A stretch of 55,910 bases of DNA. Source: Gammaproteobacteria bacterium (GTDB taxonomy: Bacteria; Pseudomonadota; Gammaproteobacteria; Steroidobacterales; Steroidobacteraceae). The notes beneath the pieces were generated by a model, which worked only from the letters and a program-made list of their open reading frames with translations, made no database searches and was not told where the DNA came from. The stretch is taken from contig JASHSK010000324.1 in NCBI GenBank assembly GCA_030038755.1, positions 1-55,910 of the forward strand, given 5' to 3'. Below, one piece after another: positions 1 through 55,910 of the stretch; positions within the stretch are counted from its first letter, which is position 1, and the number at the start of each line of letters is the position of its first letter. Position numbers and translations under genes: made by a program.

Positions 1-9
1 CCTCTGGGC

Positions 10-1233
10 TTGACCGATAGCGGCGGCGGGGTTGCCGACAGCGCGCACGGTGCGCGCGCCGCCGGGCGCGGGGCGTTCGACTATCGGCGCTATCCCGCCT
101 TCGGGTGGTCGTGGTCGTGGCGCCGGTCGGTCATCTTCGGCGCGTTCACCGGCGCCTTCGCCGTCTGGGAAGCCATCACCGTGGGTGTGCTGTCGGGCGA
201 CCGGCACATCGGCCTCGCCACCGCCGCGGTGGCGATCCCTACCTGGCTGGCATTGGTCTCCATCGGTCCGCTGCTGGGTGCGTTCGTCCGCAGCCGCGGC
301 TGGCCCCTCGAGCGCGAGCGGCTCGGTGTCGTACTGTCAGTCCTGGCGGGCGTCGCGGTCGGCGGCGCCGGGCAGTGGTACGCCGATGAATTCAATCGCA
401 ATGTGCTGCTGCCGACGCTGCTCGCGCACCACGTGCTGGGTGAGAACTATCTGGTCAACCTGCACGCGCTGGTCCGGCCCCCGGCGCTGCTGCTCGCGCA
501 ATCGCTGCTGTTCTTTCTGCTGAGCGGCGGCCTGGCACTGCGCACGTACTTCGGCGAGCAGCGACGGCTCGTCGCGGAGGTCCGGGAGCGCGAGATCGAG
601 GCGTTGCAGCTGCAGGCGCGACAGGCCGATCTGCAGCTGCTGGTGCTGCAGGCGCAGATCGAGCCGCACTTCCTTTTCAATACGCTGGCATCGCTGCGCT
701 CGCTGCTGCGGACGGACGTGCAGCACGCGGAAGCCATGATCGATGCGCTGGTGGAGCATCTGCGCGCCACGGTGCCGATCTTCCGTCAGAGCCCGGCGGG
801 CTCGACGCTCGCGGAGCAGCTGCGTATCTGTGGAAGCTACCTGGAGCTCATGCAGGTGCGGTTGCCCGACCGCCTCAGTTACTCGATCAGTGTTCCGGAC
901 GGGCTGCGCAGCGCTGCCTTCCCGCCGCTGATCCTGCTGACGCTGGTCGAGAACGCGGTCAAGCACGGGATCGAGCCCAAGCCCGGTCCCGGGCATATCC
1001 GCATCGACGCCTGCTGCGAGCAGCGGGCGGACGGGACACACGTGCTGGTGAGCGTCGCTGACGACGGCGTGGGTCTGGCGGCCGGTCTGGGTCACGGGAT
1101 GGGCCTCGCGAATATCCACGCACAGCTTGCGCTGAAGTACGGCGAGCGCGCCGCCCTCTCGCTCGCAGGGATCCCGCGGGGCGGGACGGTGGCCTGCATC
1201 GATATCCCTGAGGATGGGAGGCGCGCGCCGTGA
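10..1233 (+). CDS. Sensor histidine kinase, LytS/YehU-type (His_kinase family)
   Basis: Membrane sensor of a two-component system; its partner is the LytTR regulator directly downstream. About four hydrophobic segments (roughly residues 40-62, 68-93, 104-122, 158-178) are followed by a charged coiled stretch (about 180-212). The His_kinase motif QIEPHFLFNTL carries the phospho-accepting His near residue 220. An N box (LVENAVKHG, about 312-320) and a G box (DDGVG, about 351) form the ATPase. The start shown is a TTG; the frame stays open to the window edge, so the true start may lie outside. The stop codon sits in the first unit of a 14-bp tandem repeat. Family and pairing are secure; the signal sensed is unknown. 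Confidence 0.9.
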   Translation: MTDSGGGVADSAHGARAAGRGAFDYRRYPAFGWSWSWRRSVIFGAFTGAFAVWEAITVGVLSGDRHIGLATAAVAIPTWLALVSIGPLLGAFVRSRGWPLERERLGVVLSVLAGVAVGGAGQWYADEFNRNVLLPTLLAHHVLGENYLVNLHALVRPPALLLAQSLLFFLLSGGLALRTYFGEQRRLVAEVREREIEALQLQARQADLQLLVLQAQIEPHFLFNTLASLRSLLRTDVQHAEAMIDALVEHLRATVPIFRQSPAGSTLAEQLRICGSYLELMQVRLPDRLSYSISVPDGLRSAAFPPLILLTLVENAVKHGIEPKPGPGHIRIDACCEQRADGTHVLVSVADDGVGLAAGLGHGMGLANIHAQLALKYGERAALSLAGIPRGGTVACIDIPEDGRRAP

Positions 1234-1285
1234 GGGCTGTGTCATGAGGGCTGTGTCGTGAGGACGGTGTCATGAGGGCTGCACC
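1230..1285. repeat. 14-bp tandem repeat, four units, at the kinase/regulator junction
   Basis: Units are 1230-1243, 1244-1257, 1258-1271 and 1272-1285, with consensus (G/A)TGAGGGCTGTGTC. Each unit starts with GTGA or ATGA, so each copy duplicates an overlapping start/stop motif. The first copy holds the kinase stop codon. The last supplies the GAGGG that probably serves as ribosome-binding site for the regulator's TTG start at 1288. Because 14 is not a multiple of three, each copy shifts frame. Confidence 0.9.
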
Positions 1286-1287
1286 CG

Positions 1288-2040
1288 TTGAGAGCGACCG
1301 CGCTGATTGCCGAGGATGAGGCCCCGCAGCGTGCGGCGCTGCGCACGCTGCTGGCCTCGCAATGGCCGGAGCTGGAGCTCGTTGAATGTGGCGATGGCCT
1401 CGCGGCCATCGCGGCGCTCGAGCAGCGCCGCCCGCAGATCGCGTTCCTGGACATCCGTATGCCCGGAGCGAGCGGCCTGGACGTCGCGCGGCGCGCCTGC
1501 CAGAGCACACACATCGTGTTCACGACCGCCTATGAGGAGCACGCCATCCGCGCCTTTGAGACCGGCGCGCTCGACTACCTCCTCAAGCCCGTGACGGCCG
1601 AACGGCTCGAAAAGACGGTACAGCGGCTGCGTGCGCGTCTGCAGGACGGTGTGCCCGATATCGCTGCGGCGCTCGATGCCCTGCGCAGCAGCCTGCTGAC
1701 CCCGGCACGCACGGCCTACATTCCCTGGATCACGGCGACGGTCGGCAACGTGACCAAGATGTTCCCGATCGAAGAGATCCTGTTTTTCAAGTCGGACGAC
1801 AAGTGCACGCGCGTCGTCAGCCGCCGCGAGGAAGCCGTGATCCGCACCTCCCTCAAGGAGCTGCTGGATGCGCTCGATCCCGCGGCGTTCTGGCAGATTC
1901 ACCGCAGCGTCATCGTGCAGGTGCGCGCGATCAAACAGGTGCGTCGCAACGAGCTTGGCGCAATGCAGGTCATCATCGACGGGTGCGCCGAGGTATTGCC
2001 GGTCAGCCAGGCGTTCCAGCATCGCTTCCGGGGGATGTAG
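1288..2040 (+). CDS. LytTR-family response regulator
   Basis: DNA-binding partner of the upstream kinase. The N-terminal receiver domain (about residues 1-120) has the acidic pair EDE near residue 9 and the phospho-acceptor Asp in FLDIRMPG near residue 55. The C-terminal LytTR domain (about 145-250) shows the typical IEEILFFKSDDKCTRV and FWQIHRSVIVQ blocks. The start is a TTG with GAGGG nine bases upstream. An ATG at 1272 is in another frame and in-frame TGA at 1273 blocks extension. Cotranscription with the kinase is very likely (gap 54 bp, filled by tandem repeats). Confidence 0.92.
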   Translation: MRATALIAEDEAPQRAALRTLLASQWPELELVECGDGLAAIAALEQRRPQIAFLDIRMPGASGLDVARRACQSTHIVFTTAYEEHAIRAFETGALDYLLKPVTAERLEKTVQRLRARLQDGVPDIAAALDALRSSLLTPARTAYIPWITATVGNVTKMFPIEEILFFKSDDKCTRVVSRREEAVIRTSLKELLDALDPAAFWQIHRSVIVQVRAIKQVRRNELGAMQVIIDGCAEVLPVSQAFQHRFRGM

Positions 2041-2173
2041 CACCCGGTCGGGGCGGCGTCGTTCCCCCACGCTGCGGCTTCCTCTGGCGCCGAAATGAAA
2101 CGATACCGTTGCGTTTCGTCAGTGCGTGGGCTAACATCGGCCCCGGTCCCTGGGAGTACCGCCGGAGCACACC

Positions 2174-2728
2174 ATGCCGAACCTCAAACCTGTGGCATTT
2201 GCCGCGGCGGCTACCGCCGCCCTGGCCTGCGCACCGATTACGCCAGCCGCCGCCGCGGGACCTCTGCTGGTGGCTCCGTGGGCCATCGGCCATGTCATCG
2301 CCGGATTGGCGAGACTGGCGGCGGCGGCCTCGGTCGCTTCCGCGGCGGCTTCGGCCTATCCCGGGGCGTCCTACTCTCCGGCCTCCCAGGCACCGGCGTA
2401 CGGGTACGGGGCGCCGCCGCCGGCATACTATCCGCCGCCGAGCGCCTACCCTGGGTACGTCGCGCAGCCGCGCTATTACCCCCAACCCGCCTATTCCCCC
2501 GGGTACGCGTACGCGCCGCCACGCTACGTAGCGGCGCCACCGGCGTACTATTCCCCGGCAGTTCGCTCCTACCAGACCCGCAGCTATTACGGGTCCATCG
2601 CACGGTACGCACGCCCTTCACCTGGCGGGTACGCGTCGCCGCGTGCTTATAGCGGAGCCGCTATGCGCTACTCTGGTGCCTATGGCCGGGGGTTCTCGTA
2701 TCGCAGTCGCGGGTTCTATCGCCGCTGA
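2174..2728 (+). CDS. Small exported Tyr/Pro/Ala-rich protein, function unknown
   Basis: 184 residues. A hydrophobic Ala-rich signal peptide (about residues 1-26, ending PAAAA) precedes a second Ala-rich hydrophobic stretch and a low-complexity body of Tyr, Pro, Ser and Gly with recurring YYP, YPGY and PPAYY motifs. It ends in Arg/Tyr-rich sequence. No enzymatic domain is recognisable; composition suggests a surface or matrix-associated protein. The stop is immediately followed by an 18-bp tandem repeat that belongs to the next reading frame. The call as a real gene rests on the signal peptide and clean codon use. Confidence 0.65.
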   Translation: MPNLKPVAFAAAATAALACAPITPAAAAGPLLVAPWAIGHVIAGLARLAAAASVASAAASAYPGASYSPASQAPAYGYGAPPPAYYPPPSAYPGYVAQPRYYPQPAYSPGYAYAPPRYVAAPPAYYSPAVRSYQTRSYYGSIARYARPSPGGYASPRAYSGAAMRYSGAYGRGFSYRSRGFYRR

Positions 2729-3440
2729 TAAGCCGCATTCTGGCGGTAAGCCGCATTCCGGCGGTAAGCCGCATCATCGACCGCGTCGGAAGAAGCGTCA
2801 GGGTGGCAGACCCTCGCGAGAGGACGCACTGCAGCTCAACGAGCGGATCCTCGCAGTCGCGACCGAGCTGTTCCTGACCGAGGGCTACGGCTCCACCTCC
2901 ATCGAGGCGGTGGCCGCGGGTGCGGGCATTTCCAAGCGCACCTTCTATCACCGCTTTGACGATAAGGCCGCCCTGTTCGCGGCGGTGGTGCATCGGATCA
3001 TCGGGCAGATCCGTCCGCCGGCCGGTGTACCGCTGCTCGAGGGCACGTCGTTGCAGGACATTCTGCGCCGTCTCGCGGGCCTGCTGTTGCATGCGGCGCT
3101 GTCGCCGCAGGCCATCGCTCTGCACCGGCTCGTCACGGCGGAGTCGGTGCGCTTCCCTCATCTGGCGCGCGCGGTGTATGAGGAGGGTTGGGTGGGGCAA
3201 GCCACCGCGCTGATCCGCGACCTGCTCGAGCGCGAGCTGCGGGATGCACGGCTCACCGCAGAGCTGCGGACATTTGCGGCCGAGCAGTTCCTGCACATGA
3301 TCGTCACGCTGCCGCAACGTCGCATCATGGGGCTCGATGTTCCCACGAATGCCGACGAGATCGATGCGTGGGCAGAGCGCGCCGTCGGCCTGTTTCTCAA
3401 TGGCTGTCGCAGCTTGTCCGGACTTTCATCGATCGGCTAA
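2682..3440 (+). CDS. TetR/AcrR-family transcriptional regulator
   Basis: The helix-turn-helix domain runs from GRPSRED to the FYHRFDDKAALF block (TISKRTFYHRF-type recognition helix), followed by an all-helical ligand domain. The N-terminus is odd: 18-bp tandem repeats encode KPHSGG twice and then a basic KPHHRPRRKKR tail before the HTH. The start is uncertain. ATG 2682 is shown; GTG 2643 also keeps the frame. Both lie inside the 3' end of the preceding gene and neither has a clear ribosome-binding site, so the two genes may be translationally coupled. The alpha/beta hydrolase downstream is a plausible target. Confidence 0.85.
   Translation: MAGGSRIAVAGSIAADKPHSGGKPHSGGKPHHRPRRKKRQGGRPSREDALQLNERILAVATELFLTEGYGSTSIEAVAAGAGISKRTFYHRFDDKAALFAAVVHRIIGQIRPPAGVPLLEGTSLQDILRRLAGLLLHAALSPQAIALHRLVTAESVRFPHLARAVYEEGWVGQATALIRDLLERELRDARLTAELRTFAAEQFLHMIVTLPQRRIMGLDVPTNADEIDAWAERAVGLFLNGCRSLSGLSSIG
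2729..2774. repeat. 18-bp tandem repeat inside the TetR N-terminus
   Basis: Units 2729-2746 and 2747-2764 differ by one base; a partial third copy runs to 2774. The array begins at the base after the stop codon of the 2174 gene and stays in frame in the TetR gene, encoding KPHSGG per unit. Confidence 0.9.
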
Positions 3441-3485
3441 CATCGACCGATCGGCTTACATCCACAGATCGGCTGACATCGACAG
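3432..3485. repeat. 18-bp tandem repeat, three units, between TetR and hydrolase genes
   Basis: Units 3432-3449, 3450-3467 and 3468-3485 share the frame ATCGGCT-N-ACATC-N-AC-N-G. The first unit contains the TetR stop codon (3438-3440) and the array ends 13 bp before the hydrolase start. A repeated ATCGGCT/ACATCGA pattern could be an operator, but simple duplication explains it equally well. Confidence 0.85.
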
Positions 3486-3498
3486 CAGGGGGGTCCGC

Positions 3499-4683
3499 AT
3501 GTCGCGTTTGCCGCTTCGCTCGCGTCGCCCGTTCGGCCATCTTGTCGCATTCCTGACGACTGCCGCGGCGACGGCAGCCATTCTGGCCGTGGCCGGCACG
3601 GCCGCTGCCGCGGTTCCGCCCGACATCGAGGCAGGGCTGCTGAAGATCGGGCCCATCGTCGATCCACCCTGCACGGCGAAGCTCTACCGACCGCTGATGC
3701 CCGCGAACGATATCGGGTCCGGCGTGGCACAGCCGTATCCCGGGATCACCGTCACGCGTAACCAATCCTTCGGTCCTGACCCGAAGGATGTGGTGGATAT
3801 CTTCTCCGCCGACCAGGGAGCGGCGTCGAGGACGGTATTGATCTTCGTGCCCGGCGGGGCCGGCAACAAGACCGAGATCCAGGACCGCGAGGCCAATGCC
3901 TTCTACGACAACATCGGGCGATGGGCCACGCAGCACGGCATGGTTGGCGTGCTCATGCAGCGCAAGGCCAGCTCCACCTGGGACGGCGGTGCGAAGGACA
4001 TCTCCGCGATGCTGCAGTGGGTGGAGGCCAATATTGCGAGCTATCACGGCAACCCCGAGCGGATGTTCATCTGGGCACACTCGGCCGGTAACGCCCCGCT
4101 GGGCACCTACATCGGGCGTCCGGAGCTGTGGGGACCGAAGGGCGTCGGTGTCCGCGGCGTCATCTTCATGTCCCCGGCCGCCTTCGACATCGCGCCCGTG
4201 CAGGTGCCCGCGCGCACGCAGCCGTCCTTTGGCGCCATCGTTTCCACGGCTGGCAAGGCCTGCGGCATGACACCGGGCATGTCGGCGGCCACCAGCACCG
4301 CCGGCGCGCTGCCCGGCGCAGCGCCGGGCAGTCCCGGAGGGCCACCGCTACCCGGTCCCCCGCCGGCGTTCCCACCGCCCCCGGATGCTGCCACACAGCT
4401 CGCGCGCTCCAGCCTGCCCGAGCTGCGGCGCACCTCGGTGCGCATCATGCTGGCCAATGGTCAGTACGACATCGGCGTCGATCATGCCCCTGGCGCGCAT
4501 GGCATGACGGGCTTCATCGCGGCACTCGATAAGGCGCTGTGTGCGGCCGGCCCCGCGCACTGCCCGACCACGCTGGTCGCCAGGGGCCACAGTCATATGT
4601 CGATGGTGTTCTCCATCGATACCCCCGACAGCAGCGTTTCCGGCCCGGTGCTCGCCTTCATCATGCGTGGGAGTGCTCGATAA
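3499..4683 (+). CDS. Exported alpha/beta-hydrolase fold protein
   Basis: Predicted secreted hydrolase of 394 residues with a signal peptide (cleavage near TAAAA, about residue 35). The core begins TVLIFVPGGAGN, an oxyanion-type strand-loop. MFIWAHSAGNAPLGT has the shape of a nucleophile elbow (Ser in AHSAGN). A late GQYDIGVDHAPG supplies a candidate Asp and RGHSHMSM a candidate His. A Pro/Gly-rich insertion (about 4300-4385) interrupts the core. The start at ATG 3499 follows a G-rich ribosome-binding site. The substrate is unknown. The TetR gene upstream may regulate it. Confidence 0.75.
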   Translation: MSRLPLRSRRPFGHLVAFLTTAAATAAILAVAGTAAAAVPPDIEAGLLKIGPIVDPPCTAKLYRPLMPANDIGSGVAQPYPGITVTRNQSFGPDPKDVVDIFSADQGAASRTVLIFVPGGAGNKTEIQDREANAFYDNIGRWATQHGMVGVLMQRKASSTWDGGAKDISAMLQWVEANIASYHGNPERMFIWAHSAGNAPLGTYIGRPELWGPKGVGVRGVIFMSPAAFDIAPVQVPARTQPSFGAIVSTAGKACGMTPGMSAATSTAGALPGAAPGSPGGPPLPGPPPAFPPPPDAATQLARSSLPELRRTSVRIMLANGQYDIGVDHAPGAHGMTGFIAALDKALCAAGPAHCPTTLVARGHSHMSMVFSIDTPDSSVSGPVLAFIMRGSAR

Positions 4684-4717
4684 CACGCGGCGCACGCGGC
4701 TGATCGAGCGCCACGCC

Positions 4718-4765
4718 GTCGGTCGCGAGGTCGGCCGCGAGGTCGGCCGCGGGGTCGGCGACGGA
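4718..4765. repeat. 12-bp tandem repeat, four units
   Basis: Units 4718-4729, 4730-4741, 4742-4753 and 4754-4765, consensus GTCGGCCGCGAG, the last copy degenerate. Lies 35 bp after the stop codon of the alpha/beta hydrolase. Confidence 0.85.
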
Positions 4766-4795
4766 TCCGGCGGCCGCGATCGTTTGTAAGTTTTG

Positions 4796-4823
4796 CCAGC
4801 GGCCAGCGGCCAGCGGCCTGCGG
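4796..4823. repeat. 7-bp tandem repeat, four units
   Basis: CCAGCGG three times exactly (4796-4816), then CCTGCGG (4817-4823). Confidence 0.85.
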
Positions 4824-4953
4824 CGCCGCCGCGCCGCGCCGCGACGCTGCGTCATGCGCGCAGCCGTGCATGCCATAAATCCTTCACATGCATGCAACCC
4901 TGCGATCATCTGGGTTCCCTAGATTGCGGCCGCCCCGACCAGTACAGCTCCAG

Positions 4954-4983
4954 GGCGGCCCACGTGCCGCCACGGTTTTTTTT
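4954..4983 (+). terminator. Hairpin with T8 run upstream of the phosphoesterase
   Basis: Perfect 6-bp GGCGGC/GCCGCC stem (4954-4959 with 4966-4971), 6-base loop, four bases, then eight T (4976-4983). It resembles an intrinsic terminator, but it sits only about 30 bp before the phosphoesterase start, so it could end readthrough from upstream or act as an attenuator in the leader. The four-base gap before the T run weakens the call. Confidence 0.45.
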
Positions 4984-5012
4984 CCCGCGAAAGAGCCTAG
5001 GGAGATCACAAG

Positions 5013-6761
5013 ATGTGCACGTCTCTGCGCAAGCTACCCGCGTTCCTCGGTGCGGCCGCCATGCTGGCCAACCTCGGCGCGCCGGCCATGGCCTTTGATT
5101 TGCAGTTGCAACCACCGCCGGCGCGGACAGCTACGCCGATCAAACATCTGGTGGTGATCTACGACGAGAACGTCTCATTCGATCACTACTTCGGAACCTA
5201 TCCGCACGCGAGCAATCTGCCCGGGGAGCCGTCCTTCTATGCCGCGCCCTATACCCCGGCCGTCAACAACCTGAGCGAGGAGCTGCTCACCAACAATCCG
5301 AACTTCACCAATCCGGCCAACGCCGCCGGGGCGACCAATCCGTTCCGGCTCGACCGCACGCAGGCGGCGACGTCCGATCAGGATCACAACTACACGCCCG
5401 AGCAGCTGGCCTTTGACGGCGGCAAGATGGATCTGTTTCCGGAGTACACCGGCACCGCCACCTCCGGCGGGGCGGACGCCTTCGGTACCACGGGCCAGGT
5501 CATGGGTTACTTCGACGGTAATACCGTGACCGCGCTGTGGAACTATGCGCAGCACTTCGCGATGAGCGACAACGCCTATGGTTCGACCTTCGGGCCCTCG
5601 ACACCCGGGGCCCTGGAGGCGGTGAGCGGCCAGACCAACGGGTTCACGGCCGAAGGCACCGGCAGCAGCAAGACTGCGGCCTACGTTCCGGACGGTCAGG
5701 GAGGCTATACCACGATCGGCGATATCGATCCGGCCTTTGACGCCTGCACCACCGCATCCAACGGCGACAACACGACAGAGATGATGCAGATGGCCGGCAA
5801 GAGCATCGGCGATCTGCTGAACGAGCACAACCTCCCCTGGGGCGCGTTCATGGGCGGCTTTGACCTGTCCGTGACCAACACCAACGGCACCACCGGCTGC
5901 GCGCGCAGCACGACTTCCACGGTGACCGGTGTGACCGAGGCCGATTACATTCCGCACCACGCGTGGTTTCAGTACTTTCCCTCCACGGCCAACCCGACCC
6001 ACGCGCGCCCGAGCTCGGTTTCGGCGATCGGGCACACGAACGATGCCAATGGCCAGCCCGACCCGGCCAATCACGAGTACGACGTCAATGACTTCTTCGC
6101 GGCCGTCGAGGCGGGCAACTTCCCGGCCGTGGCCTATCTGAAGGCCCCGGGCTATGAGGACGGACACGCCGGGTACTCCGACCCGCTGGATGAGCAGGCC
6201 TGGATCGTGCAGGTCGTCAACTTCATCGAGCAGCAGCCCGAGTGGCGGGACACCGCGATCATCATCGACTGGGACGACTCGGACGGCTGGTACGATCACT
6301 CATTCGTGACCCCCACCAACCCTTCGTACAGCGACAGCCCCGAGAAGATCACCGCGAACAGCGTGACCGTCACGACGCCGACGGTCGCGGCCGACGAGCT
6401 CGACGGGTCGGCCTATTGTGGCAGCGGCATACCGCTCGACGGCCTGAATGGCCAGCCGGTCTACGGCCGCTGCGGTCCCGGACCGCGCCTGCCATTCATG
6501 CTGATTTCCCCGTATGCCCGGCCGAATTACGTGGGCCACACGCAGATCACGCAGTCCTCGATCATTCGCTTCATCGAGGACAACTGGCTCGACGGTGAGA
6601 GGATTGGCGGCGGCTCGTTCGATGCAACCGCCGGTAGCATCATGGACCTGTTCGACTTTCGTACGCCCTTCCTCAACCCGCCCTTGTTCCTCGACGAGAG
6701 TACCGGCGAGCCGGTGGACCACCCCGGGTCCTTCCCGGTGCAGGCCTTCAGCGGCCGATGA
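5013..6761 (+). CDS. Secreted phosphoesterase (acid phosphatase / phospholipase C superfamily)
   Basis: 582 residues in the PF04185-type phosphoesterase family, which hydrolyses phosphate mono- or diesters outside the cytoplasm. The signal peptide covers about residues 1-27 (ends APAMA). The hallmark IKHLVVIYDENVSFDHYFGTYP near residue 43 includes the metal/nucleophile region with the catalytic residue near ENVSFDHYF. Further family blocks are DQDHNYTPEQ, IIDWDDSDGWYDH and GPRLPFMLISPYARPNYV. ATG 5013 has AGGGAGA eight bases upstream. A di-haem peroxidase gene follows in the same direction. The exact substrate (phosphomonoester or phospholipid) cannot be read from sequence. Confidence 0.9.
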   Translation: MCTSLRKLPAFLGAAAMLANLGAPAMAFDLQLQPPPARTATPIKHLVVIYDENVSFDHYFGTYPHASNLPGEPSFYAAPYTPAVNNLSEELLTNNPNFTNPANAAGATNPFRLDRTQAATSDQDHNYTPEQLAFDGGKMDLFPEYTGTATSGGADAFGTTGQVMGYFDGNTVTALWNYAQHFAMSDNAYGSTFGPSTPGALEAVSGQTNGFTAEGTGSSKTAAYVPDGQGGYTTIGDIDPAFDACTTASNGDNTTEMMQMAGKSIGDLLNEHNLPWGAFMGGFDLSVTNTNGTTGCARSTTSTVTGVTEADYIPHHAWFQYFPSTANPTHARPSSVSAIGHTNDANGQPDPANHEYDVNDFFAAVEAGNFPAVAYLKAPGYEDGHAGYSDPLDEQAWIVQVVNFIEQQPEWRDTAIIIDWDDSDGWYDHSFVTPTNPSYSDSPEKITANSVTVTTPTVAADELDGSAYCGSGIPLDGLNGQPVYGRCGPGPRLPFMLISPYARPNYVGHTQITQSSIIRFIEDNWLDGERIGGGSFDATAGSIMDLFDFRTPFLNPPLFLDESTGEPVDHPGSFPVQAFSGR

Positions 6762-6780
6762 GGCGGCTGGCCGGGGTGCG

Positions 6781-8256
6781 ATGAGGCAGCGCCTTTACCC
6801 GGCGCGGGCCGTGCGCCGGACTCCCTGCGGAGCCGGCGCACGGCCGCCTGGTGTGTCAATGCCGAGCGCGCCGCGCCACCAGGCGCCTGCCGGGCCAGTC
6901 ACTGCGGTCCTGCTGCTGCTGGGCGCGTGGCTGGCGTTCGGAGGCGGCCCGGTGCACGCCGCCGATGACACCGACGCGCTGCGAAACCCGCATCCCTACG
7001 CGCTGCGCCTGCCGCCGAGCCGGCCGCTGTCGGTGATGGCACTGCTCGGTCGACGTCTGTTTCATGATCCGAGCCTGTCGGCGTCGGGCCGGCTCGCCTG
7101 CGCCAGCTGCCACGATCCGGCGCGTGCCTTCGGACCGCCGGGGGAGCGCGCCGTGGTGCTGGGCGGTGCCGACTCGAGCGCAGCGGGCGATCGAGCGGTG
7201 CCGTCCCTGGAGTATCTGTACCGGCAGCCGGCGTTCACGATCGGACCGGACATCGATAACGGGACGGACGCGCCTGTGAACCTGGGCCAGCAGGCACAGG
7301 CGGCGAGCCAGCAGACACGCTCCCTCAAGAGCGCGCTGACTCCGCAGGCGGCGGCCACGAATCTCGTGCCGCAGGGCGGCCTGTTCTGGGACGGACGCGT
7401 CAACACCCTGCAACAGCAGGCCGGCGGTCCGTTGTTCAATCCGGCGGAGATGGCCTCCACGCCCGCGGCCGCGCTCGCCGTGCTCGAGGCGCACTACGCT
7501 TCGGATCTGAAGCTGCTGTTCGGCCCGAACGTGCTCAACGATCCGCGCCTCGCGCTCGATGAAGCGATGTTCGCGATCGGCCGCTACCAGATCGAGAGCC
7601 CCGAGTTTCATCCCTTCAGCAGCAAATTCGACGCCTGGCTCGCCGGCCGCGCACGCTTCACGCCTGCCGAGGCGCGTGGCTACGAGCTGTTCAACGATCC
7701 GGACAAGGGCAACTGCGCGGCCTGTCACCTCGATCAGCCGACGGCCGATGGCCAGCCTCCGCTGTTCACCGACTTTCAGTACGAGGCGCTCGGGGTGCCA
7801 CGCAATGCCGCGATTCCCGCCAATCGCGATCCGCATTACTACGATCTGGGCGTCTGCGGCCCCTACCGCACCGACCTGCGCGACCAGCACCAGTACTGCG
7901 GCATGTTCCTCACCCCGACATTGCGCAACGTCGCGACCCGCAAGGTGTTCTTCCACAATGGCGTGTACCACTCGCTGCGCGACGTGCTCGAGTGGTATGT
8001 GTATCGTGACCTGCAGCCCGCACGCTTTTATCCGCGGGACGCGGCCGGCCACGTGGTCAAGTACGACGATCTGCCGCCGGCGTATCGGATGAACGTGGAT
8101 ACTATGGACGCCCCCTTCAACCGCCACCCGGGCGATGCGCCGCCGCTGAGCGAGCGGGACATTGCCGATGTCATCGCCTTCCTGGGGACACTGACGGACG
8201 GCTACCGCACGCCTTCGGTGCAGCCAGGCGGCGGCGCCGGGCGCGTCGCACCGTAG
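6781..8256 (+). CDS. Di-haem cytochrome c peroxidase (CcpA/MauG family)
   Basis: Periplasmic enzyme that reduces H2O2 with electrons from small cytochromes, or a MauG-like oxidase. Two haem-c motifs are visible: CASCH (codons 7099-7113) and CAACH (7714-7728), in the usual two-domain order. The block MALLGRRLFHDPSLSASGRLACASCHDP is typical of the family; FFHNGVYHSLRDVLEWY near the C-terminus is the second-domain ligand region. A hydrophobic signal segment ends GGPVHA. ATG 6781 is shown because it lies 20 bp after the phosphoesterase stop; ATG 6859 gives a more normal signal peptide and is a real alternative. Confidence 0.9.
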   Translation: MRQRLYPARAVRRTPCGAGARPPGVSMPSAPRHQAPAGPVTAVLLLLGAWLAFGGGPVHAADDTDALRNPHPYALRLPPSRPLSVMALLGRRLFHDPSLSASGRLACASCHDPARAFGPPGERAVVLGGADSSAAGDRAVPSLEYLYRQPAFTIGPDIDNGTDAPVNLGQQAQAASQQTRSLKSALTPQAAATNLVPQGGLFWDGRVNTLQQQAGGPLFNPAEMASTPAAALAVLEAHYASDLKLLFGPNVLNDPRLALDEAMFAIGRYQIESPEFHPFSSKFDAWLAGRARFTPAEARGYELFNDPDKGNCAACHLDQPTADGQPPLFTDFQYEALGVPRNAAIPANRDPHYYDLGVCGPYRTDLRDQHQYCGMFLTPTLRNVATRKVFFHNGVYHSLRDVLEWYVYRDLQPARFYPRDAAGHVVKYDDLPPAYRMNVDTMDAPFNRHPGDAPPLSERDIADVIAFLGTLTDGYRTPSVQPGGGAGRVAP

Positions 8257-8297
8257 CGACGCGCTCTGCCGGCGCGGGCGGTCGGACGCTCACTGGT

Positions 8298-8331
8298 CTG
8301 TCAGACTCACGCGACTGTCAGACTCACGCGA
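8298..8331. repeat. 17-bp perfect tandem duplication
   Basis: CTGTCAGACTCACGCGA at 8298-8314 is repeated exactly at 8315-8331, 41 bp after the peroxidase stop codon and upstream of the 8392 gene. Confidence 0.92.
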
Positions 8332-8391
8332 CCGCGGCGCGCGGACCGGCTATGCTGTATGCGGCCAGGGAGGCCTTTGACGGGAGGGGGT

Positions 8392-8577
8392 ATGTTGCAC
8401 CGGGGCGGCCTGTGGGGTCTGCTGATCCTCATCGCAGACGTCTGGGCCATCGTCAATGTCCTGCAGAGTACCGCGACCACCGGCAGCAAGGTCCTCTGGA
8501 CGGTGCTCATCATCGTGCTGCCGGTCGTCGGCTTCATCCTCTGGCTGATCCTCGGCCCACGGACCATTCGCACCTGA
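8392..8577 (+). CDS. Small PLDc_N-domain membrane protein
   Basis: 61 residues, almost all membrane: two hydrophobic helices (about 7-23 and 35-54) separated by STATTGSK, ending LILGPRTIRT. This is the stand-alone PLDc_N pattern (the N-terminal membrane unit of some phospholipase D/cardiolipin synthases), common as a short protein of unknown role. ATG 8392 follows a strong purine-rich ribosome-binding site, GGGAGGGGG at 8382-8390, which decides this start over an upstream in-frame ATG at 8359. Confidence 0.8.
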   Translation: MLHRGGLWGLLILIADVWAIVNVLQSTATTGSKVLWTVLIIVLPVVGFILWLILGPRTIRT

Positions 8578-8716
8578 TCTGTGCAGATGCGCGCCCCGCA
8601 GCGCGCGCGTGACGCCGCAGTGTGCCTTGAGTCGGCGCCACTTACCGGTACACTGCACATCTTTCCGGATTCTCATCCAGAAGCTCGCGCCACGACGCGA
8701 GTGCGTGGGGAGTTTT

Positions 8717-9775
8717 TTGAGCACCAACTTTGAGCCGAGTCGCAGCAGCTCTGCTGAAGTGCCGAGGCCGGAGATGCCCAGGGCGGACAGGTCGCAGCCG
8801 GAGGCGGTGGTGGACATCCGCTACGGCCAGGTGGGACTGGTGCAGGTGCGGGTGCATACGACCAGCCCCGGCGCCATTCTCGACGAGCTGACCGGGAAAG
8901 TCGCGGCGGCACCGCACTTCTTTCGGCGCACGGGCGTGTGCGTGGATCTGTCACCACTGGAGCGCTCCCCGGACGTGGCTGAGGTGCAGGCTGTGATCGA
9001 GGCACTGCGCCGGGCTGGCATGCTGGCGGTGGGCCTGACCGGCGAAGCCGAGACTCTCGCGGCCGTTTCTGCTGCGCTGGCCCTGCCGGTGTTGACGACT
9101 TTTCGCACCACCACGCGCCCCGTGCCGATCGTGCAGCCCGCCGCGCCGCCGGGCGCGCCAGCGAGCGCGCGCGGCGTGCAGGCTGCGCACACCGGTGCTG
9201 CAGGTCCCGAAGAGAGTGCGCCGGCTGCGCCGGGCGCGCTGTCGGCGGCTGCTGCAGCAGCGTCGATACTCGGCGCGGCGAGCGCCGCGGCCGCGGGCAT
9301 CACGATCGCACCGGAAGACGCGGTCGTCGTCACCACCGGCGTGTCCGACACCGGCGTGTCCGACACCGTCACGACCGACACTGGCGTGTCCGAGGCGGCC
9401 GAGCCCGGCGCCGCGCTGGCGGAGCAGGATGCGGCCTGGGCCACGCCGCCGGCGCTGATCCATACGCACACCGTCCGCTCCGGTCAGCGTGTCTACGGCC
9501 GCGGTCGCGACGTGGTCGTGACAGCGAGCGTCGGGCCGGGCGCGGAGGTCATGGCGGATGGCTGCGTACACATCTACGGTGCGCTGCGCGGTCGCGTGAT
9601 GGCCGGCGCCCACGGCGAGCTCAGCGCGCGCGTGTTCTGCCAGCAGTTCTACGCCGAGCTGGTGTCGATCGCCGGCATCTTCCGTGTGTTCGAAACCATT
9701 CCCCCGGAGTTGGCAGGCGCGCCCGTGCAGGCCTGGCTGGCCGGCGAGGAACTGCGCTTTGCCCGAATCGGCTGA
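8717..9775 (+). CDS. minC: Septum site-determining protein MinC
   Basis: Inhibitor of FtsZ polymerisation that, with MinD, blocks division near the poles. The N-terminal MinC domain (about residues 25-125, IRYGQVGLVQVRVHTTSPGAILDEL onward) and the C-terminal beta-helix domain (VRSGQRVYGRGRDVVV to FRVFETIPPELAG) are both clear. At 352 residues it is about 120 longer than the E. coli protein; the excess is an Ala/Pro/Thr-rich linker (about 145-245) with tandem duplications at 9335-9394. TTG 8717 is preceded by GGGGAG; ATG 8774 is an alternative. It is the first gene of minCDE. Confidence 0.93.
   Translation: MSTNFEPSRSSSAEVPRPEMPRADRSQPEAVVDIRYGQVGLVQVRVHTTSPGAILDELTGKVAAAPHFFRRTGVCVDLSPLERSPDVAEVQAVIEALRRAGMLAVGLTGEAETLAAVSAALALPVLTTFRTTTRPVPIVQPAAPPGAPASARGVQAAHTGAAGPEESAPAAPGALSAAAAAASILGAASAAAAGITIAPEDAVVVTTGVSDTGVSDTVTTDTGVSEAAEPGAALAEQDAAWATPPALIHTHTVRSGQRVYGRGRDVVVTASVGPGAEVMADGCVHIYGALRGRVMAGAHGELSARVFCQQFYAELVSIAGIFRVFETIPPELAGAPVQAWLAGEELRFARIG
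9335..9394. repeat. 15-bp tandem repeat in the MinC linker
   Basis: Units 9335-9349 and 9350-9364 are identical (ACCGGCGTGTCCGAC); 9365-9379 is degenerate and 9380-9394 nearly matches again. Codes for repeated TGVSD. Confidence 0.88.
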
Positions 9776-9805
9776 CGTAAAAACCAATACAGGGAGAACC
9801 CAGCT

Positions 9806-10618
9806 TTGGCTGAGACCATCGTCGTGACCTCCGGCAAGGGGGGCGTGGGCAAGACGACCACCTCGGCGAGCCTGGCCTGTGGCATCGCCCAGCAGGGTAA
9901 GCGGGTCGCCGTGATCGACTTCGACATCGGCCTGCGCAACCTCGATCTGATCATGGGTTGCGAGCGGCGCGTGGTGTACGACTTCGTCAATGTCATCCAG
10001 GGCGACTGCCAGCTCAAGCAGGCGCTCATCAAGGACAAGCGCATCGAGACGCTCTATGTGCTGGCTGCCTCGCAGACGCGCGACAAGGACGCACTCACGG
10101 AAGACGGCGTCAAGCGGGTGCTCGAGGAGCTGACCACCGACGGCTTCGATTACATCATCTGCGATTCGCCGGCCGGTATCGAGAAGGGCGCGCATCTGGC
10201 GATGTATTTCGCCGATCGCGCGGTCGTCGTCGTGAATCCCGAAGTGTCATCGGTGCGCGACTCGGATCGCATCCTCGGGCTGCTCGCCAGCAAGACACTG
10301 CGCGCGCAACAGGGCAACGGCGGGGTCAGGGAGCACCTGCTGCTCACGCGCTACAGTCCGCGGCGTGTCGCGAGCGGAGAGATGATGAGTATTCAGGACG
10401 TCAAGGAGATTCTCGGCCTGGACGTGGTCGGCGTCGTGCCCGAGTCGCCCGACGTGCTGCAGGCGTCCAACGCCGGCGTGCCCGTGATACTGAACGCGGA
10501 GAGTGACGCGGCGCGCGCGTACGACGACGCGGTGGCGCGGCTCATGGGACAGACGGTGCCGTTTCGTTTTATCGAAGAGCCGAAGAAGGGTTTCCTTGCC
10601 CGCCTGTTCGGGCGCTGA
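9806..10618 (+). CDS. minD: Septum site-determining ATPase MinD
   Basis: Membrane-cycling ParA/MinD-type ATPase that recruits MinC and is released by MinE. The deviant Walker A GKGGVGKTT is at residues 10-18, with the family blocks VIDFDIGLRNLDLIMG and YIICDSPAGIE. The C-terminal amphipathic membrane-targeting helix KKGFLARLFGR is intact. At 270 residues the length is normal. TTG 9806 follows AGGGAG (9791-9796) at good spacing. It lies 30 bp after minC and its stop abuts the minE start. Confidence 0.97.
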   Translation: MAETIVVTSGKGGVGKTTTSASLACGIAQQGKRVAVIDFDIGLRNLDLIMGCERRVVYDFVNVIQGDCQLKQALIKDKRIETLYVLAASQTRDKDALTEDGVKRVLEELTTDGFDYIICDSPAGIEKGAHLAMYFADRAVVVVNPEVSSVRDSDRILGLLASKTLRAQQGNGGVREHLLLTRYSPRRVASGEMMSIQDVKEILGLDVVGVVPESPDVLQASNAGVPVILNAESDAARAYDDAVARLMGQTVPFRFIEEPKKGFLARLFGR

Positions 10619-10619
10619 C

Positions 10620-10880
10620 ATGGGCCTGCTGCAGCTGTTTCGTCGCGCACCGAGCTCCGCGAGTCTCGCCAAGGAGCGCCTGCGCATCATCGTCGCGCAG
10701 GAGCGCAGTGCCCGCGGCACCCCCGACTATCTGCCGCTGCTGCGCCGTGAGCTGCTCGAGGTCATCCGCCGATACGTCAACGTCGATCCGTCCGCCGTGC
10801 AGGTCAATGTCGGCCGCGAGGACGGCCACGAGGTCCTGGAGCTGTCGGTCGCGTTATCGGACGGTCCCCGCGGCGCATAG
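10620..10880 (+). CDS. minE: Cell division topological specificity factor MinE
   Basis: 86 residues. It begins MGLLQLFRR (membrane-binding segment), then KERLRIIVAQERS, the MinD-interacting helix/strand, then LLRRELLEVIRRYVNVDP in the dimerisation domain. It drives MinD off the membrane and sets up the oscillation. ATG 10620 is one base after the minD stop. Its last 77 bp overlap the 3' end of the convergent glycosylase-like frame. Confidence 0.96.
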   Translation: MGLLQLFRRAPSSASLAKERLRIIVAQERSARGTPDYLPLLRRELLEVIRRYVNVDPSAVQVNVGREDGHEVLELSVALSDGPRGA

Positions 10881-11661
10881 CAGCGTCGCCGGTACTGCGC
10901 GTCCCCACGGAGCCGCGCCCGCCGCGCTCATCGCGCACTGCGTCACGCAGGCCCTCGCAGAAGAGCCGGGCCCCGCCCATGGAAGGATGGCGCAGCACCG
11001 TGACCCGTGCGCCGACGTTGATGCGCTCCGCGACGCTGCGCTTCGCGACACGGTGCCTCGCGCCGCTGTGCCTCGCGCCGCTGCCGACCTCCTCGAGTGC
11101 CAGCTGCTCCAGGGCCAGCTGCGCGTGCCGTCCCACGGCGAGCACGCGCGCTTCGGGCGAGGCCCGCAGCAGCGCTGCGAGTGCCGCGAGTCCCTGGGCG
11201 CGCTCGGCCCGCGTCGGCGTGCGGTTGGACTGCAGGTCACCCGCGCGATGCGGATGCCAGGGAAAGGCATTCCATAGAATCGTCGTGGCCGCGATGCCAA
11301 GGGCATGCAGCGCTCCCCACACCACCGTCGCGGAGGGCTCGCTCCAGGGAACGTGGCGCGTCGACAGGCGCTGCCCGCCGCAGCTCACGCGCGGCACCTC
11401 GTAGGCCATCAGCAGGCGCTCGCTCGTGAATGGAATGCCACTGACGTGGCAGCCCTGATAGCCGGAGGCCTCGCCGATCAGGATCAGCGCGGGGCTGACG
11501 GACAGGTGCGCGCGCAATCGTTCGCGCCGTATCTCGGGGCCGTTGAGCGTGCCGTCGCAGCCGGGGTCCCGGTCGGTCCACGGATTGAACACATCGGCCG
11601 TGCATCGGACGCACAGCAGGCGCAGGAAGCGGGCGAGCGCGGCGGGGGACATGCCTTGCAT
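10804..11661 (-). CDS. Uracil-DNA glycosylase-like protein
   Basis: UDG-superfamily fold. ALILIGEASGYQGCHVSGIPFTSERLL has the shape of the family's GEAPG-type motif 1, WNAFPWHPH resembles the central block, and VLRHPSMGG carries the HPS-like motif that contacts DNA. The initiator is ATG 11661 or the ATG three codons later, before SPAALARFLRLL. Two oddities: a basic insert before the HPS motif (RHSGARHRVAKRS) encoded partly by a perfect 15-bp duplication, and a C-terminal tail of about 40 low-complexity residues that overlaps minE. Base-excision repair is the likely role; the exact substrate is not certain. Confidence 0.72.
   Translation of the reverse strand: MQGMSPAALARFLRLLCVRCTADVFNPWTDRDPGCDGTLNGPEIRRERLRAHLSVSPALILIGEASGYQGCHVSGIPFTSERLLMAYEVPRVSCGGQRLSTRHVPWSEPSATVVWGALHALGIAATTILWNAFPWHPHRAGDLQSNRTPTRAERAQGLAALAALLRASPEARVLAVGRHAQLALEQLALEEVGSGARHSGARHRVAKRSVAERINVGARVTVLRHPSMGGARLFCEGLRDAVRDERGGRGSVGTRSTGDAAMRRGDRPITRPTAPGPRGRPRGRH
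11053..11082. repeat. 15-bp perfect tandem duplication in the glycosylase gene
   Basis: GTGCCTCGCGCCGCT at 11053-11067 repeats exactly at 11068-11082 and encodes the RHSGA-type insert on the minus strand; looser 15-bp copies precede it. Confidence 0.9.
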
Positions 11662-11713
11662 TGTATGCAGGCGCGCGGGCAGGATGCGTCACCGTGAAAG
11701 CGCGAACCGGCGG

Positions 11714-11755
11714 GAGATGACGTGCGACGTGCGAGAGATGACGTGCGGCAGATGA
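11714..11755. repeat. 21-bp imperfect tandem repeat before the esterase
   Basis: GAGATGACGTGCG begins both 11714-11734 and 11735-11755, directly in front of the esterase ATG at 11757. Confidence 0.75.
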
Positions 11756-11756
11756 G

Positions 11757-12431
11757 ATGAGCGCCCAGTTGCTCGATGCCGTGCAGATCGAGACCGGTCC
11801 ACACCCGGGGGCTGCGGTCATCTGGCTGCACGGCCTCGGAGCGGACGGACACGACTTCGAGCCGATCGTGCCCGAGATTGCGCCACGCCTCGACGGCGGC
11901 GTGCGCTTCATCCTGCCACATGCCCCGGTGCGCCCCGTCACGCTCAACGGCAGCATGCCCATGCGCGCCTGGTACGACATCGCGAGCCTCGAGCGCCACG
12001 GCGCGCAGGATGAGGCCGGGCTGCATGCCGCGGATGCCGCTGTACGCGCGCTCATCCGTCGCGAGAACGAGCGTGGCATTCCCACGGACCGCATCGTGCT
12101 CGCCGGTTTCTCGCAGGGCGGCGCGCTGGCGCTGTTCACCGGCACACGTTACCCCGAACGGCTCGCGGGCCTGATTGCGCTGTCATGCTACCTGCCGCTG
12201 GCCGGGCGCTTTGCCTCCGAGCGGCACTCCGCCAACTCCGCCACCGCGATCTTCCTGGCGCACGGCGCGTACGATTCCGTCGTCGATCCGGCCTTCGGCC
12301 GGGAGACGCGCGCCACACTCGAGGCCGCGGGCCACGTGGTCGAGTGGCACAGCTACCCGATGGCCCACGCGGTGTGCGACGAGGAGATCGTCGCGATCGC
12401 AGCGTTTCTGCGGCGGATGCTGGCCGTCTGA
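11757..12431 (+). CDS. Carboxylesterase / phospholipase (alpha/beta hydrolase, PF02230 type)
   Basis: Cytoplasmic serine hydrolase of 224 residues, the normal size for the EstB/acyl-protein-thioesterase-like family. AAVIWLHGLGADGHDFEPIVPE supplies the oxyanion loop. The nucleophile elbow GFSQGG has Ser near residue 119. HGAYDSVVD gives Asp near 173 and PMAHAVCDEE gives His near 204, so the triad looks complete. No signal peptide. Substrate is not predictable from sequence. Confidence 0.9.
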   Translation: MSAQLLDAVQIETGPHPGAAVIWLHGLGADGHDFEPIVPEIAPRLDGGVRFILPHAPVRPVTLNGSMPMRAWYDIASLERHGAQDEAGLHAADAAVRALIRRENERGIPTDRIVLAGFSQGGALALFTGTRYPERLAGLIALSCYLPLAGRFASERHSANSATAIFLAHGAYDSVVDPAFGRETRATLEAAGHVVEWHSYPMAHAVCDEEIVAIAAFLRRMLAV

Positions 12432-12563
12432 AGCGACGTGCCCGCCGCGCATGGATCGCGGCCTGTCGTCCTACAGTTGCGCTGGCTGCGTTCGTACCTG
12501 CACAGGGCCTAGTATGCTAGGCGCGCCGGTGCATGAGAGAGGCAAAGGCTTCAGGAGGCCTGC

Positions 12564-13040
12564 ATGAGCGAATCAACCACGGCGATCCCACGCGGCTATC
12601 ACGCAGTCAATCCCTACCTCACCGTCAGAAACGTGCCGGGGCTGGTCGAATTTCTCCGCAGCACCTTCGACGCCGTGACGACCGAGGAGATCACTCAGGC
12701 CGATGGCCGCATCCAGCATATCGAAGTGCGCATCGGCGATACGCTGCTGCTGGTCGGCGCCCCGCAGGTCGATGCGCCCATGCCGTACCACGCCGAACCG
12801 CGTCCGGGCACCTTCTATGTCTATGTCGCGGACGTGGACGAGACCTATCGTCGTGCGATGAAAAGCGGCGCCAACTCCTACGAGGCGCCGACCGACGTGT
12901 TCTACGGCGATCGCGTCGCTGCGGTCACCGATTCCAACGACAACGTCTGGTGGATCGCCACCAGGCGCCACACCTACTCGCAGCGTCAGTTACAGGCGCG
13001 TGCCGAACAGCATTGGCGCGACGAGGACAGCTCCGCTTGA
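12564..13040 (+). CDS. VOC-superfamily protein (PhnB/glyoxalase-like)
   Basis: 158 residues with the beta-alpha-beta-beta-beta layout of vicinal-oxygen-chelate proteins: NPYLTVRNVPGLVEFLRSTFDA, then IQHIEVRIGDTLLLVG, and GTFYVYVADVDETYRRAMKSGA with YGDRVAAVTDSNDNVWWIATRR. It resembles PhnB-type proteins of unknown chemistry. A purine-rich site (aggcctgc after TTCAGG) precedes ATG 12564. It converges on pgm across a 42-bp gap. Confidence 0.82.
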   Translation: MSESTTAIPRGYHAVNPYLTVRNVPGLVEFLRSTFDAVTTEEITQADGRIQHIEVRIGDTLLLVGAPQVDAPMPYHAEPRPGTFYVYVADVDETYRRAMKSGANSYEAPTDVFYGDRVAAVTDSNDNVWWIATRRHTYSQRQLQARAEQHWRDEDSSA

Positions 13041-13082
13041 CGAAGGGGCGCTCTCGCCGGGCCCGATGCGCCCTCGGCCCGC

Positions 13083-14810
13083 TTACCGCAGCGCCGCGCT
13101 GACGATTCCCTGCGCCTCCTCGAACAGTTGTGCGAGATGCGCTTCGTCGCGGAAGCTCTCCGCATAGATCTTGTAGATATCCTCCGTGCCCGAGGGCCGC
13201 GCGGCGAACCAGCCGCTCTGTGCGACGACTTTCAGTCCACCGATGGGCGCGTCGTTGCCGGGGGCGCGCGTGAGCACCTGGAGGATTTTTTCTCCCGCGA
13301 GCGATGCGGAGCGCACCTGCTGCGGCGACAGTGCCGCCAGCACGCGCTTCTGTTCAGCGCTTGCCGGTGCGTCGCGCCGGTCGGAGAGCGCCCTGCCCAG
13401 CTCGGCGCTGAGCCTGGCGTAATGCTCGCCGGGATCGTGGCCCAGGCGCGCCGTGATCTCCGCCGACAGGAGCGCCGGGATGAAGCCGTCCTTGTCGGTG
13501 ACCCACGTGCGGCCATCGCGCCGCAGGAACGCCGCGCCCGCGCTTTCTTCGCCGCCGAAGCCCAGCGAGCCGTCGAGCAGACCTGACACGAACCACTTGA
13601 ATCCCACCGGGACCTCGTACAGCCGCCGCCCGAGCCGCGCGGTTACCCGATCGATCATCTGCGTGCTGACGACCGTCTTGCCGACGGCGGCGGCGGCGCT
13701 CCACTGCGCTCGCTGGGCGAACAGGTAGTCGATGCACACCGACAGGTAATGATTCGGTGCGACCAGCCCTGCGCTGCGCGTCACGATGCCGTGCCGGTCG
13801 TGGTCGGTGTCGCAGGCAAAGGCGATGTCGAATCGATCCTTGAGCCCCAGCAGCCGCTGCATCGCATAGGGAGAGGAGGGGTCCATGCGGATCTGCCCAT
13901 CCCAATCGAGCGTCATGAAGCTAAAAGTGGCATCGATCGTCTCGTTGACCACCGTCAGATCGAGCCCGTAACGCTGCGCGATGTGCCCCCAGTAGTGAGT
14001 GCCCGCGCCGCCGAGCGGGTCCACGCCCATGTGCAGCCGCGCGGTCCGGATCGAGTCCATGTCGATGACCGCCGCCAGATCGGCGACGTAGGCGTTCAGG
14101 TAGTCGTGCCGGTGCGTGGTCGGGGCCTGCAGGGCCCGCTCGTAGGGCACGCGCTTCACGGCGGCCAGGCCACCGGCCAGGTAGCTGTTGGCGCGATCCT
14201 CGATCCACTTCGTGACGTCGGTGTCGGCAGGCCCGCCATGGGTGGGGTTGTACTTGAAGCCGCCGTTGTCGGGTGGATTGTGCGAGGGCGTGATCACGAT
14301 GCCGTCCGCAAAACCGCTGTCGCGAGCGCGGTTGTAGGTCAGTATCGCGTGCGAGATCACCGGCGTCGGGGTGTACTCATCGCCCTCGGCCAGCATCACG
14401 TGCACGCCGTTGGCCGCCAGCACTTCCAGCGCGCTGGCACACGCGGGCACCGACAGCGCATGCGTGTCCATGCCGAGGAACAGCGGGCCGGTGATGCCCT
14501 GGCGCGCGCGGTAGTCGCAGATCGCCTGGCTGATCGCGAGCACGTGCCACTCGTTGAAGGTGCTCCTGAACGCCGAGCCGCGGTGCCCGGAGGTGCCGAA
14601 CGCCACACGCTGCGCGGGCAGCGCCGCGTCGGGCACCAGCGAGTAGTACGCGGTGATCAGCCGCGTCAGATCCACCAGCGCCTGCGGGCCCGCCGGCTGT
14701 CCGGCCAGCGGATGTATCCGCGGTGCCGCCTGCACGGCGCCGCCGGCACTGCTGGCACCTCCGGCTCCGCCGGCACTGCCGCCCCCGCTGCCGCTCGTGT
14801 TCTCGTTCAT
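13083..14810 (-). CDS. pgm: Phosphoglucomutase (alpha-D-glucose phosphate-specific)
   Basis: Interconverts glucose 1- and 6-phosphate, the entry to UDP-sugar synthesis. It has the catalytic phosphoserine loop TPSHNP, the magnesium loop CDTDHDRHG, the sugar loop GGEESAGAAF and the phosphate-binding RPSGTEDIYKIYAESF. The FGTSGHRGSAF block marks the glucose-specific subfamily. At 575 residues it is slightly long because of a Gly/Ser/Ala-rich N-terminal extension of about 28 residues. It overlaps the upstream HAD gene by 4 bp (ATGA), so the two are cotranscribed. Confidence 0.95.
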   Translation of the reverse strand: MNENTSGSGGGSAGGAGGASSAGGAVQAAPRIHPLAGQPAGPQALVDLTRLITAYYSLVPDAALPAQRVAFGTSGHRGSAFRSTFNEWHVLAISQAICDYRARQGITGPLFLGMDTHALSVPACASALEVLAANGVHVMLAEGDEYTPTPVISHAILTYNRARDSGFADGIVITPSHNPPDNGGFKYNPTHGGPADTDVTKWIEDRANSYLAGGLAAVKRVPYERALQAPTTHRHDYLNAYVADLAAVIDMDSIRTARLHMGVDPLGGAGTHYWGHIAQRYGLDLTVVNETIDATFSFMTLDWDGQIRMDPSSPYAMQRLLGLKDRFDIAFACDTDHDRHGIVTRSAGLVAPNHYLSVCIDYLFAQRAQWSAAAAVGKTVVSTQMIDRVTARLGRRLYEVPVGFKWFVSGLLDGSLGFGGEESAGAAFLRRDGRTWVTDKDGFIPALLSAEITARLGHDPGEHYARLSAELGRALSDRRDAPASAEQKRVLAALSPQQVRSASLAGEKILQVLTRAPGNDAPIGGLKVVAQSGWFAARPSGTEDIYKIYAESFRDEAHLAQLFEEAQGIVSAALR

Positions 14811-15508
14811 GCGTCACCGTCACCCGCGAAGCTCGCGGAGAAATCGTGATCCAGCAGCTCCCCGATGCGTCCGACCGTCAGGTCCGCGGGCGGGTACGCC
14901 GCGAGGTTGTGCGGATCGAGCGCATAGTGGCCCTGGCGCGGAAACACGGTCATCAGCCGCGCCCCCAGCAGCGCCTTCATCGCCGCGAGGATGCGCAGCT
15001 TGTCGTCCACCAGCACATAGCGTTCGGCCGGATAGCGACGTTGTACGTCCGCGAGCATGCGCTCCTTGTGAACGTAGATCAGCACATGCCCTTTCACGGC
15101 GCTCCACAGCCCGGAGCGTTGCACCTTCAGCGGCTGAAACACCACGTCGCCGTCCGAAAGGATCACGGTCCGGCCGAAGCGCGACAGGTGCGCGATCACG
15201 CCGAGGGCGTCCGGATAGAGCCGCCTGGCGAACGGATAATCCACCAGATACGAGGACATCTGCAGCAGCCGCGGGTCGTTGGCCCCGTCCTCGAGCAGCT
15301 CCGCCATGCGGTAGCGCTGCAGGGCACCCAGATAGTCGGCGTAGCCCAGCTCGCTGCGCAGCTCCTCGAAGCACTGCCAGTAGCGGTCGCGGCTCGCCGT
15401 GCCGAACTCCGCCGCCAGATGCTCGCGCAGATCGTCCTGCACGCGATCGTTGTCGAGCAGCGTGTTGTCCACGTCGAGCAGGAACACCACCGTGCCATCG
15501 GACTGCAT
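14807..15508 (-). CDS. HAD-superfamily hydrolase
   Basis: Probable small-molecule phosphatase, 233 residues. Motif I is FLLDVDNTLLDND (nucleophile Asp near residue 12), motif II ILSDGD (here Ser), then a Lys in the HKERM block, and motif IV VLVDDKLRIL. A helical cap (about residues 20-95) makes it a C1-type HAD. It is translationally coupled to pgm, which suggests a housekeeping link with sugar phosphates, but that is inference. The DNDR after motif I and the DDK in motif IV are normal for the family. Confidence 0.85.
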   Translation of the reverse strand: MQSDGTVVFLLDVDNTLLDNDRVQDDLREHLAAEFGTASRDRYWQCFEELRSELGYADYLGALQRYRMAELLEDGANDPRLLQMSSYLVDYPFARRLYPDALGVIAHLSRFGRTVILSDGDVVFQPLKVQRSGLWSAVKGHVLIYVHKERMLADVQRRYPAERYVLVDDKLRILAAMKALLGARLMTVFPRQGHYALDPHNLAAYPPADLTVGRIGELLDHDFSASFAGDGDA

Positions 15509-15655
15509 GCCCGCGTCCTTCCTTCTGCCGCGCGACCCGCGGCATCATAGCCTCAACTGTGATGTCGTTAACAGTTTCGCGCGCCGCTCGCGCCGCGACC
15601 TTCAGTTGCCGGAACGTTTATGAACAATGTCGGATCCTGAGGGCCGGCAGCCCGA

Positions 15656-15667
15656 CCACAATTGTGG
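15656..15667. promoter_or_regulatory. 12-bp perfect palindrome between divergent genes
   Basis: CCACAATTGTGG lies in the 173-bp gap between the HAD gene and the pilin accessory gene, 14 bp before the latter's start. A candidate operator; no regulator assigned. Confidence 0.35.
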
Positions 15668-15681
15668 AGCATGGATTCGGT

Positions 15682-16545
15682 ATGAAATTTCGACTCACGG
15701 CGTTCGGACTGCATCTGCTCGCCAGCGCCACGGTGCTGACGGTGGTACTCGGCACGCTGTACCTCGGCTGGTACCGCTGGCCGGGCTGGTATGTCGTGGG
15801 CGCCTCGAGCGTGGTCGTCGTATTGGTCTGCGTCGACCTGACGCTCGGGCCGCTGTTCACCTTCATCGTGGCGCACCCGACCAAGCCGCGCCGGGAGCTC
15901 GCGCGCGACATCGGCATCATCGCCACGGTGCAGCTCGCGGCGCTCATCTACGGAGCCGGCTCGCTGTGGAACGGACGGCCGCTGTATTACGCTTTCTCGG
16001 AGGGCGTGTTGCAGCTCGTGCAGGCCTACGACATCGATGCACACGAGCGCGCCGTCGCTCGCGCGCAGCACGTGGCGCTGCGGCCACACTGGTACAGTCT
16101 GCCGCGCTGGATCTGGGCACCGCTGCCGGCCGATCCCAAGGAGGCCGGGAAGATCGTCATGTCGGTGCTCAAGGGCGGCGACGACGTCGTCTCGATGCCG
16201 CGCTACTTCAAGCCGTGGGAGCAGGGCCTGCCGGCACTGCGCAAGCAGTTGAAGAAGGTCGATGACGTTGCCTACTTCTCGAGGTCGCAAAAGCACACAC
16301 TCGAGCAGCGCATGCGCGCTCTCGGACTGAACGCCGCCCAGCTGAATGCCATGCCGCTGACGGGGCGGGGAGGCTCCCTGCTCGTCGTGTTCGATCCTGC
16401 GACGCTGCGGATACGCGCCATGCTGGGTGCCCCGCAGCCGGCGCCGTCCTTCGGGCATCGCGGCTCGCTGGTACAGCGCTACGTGCGAACACTGGAAACC
16501 CGTCTGGCCAAGCTGGCGCCGCCGGCGCGGCACCACGCCTCCTGA
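15682..16545 (+). CDS. TfpX/TfpZ-family type IV pilin accessory protein
   Basis: 287 residues. Hydrophobic helices near 8-30, 36-58 and 76-95 precede a soluble domain. The pattern MKFRLTAFGLHLLAS, GWYRWPGWY, and VDLTLGPLFTFIVAHPTKPRRELARDI is characteristic of TfpX/TfpZ proteins, which in Pseudomonas help specific major pilins assemble. No pilin gene is adjacent, so this copy is an orphan or works on a pilin encoded elsewhere. ATG 15682 has only a weak GGAG upstream. Confidence 0.85.
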   Translation: MKFRLTAFGLHLLASATVLTVVLGTLYLGWYRWPGWYVVGASSVVVVLVCVDLTLGPLFTFIVAHPTKPRRELARDIGIIATVQLAALIYGAGSLWNGRPLYYAFSEGVLQLVQAYDIDAHERAVARAQHVALRPHWYSLPRWIWAPLPADPKEAGKIVMSVLKGGDDVVSMPRYFKPWEQGLPALRKQLKKVDDVAYFSRSQKHTLEQRMRALGLNAAQLNAMPLTGRGGSLLVVFDPATLRIRAMLGAPQPAPSFGHRGSLVQRYVRTLETRLAKLAPPARHHAS

Positions 16546-16581
16546 GCCGCGGTACGCCGATCTCGCCCGGCGGATGCCGCA

Positions 16582-16603
16582 GCGCCCGGTGGGCGCCCGG
16601 TGG
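16582..16603. repeat. 11-bp perfect tandem duplication
   Basis: GCGCCCGGTGG at 16582-16592 is repeated at 16593-16603, 36 bp after the pilin accessory gene. Confidence 0.88.
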
Positions 16604-16712
16604 GCGGGTTGGCCGTGCTTACCACGGCCCATGCCTGCGTGCAAGCGCTCCGATGTGCTGTTAAGCAGCTCTTAATCGATTTCCCTGGTCGTGCCGACAG
16701 CAGCCCTGTCAG

Positions 16713-16754
16713 TTGAAAGTGACGCGGCCGATCAGATACGGTGCAAGCAAACAA
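16713..16754 (+). promoter_or_regulatory. Element shared by two LuxR genes (copy 1)
   Basis: TTGAAAGTGA-N5-CCGATC-N6-GGT-N5-CAAACAA. The same four blocks with identical spacing recur on the minus strand upstream of the LuxR gene at 24363. TTGAAA (16713-16718) with TACGGT (16737-16742) could be a -35/-10 pair 18 bp apart; CCGATC then lies in the spacer as a candidate operator. Confidence 0.65.
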
Positions 16755-16798
16755 ACAGGGTGGTACTCCCTGTATCGAACGCACTGCTGGCCAGGGAT

Positions 16799-17926
16799 AT
16801 GCTGGAAAATCACGATCAATGGCTCTCGCTGGTGGAGGCCTTCAGCGCGGCCGCGATTGACGGTCAGAGCTGGTACCCCGCGCTCGAGAATCTCGCCGCC
16901 GCGACGGGTTCGCGATCCGCTCAGCTCATTGGACTCAGCGCTGATACGGGCGTACCGGTTAATCTCATGACCAACATCGATCCGGACTGTCTCAAGGTAT
17001 TCAACGAGGTCGGTGGCGGCGACCCCAGGGTCAACCCACGGGCGAAGATCGTCAATGAAGCGCCCATCCTCCAGGTACTGGCCGAGGTCGATTTCATTGC
17101 TCCAGAGGACTACCGACGCAATCCTCACTACCAGGAGTTCGCGCGCCCGTGGGATATTCCGTACATCTGCCTCACGACCCTGGAGCGCGCCCAGGGGAAT
17201 CTGATCGCCTTGTGCGTCTGTCGATCCGAGCGGGAGGGGCATATCAGCAGCGAGCAGCGCAGGATCTTCGCCGCCATCGCTCCGCACGTCCGCGCTTCGG
17301 TGCGGGCGCATCTGGCTCTTGAAGGCCAAGGCACGGCGCTACTGGCCGGGACATTGGAAAAATTGTCGATCGCCGCGTTCCTATGCGACCGTACTCAGCG
17401 GGTAAGAGCGCTGACACAGTCAGCCGAGGCCCTGCTCGAAGCGGATCGGGGGCTGCAGCTGAAAAACGGACGACTTCAGACTTCGCGCTTGGAGCAATCC
17501 CACCTGCTGGCGAACGCCGTCGGAGCGGCGGCGCTGGGGAACGCTGGCGCGGGAGCACCCGTGCTGCAGCCGGTCGTCGTGCACGGCCAGAGGGCGGACG
17601 CTGCCCCCCTGGTGCTCGATGTGATTTCGCTGCCTTCCCGATACAGAACCTTCGAGTTTTTCAATTTCACACCGCGCGTACTCGTCGTGGCCCGCGGGCC
17701 GAAAACGACCGACGAGCGCACGACTGCCATATTGCAGACAATCTATGGCCTCACTGTCGCGGAGAGCGATATCGCCAGGCAGCTGGCCGCCGGCAGGACG
17801 GCGGAGTCCATCGCGGCGAATCGCGGGGTTACGATCGGGACCGTGCGGGCGCAGACCAAGACGATCCTGGCCAAGGTGGGCGTGAGCCGGCAGGTAGAGC
17901 TGGTCTCACGCTTGAGTCAGCTCTGA
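16799..17926 (+). CDS. LuxR-type transcriptional regulator (first of three)
   Basis: 375 residues: a long N-terminal sensory region with no recognised autoinducer-binding signature, and a C-terminal LuxR HTH (LTVAESDIARQLAAGRTAESIAANRGVTIGTVRAQTKTILAKVGV, last 65 residues). The N-terminus of this protein and that of the 23233-24363 protein align loosely (both start with a helix of the type LSRLLQTL/WLSLVEAF), so they look like distant paralogues. The start is the ATG that matches the paralogue's start; GTG 16760 is the alternative. Upstream lies the shared element at 16713-16754. It converges on the outer-membrane gene with 5 bp between stops. Confidence 0.85.
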   Translation: MLENHDQWLSLVEAFSAAAIDGQSWYPALENLAAATGSRSAQLIGLSADTGVPVNLMTNIDPDCLKVFNEVGGGDPRVNPRAKIVNEAPILQVLAEVDFIAPEDYRRNPHYQEFARPWDIPYICLTTLERAQGNLIALCVCRSEREGHISSEQRRIFAAIAPHVRASVRAHLALEGQGTALLAGTLEKLSIAAFLCDRTQRVRALTQSAEALLEADRGLQLKNGRLQTSRLEQSHLLANAVGAAALGNAGAGAPVLQPVVVHGQRADAAPLVLDVISLPSRYRTFEFFNFTPRVLVVARGPKTTDERTTAILQTIYGLTVAESDIARQLAAGRTAESIAANRGVTIGTVRAQTKTILAKVGVSRQVELVSRLSQL

Positions 17927-17931
17927 GCTGC

Positions 17932-19080
17932 TCACCACGCACGCGACACATGCAGCGAGGCCTCCAACGCCGAGGCTCTATCGAGATTGAAGCGGTTGCT
18001 CGCGAGCGAGACGGCGAGCCAGGAGAGATGACCGCCCAGCTCCACGGCTCCCGTGCGGATGTCGTAGTGCAGCAGGGCGCCGAGCTTTTGATCCCCGACG
18101 CTCGGCCCGAATGAGGGGAAATGAAAGCCGTTGACTTCGTCGTCCTCCAGATCCGCCCGCCACCCACCGTCGATGGGCACACTCGCCGCGAAGCGCAGCT
18201 TCGTGGGGATGTCCTGCACGAAGCTCACGCGACTGTCGATGCCGGTGATGAATGCGTCGCGATCCAGATTGGCGTTGTAGACGATGTAGGTATTCTGCAG
18301 TGTCCGCACTGAATGCGGCACTTCGCTCCAGTAGATCCGACCAAGGGCGTCCATCGCCTGTGCCGTCAATGAGGTCCCGCCCGGGGCAGCCACCACCAGC
18401 TCGATATCGGTCGAGAAGCCTTCGCCGCGGGGAGTACCGGGAGCCACGAAGGGGTTGAAGGTGTTGCGGTCGATGTCGGTCTGAGTCCTCACCCAGGTGG
18501 CCGCGCCGACGGCGTAATCCGAGGAGGTGGCGGTCACCTGGCCCTCGAGCGATTGCTCGTCCCCCTGCGTGCCGTGCAGGTAGGAGGCCGCCAGCCCGAG
18601 CTTCGCCGACCAGTGGGCGCCGAAGCTCAGGGCAATGGTCTTCTCCAGGCGTGCTCCGTCGGCGCGCAACGATTGCTCGTCCATGCTCGCCCGGTAGACT
18701 CGACCGCTGTCGAAGGTGTGGCCGAAATGATTGCCGACGAGGATATCGAGCAGGTCCTTGGAGGCCTCTGCGTAGTACTCGACGCGGTCGAAAAGCGCGA
18801 TGCAGATGCCGTACGCGCTGCCCGCGATGTCGCCGTAGCCAATGCCCACGCCGATGTTGTTGCCGGGGCTGGGAGCGTAATGCCCGGCGCCGTAGCTGGT
18901 CAGTGCCAGCACCGGCATCGGCTCGGCGTAGGCCACCGCTCCGCCGTCGAATCGCACCGAGGTTCCCGACGTGGGGCAGTCCTCGACGATTCCCGAGCCG
19001 ACGGTCAGATCCAGCGCGCTGCCTACCGTGGGGCTTGCCAGAATGGCAAGCCCCACGAGCAGGAGCAGCGTGCTGCGCAT
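17932..19080 (-). CDS. Probable outer-membrane beta-barrel protein
   Basis: 382 residues with a signal peptide (about 1-22, ending VGSA). The rest is rich in alternating strands with Gly and aromatic residues, for example the YAEASKDLLDILVGNHFGHTF and FNPFVAPGTPRGEGF stretches, and ends HVSRAW, an aromatic C-terminus as in barrel proteins recognised by BamA. I do not recognise a named family. It follows the NHL lipoprotein gene by 24 bp on the same strand and is almost certainly in its operon. Confidence 0.65.
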   Translation of the reverse strand: MRSTLLLLVGLAILASPTVGSALDLTVGSGIVEDCPTSGTSVRFDGGAVAYAEPMPVLALTSYGAGHYAPSPGNNIGVGIGYGDIAGSAYGICIALFDRVEYYAEASKDLLDILVGNHFGHTFDSGRVYRASMDEQSLRADGARLEKTIALSFGAHWSAKLGLAASYLHGTQGDEQSLEGQVTATSSDYAVGAATWVRTQTDIDRNTFNPFVAPGTPRGEGFSTDIELVVAAPGGTSLTAQAMDALGRIYWSEVPHSVRTLQNTYIVYNANLDRDAFITGIDSRVSFVQDIPTKLRFAASVPIDGGWRADLEDDEVNGFHFPSFGPSVGDQKLGALLHYDIRTGAVELGGHLSWLAVSLASNRFNLDRASALEASLHVSRAW

Positions 19081-19104
19081 CCTGCAGCTTGGGCAGTTTG
19101 GAAT

Positions 19105-22100
19105 TTAGAAGAGCGACTGGCTGGTGTCGTCGCTGAAGTAGACAAAGTCGCCGTTGATGGTCGCGGTCTCCGTGCCGCTCGCCGTGATCGTGCCGGCGAG
19201 CGTCCCACCGATCGGCTTGCTCACCGCGATGACCACGCCGGCATTGTTGGTGATGGTGCCGCTGAGGCCGTTGGTCGCATCGTACTGTCCGCTGGCGTTC
19301 AGCTGCGCCGTGCCCGACGGCGTCGCATAACTGTACGTGACGGTTATCGAGTCCGGCTGCGCGGGCGTCGGCGTGATCTGGCTCGCGTTCGCCTCCGCTG
19401 TGACGGTCAGCACGCGATTGTCGGTGAGGTCCAGCGTGCCGCTGACCTGCGCCTGGAGGGTGAAGTTATTGGTCGCGCTGATGGCTTGGGTGGCGTTATA
19501 CGATGAGAAACCCGTGACATTGACGCCGACGGTCCCGTTGAACAGGGGCGAAGTGCCGCTGGTAGCCACCTGGTCGATCGATCCCGTAAAGCTGACGCTC
19601 TCCGGCACCGCGACCAGGCCGGAGGCATCGAACACCGGGGTACCCAGTGAAACGTCCGCGGCATACGAGAATGCATCGGTCGTCAGCTGCTGCAGATCCA
19701 CCGTGCCCGTGATGGTCTCGACCGGGGCCTTCGCCGCCAGCAGCGTCTTCAACGACAGGCTCCCCGAGAACAGGTTCTCGACCGTGAGGGCCGTGTCGCT
19801 GCCGATCGTGGCATTCGTCAGCGACACGCCGCCGCTGCCGCCGGACAGGCTGCCGCTGAGGGTGAGGGTGCCGCTGCCGGTCGCCTCGTTCCAGTTCGAG
19901 GACTCGGCGATGCTCAGGTCCCCGGTCACCTGACCCCCGGCCGAGGTGACGTAGTACGGTCCGTCGAGGCTCGCGCTCGCCCCGGTGCCGCTGGTGGTCG
20001 ATGTGAACTGCGACTGCAGCGGTGTCTCCGCACCCGGTGTCAGCGGGCACGCGATCACGGCATTGCCGCCGGTGCAGCCATTCGGGTTGGATACCAGCGG
20101 CTGCGTCTCCAGGGTGTAGGTTCCCGTCCCGGTCTGCGTCAGCGTCAACTCCTCCTCATTCTGCCCGTGGCCGTAGTGGCACAACACCGAGTCCGTGCCG
20201 GTGCCCAGGGTCGTCGGGTCATAGCCGCAATGGCCTTGGTAGTTGGTGGTACCGTGGACGAGGGGGCTGACGACCCCGTCGGAAACCTCCTCGACGCTGT
20301 TGAGGCGGGCGTTGGTGACATAGAGATTGCCTCCCGTTAGCGCAATGCCGACGCCGCCGAGCAGGTTCGGAACGAATCCGCCGATGGCGCCCTTGGTCGA
20401 GGTCTGCGCTACCGTGGTGACCACCCCCGCGGGCGTGATCTCGCGGACCGCGGCATTCCCGCTATCTCCGACGTACAGGTTGCCGCTGGCATCGACCGTG
20501 ATGCCGATCGGAGCGTTGAAGGTCGCGGCCGTGCCGGTGCCGTTGGCATCGCCGGCAACCCCGGACTGTCCGGCAATAGTAGTGATAGTGGGAGTGCTAC
20601 CCGGGATGATCTCTTGGATGATATCGGACGTGGAGTTGGTTACATAGAAATCGCCGCCGTATAGAGCAATGCCATCGGCGCCGTCGAGCGCGGTACTGCG
20701 CACGATCGTCGAAACGACGCCTGCCTGCGTCACCTCGCGGATCGCCGTGCCGCCGGCCCCCCCCTCATCCACCACATAGAGGTTTCCACTGGAGTCCAAG
20801 GTCATCCCGAGAGGCAGGACGAATTCGGCGCTGGTGCCGGTCCCGTTGTTGGTTCCGAGGCCGGCCGTTCCGGCTCCTGCCAGAGTTGTCACGTTTCCGC
20901 CCGAAATCTCCCGGACGGCCCCTAGATCGCCCACGAAGACGTCGTCCGATGAATCCACCGCGATTCCGGTGGCGAGGTCGAATGTGGCGCTCGTGGGCGT
21001 GCCGGTAGTTTCGTTGGTTTCTCCCGCGACGTTGGCCTGTCCCGCCAGCAGGCTGACGGCCCCGGAGGTGCTGACCTCGATCACCGTGTCGTTGCCAAGA
21101 TTGGCCAGGTACAGGTTGCCCGCGGCGTCCGCGGCCACTCCGTAGGGATTGCCCAGCAGAGAGGACGGCGTGCCGTATCCGGCGCTGCCCAGGGAGTACT
21201 GCAGCAGCTCTGCGGCCAGATACGCCGTGCCCACCAGCGAGCTGGTGTCGAGCACCGCGGGCTCGACGTTCTGCTCCAGGTCGCTGTCGAGCGCCGTCAG
21301 CGTGGGCGCATAGCCGAAGGTCTGGGTGGCGCTCTGATCGATGATATTGGTGCGGATGTTGGCGATCAGGTCCTTTGTATTGGTCAGCGGATCCCCACTC
21401 GAGGAGAAACCCGGCAGGGGCAGATTCTGCTGCTGGTAGGCGCTCACGAACGAGGTCTCGGCCGTGGTTGCCACATCGAGCCCGAGCGCCGAGGGCGACT
21501 CGCCGCCGTTCACGGTGACCGACGCATCGTCATCGAGATCGGTGTAGGCCACGGTGAGGTAACCAGCGTTGGCCGTCGGGCTGACTCCCGAGCTGCTGAT
21601 CGTCAGCAGGCTCGGCAGGCCGCTGACCATGCACACCAGTTCCTGCGCGTAGGTACCCGTGCAGGCTTGGCCGCTGGCGTTGACCGCCAGGCCGCTGTCG
21701 GCGGCGATGTCCAGCGCCGTCAGCAGCTTCTCCAGCGCCTGCTCGGCCGCCGTCGCAGTCGCGTAGCTCGACAGAGCGATCGGCTGCGTGTAGAGCGCGG
21801 ATGCGCCGCCGAGGAACAGGGTGCTGACGTCGTTGTTGGCGGTATCGATATTGGTGGTCGTCAGGCCGCCCGAGGCCGCCAGCGCGGTCTGGTAAGCCAT
21901 CTCCGTCAGCGGCGTGACGGCAATCGGCTGCAGGTCGGTGAGGCTATCGAAGACCGCGTGCAGTACCAACCCCGACGGGGCGGCGATCGCCGTGCCGGAC
22001 AGCTCATCGAGCATCTGCGTCGAGCTGTTGACGGTGACCGTCACGACCACAGGCCCGCTGCTCGATACGGTACTGGAGAAGGTGCCGTTCGTACTGCTGG

Positions 22101-22326
22101 TGGTGGTGGTGCCGATCGCGGTCGTGCCGACCGTGCCGTTCGAAACTGCGTAAAACGCTACGGGCGCATTCAGCAGCAACCCCTTGGATGCGGCACCGGA
22201 AACCGTGCCGGAAGGTGTTGAGGTACTGCTGCCGGCGCTGCTGTTATTGGGACTGCTCGAGCAGGCGGCGAGAATCGATGACAGCATCGCGGCGAGAGCG
22301 AGCCCAGTGGTTCGCATGCGAATCAT
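19105..22326 (-). CDS. Large NHL-repeat lipoprotein
   Basis: 1073 residues. The signal peptide ends in a lipobox (LAAC, Cys near residue 18) followed by a Ser/Asn/Gly linker, so it is a lipoprotein. A fimbrial/Ig-like N-terminal part (about 30-400) leads to about six NHL-type repeats such as GVAADAAGNLYLANLGNDT and GITVDASGNLYVGDSGNAA (about 430-750), which form a beta-propeller. The C-terminal part (about 780-1073) is a Thr/Ser/Gly-rich strand-repeat region. ATG 22326 is chosen over an upstream in-frame ATG at 22446 because it has AGGGAG at good spacing and starts the signal peptide. Role is unknown; a surface propeller fits adhesion or ligand binding. Confidence 0.8.
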   Translation of the reverse strand: MIRMRTTGLALAAMLSSILAACSSSPNNSSAGSSTSTPSGTVSGAASKGLLLNAPVAFYAVSNGTVGTTAIGTTTTSSTNGTFSSTVSSSGPVVVTVTVNSSTQMLDELSGTAIAAPSGLVLHAVFDSLTDLQPIAVTPLTEMAYQTALAASGGLTTTNIDTANNDVSTLFLGGASALYTQPIALSSYATATAAEQALEKLLTALDIAADSGLAVNASGQACTGTYAQELVCMVSGLPSLLTISSSGVSPTANAGYLTVAYTDLDDDASVTVNGGESPSALGLDVATTAETSFVSAYQQQNLPLPGFSSSGDPLTNTKDLIANIRTNIIDQSATQTFGYAPTLTALDSDLEQNVEPAVLDTSSLVGTAYLAAELLQYSLGSAGYGTPSSLLGNPYGVAADAAGNLYLANLGNDTVIEVSTSGAVSLLAGQANVAGETNETTGTPTSATFDLATGIAVDSSDDVFVGDLGAVREISGGNVTTLAGAGTAGLGTNNGTGTSAEFVLPLGMTLDSSGNLYVVDEGGAGGTAIREVTQAGVVSTIVRSTALDGADGIALYGGDFYVTNSTSDIIQEIIPGSTPTITTIAGQSGVAGDANGTGTAATFNAPIGITVDASGNLYVGDSGNAAVREITPAGVVTTVAQTSTKGAIGGFVPNLLGGVGIALTGGNLYVTNARLNSVEEVSDGVVSPLVHGTTNYQGHCGYDPTTLGTGTDSVLCHYGHGQNEEELTLTQTGTGTYTLETQPLVSNPNGCTGGNAVIACPLTPGAETPLQSQFTSTTSGTGASASLDGPYYVTSAGGQVTGDLSIAESSNWNEATGSGTLTLSGSLSGGSGGVSLTNATIGSDTALTVENLFSGSLSLKTLLAAKAPVETITGTVDLQQLTTDAFSYAADVSLGTPVFDASGLVAVPESVSFTGSIDQVATSGTSPLFNGTVGVNVTGFSSYNATQAISATNNFTLQAQVSGTLDLTDNRVLTVTAEANASQITPTPAQPDSITVTYSYATPSGTAQLNASGQYDATNGLSGTITNNAGVVIAVSKPIGGTLAGTITASGTETATINGDFVYFSDDTSQSLF

Positions 22327-22433
22327 ACGCAGACTCCCTGTGTTCTTTTTACGGCGAGATCGCGCGGCCGCTCTCTGGCTGTTCGTATCCAGGGTACCGC
22401 TTGCGCGGAACTCTGCAGCACCGGCTCCAGGCA

Positions 22434-22459
22434 GCGCATCTCCCAAATGGGATATGCGC
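22434..22459. promoter_or_regulatory. 26-bp dyad operator candidate upstream of the NHL lipoprotein
   Basis: GCGCAT-N-TCCCA-N2-TGGGA-N-ATGCGC, with 11 of 12 arm positions paired. Centre about 120 bp before the lipoprotein start. A second dyad with the same core precedes the outer-membrane gene at 38830 (core 38711-38722), and a weaker copy precedes the third LuxR gene (23161-23186). Confidence 0.65.
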
Positions 22460-22463
22460 GGGC

Positions 22464-23090
22464 TTACTCTGCTTGCGCCATGTGACCCGGCACTGACAGT
22501 AACACCCTGACCAGCTCGCTCTGCCGGCGCGTCCTTGTCTTGCGAAAGACGGACTTGATCTGGCCGCGCAGAGTACCCGGGGTAACGCCACGTTCGCCGG
22601 CGATCTGGGCGATGGATTGGCCTTGCAGCAGGGCGTTGGCAATCTGCGCTTCCGCGGCGGTCAGGCCGTACAGGGCCGTCAGAGCGTGTGCCGGCACTTG
22701 CCCCGTGTGCTTGGGGTCTCCGACCAGTACCAGAGCCTGTGCCGCGCGGCGGCCGCCTTCGCCACTGAGGGGCAGCACTACCAACTGCAGCAGGTACTTA
22801 CCGGTCCGCCGTGGGACGCCGAGGACGCCGCCGGCGCTGGCATGGGTTCCGTGACGCGCCGCTGCTGCCGAGGCCATCAGCCCCCGGAGTTTCCAGTGGA
22901 CGTATGGATCCGCGGCGCACAGACGCCCCTGGCGCACCAAAAGGCCGTCCTGATGATCCAGCAGTACGCCTGCGGCGCGGTTCCAATGCACGAGCCGACC
23001 CGTGCCGCGGACGATGAGCGCAGCGGCTGCCATGGCGTCCAACGCCGCCTCTGCGCGCTGTGCGCGCGCCGCGGTAGTCACCGCCCCCAT
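22464..23090 (-). CDS. LuxR-type transcriptional regulator (short; third of three)
   Basis: 208 residues from the ATG at 23090: a PAS-like domain (RAEAALDAMAAAALIVRGTG onward) and a C-terminal LuxR HTH (LTAAEAQIANALLQGQSIAQIAGERGVTPGTLRGQIKSVFRKT). The C-terminus resembles that of the 23233-24363 protein (RVFRKT / AVFRKT, LxRLLxALSG-type end). An in-frame ATG at 23192 would add 34 residues whose codons include the dyad at 23161-23186; the shorter start is preferred because the PAS-like region then starts directly. It follows its neighbour on the same strand and may share its transcript. Confidence 0.78.
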   Translation of the reverse strand: MGAVTTAARAQRAEAALDAMAAAALIVRGTGRLVHWNRAAGVLLDHQDGLLVRQGRLCAADPYVHWKLRGLMASAAAARHGTHASAGGVLGVPRRTGKYLLQLVVLPLSGEGGRRAAQALVLVGDPKHTGQVPAHALTALYGLTAAEAQIANALLQGQSIAQIAGERGVTPGTLRGQIKSVFRKTRTRRQSELVRVLLSVPGHMAQAE

Positions 23091-23160
23091 CTGACCGCGC
23101 CTCGACACTGCTCGTCGCCAGCTCTCATGGCCGACGAGGCTGACGCTGATCGGGGGGAAG

Positions 23161-23186
23161 GCGCATCTCCCAAACGGGAGACGCCG
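23161..23186. promoter_or_regulatory. Dyad operator candidate upstream of the third LuxR gene
   Basis: GCGCATC-TCCC-AAAC-GGGA-GACGCC, a relative of the 26-bp dyad at 22434-22459 with 8 of 11 arm positions paired. Lies 71-96 bp before the ATG at 23090 and also 47 bp past the stop of the upstream LuxR gene. Confidence 0.5.
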
Positions 23187-23232
23187 GGCCATTTGTGCTC
23201 GAGCCTGCCGCCCGTCGAGGGTGATGGGGGCC

Positions 23233-24363
23233 TTACTCTCCGCTCAGGGCATGCAGCAGGCGCTGCAGCTCGATTTGCCGTCCGGCGCCGGTCTTGCGAA
23301 ATACCGCCTTGAGCTGCATGCGGACGGTGCCGATAGACACCTCATTAATCTGGGCGGTCGCGGCCAGGGGATGCCCCGCATACAGCTGCAATGCCAGACG
23401 GGCCTCGGCGGGACTGAGGCCATAGCAGGCGCGCAGCAGCGCCTCGGATGGCGGCGACGGGCAACTCGCGACACGCAGCAATACCAGAGCCGCCGCGCGG
23501 CGTGCCTCACCCGCCTCGCTCAAGGCGCCGGGTGCAGGCAGCGGCTGAATTGACAGCCGCAGCGGTCCACCGTGTCGGCGGGAGATCAGGCAGCTGCCGC
23601 CGCCGTCGACCGCGCGGCCGCGGCCCGTCTGGATCGCCGCGCTGATGAGCCCCTGCAAACGACTGAGCTCGGCGGCGCACGGCGCGGCGAATCGACCGCC
23701 CCGCAGGCGCAGGCCGTCCGCGCCGCCCAGGATCGCTTCGGCCGCCCGATTGACGAATACGCTCCTGCCGGCCACGTCCAAGAGAACGATGCCCACAGAC
23801 AGGGCCTGCAGCGCCGCCTGATGATTGCTGAGCTGTGCCGTCAGGCTACGCAGCTCCTGTCGTGTACGCAGCGCGGCACGCAGGTGCGGCACGAGCAGAC
23901 GGAAGAACTCCAAAGAGTTGTCCGGGGGCGGGTCGCCCTTGCAGCTTCGGTACAGACTGATGTGCTCGATGAGATCCGGCTGCTTGACGGTGGCCACTGC
24001 GCCGAGCAGGGCCGTGTCGAACTTGACCATCAAGTCTTCATAGAACTCGGTGCGCAACAGGTTCGCCGTGGGACAGAGCTCCTCGCCCGGGGCGATCGCG
24101 CCTTCGGGCTTGGTCAGAAAGCGCGGGAGGAAGGGGTCGAACCTGCCGTAGTACTGTGCGTAGTCGGCCGTCAGCGCCGGATCGACGCCGACCGAGATGC
24201 TATAGCCGTGGCGTGCATTCCGCAGATCCTGATAGAGGATACCCGCCGAAGGGATGCCGAGCACGTCGACGAGCTCCGTGAGAAACCGCTCCCAAAGTGG
24301 CTGCTCGGCGGGCGCCGAATACAAGGTCTGCAGCAATCGCGAGAGATCCTCAAGGCTCGGCAT
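23233..24363 (-). CDS. LuxR-type transcriptional regulator (second of three)
   Basis: 376 residues: N-terminal sensory region (about 1-165), a middle PAS-like segment (SVGIVLLDVAGRSVFVNRAAEAILGGADGLRL, about 190-250) and the C-terminal LuxR HTH (GLSPAEARLALQLYAGHPLAATAQINEVSIGTVRMQLKAVFRKTGA). No autoinducer-domain motif is recognised. The element at 24491-24532 lies 128 bp upstream on the same strand. With the other two regulators it brackets the NHL lipoprotein/OMP unit, whose promoter dyad suggests regulation by one of them. Confidence 0.85.
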   Translation of the reverse strand: MPSLEDLSRLLQTLYSAPAEQPLWERFLTELVDVLGIPSAGILYQDLRNARHGYSISVGVDPALTADYAQYYGRFDPFLPRFLTKPEGAIAPGEELCPTANLLRTEFYEDLMVKFDTALLGAVATVKQPDLIEHISLYRSCKGDPPPDNSLEFFRLLVPHLRAALRTRQELRSLTAQLSNHQAALQALSVGIVLLDVAGRSVFVNRAAEAILGGADGLRLRGGRFAAPCAAELSRLQGLISAAIQTGRGRAVDGGGSCLISRRHGGPLRLSIQPLPAPGALSEAGEARRAAALVLLRVASCPSPPSEALLRACYGLSPAEARLALQLYAGHPLAATAQINEVSIGTVRMQLKAVFRKTGAGRQIELQRLLHALSGE

Positions 24364-24652
24364 ATCGGGGCAGAGCGCAGCAGGTCAACACGGGCCCACG
24401 CATCAGCCGGGCGCGACATTGCTTCGTCACGGGAGACACTCATGCAATCCCCCGGCCATCCTTCTGCGCGAGGGACATCATGTCCGTTAGTTGTTTGTGA
24501 CCACCCTAGCCGATCGGATGTTTCACTTTCAAGTTCACAGCCCGATCAATTGACCCGTTTTGGGGCATGTCGATGCTTCTCGAGGCATCCTTGATCAATC
24601 ATTGGAAAAGTTGATGAATCTTTATAAAGGCTCCCTGCGCCGGCGTGCAGCA
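24364..24652. other. 289-bp intergenic region, holds the shared LuxR element
   Basis: No gene seen. Contains the shared element at 24491-24532 and an AT-richer stretch around 24540-24640 between the LuxR and GFA genes. Both flanking genes are on the minus strand. Confidence 0.6.
24491..24532 (-). promoter_or_regulatory. Element shared by two LuxR genes (copy 2)
   Basis: On the minus strand TTGAAAGTGA-N5-CCGATC-N6-GGT-N5-CAAACAA, identical in blocks and spacing to 16713-16754. TTGAAA with TAGGGT at an 18-bp spacing again gives a plausible promoter. It is 128 bp from the LuxR start at 24363. Confidence 0.65.
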
Positions 24653-25078
24653 CTATTCCGCCACGACGATCCCCGATCCTCCCATCTCCTTCGGGAAGTC
24701 GCGTAATTTCGGCAGCCCATCCTTGATGGACAGCACCTTCTCCCCGTAAGAGACGTGTACCGACGGCCGGAAGTCCAGCGTCGGGAGCATGGCCGCGTAA
24801 ACATCCACCAGTCCCATCGGTGGATGATCCGTGAACAGGTGCCCGCCGCAGCTGCGGCACCACTTGCGAAAGCTGTTCGCCGTCTTGTGATAGGTTCCGA
24901 TCAGGTCCGCGCCGGCGGTGATTCGCAGCGCGTCGGGTTGCCACAGCGTGAAGGCATTGACCGGTCCGGCGGACCAGTGACGACACGACTCACAGTGGCA
25001 GTAACCCATCGCCACCGGCTCACCGCTGACGGAAAATCCGACCGCACCACAGAAACACGTACCCCTGTGCTCGCTCAT
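24653..25078 (-). CDS. GFA-family (glutathione-dependent formaldehyde-activating-like) protein
   Basis: 141 residues with the family's zinc-binding cysteines: GTCFCGAVGF near the N-terminus, GYCHCESCRHWSAG, and RKWCRSCGGHLF. The domain is found in S-hydroxymethyl-glutathione synthase, but most short members have no proven activity, so the enzymatic name is not safe. The gene has no obvious operon partners. Confidence 0.88.
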   Translation of the reverse strand: MSEHRGTCFCGAVGFSVSGEPVAMGYCHCESCRHWSAGPVNAFTLWQPDALRITAGADLIGTYHKTANSFRKWCRSCGGHLFTDHPPMGLVDVYAAMLPTLDFRPSVHVSYGEKVLSIKDGLPKLRDFPKEMGGSGIVVAE

Positions 25079-25139
25079 GACTGCCTCCCTGGCCTGACTT
25101 GCGGAGAATCTGATTCGAGCCGACCCGCTGATGATGAAT

Positions 25140-26210
25140 CTATTTGTCCATCAGCGCCACGCTCTTGATCTGAACGTACACCCCCATGCCTTCCGTGATG
25201 CCGAGCTGCACCGCCGAGCGCCGGGTGACGCGCGCGAGCAGCACATCTGCGCCAACCTTTACCCGCACGAGCATCTGCGCCGGGTCGACCTCGGTGCGCA
25301 GGTCGAGTACCGTGCCCGGCAGAACGTTGCTGATGCTGCTTTGCTGCGACGGTTGCAGCGCCAGGCTCACGTCGCGCGCGTCGATGCGCACGCGCACGCG
25401 ATGCCCCGGCGGCAGGGCCTGCAACGAGAGCGCGAGCCGGCCTCCCGACACCAGCACGTAGCTGAGGTGGTACTGCGGGTCGTGCTCGGCGACCGCCCCC
25501 TCGAGCACGCTGCCCGCCTGGTCGAAGCCGCCCAGCGGCAGGTCGGCGCGCGTCAGCAGTGACTGCAGCGGGCCGGCCGCGCGCACGCGCCCCGCCTCCA
25601 GCAGCACCAGCTCGTCCGCGAGCCGCATCACCTCGCCGAGTGCGTGACTGACGTACAGGATCGGAATGTCGAGTGCATCGCGCAGCCGTTCCAGGCGCGG
25701 CAGGATCTCGTCCTTGCTGATTTCGTCGAGGCTCGAGAGCGGCTCGTCCATCAGCAGCAGCCGCGGACTCGCGAGCAGCGCGCGAGCGATCGCTACGCGC
25801 TGTCGTTGGCCGCCGGATAGCTGCGGCGGGCGGTGCGAGAGCAGCGTCTCCAGACCCAGCAGGCTCACGGCTTCGTCGAGCGAAACGCGCCGTGCCTCGG
25901 GCGCTCGCCGCCGCAGCCCGTATTCCAGATTGCCGCGCACGTCGTAATGGGGGAACAGGCTCGGCTCCTGGAAGACGTAGCCGATCGAGCGACGATGCGC
26001 CGGCACGAACTGCGTCGCGTCCTGCCAGACGGTGTCGTTGAACACGACGCGCGCCGGGAGCCGCTCGAGGCCCGCGATACAGCGCAGCAGCGTCGTCTTG
26101 CCCGTGCCCGAGCGACCAAACAGCGCCGTGACCCCGCGCGCCGGCCAGCGGCCGTCCACCTGCAGCGAGAAGCTGCCGCGCGTCAGGCTCAGGCTCAGTT
26201 CCAACGCCAT
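25140..26210 (-). CDS. modC: Molybdate ABC transporter ATP-binding protein ModC
   Basis: Cytoplasmic ATPase of molybdate uptake, 356 residues. Walker A is GRSGTGKTTLL, the Q-loop lies in YVFQEPSLFPHYDV, the signature is QLSGGQRQRVAIARAL, Walker B is LLLMDEPLSSLD, and the switch His is in YVSHALGEV. A C-terminal TOBE-type domain (about 285-356, ISNVLPGTVLDLRTEVDPAQMLVRVKVGADVLLARVTRRSA) binds oxyanion as in ModC. It overlaps modB by 16 bp. Confidence 0.94.
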   Translation of the reverse strand: MALELSLSLTRGSFSLQVDGRWPARGVTALFGRSGTGKTTLLRCIAGLERLPARVVFNDTVWQDATQFVPAHRRSIGYVFQEPSLFPHYDVRGNLEYGLRRRAPEARRVSLDEAVSLLGLETLLSHRPPQLSGGQRQRVAIARALLASPRLLLMDEPLSSLDEISKDEILPRLERLRDALDIPILYVSHALGEVMRLADELVLLEAGRVRAAGPLQSLLTRADLPLGGFDQAGSVLEGAVAEHDPQYHLSYVLVSGGRLALSLQALPPGHRVRVRIDARDVSLALQPSQQSSISNVLPGTVLDLRTEVDPAQMLVRVKVGADVLLARVTRRSAVQLGITEGMGVYVQIKSVALMDK

Positions 26211-26887
26211 GGCTGCACGCGCGCTCCGCGCCCCCGCGTCGATGCATACACCGTCAGCAGCAGCAGGAACGCGATCACCACCAGCGTGGCCGACAGCCGG
26301 TTGGCGGCGCCGTACTCGAGCGTCTCCGCGTGGTTGAAGATCGCGATCGAGGCCGTCTGCGTACGTCCGGGTATATTGCCGCCGATCATCAGCACCACGC
26401 CGAACTCACCGAGGGTGTGCGCGAACGCGAGCACCGCGGCCGTCAGAAAGCCGCGCGAGGACAGCGGCAGCACCACCGAGACGAAGCGGTCCCACGGCGA
26501 GGCGCTCAGCGTCGCGGCCACCTCCAGCACCCGGGTTCCGAGCCCCTCGAACGCATCGCGCAGCGGCTGCACGACAAACGGCAGTGAGTAGATCATCGAT
26601 CCGATCACCAGGCCCGTGAAGCTGAACGCCGGAGAGGCGACGCCCACCAGCGTCAGCGCCCGCCCGAGCGGTCCCTGCGGGCCGAGAAATACCAGCAGAT
26701 AGAACCCCAGCACCGTGGGCGGTAGCACCAGCGGCAGGGAGACCACGGCATTCACCGGTGCCCGCCAGCGCGAGCTGCCGGTGCCGAGCCACCAGGCCAG
26801 CGGAGTGCACAGCAGGAGCAGCAGCGCCGTGGTCACGGCCGCCAGCCGCACCGAGATCGCAAGCGCGATCAGGTCATCGCCGCCCAT
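26195..26887 (-). CDS. modB: Molybdate ABC transporter permease ModB
   Basis: 230 residues of inner-membrane permease with about five helices. The EAA-type loop is visible as EGLGTRVLEVAATLSASPWDRFVSVVLPLSSRGFL. It starts 3 bp after the modA stop and overlaps modC by 16 bp, fixing the operon order modA-modB-modC. A short length is normal for ModB. Confidence 0.93.
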   Translation of the reverse strand: MGGDDLIALAISVRLAAVTTALLLLLCTPLAWWLGTGSSRWRAPVNAVVSLPLVLPPTVLGFYLLVFLGPQGPLGRALTLVGVASPAFSFTGLVIGSMIYSLPFVVQPLRDAFEGLGTRVLEVAATLSASPWDRFVSVVLPLSSRGFLTAAVLAFAHTLGEFGVVLMIGGNIPGRTQTASIAIFNHAETLEYGAANRLSATLVVIAFLLLLTVYASTRGRGARVQPWRWN

Positions 26888-26890
26888 CCG

Positions 26891-27733
26891 CTAAGGTGCG
26901 CCCGGGCGGTATCCGGCCTCGCGGATGATCTGTGCCGCCGCGCTCGAGGTCCGTAGCCAGTGCTCGAACGCCTGGGCCGCCGCTGGCTGGGTCGTGCGCG
27001 CCAGGATCAGCGCATCCTGCGCGATCGGCTGATAGTCGGATCGCGGGGGCAGCCAGTACGACCCGCTGATGCGGCCGCCCGGACCCGTGACCTGTGAGAG
27101 CGCCACGAATGCCATATCGGCGTTGCCGGAGGCCGCGAATTGCCAGGTCTGGGTGATGTCCGCGCCGATCACGAGTTTCTTTTCCTGGTTGAGAGGCTCC
27201 CACTGTCCCAGCGCGGTCAGGACCTGCTGGGCCGCCGCCCCGTACGGGGCATTGCGCGGATTGGCCATGGCGATGAAATGAAAGGCTCCGCGCCGGATGA
27301 TCTGGCCGCGCCGGTCGACCACGCCGGGGCGCGGGCTCCACAGCACCAGCGTGCCCACGGCGTAGGTGAAGCGGCTGCCCGCCACGGCCAGTCCCTGCGA
27401 GTCCAGCAGCTGCGGTCGCTGTGTATCCGCGGAGAAGAACAGGTCAAACGGAGCTCCCTGGCGTATCTGCGCGTACAGCTGCCCCGTCGAACCGCTGCTC
27501 AGCGACAGCGTGTCGCCGCTCACCCGGCGGTAGCGCTCCGCAAGTTTCTGCAGCGTACCGAGGAAGTTGGCCGCCACCGCGACATGCAGTTGCGCGGCCA
27601 TGGCGCGCGGCGCGGCCACGGCCGCGCCCAGCGCCAGCAGCAGCGCCAGCGCGCAGCATCGCGCCGCGGATCCGATACGCGGCCATGCGGTGGGTCTGTG
27701 CGAGGATCTATGCCCGGTATTCGTTCGCATCAT
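26891..27733 (-). CDS. modA: Molybdate-binding periplasmic protein ModA
   Basis: 280 residues with a signal peptide that ends AMAA near residue 47 and a mature start of QLHVAVAANFLGTLQKLAERY. Family blocks are LSSGSTGQLYAQIRQGAPFDLFFSADTQRP and YGAAAQQVLTALG, with the ligand Ser in SSGSTGQ and in the NPRNAPYG segment. Two adjacent ATGs (27733, 27730) are equally good starts. The long basic N-region before the hydrophobic core is unusual but tolerated. Confidence 0.92.
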   Translation of the reverse strand: MMRTNTGHRSSHRPTAWPRIGSAARCCALALLLALGAAVAAPRAMAAQLHVAVAANFLGTLQKLAERYRRVSGDTLSLSSGSTGQLYAQIRQGAPFDLFFSADTQRPQLLDSQGLAVAGSRFTYAVGTLVLWSPRPGVVDRRGQIIRRGAFHFIAMANPRNAPYGAAAQQVLTALGQWEPLNQEKKLVIGADITQTWQFAASGNADMAFVALSQVTGPGGRISGSYWLPPRSDYQPIAQDALILARTTQPAAAQAFEHWLRTSSAAAQIIREAGYRPGAP

Positions 27734-27766
27734 TGTCGCCCTGTAGCAGACGCTGGCCGCGGCACC

Positions 27767-28579
27767 TCAGTCGTTGACCGCGAGGATCACGTGCGATGCC
27801 TTGATCAATGCGCAGCAGGCCGCTCCCGCGGCCAGCTGCAACTCCTTCTGGGCCTCGCTGGTCACGATGGCCACCAGACGGCGGTTCCCGGGCAGCTGCA
27901 GGACCACCTCGCAATTGACGCTGCCGGGGACGATCTCGGTCACGGTGCCGCACAGTCGGTTGCGGGCGCTCGTGCGCACGGCTACGTCGGGTGACAGCAG
28001 CACCAGGCTGGCCTTGATCAGCGCGGTCGCCTCACGGCCGCGCTTGAGGTGCAGCTCCTCCACCGCCTCGTTGGTGACGTTGGCGAAGATCGTAAGGCCC
28101 TCGCCGAGATCGAGAATGACGTCGGCGTTGACGGCACCCTTGACGACCGACGTGACGGTACCGCGATATTGATTGCGAGCGCTGGTTTTCATGGTGATGC
28201 TCCTGAGCAGCTCATTGAGGCTGTCGAGGTCGTGCATCTGTGCCTGTAAGTGTGTCAGCAGGCGCTGGTAACCGGACTCCAGCAGCCGGTAGAGCCGCAC
28301 GATCTCGCGACCGTGCTCGGTCAGACGGCTCCCGCCTCCGCCCGGGCCGCCGGACGCGCGGATCAGCAGCGGCCGCTCCGCCAGGTTGTTCATCGCGTCC
28401 ACGGCGTCCCACGCGGCCTTGTAGCTGAGGTTCACATCCCTGGCCGCCTGCGTGATCGATCCGAGCCGGTCGATTGCCTCCAGCAGCCGGATGCGATTGC
28501 CGCCGAGGTAGCGATGACCTCTGCGCGACAGCTCGAGGCTGCCGGCGAGCTCCAGCACGCCGCCCTTTGCCTTTGACAT
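27767..28579 (-). CDS. modE: Molybdate-responsive regulator ModE
   Basis: 270 residues. The N-terminal winged HTH (LGGNRIRLLEAIDRLGSITQAARDVNLSYKAAWDAVDAMN) matches ModE, and two C-terminal TOBE/Mop domains (SARNQYRGTVTSVVKGAVNADVIL and SARNRLCGTVTEIVPGSVNCEVVL) bind molybdate. It represses mod genes when molybdate is plentiful. Start ATG 28579, with an in-frame GTG one codon before. The ModE-box-like dyad at 28602-28625 starts 23 bp upstream, so autoregulation of modEABC is likely. Confidence 0.93.
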   Translation of the reverse strand: MSKAKGGVLELAGSLELSRRGHRYLGGNRIRLLEAIDRLGSITQAARDVNLSYKAAWDAVDAMNNLAERPLLIRASGGPGGGGSRLTEHGREIVRLYRLLESGYQRLLTHLQAQMHDLDSLNELLRSITMKTSARNQYRGTVTSVVKGAVNADVILDLGEGLTIFANVTNEAVEELHLKRGREATALIKASLVLLSPDVAVRTSARNRLCGTVTEIVPGSVNCEVVLQLPGNRRLVAIVTSEAQKELQLAAGAACCALIKASHVILAVND

Positions 28580-28601
28580 CACGGCCCCGATGCGCCTCGC
28601 G

Positions 28602-28625
28602 CGATATATACCGAAGGATATGGCG
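28602..28625 (-). promoter_or_regulatory. ModE-box-like dyad upstream of modE
   Basis: CG-N2-ATAT-N8-ATAT-N2-CG (28602-28625), matching the general layout of known ModE sites (dyad of CG/ATAT half-sites). Lies 23 bp upstream of modE, in the divergent 219-bp gap toward the superoxide dismutase gene. Confidence 0.6.
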
Positions 28626-28641
28626 AGCGGTGTCGCGGCGC

Positions 28642-28671
28642 CACTCCCGAGGGGGGCACTCCCGAGGGGGG
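28642..28671. repeat. 15-bp perfect tandem duplication
   Basis: CACTCCCGAGGGGGG at 28642-28656 is repeated exactly at 28657-28671, in the gap between modE and the dismutase gene. Confidence 0.92.
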
Positions 28672-28798
28672 AAGCGCCGTCCGTCCTGTCAGGGCTCCGC
28701 GCCGCGCCCGATAGATGCGCTAAGATGCCGGCCTCGGGGCCGAAGCACGTCGCTGCCGCACTCCCTGATACCCCCAGCTACCCTGATGGAGGTCGACC

Positions 28799-29407
28799 AT
28801 GAGCTTCGCATTACCGTCGCTGCCCTATTCCACCAACGCCCTGGCGGGCCGCGGCATGTCCCAGGAGACGTTGGAGCTGCATCATGGCAAGCATCACCAG
28901 GCCTACGTCACCGCTCTGAATGGCCTCGTGGAGAAGAACCCTGCCCTGCAGGGCAAGTCGCTCGAAGAGATCATCCGGCTGTCGCACAACAATGCGGAGC
29001 TTACGCCGGTGTTCAACAACGCCGGTCAGCACTGGAATCACAGCCGCTTCTGGGAGTCGCTGTCGGCGCAGGGCGGCGGCATCCCCGGCTCGCTCGAGAA
29101 GCGCCTGGTCGCCGACTTCGGCAGTGTCGACAAGTTCAAGGAGACCTTCAAGAACGCGGCCGCCACGCAGTTCGGGTCGGGCTGGGCGTGGCTGGTCCTC
29201 GGCAACGAGGGCAAGCTCAAGGTCATCAAGAGCGGCAACGCCAGCTCACCGCTCGCGACCGGCGAGGGCAAGGTCATCCTGGTCCTCGACGTATGGGAAC
29301 ACGCCTACTACGTCGACTTCCGTAACCGCCGAGCGGACTTCATCGACAACTTCCTCGCCAAGGTCGCCAACTACGACGACGCCGCGGAGAAGCTGCAGCG
29401 GGCCTGA
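28799..29407 (+). CDS. sodB: Superoxide dismutase, Fe-type (or cambialistic)
   Basis: 202 residues. The metal ligands line up as His28 (LELHHGKHH), His81 (QHWNH), Asp164 and His168 (DVWEHAYY). Gln77 in AGQHWNH sits where iron enzymes carry their second-sphere glutamine, while manganese enzymes carry Gly-His there; this favours Fe. GGAGG at good spacing precedes ATG 28799. The next gene starts on the base after its stop. Confidence 0.94.
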   Translation: MSFALPSLPYSTNALAGRGMSQETLELHHGKHHQAYVTALNGLVEKNPALQGKSLEEIIRLSHNNAELTPVFNNAGQHWNHSRFWESLSAQGGGIPGSLEKRLVADFGSVDKFKETFKNAAATQFGSGWAWLVLGNEGKLKVIKSGNASSPLATGEGKVILVLDVWEHAYYVDFRNRRADFIDNFLAKVANYDDAAEKLQRA

Positions 29408-30421
29408 ATGGCCGACGTCTCGATCGAGGACATTCGCGCGGCGCAGGAGCGCCTCGCCGGGCGCGTGCGGCGTACCCCGCTGCTGACCGACGAGCTGCTC
29501 GACGCCCGACATGGCGCGCAGCTGTACTTCAAGTGCGAAAACCTGCAGCCGGTCGGCGCCTTCAAGGTACGCGGTGCGACCAATGCGGTGTTCGCTCTCT
29601 CGGACGGCGAGCTGCGCGCCGGCGTGGTGACGCACTCCTCGGGTAACCACGGCGCCGCCGTGGCCCGCGCCGCCCGGCTGCGGGGGGTAGGGGCGCGAAT
29701 CGTCATGCCCGAGGATACGTCCGCGGCCAAGATCGAGGCGGTGCGGGCCTACGGCGGGCAGATCGTGCCCTGCGCGCCGACGCTGGCGGCGCGCGAGGCC
29801 GAGGCTGCGCGCCTCGTGGCCGAGACCGGCGCCGCGTTCATCCATCCGTACGATGATCCACGCGTCATCGCCGGGCAGGGCACGGTCGCGCTGGAGCTGC
29901 TCGAGGACCTGCCGCAGCTCGACTGCATCCTGTGTCCCGTGGGTGGTGGCGGGCTCACGAGCGGCATCGCCGTGGCGGTGAAGGCGCTGCGCCCGCAGGT
30001 GCGGGTGATCGCCGTCGAGCCCGCGGCGGCAGATGATGCGTGCCGCGGCTTTCACGCCGCGCCGGGGACGGCCGCGACGGCCCCGGTGCCCGCGGTGCCT
30101 GCGATTGCCCCGGTGCCCGCAGCAGGCGATGTGCCGGCGCCTCGCACCACCGTGGCCGATGGCCTGCGCGCCACGGTCAGCGAGCGCACGCTCGGCCTGA
30201 TGCGCCGCTACGTCGATGACGTCGTCACTGTGAGCGAGGAGGGCATCGTCAGCGCCATGCGGGTGCTGTGGAAGCATCTGCGCACGATCGTCGAAGCCTC
30301 GAGCTCCGTCCCGTACGCCGCACTGCTCGAGCAGCGGCTGCAGCTCGCCGGCCAGCGAGTGGCAATCGTGATCACGGGTGGCAACGTGGATCTGGACAGG
30401 CTCCCCTGGTCGCGCAACTGA
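29408..30421 (+). CDS. PLP-dependent threonine/serine dehydratase or serine racemase family
   Basis: 337 residues, fold-type II PLP enzyme. The Schiff-base Lys is near residue 53 (GAFKVRGA), the substrate loop is SSGNHG, and the phosphate loop is PVGGGGL. Catabolic dehydratase/racemase is more likely than biosynthetic IlvA because no C-terminal ACT domain is present. An Ala/Pro-rich stretch (about residues 217-247, TAATAPVPAVPAIAPVPAAGDVPAP) interrupts the region that normally leads straight to TVADGL. Its start follows the dismutase stop with no gap, implying coupling. Confidence 0.85.
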   Translation: MADVSIEDIRAAQERLAGRVRRTPLLTDELLDARHGAQLYFKCENLQPVGAFKVRGATNAVFALSDGELRAGVVTHSSGNHGAAVARAARLRGVGARIVMPEDTSAAKIEAVRAYGGQIVPCAPTLAAREAEAARLVAETGAAFIHPYDDPRVIAGQGTVALELLEDLPQLDCILCPVGGGGLTSGIAVAVKALRPQVRVIAVEPAAADDACRGFHAAPGTAATAPVPAVPAIAPVPAAGDVPAPRTTVADGLRATVSERTLGLMRRYVDDVVTVSEEGIVSAMRVLWKHLRTIVEASSSVPYAALLEQRLQLAGQRVAIVITGGNVDLDRLPWSRN

Positions 30422-30428
30422 TCAGCGT

Positions 30429-30500
30429 ACTCACCGGTGCACCCATCGGCGTAGCCATCCGCGTACCCACCGGCGCAGCCGTCAGCGCAGCCATCAGCGC
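30429..30500. repeat. 12-bp tandem repeat, six units, between convergent genes
   Basis: Units 30429-30440, 30441-30452, 30453-30464, 30465-30476, 30477-30488 and 30489-30500, consensus A(C/G)CCATCGGCGT. Begins 7 bp after the dehydratase stop and ends across the isoaspartyl peptidase stop (30494-30496). Confidence 0.85.
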
Positions 30501-31474
30501 ACCTCGATCGTCGCTTCGCCTCCCTCGCGCACCGCCGCGCGCAGCATGCCCGCGCTGTTGTATGGCATGACGATCGTCCCCGCTGTGTCCACGGCAATCA
30601 GCCCGCCGCGCGCCTGCAGGTGTGTCAGCCGCTCGAACGCCGCGGCGACGGCGCGCGCCAGCGGCTCGCGCCCATAGCGCACGCGCGCCGCGATGTCGTA
30701 AGCCTGCACGGTGCGCAGGAACCACTCGCCATGGCCGGTCATCGACACCGCGCATGCCTGGTCGTCCGCGTAGGTACCGGCGCCGATCACCGGGGAATCA
30801 CCGATACGTCCCGGGACTTTGCCGGTCGTGCCACCCGTGGAAGTCGCGGCCGCGAGATGCCCGTGTCGATCACGCGCCACTGCGCCGACCGTGCCCTCGG
30901 CCCCGGTGTCACCCATGCCGCGCGCGTCACCCACGCCGGTCGCTTCGCCCACGCCGGTCGCTTCGCTCACGCCGGTCGTTTCACCCATGCCGCCTGCGCC
31001 GCGGCACCGTCTGAAAGCCTGCAGCTGCTCGAGCCGGTACGGGGTGATGAAGTAATCGTTCTCCACGCGCTCGCTGCCGGCGACGGCCGCGAGCCGGTCG
31101 GCGGCCTCACCGGCGACAAACACGTGCGGCGAGTGTTCCAGCAGATAGCGGGCCAGACGAATCGGATTCTTCGTCCGCCGGACCAGCGCCACCGCCCCCG
31201 CGCGCAGCGTCGTGCCCTCCATGAGGGAGGCATCGAGCTCCGCCGTGGCGTCGAGCGTCAGCACCGCTCCGCGTCCCGCGTTGAACAGCGCGTCGTCCTC
31301 GAGCACCGTGACCGCCGCCTGCACGGCGTCCAGCGCGCTGCCGTCGGCCTGCAGGACGCGCTCGCCGGCGCGCAGGGCCGCCGACAGCCCCGCACTCAGC
31401 GCCGTCGCGCGGGCGCCAGCCGGGTCGGCGACGGGCAGGGGGCCGGCGCCGCCATGAATGGCCAATGCGTACAT
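30494..31474 (-). CDS. Isoaspartyl peptidase / type-2 L-asparaginase (Ntn-hydrolase)
   Basis: 326 residues. It begins ALAIHGGAGP, with NAGRGAVLT and the self-cleavage site G-TVGAVARD, where Thr195 becomes the N-terminal nucleophile of the beta subunit; GGTTGKVPGRIGDSP completes the active site. Cytoplasmic enzymes of this kind cleave isoaspartyl dipeptides and asparagine. The stretch just before the scissile bond (about 160-193, Gly/Thr/Val/Glu-rich) is extended by an 18-bp tandem repeat at 30910-30999. The linker here is normally disordered, so activity may survive. Confidence 0.9.
   Translation of the reverse strand: MYALAIHGGAGPLPVADPAGARATALSAGLSAALRAGERVLQADGSALDAVQAAVTVLEDDALFNAGRGAVLTLDATAELDASLMEGTTLRAGAVALVRRTKNPIRLARYLLEHSPHVFVAGEAADRLAAVAGSERVENDYFITPYRLEQLQAFRRCRGAGGMGETTGVSEATGVGEATGVGDARGMGDTGAEGTVGAVARDRHGHLAAATSTGGTTGKVPGRIGDSPVIGAGTYADDQACAVSMTGHGEWFLRTVQAYDIAARVRYGREPLARAVAAAFERLTHLQARGGLIAVDTAGTIVMPYNSAGMLRAAVREGGEATIEVR
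30910..30999. repeat. 18-bp tandem repeat, five units, next to the asparaginase cleavage site
   Basis: Units 30910-30927, 30928-30945, 30946-30963, 30964-30981 and 30982-30999. Read on the minus strand they encode GVxEAT-like blocks in the linker before Thr195. Confidence 0.9.
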
Positions 31475-31580
31475 TGCGGCGTAAGCCTACGGACGCGCCC
31501 TCCCCGGCGCCAGCGCAGGTATGGCATAGTTCGTGGCCCGCCGTATCCACCGTTTCTCCAAGCAATCAGGGGCGACGTCA

Positions 31581-34247
31581 ATGAAGCGCTGGACTGTCTG
31601 TCTGATCGCGACTTTGTCGGTGCTGCCGTGGCCGCTGGCGGCCGCCGCGGCTGCCTCCCCCCAGGGCGTGCTGCGCGCGACGCTGCCCAACGGCCTGCGC
31701 GTGATCCTGGTGCGCAACACGCTCGCGCCCGTCGTCTCGACCTCGGTCAACTACCTGGTCGGCTCCGACGAAGCGCCCGCCGGTTTTCCCGGCATGGCGC
31801 ATGCCCAGGAACACATGATGTTCCGTGGCACGCCCGGTCTGACGGCCGATCAGCTGGCCGACATCGGGGCGGTGATGGGCGGGGATTTCAACGCCGACAC
31901 GCGTGAGAGCATCACCCAGTATCTGTTCACCGTGCCCTCCGACGATCTGGACGTGGCGCTGCATATCGAAGCGTTGCGCATGCGCGGAGTGGACGACAGT
32001 GCTCAGGGCTGGGACCAGGAGCGCGGCGCCATCGAACAGGAGGTGGCACGCGACATGTCGGATCCGGAATACGTGCTGTACACGAAGCTGCGTGCCTACG
32101 AGTACGCCGGTACGCCCTACGCACACGACGCCCTCGGTACGCGCCCTTCCTTCGATAACACCACCGCGCAGATGTTGCAGCAGTTTCACGCGCGCTGGTA
32201 CGCACCCAACAACGCGGTATTCGTCGTCGTCGGGGACCTGGAGTTGCAGCCCACGCTGGCGAAGATTCGCGCGCTGTTCGGGGACATCCCGCGCAAGACG
32301 CTGCCGGAGCGGCCCACCGTCGAGCTGCGTCCGATCACGGCCACGAGCTTCTCGGTCCCCACCGATCAGCCCAACGGCTTCCTGATGGTCGCGGTTCGCA
32401 CCCCCGGCGCTCGCAGCCCGGACTTCCCGGCGCTGGAGGTGCTCTCCGACGTGCTCAGCAGCCGGCGCTTCGCCCTCTACGACCTGGTCGCGCAGGGCGA
32501 GGCCCTGGACGCCGGTTTCTCGCTCGATCCGCTACCGCGCGCCGGGCTCGCTTTCGCCACGGTGGCGTTTGCCGCCGGTTCCGACCACGCGGCGCTCATG
32601 AAGGAAACGCAGGACATCCTCGCGAAGGTCGCGCGCGACGGCGTGCCGGCCGATCTGGTACAGGCCGCCAAGATCCAGGAGGAGCGTGAGGCGGGCTTCG
32701 AGCGCAACTCCATCGAAGGGCTGGCTTCCATCTGGTCCGACGCCGTGACGCTCTACGGCCTGCGCTCGCCCGATGAGGACCTGCAGCGCATCGAGCGCGT
32801 GACCGTCGCCGACGTCAATCGCGTCGCTCGAGAGTACCTGGTGCTCGACCGCGCCGCCTCGGCGACGCTGCTGCCACAGGGCTCGGGCCGACCGCTGGTC
32901 GCCAGCGGTGGCTTCGGCGGGCAGGAGAGCATCTCGTTGGGCGAGGGAACGCCGACCGCACTGCCCGACTGGGCGCAGCAGGCGGTTGCGCGTCTCGTCG
33001 TGCCGCCGCTGACGACGCATCCGATCATCAGCAAACTGCCGAACGGCCTGACGCTGATGGTTCAGCCCGAGGACGTCAGCAATACGGTCAGCGTGATCGG
33101 TCACATCCGCAACCGCCCCGACACCGAGCAGCCAAAGGGTCAGGAGGGCGTCTCCGATATGCTGGATGCGCTGCTGCCCTTCGGTACCGAGCGGCTCGAT
33201 CGGCTGGCCTATCAGAGCGCCCTCGATGCCATCGGTGCGCAGGAGCAGGCTGGTGCCGACTTCACCGTGCAGGCGCTTGCTCCCTACTTTGACCGCGCCG
33301 TCGAACTGCTGGCCGACAATGAGCTGCACCCGGCACTGCCAGAGCAGGTCATGCGGTTGTTGCAGCCGCAGCTCATCGCCCAGGTCGGCGCACGCAATAC
33401 CAGTCCCGGCTATCTTGCGCAGCGCTCGATGGTGAGCGCGCTGTTCCCGTCCACCGACCCGACCTTGCGTCAGGCCACGCCGCAGAGCGTGCGTGACCTG
33501 ACGCTGCAGGACGTGCGCGATTACTACCAGCGTGTATATCGCCCCGACCTCACGACCATCGTCGTGATCGGCAACGTCACGCCCGAGGCTGCCCGCGCCA
33601 CCATCGAGAAGTACTTCGGTGCCTGGAGCGCCAGCGGTCCAAAACCCGATACCGACCTGCCGGTCGCCCCGCCCAACATGCCCGCCCAGGTCAACGTGCC
33701 GGATGCCAGCCGGGTGCAGGATTCCGTCGAGCTCTCGGAGGATCTGTCACTGACGCGCGCCGATCCGGATTACTACGCGCTCGAGCTCGGCAACGCCGTG
33801 CTCGGTGGCGGCTTCTATTCCACGCGCCTGTCCATCCAGATGCGCAAGAACACCGGTCTGGTCTATACGGTCGGCTCGCAGCTGCAGGCCGGCCGCACGC
33901 GCGCGGTGTACAGCGTCTTCTATGCCTGCGACCCCCAGAACGTCGGCCGCGCCGCAGCCATCGCGACGCAGCTGTTGACGGAGATGCAGCAGGCGCCACC
34001 GCGGCCCGACGAGCTGGCGCGTGTCAAGGCGCTGCTGCTGCGGCAGATCCCGCTGGGCGAGGGGAGCATCGACGCGATCGCCGAGGGTTTTCTCACGCGC
34101 CGCGAGCTGAACCTGCCACCCGACGAGCCCATCATTGCCGCGCGCCATTACATCGAGCTGACGGGCGCGGACGTGCAGGCGGCTTTCCGCAAGTGGATCC
34201 GCCCCAACGACATGGTGCGCGTCGTGCGCGGGCCGCCGCCGCACTGA
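31581..34247 (+). CDS. Zinc metallopeptidase, M16 family, two-domain
   Basis: 888 residues with a signal peptide (about 1-24). The inverted zinc motif HAQEH is at residues 74-78 in the N-terminal M16 domain, with a distal Glu in the EQEVARD segment. An inactive second M16 pair follows from about residue 475 (LPNGLTLMVQPEDVSNTVSVIGH) and lacks HxxEH. ATG 31581 has AGGGG upstream and starts the signal peptide. Periplasmic or outer-membrane processing of peptides or envelope proteins is likely. Confidence 0.9.
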   Translation: MKRWTVCLIATLSVLPWPLAAAAAASPQGVLRATLPNGLRVILVRNTLAPVVSTSVNYLVGSDEAPAGFPGMAHAQEHMMFRGTPGLTADQLADIGAVMGGDFNADTRESITQYLFTVPSDDLDVALHIEALRMRGVDDSAQGWDQERGAIEQEVARDMSDPEYVLYTKLRAYEYAGTPYAHDALGTRPSFDNTTAQMLQQFHARWYAPNNAVFVVVGDLELQPTLAKIRALFGDIPRKTLPERPTVELRPITATSFSVPTDQPNGFLMVAVRTPGARSPDFPALEVLSDVLSSRRFALYDLVAQGEALDAGFSLDPLPRAGLAFATVAFAAGSDHAALMKETQDILAKVARDGVPADLVQAAKIQEEREAGFERNSIEGLASIWSDAVTLYGLRSPDEDLQRIERVTVADVNRVAREYLVLDRAASATLLPQGSGRPLVASGGFGGQESISLGEGTPTALPDWAQQAVARLVVPPLTTHPIISKLPNGLTLMVQPEDVSNTVSVIGHIRNRPDTEQPKGQEGVSDMLDALLPFGTERLDRLAYQSALDAIGAQEQAGADFTVQALAPYFDRAVELLADNELHPALPEQVMRLLQPQLIAQVGARNTSPGYLAQRSMVSALFPSTDPTLRQATPQSVRDLTLQDVRDYYQRVYRPDLTTIVVIGNVTPEAARATIEKYFGAWSASGPKPDTDLPVAPPNMPAQVNVPDASRVQDSVELSEDLSLTRADPDYYALELGNAVLGGGFYSTRLSIQMRKNTGLVYTVGSQLQAGRTRAVYSVFYACDPQNVGRAAAIATQLLTEMQQAPPRPDELARVKALLLRQIPLGEGSIDAIAEGFLTRRELNLPPDEPIIAARHYIELTGADVQAAFRKWIRPNDMVRVVRGPPPH

Positions 34248-34380
34248 ACCGAAGCTCTCGGGAGGTGCAGCGCTGCGGGGAGTACCCGCAGGTGCATCGC
34301 CGGACTCCATCGCCGGGAGTCGGCAGTCTGAGATTCTTGCGTGGCTTGTATGGGATTCCAGATATCCTTATTATGGAGGC

Positions 34381-34611
34381 ATGAAAACCACGGTAGATAT
34401 TCCTGAAAAGGCGCTGGCCGATGCCATGCGCTTTGCCGGCGCCAAGACCAAGCGCGAGGCGATCGTGACAGCCATTGAGGACTACAATCGCCGCAAGCGC
34501 ATGGCGGAGCTGATCAGATACTCGGGCACCTCCGAGACGCTCCTGTCCAATGAGGCGATTGAGGATCTGGAAAAAAAACGCACCCGCCGGCTCGGAAAGC
34601 CGGGTAAGTGA
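34381..34611 (+). CDS. Antitoxin, VapB-type (ribbon-helix-helix)
   Basis: 76 residues: MKTTVDIPEKALADAMRFAGAKTKREAIVTAIEDY is a VapB-like ribbon-helix-helix that binds DNA, and the C-terminal tail wraps the toxin. GGAGG at 34375-34379 sits directly before ATG 34381. It overlaps the toxin start by 4 bp (GTGA). A run of eight A near 34570 falls inside the frame. Confidence 0.88.
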   Translation: MKTTVDIPEKALADAMRFAGAKTKREAIVTAIEDYNRRKRMAELIRYSGTSETLLSNEAIEDLEKKRTRRLGKPGK

Positions 34612-34976
34612 AACTGATCGACACCTCCTGCTGGGTGCATCAGATTCGGGCGCGGGGCGACCCGGCCGTCCGCTCGCGGGTGGAGGGCTCACTCACGGCA
34701 GGTACTGCGGCTTGGTGTGCGCAGGTACGGCTGGAGCTCTGGGCGGGTGCGCGCTCGGATCAGGATCGAAAGCTACTGCGCGACTATGAACGGGTCTTGC
34801 CGGATCTTGCCATTACGGATCAGGTCTGGTCCTTGGCATGCGATTTGGGTGATCGCGCCCGTCGGGTCGGGATCAGCGCCGGTGCGGGTGATTTGCTCAT
34901 CGCGGCATGCGCCCGTGTTCACGGTGCGGAGTTGGAATATGCCGACGCCGATTTCGATCGGCTGAACTCGCTCTGA
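34608..34976 (+). CDS. Toxin, VapC-type PIN-domain ribonuclease
   Basis: 122 residues with acidic metal-binding residues in the PIN pattern: LIDTSCW (Asp5), LELWAGARSD (Glu near 43), GAGDLLIAACAR (Asp near 93) and YADADFDRL (Asp near 115). Magnesium-dependent RNase of a type II toxin-antitoxin module with the preceding antitoxin. GTG start 34608 is set by the GTGA overlap. Confidence 0.9.
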   Translation: MKLIDTSCWVHQIRARGDPAVRSRVEGSLTAGTAAWCAQVRLELWAGARSDQDRKLLRDYERVLPDLAITDQVWSLACDLGDRARRVGISAGAGDLLIAACARVHGAELEYADADFDRLNSL

Positions 34977-35116
34977 CGCAGCGGGCTGGCCGCGCAGGGA
35001 CCGCCACCCGAAATGGCGCTGCGGCCATCACGGCCTCGCGCACGATGTCCTCAGACGCTCGTCATAGCAGTCGACGGTGATCCGGCTGTGCTCGGGCCAT
35101 ATCGGTGGTTCATCCA

Positions 35117-35154
35117 CGCGTCAAGGATTAATCCTTGACGCGATCCTTGACGCG
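35117..35154. promoter_or_regulatory. Palindromic operator of the second toxin-antitoxin pair
   Basis: A perfect 26-bp palindrome (35117-35142; half CGCGTCAAGGATT) is followed by a third copy of ATCCTTGACGCG (35143-35154). TTGACG (35135-35140) with TAACCT (35158-35163), 17 bp apart, makes a promoter that overlaps the operator, consistent with autorepression. Confidence 0.75.
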
Positions 35155-35171
35155 AGGTAACCTGCATTCTC

Positions 35172-35450
35172 ATGAGCAAGGTTACGGGCAAATTTCAGGT
35201 CACCCTGCCCAAGCGGCTGGTGACGGCCTACGGCATCAAAGTCGGGGACGAAGTCGAGTTTTCCGCCGCTGGGGACCGCATTGCGCTGCGGCCGCCGGGG
35301 CACAAGCCCGTGGATCGCGCCCGCCGGTTGCGCGAGTTTGATCGTGCCACCGAGCGCCAACGCAACCGCGAACGCACGCGGTCGCTCGAGGTGGCGAGCG
35401 AACGTGGCTGGACCCGCGAAGAGCTCTACGTGCGTGGCCGGTCTGGTTGA
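35172..35450 (+). CDS. Antitoxin, AbrB/SpoVT-type
   Basis: 92 residues with a swapped-hairpin N-terminus (MSKVTGKFQVTLPKRLVTAYGIKVGDEVEFSAAGDRIALRPP) typical of AbrB/MazE-like antitoxins, then a helical, charged toxin-binding tail. No ribosome-binding site is evident and the predicted transcription start lies within a couple of bases of ATG 35172, so the message may be leaderless. The operator palindrome directly upstream fits autoregulation. Confidence 0.85.
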   Translation: MSKVTGKFQVTLPKRLVTAYGIKVGDEVEFSAAGDRIALRPPGHKPVDRARRLREFDRATERQRNRERTRSLEVASERGWTREELYVRGRSG

Positions 35451-35859
35451 TACCAACGTCCTCGTCTACCGCTTCGATCCGCGTTTTCCCGCGAAGCAGG
35501 CGCGCGCAGCGGCCTTGCTGCGCAAGGGCCTCGAGGAAGAATCGCTCGTCATCCCCCATCAGGCACTGATCGAGTTCATCGCGGTCGTCAGCCGGCACAT
35601 CGCTGGCGGCGCGCCGTTGCTACCGCTGGCCGACGCGCGGCGCGAGGCCGAGGAAATGATCGCACAGTTCCCCGTCGCCTATCCCACCGAGGGCACGCTG
35701 CGCACGGCCCTGCGCGGCTCAGCGCTCTATCAGTTGTCCTGGTTCGATGCGCACCTTTGGGCGTATGCGGACGAGTTGGGCCTCGATACGCTCTGGAGCG
35801 AGGACTTCGAGCACGGCCGCACCTACGGGCGCGTGACCGTGATCGACCCTTTTCGCTGA
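35434..35859 (+). CDS. Toxin, PIN-domain ribonuclease (VapC-like)
   Basis: 141 residues starting at GTG 35434, overlapping the antitoxin by 17 bp. Acidic PIN residues: GLVDTNVLVYRFD (Asp near 5), ALIEFIAVVSR (Glu), and SWFDAHLWAYADELGLDTLWSEDFEHG in the C-terminal part. Forms a type II module with the AbrB-type antitoxin. It converges on the MoeB-like gene. Confidence 0.87.
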   Translation: MAGLVDTNVLVYRFDPRFPAKQARAAALLRKGLEEESLVIPHQALIEFIAVVSRHIAGGAPLLPLADARREAEEMIAQFPVAYPTEGTLRTALRGSALYQLSWFDAHLWAYADELGLDTLWSEDFEHGRTYGRVTVIDPFR

Positions 35860-35890
35860 TGGCGGGGCGGGGATCCCAGGGACACCGTCG

Positions 35891-37099
35891 TTACAGCGGC
35901 AGCGACGGCTCGACCGCCGCCTGCCATGCGAGCAGCCCGCCTTCCAGCTGCAGCGGTGTGGCAATCCCGGCGCGTCGCGCCAGGGCGCAGGCTTTGAGAC
36001 TGCGAACGCCGCTCCGGCAGATGAACACCACCGCTGCATCCGGCGCGAGTGCCAGTTCGCCCAGCCCCTGCTGCTCGATGCGCGCGAGCGGCACATTCTG
36101 CGCGTGCGGCAGATGGCCGCGCGCGAATTCCTCCGGATCGCGCACATCGATGAGCCGCAGCCGCGGCTCGGCCGCGCGGGCGTCGCCCGAGCCGGTGTGA
36201 GCGACGTCCTGCGACAGCCGGGCCAGCCGCTGCGCCAACTCGCTCGCCGAGATGCGCGGCACGCGCTGCTGCTCCTCCGCCGTGCAGAAGCCCGGCGGAT
36301 CGTGCGGCTCATGGATGCTGGGATGATCGCCGCACACGGCGCACTCGGGGCGGCGCGCGATGCGAAACTCATCGAAGCGCAGGTTCAACGCGTCATACAC
36401 CAGCACGCGACCCAGCAACGGCTCGCCGATGCCCAGCAGCAGCTTGATCGCCTCGGTGGCCTGCACCGCGCCGAGCACTCCGGGCAGTACGCCGAGCACG
36501 CCCGCCTGCGCACAGTTGGGTAGCACGCCCTCGGTCAGCGCGGGAAACAGGCAGCGATAACACGGCCCACGTCCGGGCGCGTAGCTCATCGCCTGCCCCT
36601 CGAAGCGGTGGATCGCAGCGCTCACCAGCAGCTTGCCGTACAGCACGCAGGCGTCGTTGACGAGGTAACGCGTACCGATACGATCGCTGCCGTCGACGAT
36701 GAGCTCGTAGCCGTCGAACAGGGCGCGCACGTTCGCCGCGCACAGCTCGGTGGCGTGCGCGACGACGTTCAGCGTGGGGTTCAGCGCCCGCAGCCGCTCG
36801 CGTGCCCGCTCGGCCTTCGGTGCGCCGACATCGCCACTGGTGAACAACACCTGCCTCTGCAGGTTCGACTCGTCCACGCGATCGAAATCCACCAGCCCCA
36901 GCGTGCCGACGCCGGCAGCCGCGAGGTACAGCGCAGCCGGCGATCCGAGTCCGCCGGCGCCGATCACGAGCACCCGCGCCGCCTTCAGCCGCTCCTGGCC
37001 CGCACTGCCGATCTCGGGCAGCAGCAGGTGGCGGCTGTAGCGCTCGCGCTCCGCCGTCGTCAGCGGAGTGATGGGTGCCGATGTGGGTAGAGCTGACAT
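35891..37099 (-). CDS. moeB: MoeB/ThiF-type E1-like adenylyltransferase with rhodanese domain
   Basis: 402 residues. The N-terminal E1-like domain has the nucleotide loop VLVIGAGGLGSPAALYLAAAGVG, and the catalytic Cys lies near CYRCLFP/NCAQAGVLGVLPG; a CxxC pair (CAVC) binds zinc. The C-terminal rhodanese domain carries CRSGVRS near residue 362. This two-domain form activates the C-terminal Gly-Gly of a small sulfur carrier and transfers sulfur. The MoaD-like gene 64 bp upstream on the same strand is the obvious partner. Start ATG 37099. Confidence 0.9.
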   Translation of the reverse strand: MSALPTSAPITPLTTAERERYSRHLLLPEIGSAGQERLKAARVLVIGAGGLGSPAALYLAAAGVGTLGLVDFDRVDESNLQRQVLFTSGDVGAPKAERARERLRALNPTLNVVAHATELCAANVRALFDGYELIVDGSDRIGTRYLVNDACVLYGKLLVSAAIHRFEGQAMSYAPGRGPCYRCLFPALTEGVLPNCAQAGVLGVLPGVLGAVQATEAIKLLLGIGEPLLGRVLVYDALNLRFDEFRIARRPECAVCGDHPSIHEPHDPPGFCTAEEQQRVPRISASELAQRLARLSQDVAHTGSGDARAAEPRLRLIDVRDPEEFARGHLPHAQNVPLARIEQQGLGELALAPDAAVVFICRSGVRSLKACALARRAGIATPLQLEGGLLAWQAAVEPSLPL

Positions 37100-37163
37100 G
37101 TGACCGTGTCGGTGAAGTCGGGCCGCCAGTGCATGGCGGCTGGTGCAGCCGTGGGCAGGCGGC

Positions 37164-37430
37164 TCAGCCGCCGGTGAGCGCGCAGATCAAGTGTACCGAA
37201 TCCCGCGGTGCGACCGGTTGCGCCAGGTCGTGCGCCTCGCGCGCCGCCACGAAGATACGGATATGCTGGCGAATGCGCTGCTGCTCGTCGAGCATGCGAA
37301 AGCGCATCCCCGGAAAGCGCCGCTCCAGGTCGGCCAGGACCTCCGCCAGCGTGCCGCCCTCGGCGCTGACCACGGCGGCCCCGTGCGTGTAATCGCGTAA
37401 GGGACTGGCGACGTGTACCGAGCAGGTCAT
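37164..37430 (-). CDS. MoaD/ThiS-family ubiquitin-like sulfur carrier
   Basis: 88 residues with a beta-grasp pattern and the terminal Gly-Gly (ICALTGG) that is adenylated and thiocarboxylated. It lacks hallmarks that would separate molybdopterin synthase small subunit from a dedicated carrier. It lies between the BNR gene and the MoeB-rhodanese gene on one strand. The molybdopterin synthase large subunit (MoaE) is not in the window. Confidence 0.85.
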   Translation of the reverse strand: MTCSVHVASPLRDYTHGAAVVSAEGGTLAEVLADLERRFPGMRFRMLDEQQRIRQHIRIFVAAREAHDLAQPVAPRDSVHLICALTGG

Positions 37431-37481
37431 GGCAGGTCCCGGATCTCTCTTGCGGTGCCCAGTCGCGACTGGTGGCGCCGG

Positions 37482-38600
37482 TCAGTGCAGCGCGGTGGTC
37501 ACCGAGTAGATCTCCGGCAGTCGCTGCGCAATGCAGCGCCAGCTTTCCCCGGCGTCGCGGCTCGCCCAGATTTCCCCGCCGGTGGTGCCGAAATACAGGC
37601 CCGGCCGCGCCTCCTGGTCCGCGCACATGGCCTGTCGCAGCACGGTGAACCAGGCGTCCTCGCGCGGCAGCCCGCGGTCGCGGCGCTGCCAGGTACGTCC
37701 AGCGTTACGCGTCTCGTAGACGGCCGGACGGCCGGCGATCGAGGTGCGCGGCCACACACGGGTCCCGTCCATCGGCAGCACCCAGGCGGTGTCCGGCTCA
37801 TGCGGATGCACCACGATCGGAAAGCCCACATCGCCGATGCGGGTGGGCATGGCCCGTCCAATGCGCTGCCAGCGCCGCGCGGGTCGGTCGAGCCGATAAA
37901 TGCCGCAGTGGTTCTGGTGGTAGAGCCGGTCGGGCTGACGAGGATGCAGCACCACGCAGTGCGGGTCGTGTCCAAAGGGGGCATTGGGATCGGGCAGGAA
38001 GTCCGCCTCAACGCCTTCGTTCAGCGGACTCCAATCACGTCCGCCGTCCGTCGATTCAAAGATTCCCCCGACCGAGATGGCCAGATACAGATGCCGTGGG
38101 TCGCGCGGGTCGACCAGGATGGAATGCAGCAGCTCTCCGCCGGGAGTGCCGCGACCCGGCGCCCACTGCGAAAGCATCGGGTGGTCATTGAAGCCCGAGA
38201 CGCTCGCCCAGTGCTGTCCCTCGTCCTCGGAGCGGAACAGGCCGGCCGGAGACGTCCCCGCGTACCAGACACCGGGTTCGTCCACGTGACCCGGGGTGAG
38301 CCAGAACACACGCTCCACGGCGCGGCCGGTTTTCCCTGGAGCGGCCTTGGAAAAGGCCGGCGGGCCGGGCACTTCGCCCCAGCGCCGCCCGCGATCGACC
38401 GAGCGATACACCGTCGGTCCAAGGTGCCCGGTCCTGGCCGCCATCAGCAGTGTCTTGGGCGCGCGTGGATCCTGCACCACGTGATGGATCACATGGCCGA
38501 GGAACTGTGGCCCGGACAGCCGCCATCCACGGCGTTGGCGGTCGGCGCTCAACACGAAGGCGCCCTTGCGCGTACCGATCCATAGCGTCACGGTAGACAC
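37482..38600 (-). CDS. BNR/Asp-box repeat protein (sialidase/VPS10-like beta-propeller)
   Basis: 372 residues with about five Asp-box motifs of the SxDxGxxW type (YRSVDRGRRW, FRSEDEGQHW, FESTDGGRDW, YETRNAGRTW, WASRDAGESW), which build a beta-propeller. No signal peptide, so cytoplasmic. The start is a GTG (38600) with no clear ribosome-binding site. Glycosidase activity is not implied, because the propeller fold also serves as a scaffold. It is the first gene of the BNR-MoaD-MoeB strand. Confidence 0.85.
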   Translation of the reverse strand: MSTVTLWIGTRKGAFVLSADRQRRGWRLSGPQFLGHVIHHVVQDPRAPKTLLMAARTGHLGPTVYRSVDRGRRWGEVPGPPAFSKAAPGKTGRAVERVFWLTPGHVDEPGVWYAGTSPAGLFRSEDEGQHWASVSGFNDHPMLSQWAPGRGTPGGELLHSILVDPRDPRHLYLAISVGGIFESTDGGRDWSPLNEGVEADFLPDPNAPFGHDPHCVVLHPRQPDRLYHQNHCGIYRLDRPARRWQRIGRAMPTRIGDVGFPIVVHPHEPDTAWVLPMDGTRVWPRTSIAGRPAVYETRNAGRTWQRRDRGLPREDAWFTVLRQAMCADQEARPGLYFGTTGGEIWASRDAGESWRCIAQRLPEIYSVTTALH

Positions 38601-38710
38601 ACGTCACAGCATTGCCGCCGCCGTGCACGCTGTCAATCACGTCCGGGCAATCGGTCCCCTCACGGAGTACTTCCGTGCCGGCGCCGCCTGCTCAAAAGGT
38701 GACGTACACC

Positions 38711-38722
38711 TCCCAACTGGGA
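38711..38722. promoter_or_regulatory. Dyad core upstream of the outer-membrane gene
   Basis: TCCCA-AC-TGGGA with flanking ATATGCGG, same core as the dyads at 22434-22459 and 23161-23186. 108 bp before the start at 38830. Confidence 0.55.
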
Positions 38723-38829
38723 TATGCGGTTGGCGGCCACCGTGATTAGAATCTTTGCGGACGTCCGGCCGGAGTCGTGGAACTACAGCCAGGCGACCAT
38801 CTTTCTTCATAAGACAGGGAAACATACGA

Positions 38830-39624
38830 ATGAACTCTTCTCGTGGCCGTCAGCCGACGGCCCGTCCGGGCGCTGTGCGCCTGCCCTGGGCGATGAGCCT
38901 GATCCTGGCGGCAACTTCGTTCTCGGCTCACGCCCAGTCCCAGAGCGCCCAGTCCGCCGGCGGCTCGGGCGCGGCACCGGCAGCATCGGCGGCCCCCATT
39001 GCGGTGACCCTCAAATTCCCGGTGATTCTGCCCGGTGTGGGCATCGATGTGACTGGCGCGGTCAATCGCTACCTGGCTGCACGCGCCGGCTACAGCGATC
39101 TGCCTTACACCTATCACAAGTCCGGAACGCTCTCGCAGAGCAATGGCGGCTTCGGTTACACCGGCCAGAGTGAAGTCAGCGCCTGGGACTTACTGCTCGA
39201 CTACAAGCCCTTCGGGGGCGCTTTCCGTCTGACGGGCGGTGTCTATGGTCCCAATGTCGGCTTCAAAGTCACCGGCGCACCGACGCAGGCAGGGACCTTC
39301 ACCATCAACGGTGATACTTACAGCACGAGTGAGGTCAGCAATCTTCGCGGTAAGGTGGGTTGGTACAGCGTCGCTCCCTATGTGGGTCTTGGCCGGGACG
39401 GCTTCAATAAAGCATCCGAAGCTCACCCGTTCTATTTCTCGTTTGACGTGGGCGTCATTCTCGCGCGTCCGAAGGGCACGCTCAGCTACACCTGCACGGC
39501 TGTGGCGGCCGTTTGCGCCCAATTGGCCACCGACGTCGTCGCACAGGAGAACAAGCTCGATGCGACAATCGGCGGCGTGACGGTGCTGCCACTACTGCAG
39601 TTGGGTGTCGGGTATCGGTTCTGA
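38830..39624 (+). CDS. Outer-membrane beta-barrel protein, unknown function
   Basis: 264 residues with a signal peptide (about 1-36, ending SAHAQ), then a Gln/Ser/Ala-rich linker and a barrel of alternating strands that ends LLQLGVGYRF, the typical C-terminal Phe. General resemblance to small OmpW/OmpA-type barrels, but no named family is certain. AGGG precedes ATG 38830 by about 11 bases. The dyad at 38711 lies upstream, linking it to the LuxR-region operator family. Confidence 0.7.
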   Translation: MNSSRGRQPTARPGAVRLPWAMSLILAATSFSAHAQSQSAQSAGGSGAAPAASAAPIAVTLKFPVILPGVGIDVTGAVNRYLAARAGYSDLPYTYHKSGTLSQSNGGFGYTGQSEVSAWDLLLDYKPFGGAFRLTGGVYGPNVGFKVTGAPTQAGTFTINGDTYSTSEVSNLRGKVGWYSVAPYVGLGRDGFNKASEAHPFYFSFDVGVILARPKGTLSYTCTAVAAVCAQLATDVVAQENKLDATIGGVTVLPLLQLGVGYRF

Positions 39625-39783
39625 ACCGGCGGGCCGGCGCCGGGGGTCGTCGGAGCCACGGACTCCCATGGGCTTGCGGGAATAGCTGAGCTTCCACCCG
39701 GGCGCCGTGCTTGCTTGGCGCAGGCGCGTGCAGCCGCTACAGTGCGCCCGTCATCGAGCGGCACCTGCGTGGCGGAACGTGAT

Positions 39784-41589
39784 ATGTCAGCTCCCGGACC
39801 GAGCGGGTCTCTCCGGCGCTCCTGGCCGCTGCTGGTGCTGCTGTTGCTCGCCGTGCTGGGCGTGAATCGCGGCCTCTGGACCCCGGATGAGCCGCGCGAG
39901 GCGGAGATCGGTCGCGAGATGGCCCTATCTCCCGGCATCATTCCGACGCTCGACGGTCACCGTTTCATCGAAAAGCCGCCGCTCTATTACTGGGTGCTTG
40001 CAGGCGCCTACCGCGTGAGCGGTGGCCCTTCACCGCTCGCCGCGCGCGCCGTGAGCGTGGTCTCGGCGCTGGGTACGCTGGTCCTGCTCAATGCCTGGGC
40101 CGGCGCGGCCACGGGATCCGCTGCCGCGGGCCTGACGTGCGCCCTCATGCTGGCCACCAGCGTCCAGTTCCTCATCTCCAGCCACTGGGTGCTTCTCGAC
40201 CCGCTGCTGATGCTCACGACGACGCTGGCCGCCTGGGCTGCCTGGCGCCTGTTGGCCGCGCCTGTATTGCCTGTATTGCCTGTATTGCCGGCATCGTCCG
40301 CGACGTGCGCCGGGTCCGCGGTGCCGCCGCGACGAACCCGCACGCGCACGCGCCTTCTGGAATGGGTGCTGTACGGCGCCCTCACGCTCGCCCTGTGGAT
40401 CAAGGGCCCGATCGGACCCGCGCTCATCGCCGTGGGCCTGCTCGCCTACGCGCTCGGCGAGCGTCCGGTCCCCTGGCGCCGCCTGCGCCCGCTGCTCGGC
40501 TGCCTCTGGCTCGGTGCGATGCTCGCAGCGCTGGCGTTCGCGATCTACGCGGCGGGTGGGCGCGCTGCGCTGTGGGAATGGGGCTACGTGAATCATGTTC
40601 AGCGGCTGCTGAACCCGGGAGCGACCGGTCACCGCCAGCCGCTGCTCTATTACGCCTGGACACTGCCGTATGCGGTGCTGCCCTGGCTGCCGGCGCTGCT
40701 GCTGGCAGTGGTGCAGGCGCTGCGAACCGTGCGCCGGCGTCGCGCTGCGCCCATGAACCTCGCGGTGCCGGCAGCAGCCGCTGCACCGGTACCGCCGGCA
40801 TCGAGCGCCGCCCCCGACGTGGCCCGCTTCGGAGCCTGGATGGCACTCGCCATGGTGCTGTTACTGTCGCTGTCGGCCACCAAGCGCGAGACCTATCTGC
40901 TGCCGGCGCTGCCGCTGCTATTCCTGTGGATCGGCATTCGCAGTCATCAGTGGTGGTGCGCGAGCCGGGCGTGCCCGCCGGTGGCGGAAGAGGGCAGCAC
41001 CGTCAATGGCGCGGGCAGGCAGCGCGAATCGGGCACGACCACGCGCGTGCTGTGGTGGGCGCAGGTGGCGCTTCTGGTCGTCTATGCGCTGGCCGCGCCG
41101 GCGGCAGCCTGGGTGTGGCGCGGTGCGCCGAGCCTGCCAATCCTGCTGGGGTGGTTCGTCGCGCTGGCCGTGGTCGTCGTACTGGTGCGCCATGCGCCGC
41201 GGGTGCCGCGTGCCGGCCCGTGGATGCTCGCCACGGGCGCCATCGGCGCCGCGGTGTTGCTCGCGCTGGCCGGGCCGGTGCTGAATCGCACCAAGGATAT
41301 GGCCCCGTTCATGCGCGCCCTCGGACGGCGGGTCCCGTCGGGTCAACCCGTGTATGCACTGCATGTGGACGAAACGTTGGCCGCGGAAGTGCCCTTCTAC
41401 ACGAGCCGCCCCGTGATCGCGCTCAGAGCACCCGATCCGCTGCAGCCGGCGTGGTTGCTGATACAAACCGTGTCTGATAAACCCGGGGTTCCACCGTCCC
41501 CGCGCTATCGCCTCGTCATGAGCCAATCCTTCGGTCCGGGCCGCAGCCTCGCACTGTGGCATCTCGCTGCCGCGGTGTCGGCGCGCTGA
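39784..41589 (+). CDS. ArnT-like lipid A/LPS glycosyltransferase (first copy)
   Basis: 601 residues of an integral membrane GT-C protein. The periplasmic active-site motif DEPREAEIGREMA follows the first helix. The block FIEKPPLYYW is shared with ArnT and other PMT-type transferases. It ends with a soluble periplasmic domain. A short repeat (CTGTATTGC three times, 40262-40288) encodes VLPVLPVLP within a loop. The acceptor could be lipid A or another glycan, since a second ArnT-like gene follows. ATG 39784 is chosen over in-frame GTG 39769. Confidence 0.85.
   Translation: MSAPGPSGSLRRSWPLLVLLLLAVLGVNRGLWTPDEPREAEIGREMALSPGIIPTLDGHRFIEKPPLYYWVLAGAYRVSGGPSPLAARAVSVVSALGTLVLLNAWAGAATGSAAAGLTCALMLATSVQFLISSHWVLLDPLLMLTTTLAAWAAWRLLAAPVLPVLPVLPASSATCAGSAVPPRRTRTRTRLLEWVLYGALTLALWIKGPIGPALIAVGLLAYALGERPVPWRRLRPLLGCLWLGAMLAALAFAIYAAGGRAALWEWGYVNHVQRLLNPGATGHRQPLLYYAWTLPYAVLPWLPALLLAVVQALRTVRRRRAAPMNLAVPAAAAAPVPPASSAAPDVARFGAWMALAMVLLLSLSATKRETYLLPALPLLFLWIGIRSHQWWCASRACPPVAEEGSTVNGAGRQRESGTTTRVLWWAQVALLVVYALAAPAAAWVWRGAPSLPILLGWFVALAVVVVLVRHAPRVPRAGPWMLATGAIGAAVLLALAGPVLNRTKDMAPFMRALGRRVPSGQPVYALHVDETLAAEVPFYTSRPVIALRAPDPLQPAWLLIQTVSDKPGVPPSPRYRLVMSQSFGPGRSLALWHLAAAVSAR
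40262..40288. repeat. 9-bp tandem repeat, three units, in the first ArnT-like gene
   Basis: CTGTATTGC at 40262-40270, 40271-40279 and 40280-40288. Confidence 0.9.
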
Positions 41590-41619
41590 CGGGTCGCGCC
41601 CCGGCCCGACACTACCATC

Positions 41620-43416
41620 ATGTCTGCCACTTCACGCGGTGTCTCGCCGCGCCCACGCTCCACGCTGCGCGCGCTCCTCTGGCTGGCGCTGGCACTCGTG
41701 TGGTTCCTGCCGCTCGATACCCCGTCCCTGCTCAATCCGGATGAAGGACGTTACGCCGAGATTCCGCGCGAGATGGTGGCCAGCGGCGACTGGGTGACCC
41801 CGCGGCTCGATGGTCTGAAGTACTTCGAAAAGCCCCCGCTGCAGTATTGGGCGAGCGCCGTGGCCTACGACTTGGCCGGCGAGCGCGCCTGGACCGCGCG
41901 GCTCTGGACGGCGCTGTGCGGCTTTCTCGGGCTGGCACTGACCTTTCGGGTGGGGCGACGGCTCTACGGAGAGCGCGCTGCGTCCTTCGCCGTGATCGTG
42001 CAGGCGAGCGCGCTGCTGTACGTTGGCCTGGCGCGCGTCGCCACGCTCGACATGGGCCTGTGCTTCACATTGCAGCTGGCAATGAGCGCCCTGGCACTGC
42101 TGGTGCACCGCCCGCCGGACGCGGGCAACGAGGGCACCGCGGGCGACGAAGGCACCGCGGGCGACCAGGGCACCGCGGGCGACCAGGGCGCCTCGCGTGG
42201 CGAGGGCGGCGAAGGCGCCTCGGGCGGCAAGTGCGCGGCTGCGCTGAACAGGCCGACGGGCCGGCTGGGACTGGCGCTGCTGCTCGGCGTGGGCGTGGCG
42301 CTGGCGATGCTGTCCAAGGGGTTGGTCGCGATCCTCATCCCGGGGGCGGTCGCGGTGCTCTACATGCTGATCTACCGCGACGCGCGGCTGCTGCTGGCCT
42401 CGCGGCCGTGGTGGACGCTGGCGGCGCTGGGCGTGCTGGCTGCGCCCTGGTTCGTGCTGGTGTCCGTGCGCAATCCGGAATTCGCGCACTTCTTCTTCAT
42501 CTTCGAGCACTTCCAGCGTTACCTGAGCTCCGATCAGTTCCAGCGCTACCAGCCGGCGTGGTTCTTCGTGCCGGTGCTGGTCGCGGGCCTGGTGCCCTGG
42601 CTCACACTGTTGCCGCGCACTCTGGTGGATGGCGTGCGCGCCGCGCGCCACGAGCGCGCCAGCGGTCTGCTGCTGATCTGGGCAGCGTTCGTGTTCCTGT
42701 TCTTCAGCGCCTCGCAGTCCAAGCTCGCCACGTACATCCTGCCGATGATGCCGGCGCTGAGCCTGCTGATGGGACGCACCCTCGCACGGCTGCCCGCCCC
42801 GCGCCTGGGGGCGCATCTGCGGACCGTCGCGGCGTTGTTCGCCCTCGCGGCGGCCGCGGCGCTCGTGCTCACGCACTGGCCACGCACGGCTGCACTGGCG
42901 GCGGGGGCTTCGCCCGCGAGCGTCGCACTGTTCATCGCGGCGCTCGCGCTGCTTGCCGCCGGCGCCGGTGTGGGCGCGCGCTGCTGCCGTCTCGGCCGGC
43001 CGCTGCTCGGTGCCGCGTGCGCGGCGCTCGGCGCGCTGCTGCTGACCGAAGCCGTGTTGCTCGGTATCGCGCAGCTGCCGCGCGTGCGCGCCGAGCGCGA
43101 GCTGTCGCGCCGGCTGAGTCCCATCATCGAGCGGTACCGGCACTTCTATTGCGTCAACCTGTACATACAGACGCTGCCGTTCTACCTGCGACGCACCTGC
43201 ACGCTGGTGAGCTATCGGGGTGAGCTCGATTTCGGCCTGCAGCGCGAGCCGTCGCGCGGCATTGGCACGCTGGGCGAATTCATCACCGTCTGGAAACGCG
43301 ACGGCTCCGCGCTCGCCATCATGCGTCCCGCCGACTACCGGTCCCTGGAATCGTTGGGTACGCCGATGCACGTGATATACACTGCGGCGACCGTCGTCGC
43401 GGTGGTGCGGCAGTGA
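41620..43416 (+). CDS. arnT: L-Ara4N transferase ArnT (second copy)
   Basis: 598 residues, GT-C topology. DEGRYAEIPREMV and FEKPPLQYWASAVAYDL match ArnT more closely than the first copy. It transfers 4-amino-4-deoxy-L-arabinose from undecaprenyl phosphate to lipid A in the periplasm and gives polymyxin resistance. A loop (about residues 168-196) is lengthened by an 18-bp tandem repeat (GTAGDQ and GTAGDE units). The spacing to the SMR-like gene and the following arn genes supports cotranscription. Confidence 0.88.
   Translation: MSATSRGVSPRPRSTLRALLWLALALVWFLPLDTPSLLNPDEGRYAEIPREMVASGDWVTPRLDGLKYFEKPPLQYWASAVAYDLAGERAWTARLWTALCGFLGLALTFRVGRRLYGERAASFAVIVQASALLYVGLARVATLDMGLCFTLQLAMSALALLVHRPPDAGNEGTAGDEGTAGDQGTAGDQGASRGEGGEGASGGKCAAALNRPTGRLGLALLLGVGVALAMLSKGLVAILIPGAVAVLYMLIYRDARLLLASRPWWTLAALGVLAAPWFVLVSVRNPEFAHFFFIFEHFQRYLSSDQFQRYQPAWFFVPVLVAGLVPWLTLLPRTLVDGVRAARHERASGLLLIWAAFVFLFFSASQSKLATYILPMMPALSLLMGRTLARLPAPRLGAHLRTVAALFALAAAAALVLTHWPRTAALAAGASPASVALFIAALALLAAGAGVGARCCRLGRPLLGAACAALGALLLTEAVLLGIAQLPRVRAERELSRRLSPIIERYRHFYCVNLYIQTLPFYLRRTCTLVSYRGELDFGLQREPSRGIGTLGEFITVWKRDGSALAIMRPADYRSLESLGTPMHVIYTAATVVAVVRQ
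42124..42195. repeat. 18-bp tandem repeat, four units, in ArnT
   Basis: Units 42124-42141, 42142-42159, 42160-42177 and 42178-42195; codes for repeated GTAGDQ-like blocks in a membrane-protein loop. Confidence 0.9.
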
Positions 43417-43423
43417 GGTCGAG

Positions 43424-43795
43424 ATGAGGGGCGCGGACCTGGCGCTGATACTGATCGGGGTGCTCCTGAACGCGACCGCGCAGCTGCTGCTCAAGGCGGG
43501 CGCGCGCGCACTGGGCAGCCTGCCGCTCAGCTTCGCCGACGCCGGTCTGCTGCTCGAGCGCGCCGCTCTGAATGGTCCGATCCTCGCCGGTCTGCTGTGC
43601 TACGTCGTGAGCGTCGCCGTGTGGATCCTGGCGCTCACGCGCGTGGAGGTCAGTGTCGCCTACCCGATGCTGTCGGTCGGCTACGTCGTCAACGCACTCG
43701 CCGCCTGGGTGCTGTTCTCGGAGCAACTGAGCGTACAGCGCCTCGCCGGCATCGGCGTCATCGTACTCGGATGCTGGCTGGTCGCGCGCAGTTGA
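43424..43795 (+). CDS. Small SMR/EamA-type transporter (ArnE/ArnF-like)
   Basis: 123 residues in four hydrophobic helices, with the small-multidrug-resistance-like pattern MRGADLALILIGVLLNATAQLLLKAG and AYPMLSVGYVVNALAAWVLFSEQ. In other arn operons two such proteins (ArnE and ArnF) flip undecaprenyl-phospho-Ara4N. Only one is seen here. It starts 7 bp after the arnT stop. Confidence 0.82.
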   Translation: MRGADLALILIGVLLNATAQLLLKAGARALGSLPLSFADAGLLLERAALNGPILAGLLCYVVSVAVWILALTRVEVSVAYPMLSVGYVVNALAAWVLFSEQLSVQRLAGIGVIVLGCWLVARS

Positions 43796-43802
43796 CGCCG
43801 CT

Positions 43803-44927
43803 GTGACGCAGACCGCGCGTCCCTATCTGCCCTTCACGCGACCCTCGATCGACGAGACCACGATCGCGGGCGTCGCCGAGGTGCTGCGCTCGGGATGGAT
43901 CACCAGCGGACCGCAGGTACGCGAGTTCGAGGCGCAGCTGTCGGCCTGGTGCGGCGGCCGGCCCGTGCGGGCGCTCAACTCCGGCACCGCGGCCCTGGAG
44001 ATCGGTCTGGCGCTCGCCGGCATCGGCCGCGGAGACGAGGTGATCACCTCGCCGCTCACGTGGGTCGGCACCGCCAACGTCATCGTGCGCGCCGGAGCGC
44101 GCCCGGTCTTCGTCGACATCGATCCGGTGACGCGCAACATCGATCTGGCACGCCTCGAGGCGGCCATTGGTCCCGCCACGCGGATGCTGCTGCCGGTGGA
44201 TCTGGCCGGCCTGCCGGTGGAGCGCGCCGCGCTGTACGCGATCGCGCGGCGCCACGGTCTGCGCGTGCTCGAGGACGCGGCGCAATCGTTCGGTGCCAGC
44301 AGCGGCGCCGTGCCGATCGGCGCTGCGGGCGATCTGATCGCGTTCAGCTTCCACGCGGCCAAGAATCTCACCACGGCCGAGGGCGGCTGCCTGGTGATGA
44401 ACAACGCCGAGGAAGCACGCCAGTGCGAGCTGTGGCGCCTGCAGGGCGTCGAGCGCTTTGCCGACGGCACTCTGGACGCCACGCTGCCGGGCGGCAAGAG
44501 CAACATGACCGACGTGGCCGCGCGGCTCGGAATCGGCCAGCTCGCGCGGCTGCCGGAGTTCACGGCACGTCGCCGCGCGCTGGCACGGCGTTACCTGCAG
44601 CGCTTCGATCGCTCGCTGGGCTGCGAGCTGCCGGTTGCCGATTTCACGCAGAGCAACTGGCACATGTTCCAGATTGTTCTGCCGGCGGGCACGGATCGGG
44701 GCGCATTCCTGCGCGGCATGCAGGCCGCCGGCATCGGCGTCGGTGTGCACTATCCGCCGGTGCATCTGCTGACGCTGTACCGCAATCTGGGGCATGCGCC
44801 GGGTGAGTTCCCGATCGCCGAGCGCATCGGCGCCGGCACCGTCACGCTGCCGCTGTTTCCGGACATGCTCGATGCGGATGTCGATCGGGTGTGCGAGGCC
44901 GTCACGACAGTGCTGCGCACGCCATGA
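43803..44927 (+). CDS. arnB: UDP-4-amino-4-deoxy-L-arabinose aminotransferase ArnB
   Basis: 374 residues, DegT/DnrJ/EryC1-type PLP aminotransferase that converts UDP-4-ketopentose to UDP-L-Ara4N. The PLP Lys is in FSFHAAKNLTTAEGG; earlier ALNSGTAALEIGL and FVDIDPVTRNID are family blocks. GTG start 43803 has no clear ribosome-binding site. Its stop overlaps arnC's ATG (ATGA), so the two are coupled. Confidence 0.92.
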   Translation: MTQTARPYLPFTRPSIDETTIAGVAEVLRSGWITSGPQVREFEAQLSAWCGGRPVRALNSGTAALEIGLALAGIGRGDEVITSPLTWVGTANVIVRAGARPVFVDIDPVTRNIDLARLEAAIGPATRMLLPVDLAGLPVERAALYAIARRHGLRVLEDAAQSFGASSGAVPIGAAGDLIAFSFHAAKNLTTAEGGCLVMNNAEEARQCELWRLQGVERFADGTLDATLPGGKSNMTDVAARLGIGQLARLPEFTARRRALARRYLQRFDRSLGCELPVADFTQSNWHMFQIVLPAGTDRGAFLRGMQAAGIGVGVHYPPVHLLTLYRNLGHAPGEFPIAERIGAGTVTLPLFPDMLDADVDRVCEAVTTVLRTP

Positions 44928-45988
44928 ATGCACCGCCGTACCGCGGAGCCGACGTCCGCCCCGGCACGGCCGTGCCTCCCGCCGTCGCGCCCGATTTCAC
45001 CGTCGTCATCCCGGTGTACAACGAGGAGGACGTGCTGCCGAAGCTGTTCGAGCGGCTCTATGCGGCGCTCGATGCGCTCGCGCGCCCCTACGAGATCGTG
45101 TTCGTCAATGACGGCAGCCGCGATCGATCCGCGGGGCTGCTGCGCGCCCAGTTCGAGCGCCGCGGAGATGTCACACGCGTGGTGCTGTTCGCCGGCAACT
45201 TCGGCCAGCACCGCGCGATTCTCGCCGGCTTTGCGCACGCACGGGGTCGCTGCGTCATCACGCTGGATGCGGATCTGCAGAATCCGCCCGAGGAGATCGG
45301 CCGAGTGCTCGCGCAGCTGGAGGCCGGTCACGATTACGTCGGCACGATCCGCCGCCGCCGCCAGGACGCCGTCTGGCGCCGCTGGGCTTCGAAGCTGATG
45401 AACATCGTGCGCGAGCGCACGACGCAGGTGCGTATCACCGACCAGGGCTGCATGTTCCGCGGCTACGGGCGGGGCGTCGTGGACGCCGTCAACCAATGCT
45501 CCGAGTACAACACGTTCGTCCCGGCGCTGGCGTACACCTTCGCCACCAGTCCCGTCGAGATTCTCGTCGGCCATGAGGACCGCGGCGCCGGCAGCTCCAA
45601 GTACTCGGTGCTGCGGCTGCTGCGCCTGAACTTCGATCTGATGACCGGTTTCTCCACGGTACCGGTGCAGCTGTTTTCCGTGTTCGGGATCTTCGTCTCA
45701 CTGCTCTCAGGGCTGCTGTTCGTCATCCTCATGGTGCGGCGCCTGTTCCTGGGCGCCGAGGTCGAGGGCGTGTTCACGCTGTTCGCGCTCGCCTTCATGT
45801 TCATCGGCACCGCGCTGTTCGGCATCGGACTGGTCGGCGAGTACGTCGGCCGCATCTATGACGAGGTGCGGCACCGGCCGCGCTACATCATCGGCGCGGT
45901 GCTCGAGCGCGATGTCGCTGAGCGTCCGGCGGCCGCCGCGGCAGCGCCCGCGCCGCCGGCGCCGATACGCTCGGAGCGCGTGTCGTGA
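44924..45988 (+). CDS. arnC: Undecaprenyl-phosphate Ara4FN transferase ArnC
   Basis: 354 residues: a GT2 glycosyltransferase domain (FTVVIPVYNEEDVLPKLFERL, DADLQNPPEEI, GQHRAILAGFA) and two C-terminal membrane helices (about 240-330). It attaches UDP-formyl-Ara4N to undecaprenyl phosphate at the inner membrane. A Pro/Ala-rich tail lengthens the C-terminus. Start ATG 44924 overlaps arnB by 4 bp and its own stop overlaps the next GTG start. Confidence 0.93.
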   Translation: MNAPPYRGADVRPGTAVPPAVAPDFTVVIPVYNEEDVLPKLFERLYAALDALARPYEIVFVNDGSRDRSAGLLRAQFERRGDVTRVVLFAGNFGQHRAILAGFAHARGRCVITLDADLQNPPEEIGRVLAQLEAGHDYVGTIRRRRQDAVWRRWASKLMNIVRERTTQVRITDQGCMFRGYGRGVVDAVNQCSEYNTFVPALAYTFATSPVEILVGHEDRGAGSSKYSVLRLLRLNFDLMTGFSTVPVQLFSVFGIFVSLLSGLLFVILMVRRLFLGAEVEGVFTLFALAFMFIGTALFGIGLVGEYVGRIYDEVRHRPRYIIGAVLERDVAERPAAAAAAPAPPAPIRSERVS

Positions 45989-46986
45989 ATGCGGCGCCGG
46001 GCCGCCGCGCCGATCCCGACAGCGGGGCGGCCGCGGGCTCCGGCGGCGGCCGCGCGCGCGCCGTGGTGTTCGCCTACCACGATGTGGGCGTGCGCTGCCT
46101 GCGCACGCTGCTGGCACACGGTCTGCACGTTCCACTGGTTCTCACCCACGAAGACTCGCCGGGTGAAGGTATCTGGTTCGAGAGTGTCGCCCGTCATGCA
46201 GCCTGGCACGGCCTGTCCGTTCGCACCCCGGCCGACCCCAATGTTCCCGAGGTCATCGCCGCGGTCGCGGCGGCGCGCCCCGATTTCCTGTTTTCCTTCT
46301 ACTACCGCTCGCTGCTCGGTGCCGAGCTGCTGGCGCTGCCAAGCCGCGGTGCCTACAACGTGCATGGCTCGCTGCTGCCCAAATACCGCGGTCGCGTCCC
46401 CGTGAACTGGGCCGTGCTGCATGGGGAGCGTGAGACCGGTGCGACGCTGCACGCGATGACGTTGCGCCCCGACGCCGGCCCCATCGTGGCCCGCGAGGCG
46501 GTGCCGATCCTGCCGGATGACACCGCCGTGGAAGTGTTCCGCAAGGTGACCGTGGCCGCGGAGCTGCTGCTGGATCGCAGCCTGCCGGCGCTGCTGACGG
46601 GCAGCGCGGCTCACGTGCCGCAGGATGAGACGGCGGCCAGCTGCTTCCCGCGTCGCACTGCGCGCGACGGGGCGGTCGATTGGCGCCGCGGCGCGCTGGC
46701 CGCGCACAACCTCATCCGTGCGGTCGCGCCGCCCTATCCCGGCGCCTTCAGTCGCGCCGCGGGCATGCCCTTATCGATTGCCCGCTCGCTGCCCGGTCCC
46801 GTGCGGCTGGCGGCCAGCACCCCGCAGCTGCGCTGGCACGACGGCATCGTGCATGCGCTGTGTGCCGACGGCTCCGTGCAGCTGCTGGAGTTCCAGCTGG
46901 GCACGCACATCGCCAGCGCCGGCGCCTTTTACCGCGAGTTCGGCGAGCGCGCCCTGCCGCTCGAGCCGCACCTGGAGCAAGCGTGA
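45985..46986 (+). CDS. arnA: UDP-L-Ara4N formyltransferase (ArnA N-terminal half as its own gene)
   Basis: 333 residues with the formyltransferase fold: LPSRGAYNVHGSLLPKYRGRVPVNWAVLHGE includes the Asn and His of the active site, and MTLRPDAGPIVAREAVPI the catalytic Asp. It formylates UDP-Ara4N. In E. coli this is the N-terminal half of one ArnA protein; here it is separate. Starts at GTG 45985, overlapping the arnC stop. The first 24 residues are Gly/Ala/Arg-rich. Confidence 0.9.
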   Translation: MNAAPGRRADPDSGAAAGSGGGRARAVVFAYHDVGVRCLRTLLAHGLHVPLVLTHEDSPGEGIWFESVARHAAWHGLSVRTPADPNVPEVIAAVAAARPDFLFSFYYRSLLGAELLALPSRGAYNVHGSLLPKYRGRVPVNWAVLHGERETGATLHAMTLRPDAGPIVAREAVPILPDDTAVEVFRKVTVAAELLLDRSLPALLTGSAAHVPQDETAASCFPRRTARDGAVDWRRGALAAHNLIRAVAPPYPGAFSRAAGMPLSIARSLPGPVRLAASTPQLRWHDGIVHALCADGSVQLLEFQLGTHIASAGAFYREFGERALPLEPHLEQA

Positions 46987-48023
46987 ATATCCTGATACTC
47001 GGCGTCAACGGCTTCATCGGCCATCACCTCTCGGCGCGCATCCTCGCGAGCACCGACTGGCGTCTCTACGGCATGGACATGTACAGCGATCGCGTCGCGC
47101 CGCTGCTCGCCGATTCGCGGCTGCAGTTCTTCGAGGGCGATATCACCATCAACCGTGAATGGATCGAATATCACGTCAAGAAGTGCGACGTGGTGCTACC
47201 GCTGGTGGCGATCGCCACGCCCGCGACCTACGTGCGCGAGCCGCTGCGCGTGTTCGAGCTGGACTTCGAAGCCAACCTGTACATCATCCGGCTGTGCGTC
47301 AAGCACCGCAAGCGCGTGCTGTTCCCCTCCACCAGCGAGGTCTACGGCATGTGCCGCGACGACGAGTTCGATCCCTACGCCTCCGAGCTCGTCTACGGTC
47401 CCATCGAGAAGCCGCGCTGGATCTACGCCTGCTCCAAGCAGCTGCTCGATCGCGTCATCCACGCCTATGGCATGCGCGGGGATCTCGACTACACGCTGTT
47501 TCGTCCGTTCAACTGGATTGGCCCTGGCCTCGACAACCTGCACGCCGCCAAGGAGGGCAGCTCGCGCGTCATCACCCAGTTCCTCGGTCACATCGTGCGC
47601 GGCGAGGACGTACGACTGGTCGACGGTGGGCGCCAGCGCCGCTGCTTCACCGGCATCAGTGACGGCATCGATGCGTTGATGAAGATCATCGCCAACCCGG
47701 CGGGCAAGGCGAGCCGCAGGATCTACAACATCGGCAATCCGGCCAACAGCCTCTCCGTGCGCGAGCTCGCCGAGCAGATGCTGCGGATCGCGACCGGTTA
47801 CGCCGAATACCGCACCAATGCGGCCAAGGTGCGCCTGCTGGAGGTGAGCTCGACCGAGTACTACGGGCAGGGCTACCAGGATGTCGAGAACCGCGTGCCC
47901 AAGATCGACAACACCCGTGCCGAGCTGGGCTGGACGCCGCGCGTGACCATGCAGGAGGCGCTGCAGGGGATCTTCGAGGCGTACCGCGGCCAGACCACGC
48001 AGGCCAGCGCACTTCTGGAGTAG
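46983..48023 (+). CDS. arnA: UDP-glucuronate decarboxylase (ArnA C-terminal half as its own gene)
   Basis: 346 residues, short-chain dehydrogenase fold: NILILGVNGFIGHHLSARIL (GxxGxxG), the STSEVYG block, and YACSKQLLD (YxxxK). It oxidises and decarboxylates UDP-glucuronate to the 4-ketopentose used by ArnB. Separate from its usual fusion partner, the formyltransferase; the two genes overlap by 4 bp (GTGA). No Ugd gene for UDP-glucuronate synthesis is in the window. Confidence 0.93.
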   Translation: MNILILGVNGFIGHHLSARILASTDWRLYGMDMYSDRVAPLLADSRLQFFEGDITINREWIEYHVKKCDVVLPLVAIATPATYVREPLRVFELDFEANLYIIRLCVKHRKRVLFPSTSEVYGMCRDDEFDPYASELVYGPIEKPRWIYACSKQLLDRVIHAYGMRGDLDYTLFRPFNWIGPGLDNLHAAKEGSSRVITQFLGHIVRGEDVRLVDGGRQRRCFTGISDGIDALMKIIANPAGKASRRIYNIGNPANSLSVRELAEQMLRIATGYAEYRTNAAKVRLLEVSSTEYYGQGYQDVENRVPKIDNTRAELGWTPRVTMQEALQGIFEAYRGQTTQASALLE

Positions 48024-48064
48024 CCACTCGCCGCGGCCGACGCCGCCGGTCCGCCAGGATTCAC

Positions 48065-49012
48065 ATGCAGCTGGCACTGAAGGTCGATATCGACACGCTG
48101 CGCGGCACGCGTGAGGGCATCCCGGCGTTGCTGAGGCTGCTGGATGAGCAGCGCGCGCAGGCCACGTTTCTGTTCAGTCTCGGGCCCGATCACACCGGGC
48201 GGGCGATCCGGCGCATCTTTCGTCCCGGCTTCTTCGGCAAGGTGCAGCGCACCTCGGTGCTGCAACACTACGGGCTCACCACGCTGCTGTACGGCACGCT
48301 GCTGCCCGGACCGGACATCGGCCGTCGCGCCGCGGACGTCATGCGCGGCGTGCGCGCCGCCGGCCATGAGATCGGCGTGCACTGCTTCGACCATGTCCTG
48401 TGGCAGGACTTCGTCACGCGTCGCGATGCCGCGTGGGCCCGCTCGCAGCTGCGAGCAGCCATCGAGCGCTTCGTCGAGGTGTTTGGCGAGCCCCCGCGCG
48501 TGCACGGCGCGGCCGGCTGGCAGGTCACCGAGGCGGCGCTCGTGGCCGAGGAGGAGATGGGATTCGTCTACGCCTCGGATACGCGCGGCACGGGCCCCTT
48601 CGTGCCCAGCCTGGGCGGACGGCGCAGCCGCTGCCCGCAGCTGCCGACCACGCTGCCGACGCTCGATGAGCTGATCGGCACCGACGGCCTGCACGCCGCC
48701 AATGTGTACGAGCGACTGCTGGCGCTGACCGATCCGGCGCCTGGCGCCGGTGTCGCGCACGTTGCGCGCGGCGCGGGTCGCAGGGGCAGCCCCGTCGACC
48801 ACGTCTTTACCCTGCACGCCGAGCTGGAGGGTATGCGCCTGGCAGCGGTGCTCGAACGTTTGCTGGCGGGCTGGCGTGCACAGGGCTACGACCTGGTGCC
48901 GCTGCGCAGCCTCTTTGAGTCGCTCGATCCGGCGGGGCTGCCGACCGCACGTGTCGAGAGCGGTACGGTGCCGGGCCGCAGCGGCACGCTGGCCGTGCAG
49001 GGCGCGGCCTGA
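48065..49012 (+). CDS. arnD: 4-deoxy-4-formamido-L-arabinose-phosphoundecaprenol deformylase ArnD
   Basis: 315 residues, NodB/polysaccharide deacetylase fold. LALKVDIDTLRGT carries the metal-site Asp, EIGVHCFDHVLWQDF the His pair, and the RVHGAAGWQV block the catalytic environment. It removes the formyl group from undecaprenyl-linked Ara4FN before flipping. AGGA precedes ATG 48065 by five bases. The gene completes the arn operon. Confidence 0.92.
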   Translation: MQLALKVDIDTLRGTREGIPALLRLLDEQRAQATFLFSLGPDHTGRAIRRIFRPGFFGKVQRTSVLQHYGLTTLLYGTLLPGPDIGRRAADVMRGVRAAGHEIGVHCFDHVLWQDFVTRRDAAWARSQLRAAIERFVEVFGEPPRVHGAAGWQVTEAALVAEEEMGFVYASDTRGTGPFVPSLGGRRSRCPQLPTTLPTLDELIGTDGLHAANVYERLLALTDPAPGAGVAHVARGAGRRGSPVDHVFTLHAELEGMRLAAVLERLLAGWRAQGYDLVPLRSLFESLDPAGLPTARVESGTVPGRSGTLAVQGAA

Positions 49013-49028
49013 CGCCCTACCAACCCGT

Positions 49029-49424
49029 TCACGCGATGAGCATCATCCCCGCACCATTCGCCGCCGTACGGTCGAAGGTCATCGTTCTATCGCAGCCTGC
49101 TGCGTGGGCAGTACGTTCGATGAGACAGTCTGCGAAATCCGCTGAGCTTGCACGAAAGACACGCAGTGCCTGGCCGACTTGCTCGGCGCGGTCCACGACG
49201 AGCTCTTTCGCCCGCAGGAGCCCATCCAGCGCCTGCGAAATCTGCTCTCGCGTCAAGTCGTAGCAGGAGTTGAGGACCCATACGAGCTCGATGAGCGCGA
49301 CAACGGACACGAAACCCGCCGTCTCAGGCGTGAGCGACTCGATGAACCGCGTCGCTTTGGCTGATTGCTTCGGATCGTCCTGCATGACATACCGGACGAG
49401 GACATTGGTATCGAGACCGATCAT
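49029..49424 (-). CDS. Toxin, PIN-domain ribonuclease (VapC-like)
   Basis: 131 residues. Acidic PIN residues include Asp5 in MIGLDTNVLVRY, Glu in ALIELVWVLNSCYD, Asp in SSADFADCLIERTAHAAG and the final TFDRTAAN. Downstream of its AbrB-type antitoxin on the minus strand, with a 24-bp gap. It closes toward the convergent arnD gene. Confidence 0.88.
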   Translation of the reverse strand: MIGLDTNVLVRYVMQDDPKQSAKATRFIESLTPETAGFVSVVALIELVWVLNSCYDLTREQISQALDGLLRAKELVVDRAEQVGQALRVFRASSADFADCLIERTAHAAGCDRTMTFDRTAANGAGMMLIA

Positions 49425-49448
49425 CGGAATCGCCCGCCCGCCACGGAT

Positions 49449-49691
49449 TTACCGCGCTGCAGCTCCGCGCCTGGCGATCGCGGCGTTCATCTCCTCGATC
49501 GACACCGTCCGCCTGGGCCTGCCGAACATGCCTTTCAGCGCTGTCACCGAGCGTGTCGCGGGCACGAGCTCGAAGCGCCCTGGCTCAACCTCCACGAATT
49601 CCACGCGATCGCCTGTGTCGAGCCCAAGCGCCTGTCGTACCTCGATCGGTATGGTGATCTGCCCTTTGCCTGTTACGGTTGCGGCGGCCAT
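49449..49691 (-). CDS. Antitoxin, AbrB/SpoVT-type
   Basis: 80 residues: the swapped hairpin MAAATVTGKGQITIPIEVRQALGLDTGDRVEFVEV and a basic C-terminal tail. The start ATG 49691 has a CAGGAGA ribosome-binding site; a longer in-frame start at 49820 would run through non-coding sequence. An inverted repeat sits 13-35 bp upstream (49705-49726). Confidence 0.87.
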   Translation of the reverse strand: MAAATVTGKGQITIPIEVRQALGLDTGDRVEFVEVEPGRFELVPATRSVTALKGMFGRPRRTVSIEEMNAAIARRGAAAR

Positions 49692-49704
49692 CGAGTTCTC
49701 CTGA

Positions 49705-49726
49705 ATCCTTACTTTTATGTAAGGAT
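49705..49726. promoter_or_regulatory. Inverted repeat upstream of the third antitoxin
   Basis: ATCCTTAC-N6-GTAAGGAT (49705-49712 with 49719-49726), a perfect 8-bp dyad. The half-site ATCCTT/AAGGAT is the same as in the operator at 35117-35154. Confidence 0.6.
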
Positions 49727-49774
49727 ACCATACCCGCGGCGCTCGCGTAGGCCGCGGCGGCCGGCCCCGTGTGC

Positions 49775-49780
49775 TACAAT
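49775..49780 (+). promoter_or_regulatory. Extended -10 promoter, possibly leaderless
   Basis: TGC-TACAAT (TG at 49772-49773) is an extended -10. Transcription would start about 6-7 bases later, at the ATG of the small lipoprotein (49787). No -35 match is evident. Confidence 0.4.
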
Positions 49781-49786
49781 GGATCC

Positions 49787-50059
49787 ATGGTGATGCGGCA
49801 TCACCGCTTCGCTCTGACACTGGCCGCGACCGGTGCGGTGGCCCTGGCGGGCTGTGCGTCCAGTACTTTGACCACCCGTACGGCCGCGCGCGCGGCCGCG
49901 CCGCAGCTGGTCACCGGCTCCATGATTCCGCAGACGCAACCGCAGGCGAATCCGGCGCTGCGGATCTACGGGGACAAATCCCTGCAGAATACCCCTTATC
50001 TCACTCCGGCCCCCGCGCTCCAGTATCTCGACCCCTCGGTCTCCATCGTAAACCACTGA
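49787..50059 (+). CDS. Small predicted lipoprotein
   Basis: 90 residues with a lipoprotein signal (LALAGC-type lipobox, ALAGC near residue 23) and a Thr/Ala/Pro-rich mature part of about 68 residues that ends SVSIVNH. No domain recognised. Two adjacent ATGs (49787 and 49793) are possible. Divergent from the third antitoxin. Confidence 0.6.
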   Translation: MVMRHHRFALTLAATGAVALAGCASSTLTTRTAARAAAPQLVTGSMIPQTQPQANPALRIYGDKSLQNTPYLTPAPALQYLDPSVSIVNH

Positions 50060-50176
50060 TTCGCGGCTCACTGCTTTCGCTTTGCCATGCGGGGCCGAAC
50101 TGCGCGCGGGCATCATTGGAGTATTCGCCAGTCCCACGGCGCGCACCGCTCGGACCGGCGTGGCATCATTGGCCGG

Positions 50177-50920
50177 ATGACCGACACCAGGCCCGCGGGC
50201 GATGCGGTTCGCAACACCATCTACAAGCGCTATACCGGGCGGCGCATGGGGCCGATGCGTCGGGCGCTGTACCGGGTGGCCGCACCGCTCGTCCTGGGGC
50301 TTGCGCGCCTGTGGTGGCACAGTTGCCGCGTCGTCGCCGTCGTCGGGGAGGAGCATCTGGATCAGGTGCTCGCCCGCTGGCCCTCGTTCCTGCCGTGCTA
50401 CTGGCACCAGCACACGCTGTTCTGCGCGCAGTACCTGCTGCGCGAGCAGCGCCGTCGGCCGCTGCGCGTCGGCTTCCTGATCAGTCCCTCGGTCGACGGA
50501 GAGCTCGGTGCCATGATCCTGCGCCGCGCCGGCGCCCACGTGATCCGCGGCTCTTCCTCGCGCACCGGGGCGCTCGCACTCAAGGAGTACTACCAGGCGC
50601 TGACGCGCGATGCCGTCTCTCCGGTCGTCAGCCCCGACGGCCCGCGCGGCCCGCGCTTTCAGTTCAAGCCCGGGGCCGTGCTGCTCGCACAGATGTCCGG
50701 TCGCCCCATCGTGCCGATGGCCTATGCCGCCTCACGCGCCTGGTTCGTACACTGGGACCGATTCGTCCTACCGATGCCGTTTGCGCGCATCGTCATCGCG
50801 ATCGGAGAGCCGCATACGGTGCCGCGTGTGCTTGACGCGGTGCGGCTCGAGGGCCTGCAGACCGAGATGGCCGATGCGCTGCGTGCGACCTTCGAGTCGG
50901 CGCGTCTCGCGCTCGGCTGA
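50177..50920 (+). CDS. DUF374-type lysophospholipid acyltransferase family protein
   Basis: 247 residues. The block LVVVGEEHLDQVL-like start, then YWHQHTLFCAQYLL with the HxxxxD-like motif area, and VVSPDGPRGPRFQFKPGAVLLAQMSGRPIVPMAYA, match DUF374 (lysophospholipid/lipid acyltransferase-like, LpxL relative). It probably acylates a membrane lipid; the exact acceptor is unknown. It follows the small lipoprotein gene. Confidence 0.8.
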   Translation: MTDTRPAGDAVRNTIYKRYTGRRMGPMRRALYRVAAPLVLGLARLWWHSCRVVAVVGEEHLDQVLARWPSFLPCYWHQHTLFCAQYLLREQRRRPLRVGFLISPSVDGELGAMILRRAGAHVIRGSSSRTGALALKEYYQALTRDAVSPVVSPDGPRGPRFQFKPGAVLLAQMSGRPIVPMAYAASRAWFVHWDRFVLPMPFARIVIAIGEPHTVPRVLDAVRLEGLQTEMADALRATFESARLALG

Positions 50921-50929
50921 GCCACCGCG

Positions 50930-51355
50930 ATGCGGCTGACCTTAGGCATCCTCCTACTGGCGCTGCTGTGGGCGTTTCGTCTGGCGCGCGTCGCCGTGGC
51001 GCTCGTGGGTCTGGCGAGCTGGCTCGGCGACGTCTGGGCGCTGCTGATCGTCGCGCTGGCTGCGGCCGCGCGACTGCACTGGTTATTGCGCGTGGCGGCA
51101 TTCCTCACGCTGTGGCTGCTGTGGCACTGGCCCTGGTGGGTGGCGCTGCCGTTGGCCGTGCCCCGGGGAGTGCTGGTGCTGCCAGGGCTGATCAATACGG
51201 CGCTCGCGCGCCTGCGCCATCCGCGTCCCCGCTGGCCGGCGCCGCCGGGGGCGCACGTGGCACAGGCCGCACAGGTGGCGCAGGTGGCGCAGGTGGCACA
51301 GGTGGTGCCGCCACCGCCGGGAGCTGAGCTGCGGCCGGGTGCCGCCGGGAAGTAA
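50930..51355 (+). CDS. Small membrane protein with repeat-extended tail
   Basis: 141 residues with three or four hydrophobic helices in the first 95, Leu/Val/Ala/Trp-rich. The tail is low-complexity, with AQVAQVAQV from a 9-bp repeat (51248-51310). No family recognised. It starts 10 bp after the acyltransferase stop and ends on the base before the GT11-like start, so the three genes likely form a unit. Confidence 0.65.
   Translation: MRLTLGILLLALLWAFRLARVAVALVGLASWLGDVWALLIVALAAAARLHWLLRVAAFLTLWLLWHWPWWVALPLAVPRGVLVLPGLINTALARLRHPRPRWPAPPGAHVAQAAQVAQVAQVAQVVPPPPGAELRPGAAGK
51248..51310. repeat. 9-bp tandem repeat, about seven units
   Basis: Imperfect copies of GTGGCGCAG, including two identical units at 51275-51283 and 51284-51292. 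Confidence 0.85.
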
Positions 51356-52429
51356 GTGCTGCGCTTCTGTCTGGCGCGAGTGCAGACCCAGGGGCACGGG
51401 CTCGGCAACGAGCTCGTACCCTGGGCGCGTGCCTTCCTGGCCTCGCAGGTGCTCAATGCCCGGCTGTTGCCGCCGGCCTTCGGTCTGAACCGGCGCGAGT
51501 ACTGGCGGCATTTCGGGACGGCGCCCGATGATTGGATCTACCACCGGGCGATCGAGCGGCTGCTGCCGGCGGTGCCCTTCACCGAGGCGGATTATCTCGA
51601 GCACGGCGGCGACGACGTCGTGGTTGCGCTGCGCCGCTTCGCGGCGGCGCGCTCCTTGCAGCGCCGCGCCGCCTACGTGCTGATCACCGAAGGTCTATGG
51701 GGCGGCTTCTATCACGTGCAGTCGGCGCGTGACTTCATGCGCGCCACGCTCTATCAAAGCCGCTTCGCGGCCGCGAACCTGCTGCGCCTGCGCGAGCGCA
51801 TCGATCCCGACAGGATCCTCGTGGGCATGCACGTGCGACTCGGGGACTTCAAGCCTGCGGTGCCGGCGGCCGAACATCGGGATGTGCCCAACGTCGCCCT
51901 GCCGCTCGAGTGGTTCTGCAACATCGCCGACTCGCTGCGCCGGCTGCTTCCCGACCAGCTGCAGTTCCTGCTGGTCAGCGACGGCACACCCGAGCAGCTG
52001 CGGCCGCTCATGCAGCGAGTGCCCTGCATCACGAGCGCGGATCTGCCCAATGGTGACTGCTCCGATGCGCTCGCGCTGGCGGACAGCGACCTGCTGGTCT
52101 GCTCCGCCTCCACGTACAGCCATCTGGCGGCGTTTCTGTCCGACTCACCCTATATCTGGTTCGCGCCGAACCTGTACCAGCACGCCGAGGGTTGCTATTC
52201 CACCGGCAACCCCGAGACGGACCTGCGGCGGCCCGACAGTCCGCGCATGCGCGCGCTGCGTGATTTCGTCGCCCATCGGGACCACTGGGCGTCGCGCGGC
52301 TTTGCGGTGGACATGGACGGGGAGGTATCCGCGCAGCTGGTGCAGATCCTGCGGGAGCGGCACGCGCGCCGACGCTGGCAGTCGGACCTGATGCGCGGCG
52401 GCGTGTCGCCGGTGCGGCCCGCGAATTGA
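51356..52429 (+). CDS. GT11-like glycosyltransferase (alpha-1,2-fucosyltransferase type)
   Basis: 357 residues. QGHGLGNELVPWARAFLAS near the N-terminus and ILVGMHVRLGDFK near residue 160 (HxRxGD-type nucleotide motif), with LLVSDGTPEQL and CSASTYSHLAAFLSDSPYIWFAP in the C-terminal half, fit family GT11, which uses GDP-fucose. The acceptor may be an O-antigen or capsular sugar. GTG start 51356 comes on the base after the preceding stop. Confidence 0.75.
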   Translation: MLRFCLARVQTQGHGLGNELVPWARAFLASQVLNARLLPPAFGLNRREYWRHFGTAPDDWIYHRAIERLLPAVPFTEADYLEHGGDDVVVALRRFAAARSLQRRAAYVLITEGLWGGFYHVQSARDFMRATLYQSRFAAANLLRLRERIDPDRILVGMHVRLGDFKPAVPAAEHRDVPNVALPLEWFCNIADSLRRLLPDQLQFLLVSDGTPEQLRPLMQRVPCITSADLPNGDCSDALALADSDLLVCSASTYSHLAAFLSDSPYIWFAPNLYQHAEGCYSTGNPETDLRRPDSPRMRALRDFVAHRDHWASRGFAVDMDGEVSAQLVQILRERHARRRWQSDLMRGGVSPVRPAN

Positions 52430-52469
52430 TTGCGGCGGCCACGTGACCGGGCAGGCTGCGGCAGGGTAG

Positions 52470-52507
52470 AAAAAGCCCGGGAAACATGCGTTGCATGTCT
52501 CCCGGGC
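52470..52507 (-). terminator. Intrinsic terminator of the TonB-dependent receptor gene
   Basis: On the minus strand a 15-bp stem (52475-52489 with 52493-52507, 14 of 15 paired) and 3-base loop are followed by five T (52470-52474). Lies 72 bp after the receptor stop. On the plus strand no T run follows, so it serves the minus gene. Confidence 0.85.
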
Positions 52508-52578
52508 CGCTGCGATTGAGCCCGCGAGCGATCGCCCCTTGCCGACCGCCGAGGGGCCGATCCGCTATGAGACTACGA

Positions 52579-55500
52579 CTACAGGAACTGGTACTTCAGC
52601 CTGAGGTAAAAGGCCCGGCCGGTCGGGTCGGAAAATACCGGGTTGTAGCCGGCCTGCCAATTCTCGATCTGGTTTGAAAAGGGCGGATTGGTGTTCAGAA
52701 CGTTCCGGATTCCGAACATCACGGTCAATGCATTAATCGGCTTCCAGGATACGTAGGGATTCCACAGCGAATAGTTCGCGACGTGCAGGGGCTGCCCCGC
52801 CTCGCTCGCATACTGATCGGTATAGTCGGACAGGAAGCGGTTCTCTATACCGGCGCCCCAAACGCCCATAGGGCTTGCCCAATCAAGCGTAAAGGTATGC
52901 GACCACTTGATGACCGGCTGGAACCCCTGGTTGAGCCAACCATCCAGATTGATCTCCGGACCGTTCGTGTACGCCTGCAAAAGGTACTGGGTGACGAGGG
53001 TGCCCTCCAGGTCGACCCTGAATTGGCCGACGCGGGTGTGAACCGTATAGTCGGCACTCAGATCAAGGCCGTTGGTCGAAATGCCGCCGGTGTTCTGGTA
53101 CGTCTGGATGATGTATCCGCACGTGGACGCGGTGTAAGTCGGACAGGCGGTGTTGGCTTCCGGCGCCTGAGTCAGCGTCCCGGCGCTGTTCAATACGTAA
53201 TAGTTCGCGAATTCGGTGGGATTGCCATAGATCACGGAATCCGGGATCTGCTGAATCTCGTCCTTGAGGACGACTCTGTAGTAGTCGACCGTCACGCCCA
53301 GGTTGCTGATGGGTTCGACGATAAAGCCGAAATCGAAGTTCTCGGATGTCTCCGGTTTCAGGGTGCGGTTACCGCCGGTCAACGACATGCCTTGTGCGGT
53401 GCAGTTCGAATACGTGAAGACCGTGGTGTACACGCCAGACGCGCAACCCGGCCCGTCCATGGTGCCGGCATCCGCGCCAAAGATCTGCGGCAGATACAGT
53501 TGCACGAGCGAAGGCGCTCTGAAGCCGGTGGAGGCGGCTCCTCTGAAGGTCAGGATGTGGAAGGGTTGATAGCGAAACGAGATCTTCCCATTGTTCGTGT
53601 CGCCGAAATCGCTGTACCTGTCCTCACGATCCGATGCAGTAATTTCAAATTCTCTGGTGATGGGGACATTCAGCTCGGTATACACGGCCTGGGTGTTGCG
53701 ATGCCCTGAAATCGCCTCGGGCGGGTAATACGTCGCGGTGTACAACGTCTGTGCCAGCCCGGTCGACGCGAAGTTGATACCCTGATATTCGGTATCGAAG
53801 CCTATTCCGAGGGTTGCAGGACGACCGGCACCGAAGGCGTCACCCAGCGGGTGGGTGGCGTTGCCGTTGAGGCTATACAGCTGCAGAGACCCCGTCGCCA
53901 GATCGCCGTTCAGATACGCGCTGTTGATCAGAGCCTGTCCGGCCGCGCTCTGTGCACCGAAGGGGTTGATCAGCGGGCTGAGTACGCCGCCGGGGGCCAG
54001 CACCGCATAATTCGCATAGCCTCCGGAAACATCCAGCACGTTGTGGTTGACACTGTAGTCGAAGGCTCCAGTGTAGTCCCAGCCGCCGTTGCTGCCCGTC
54101 AGCGACAGCAGCACCCTTTGCTCCGTGTTGACGTCTCCCTCGTAGCGATTGTTGTTCGGGTCGGTCCAGCCGGCCGTAATGGGGCCGCCCAGAACGGGTG
54201 ATGCCGTGGTGCAGGTCCCATAGCACGTCGACTCGGCGGCCGTCGGGTAATACGGACTGGAGGGGTCCATCACGAAGGAATACGTCTGGGGTCCTCCCCA
54301 GGTGGTGACCTCGAAGCGGGAATACAGGTACTGGAGGCTCAGCTGGTTGTTTCCCGCGAGCGTCTTGGTGAACGAGGCCAATCCGGAGATCTGGTCGGAG
54401 GGCGGAATCAGATCGACCGCTGCGGAGTACAGGTAGGCGCAGTTGCCGAAATACTCGGTCAGGTGTGGATTGCCGGTGCAGGCCGGATAACCGACCTGCC
54501 AGGTATTTGGCATTGCCACCCCACCAACCGTGTAATCATCCAGATAGCTGCCCGGCCAGGTCCCCATCGGTCCATTTTGGTTTTCCAGCCCCAGGGACGG
54601 ATTGAATCCCGTCGAAGCGAATGACCTCTGCGACGCCGTCAATTCATCGGTCTTGCTGTAATTTCCGGCAAACATGAAGTTATAACCGTCGGACGCGACA
54701 CTGCCCTTCCCCCAGGTGATACTCGCGTCGCCCCCGGCGCCACCGGGATCCTGCGGCTCCGTCCCCTCGAGATCCACTTCTCCGTTCTCGTAATTCTTTT
54801 TGGTGATGAAGTTGATGACACCGGCAATGGCATCCGAGCCGTACAGTGAGGAGGCACCTTCCCTGAGGACCTCGATGTGGTCGATCGCCGCAAGGGGAAT
54901 GCCGTTCAAGTCCACCGCGTCTCCCGTGACGACGCTGTTCGCCAGCCGCTGGCCATCCAGGAGCACCAGAGTGTGGGAATCGCCCAGGCCGCGCAGGTTG
55001 GCGAATGAGCCGCCTCCATAGGCCCAACTCGAGACGCTCGACTGAGTCGTTACCGTGGATTGGTTGGTGGCGATCTGCGCCAGTGCCTGCTCGACCGTCG
55101 AGATGCCCATGGCTTTGAGGCTGTCCGTCGTCACGGTCGTTATGGCTTCTGCGGTTTCGGCAGCGGGCCTCGCGATGAGGGACCCAGTGACGACGACCTC
55201 TTGCAGTTGCTGTCCCTGATCGGCCCCGGCGGCCTGATCGGCCCCGGCGCTCTGATCGGCTCCGGCGGCCTGATCGGCCCCGGCGTTCTGATCGGCCGCG
55301 GCGCTCTGATTGGCTCCCTGGGCGTTCTGGGCGATCAGCGGGCTTTTGGCGGTCGGCTCCTTCTGAGCCTTTTGGGTTTTCTGATTGGTCTGTGCCGGCT
55401 GTGCGGCGTTGGCGCTCTGCGTGTTCTGATCGCCCTGAGTGCTTTGTGCGCTTCCGGCGGTGCTGCCGCTCTGTTGCGCTTGAGCGGCAAGGCTCACGGC

Positions 55501-55614
55501 GCCACCGATGACGATCAGTGTTGCGAGGACGAGTCGGCGCCTCGTTTTTGTTCGTAGCCTTTTTTTGGTGGTGGTGGTTAAGACATAAGAAGGAGTCCCT
55601 GATGACTCTGACAT
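52579..55614 (-). CDS. TonB-dependent outer-membrane receptor
   Basis: 1011 residues. The signal peptide is followed by a Gln/Asn/Ala-rich N-terminal linker (about 35-130). The plug domain starts at LQEVVVTGSLIARPAAETAEAITTVTTDSL and includes LVLLDGQRLANS and HIEVLREGASSLYGSDAIAGVINFITKK. The long barrel ends KYQFL. No substrate is predictable; receptors of this lineage often take up large sugars or unknown nutrients. GGGAGA precedes ATG 55614. The linker is extended by an 18-bp repeat at 55216-55323. The gene has a terminator but no visible operon partners. Confidence 0.9.
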   Translation of the reverse strand: MSESSGTPSYVLTTTTKKRLRTKTRRRLVLATLIVIGGAVSLAAQAQQSGSTAGSAQSTQGDQNTQSANAAQPAQTNQKTQKAQKEPTAKSPLIAQNAQGANQSAAADQNAGADQAAGADQSAGADQAAGADQGQQLQEVVVTGSLIARPAAETAEAITTVTTDSLKAMGISTVEQALAQIATNQSTVTTQSSVSSWAYGGGSFANLRGLGDSHTLVLLDGQRLANSVVTGDAVDLNGIPLAAIDHIEVLREGASSLYGSDAIAGVINFITKKNYENGEVDLEGTEPQDPGGAGGDASITWGKGSVASDGYNFMFAGNYSKTDELTASQRSFASTGFNPSLGLENQNGPMGTWPGSYLDDYTVGGVAMPNTWQVGYPACTGNPHLTEYFGNCAYLYSAAVDLIPPSDQISGLASFTKTLAGNNQLSLQYLYSRFEVTTWGGPQTYSFVMDPSSPYYPTAAESTCYGTCTTASPVLGGPITAGWTDPNNNRYEGDVNTEQRVLLSLTGSNGGWDYTGAFDYSVNHNVLDVSGGYANYAVLAPGGVLSPLINPFGAQSAAGQALINSAYLNGDLATGSLQLYSLNGNATHPLGDAFGAGRPATLGIGFDTEYQGINFASTGLAQTLYTATYYPPEAISGHRNTQAVYTELNVPITREFEITASDREDRYSDFGDTNNGKISFRYQPFHILTFRGAASTGFRAPSLVQLYLPQIFGADAGTMDGPGCASGVYTTVFTYSNCTAQGMSLTGGNRTLKPETSENFDFGFIVEPISNLGVTVDYYRVVLKDEIQQIPDSVIYGNPTEFANYYVLNSAGTLTQAPEANTACPTYTASTCGYIIQTYQNTGGISTNGLDLSADYTVHTRVGQFRVDLEGTLVTQYLLQAYTNGPEINLDGWLNQGFQPVIKWSHTFTLDWASPMGVWGAGIENRFLSDYTDQYASEAGQPLHVANYSLWNPYVSWKPINALTVMFGIRNVLNTNPPFSNQIENWQAGYNPVFSDPTGRAFYLRLKYQFL
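55216..55323. repeat. 18-bp tandem repeat, six units, in the receptor linker
   Basis: Units 55216-55233, 55234-55251, 55252-55269, 55270-55287, 55288-55305 and 55306-55323, consensus CTGATCGGCCCCGGCGCT, read on the minus strand as repeated AGADQA. Confidence 0.92.
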
Positions 55615-55910
55615 GGCTGTCTCCCTAAACTCAGGACACGCCAAATTCCTCTAACCAAACACGGGGTCATGCTCACCAACTTGTGAGCAAGAAGATCTCG
55701 GCGCGTCCTACGGCCAATGACTGCGCAGCAATGGCTTAGCACTTCTTCTCGCGCTTCTGTGGAATGCTGAATCGAGCTTTGCGCATTGAGACCAAAGCTG
55801 CTCCTAGTGAAGCTAGGATAACTCGACCAAACAGAGGCGTACAGCGTCTCGTGGTGTTCGGGCAACAGCGGATGATCCGGGAGCGATGCACTTCACACCT
55901 CTGGACCGTT
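55615..55910. other. Leader region of the TonB receptor, no gene seen
   Basis: 296 bp to the window edge, less GC-rich than its surroundings. Two small inverted repeats are seen: GCTCAC/GTGAGC (55671-55688) and TCCTAG/CTAGGA (55802-55818). I cannot assign a promoter or a riboswitch. Confidence 0.5.

Follow-up and report, generated by a model that had tools for sequence, protein, structure and literature searches.

Recurrent dyads beside LuxR-family genes as candidate class II activator operators of surface-protein genes in a Steroidobacteraceae genome

The window, that is, the whole 55,910-nucleotide stretch of Steroidobacteraceae DNA that was analysed, carries three genes whose products are, as judged from their GerE helix-turn-helix, LuxR-family regulators. 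LuxR0 (16799-17926, plus strand) is a 375-aa protein with a C-terminal GerE helix-turn-helix and the recognition helix GTVRAQTK, assigned from Pfam GerE and its homologues; its GerE match (E 2.5e-4) lies under the cut-off when it is searched as a protein and over it in the genome search, and the Pfam scan gave no PAS match. LuxR1 (22464-23090, minus strand) is a short regulator of 208 aa in which Pfam finds a weak PAS match and a GerE helix-turn-helix with the helix GTLRGQIK; here the GerE match (E about 2e-4) is slightly under the curated cut-off and again over it in the genome search, and the N-terminal part present in LuxR0 and LuxR2 is missing. LuxR2 (23233-24363, minus strand; 376 aa, helix GTVRMQLK), recognized by alignment and recovered by LuxR searches, has a weak PAS match below the cut-off and no Pfam GerE hit, yet it can be aligned across the whole GerE domain. 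At E 0.05, Pfam scans of the three proteins yielded only matches to GerE and PAS, along with further weak ones to helix-turn-helix or ligand domains, with no autoinducer-binding domain, and no receiver domain was matched in any of them. The helix-turn-helix of LuxR0 relatives matches those of DesR, VraR, NarL, GerE and RcsB.

Three dyads, referred to as sites 1 to 3, accompany these genes. The order on the minus strand is LuxR2, site 2, LuxR1, site 1, an NHL-repeat lipoprotein gene and a gene for a protein with a signal-peptide-like start; LuxR0 faces them on the plus strand. The lipoprotein gene (19105-22326, minus strand; Pfam TEN_NHL and NHL over the cut-off), the presumed target of site 1, has a start codon with a ribosome-site match, and its product carries the lipobox LAAC. 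Downstream of it, the translation of 17932-19080 (minus strand) gives a 382-aa protein with a signal-peptide-like start and no Pfam or NCBIfam family, which is perhaps an outer-membrane protein. The presumed target of site 3 (38830-39624, plus strand) encodes a 264-aa protein resembling an outer-membrane barrel, with a signal-peptide-like start and a C-terminal YRF; it matched no Pfam family, and its CarO-porin match was weak and far below the cut-off. Signal peptides, lipoboxes and the YRF end, as well as the tssA and methyltransferase labels used below, were assigned by eye.

Site 1 (22434-22459; GCGCATCTCCCAAATGGGATATGCGC) is a 26-bp dyad that lies 4 bp past the LuxR1 stop and 107 bp ahead of the lipoprotein start, with 11 of its 13 base pairs symmetric. 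Site 2 (23161-23186; GCGCATCTCCCAAACGGGAGACGCCG) is weaker (8/13 symmetric pairs) and is situated between LuxR2 and LuxR1, 70 bp ahead of the LuxR1 start, and site 3 (38704-38729; GTACACCTCCCAACTGGGATATGCGG; 7/13 symmetric pairs) lies 100 bp ahead of the outer-membrane-like gene; both are identical to site 1 at 21 of 26 positions. Their general form is GCAT-N2-CCCA-N2-TGGG-N2-ATGC, in which TGGG forms the core of either half and 2 bp separate the two opposed halves. A preliminary description of this DNA had placed three dyads here, the first nearly perfect and all about 70-120 bp upstream of starts, and both points hold with the symmetry and the distances from dyad end to start codon given above. 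It had also put site 2 before the third LuxR gene; site 2 does precede a LuxR gene, but this is the short middle one of the three.

We next compared the dyads with chance expectation. Sites 2 and 3 each differ from site 1 at 5 positions, whereas the best counterparts in 60 Markov-simulated windows had 7 to 10 mismatches. The assembly of the organism's own genome (3,743,627 bases, 86% complete) contains two copies of the core TCCCA-N2-TGGGA, both within the window, compared with none for the reversed control, and a 25-mer with at most 3 mismatches occurs at three (two in the window and one at C59:5848), again with none for the control. A looser pattern of 16 fixed bases with at most 3 mismatches gave eight places compared with one for the control: the three window sites, the C59 site and four weak matches (C225, C54, C132 and C188), all four within predicted genes, that of C188 being weakly predicted, and none followed by a -10 at the spacing described below. 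The random occurrence in coding regions that would have spoken against the preliminary description is thus absent among the strong matches and confined to weak ones. The C59 site (L042:5847-5872) is a good dyad in a gap between predicted genes and lies 332 bp ahead of a gene that looks like tssA of type VI secretion; a good -10 at the expected spacing was not found there. The three window dyads are not a product of chance.

Each window dyad is followed by a hexamer resembling a -10 element at an almost constant distance. After site 1, CAGAGT (22410-22415, minus strand) starts at the 19th base and is the second-best match within 45 nt; after site 2, the weak CAGCCT (23137-23142, minus strand; score -0.4) also starts at the 19th base and is the weakest of those hexamers that rank best at this offset; and after site 3, TAGAAT (38747-38752, plus strand; score 9.2) starts at the 18th base. 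With sites from other genomes included, we examined 13 oriented sites, of which 12 are distinct, the G052 site repeating that of G034. In 11 of the 13, a -10-like hexamer started at base 18 or 19 when the 45 nt past the dyad were searched: it was the best match in ten and the second best in one, site 1, while the C59 site had none and the L150 site a poor one. Averaged over ten sites, leaving out G052 (the same as G034), C59 and G215b (weak or no -10), the -10 score peaked at the 18/19 offset with 4.1, compared with values from -9.3 to 0.3 at the other offsets among the first 60. By chance, about 3% of positions are expected to score at least 2 at one of two neighbouring offsets, and the 18/19 offset was derived from the same 13 sites that it describes. 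Among nine further dyads, found without reference to the -10 and lying outside the first 13, five (L111, L112, L119, L152 and L181) reached a score of at least 1.5 in one orientation and four (L115, L118, L120 and L182) stayed below it; the chance of reaching 1.5 in either orientation is about 8% (twice 4%). Furthermore, a combined scan for dyad and -10 gave 60 hits in 953 kb of fetched sequence compared with 3 for the reversed control, whose best score was 13.4, in sequence that overlaps itself, is counted on both strands and contains the training sites. The spacing rule is enriched, yet it is not universal. The 14 aligned sites showed high information inside the dyad and low information between dyad and -10. 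The hexamers that follow the dyads are mostly imperfect; a scan for consensus promoters around site 1 found 0 pairs, and shuffled sequences likewise gave 0.0, so that it is little informative. If the hexamer is taken as positions -12 to -7, the dyad would be centred at -42.5 or -43.5.

The distribution of the dyad was then analysed in related genomes. Across 217 genomes of the family, a 21-mer with at most 3 mismatches was found at four places in the own genome and at one place each (1 mismatch) in G009 and G058; hits with 3 mismatches occurred in G223 and G241, and the reversed control gave 2 hits. In 396 genomes of the order, the strict general form was present at ten places in seven genomes compared with 3 control places, while a class-wide scan of 369 genomes with the same strict form returned two places, one of them the own, compared with 1 for the control, so that at this strictness no signal was seen outside the order. 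A match in G041 was dropped because it lies inside a TonB-receptor-like gene. G009, a member of the same genus whose genome is 93% complete, has a near-identical site 84 bp ahead of an outer-membrane-like frame of 85 aa (L039:1700-1980), the start of which resembles the site 3 protein (55% over residues 4-59); this short frame may be a remnant. Homologues of the site 3 protein were found in 24 of the 217 family genomes, own and G009 counted, and in their fetched flanks no dyad scoring at least 10 was present beyond those two genomes. The G058 site lies 86 bp ahead of a gene for a secreted hydrolase of the beta-lactamase family, which is separated by a TonB receptor gene from a LuxR gene whose product matches PAS over the cut-off.

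Similar dyads in other genera lie past LuxR-family genes and ahead of genes for lipoproteins, adhesin-like or other secreted proteins. As in the window, where site 1 follows LuxR1 by 4 bp and site 2 follows LuxR2 by 46 bp, the dyad was located just downstream of genes for LuxR1 relatives, at a distance of 184 bp in G056, 16 bp in G034 and G052, and 103 bp in G008. At the three window sites and nine other loci, a start codon follows 70-189 bp past the dyad, and at most of these twelve loci the target gene begins with a signal-peptide or lipobox-like sequence; in G078 the gene after the dyad appears to encode a methyltransferase and no surface protein. In G034 (L127:5072-6730), Pfam shows a fusion of a LuxR-family protein with an alpha/beta hydrolase domain, and its gene is followed by the dyad and then by a gene with repeated bacterial Ig-like domains, and at L167:7444-8730 a protein with collagen-like repeats and a signal-peptide-like start is encoded behind a LuxR gene and a dyad. 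Palindromes of the type GCAT(or GCGT)CACCCA-N2-TGGGTGA were also observed in another family of the order, four in G316 (L122-L125) and one in G304 (L121); some of them precede genes whose translations start like signal peptides and show a -10 at the spacing described above. No LuxR gene stands alongside them in the stretches read, and they were excluded from the support for LuxR.

Dyads of this kind were also found near some relatives of LuxR0, those in Povalibacter and Steroidobacter among them, which added dyad loci in Steroidobacter agaridevorans (L163), a Lysobacteraceae MAG (L181), Marinimicrobium alkaliphilum (L171) and a Proteobacteria MAG (L175). In 6 of 19 named LuxR0 relatives (L163, L167, L168, L171, L175 and L181), a dyad with a -10 scoring at least 1.5 preceded a gene for a lipoprotein or other secreted protein, with L163 and L171 recovered by the scan that uses the -10 and with L168 and L167 being, by length, the G056 and G008 contigs. 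The L163 dyad precedes a second lipoprotein, and that of L171 is upstream of a lipoprotein gene which itself precedes the LuxR gene. Two relatives (L174 and L179) had a dyad without a fitting target or -10, and the remaining 11 had nothing above threshold nearby. We also scored the surroundings of LuxR relatives from other genomes with a matrix built on four sites alone, the three of the window and the one in G009. A score of at least 16 within 500 bp was reached in 6 of 72 rows compared with 0 of 500 random stretches, and a score of at least 14 in 8 of 72 compared with 2 of 500 (0.4%), where L021 and L023, two of the six, are orthologues sharing the same site and one locus makes up two rows; the other 64 rows scored below 14 and had no clear adjoining site. 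Furthermore, scores of at least 16 were concentrated in proteins whose recognition helix reads T[VL]RxQxK (5 of 16, compared with 1 of 56 others, which has TIRTQIK; Fisher P 0.0016), a helix class defined after the first cases were known. The closest LuxR1 paralogue in the own genome (C79, 51% identical) had no adjoining site.

We consider it probable, at roughly 0.78, that the dyad is a class II activator operator of GerE-type LuxR-family dimers. This reading starts from features that were computed directly: the dyad is repeated and rare, keeps a fixed spacing to the -10, and in some other genera is associated with LuxR genes and with genes for secreted proteins. Against it speak G009, where a near-identical site goes with no detected LuxR gene of this kind, the 64 of 72 rows lacking a clear site, the 11 LuxR0 relatives with nothing above threshold, the C79 paralogue, and the site 3 homologues of other genomes, which have no dyad in their flanks. 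Our confidence was lowered by the result of five in nine for the held-out dyads and by the G078 target. The dyad would cover the place of the -35 element, and a LuxR dimer bound there would be placed to contact RNA polymerase in the manner of a class II activator. Three promoters would be controlled in this manner, those of the NHL-repeat lipoprotein, the short LuxR1 gene and the outer-membrane-like protein, and site 3 would extend this control to an envelope gene at a distance of 16 kb. The simplest account would be that one or more of LuxR0, LuxR1 and LuxR2 activates the three targets; we infer LuxR binding and activation, the identity of the binding protein and the transcription starts from these patterns, and the relatives of LuxR0 point to it as a binder, as position does to LuxR1 and LuxR2. 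The location of site 2 ahead of LuxR1 suggests a feed-forward or autoregulatory loop. The earlier proposal, in which a dimeric regulator controls envelope genes, is largely supported by the rarity of the dyad, its recurrence with LuxR and secreted-protein genes and the fixed -10 spacing; the regulon found in this genome is small, consisting of three promoters in one window and the doubtful C59 site, and one of its targets is a regulator gene.

The same operator could instead serve repression, with a LuxR dimer on the -35 region blocking RNA polymerase until a signal arrives. The dyad does overlap the place of the -35 hexamer, where a repressor would work too, but the -10 hexamers are mostly imperfect, like those of activator-dependent promoters, and we regard repression as unlikely. 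Quite unlikely, in our view, is that an unrelated dimeric regulator encoded elsewhere binds the dyad and that the LuxR genes are bystanders. This would agree with G009, which carries the site although no LuxR of this kind was detected at E 1e-10 and no relative of LuxR1 at E 0.001 (it does encode other GerE proteins), with the G304 and G316 dyads being distant from LuxR genes, and with the reported TspR site TGTCCCAAATGGGACA of Acidithiobacillus caldus, which contains the same 12-bp core (PMC6335251). However, several other genera have dyads next to LuxR genes, in most cases immediately past the gene, and the dyads track a recognition-helix class. TspR is a sigma-54 activator, and sigma-54 enhancer sites usually lie further upstream; the likeness raised the possibility that the dyad is such an enhancer site, which we judged unlikely given that the dyad here abuts a -10, and the same observation argues against a regulator of the sigma-54 type.

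It is very improbable that the dyad acts at the RNA level, as a hairpin or as a terminator for the LuxR genes. An RNA stem is possible, and site 1 lies 4 bp past the LuxR1 stop, but the three sites folded no better than shuffled sequences (z -0.61, -0.93 and -0.34), the single candidate from a terminator scan of 22300-22560 is at 22327 on the plus strand and not at the dyad, and neither site 3 nor the G058 site is directly behind a LuxR gene. An intrinsic terminator was rejected on the negative scan at site 1 and the shuffle-level folds. Finally, a chance resemblance or a small mobile repeat is scarcely credible: there are only a handful of copies per genome, but simulated windows never came nearer than 7 mismatches, and the aligned sites carry high information in the dyad and little in the bases leading up to the -10.

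The LuxR regulator, its operator and the adjoining surface-protein gene may form a plug-in module whose first two parts are conserved and whose surface protein varies; we see the balance on this point as even. The surface proteins at such loci comprise the NHL lipoprotein, a lipoprotein with a weak carboxypeptidase-regulatory-like match, an Ig-like adhesin and a collagen-like protein. To our knowledge, orphan LuxR-family proteins are common and mostly lack known sites. If the module exists, a single recognition code would make it possible to predict from sequence what many orphan LuxR proteins of Steroidobacteraceae and related bacteria control. Such a defined operator, with its fixed position in the promoter and surface-protein targets close by, renders this LuxR group directly testable with reporters and offers a way to seek LuxR targets in other genomes.

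Among the matches listed in a literature search with little coverage of subscription journals, there was no description of this operator or of the LuxR/surface-protein arrangement; its parts and the system as a whole are of known kinds. The lux box is likewise an imperfect inverted repeat, reported at 42.5 nt upstream of the start, a class II position, compared with -42.5 or -43.5 here (PMC7585371). In contrast to LuxR and the lux box, the half-site differs, the window proteins lack an autoinducer-binding domain in Pfam scans, and the dyads presumably serve surface-protein genes and a LuxR gene. NarL, GerE and RcsB share with the window proteins, by sequence, the same GerE helix-turn-helix DNA-binding domain, while, unlike NarL, the window LuxR proteins have no matched receiver domain. 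The NarL half-site TACYYMT and the GerE half-site TRGGY share with the window dyads a core of CCCA or TGGG, and in the 7-2-7 arrangement of NarL the centre between the cores is 2 bp longer than in these dyads. The 12-base core of site 1 turned up in one paper, within the site of TspR: this protein of Acidithiobacillus caldus is reported to bind TGTCCCAAATGGGACA, which has 12 bases, TCCCAAATGGGA, in common with site 1 (PMC6335251). That sequence is described as the upstream activator sequence of a two-component regulator (PMC6335251), whereas the window dyads abut a -10-like hexamer and lie near LuxR genes.
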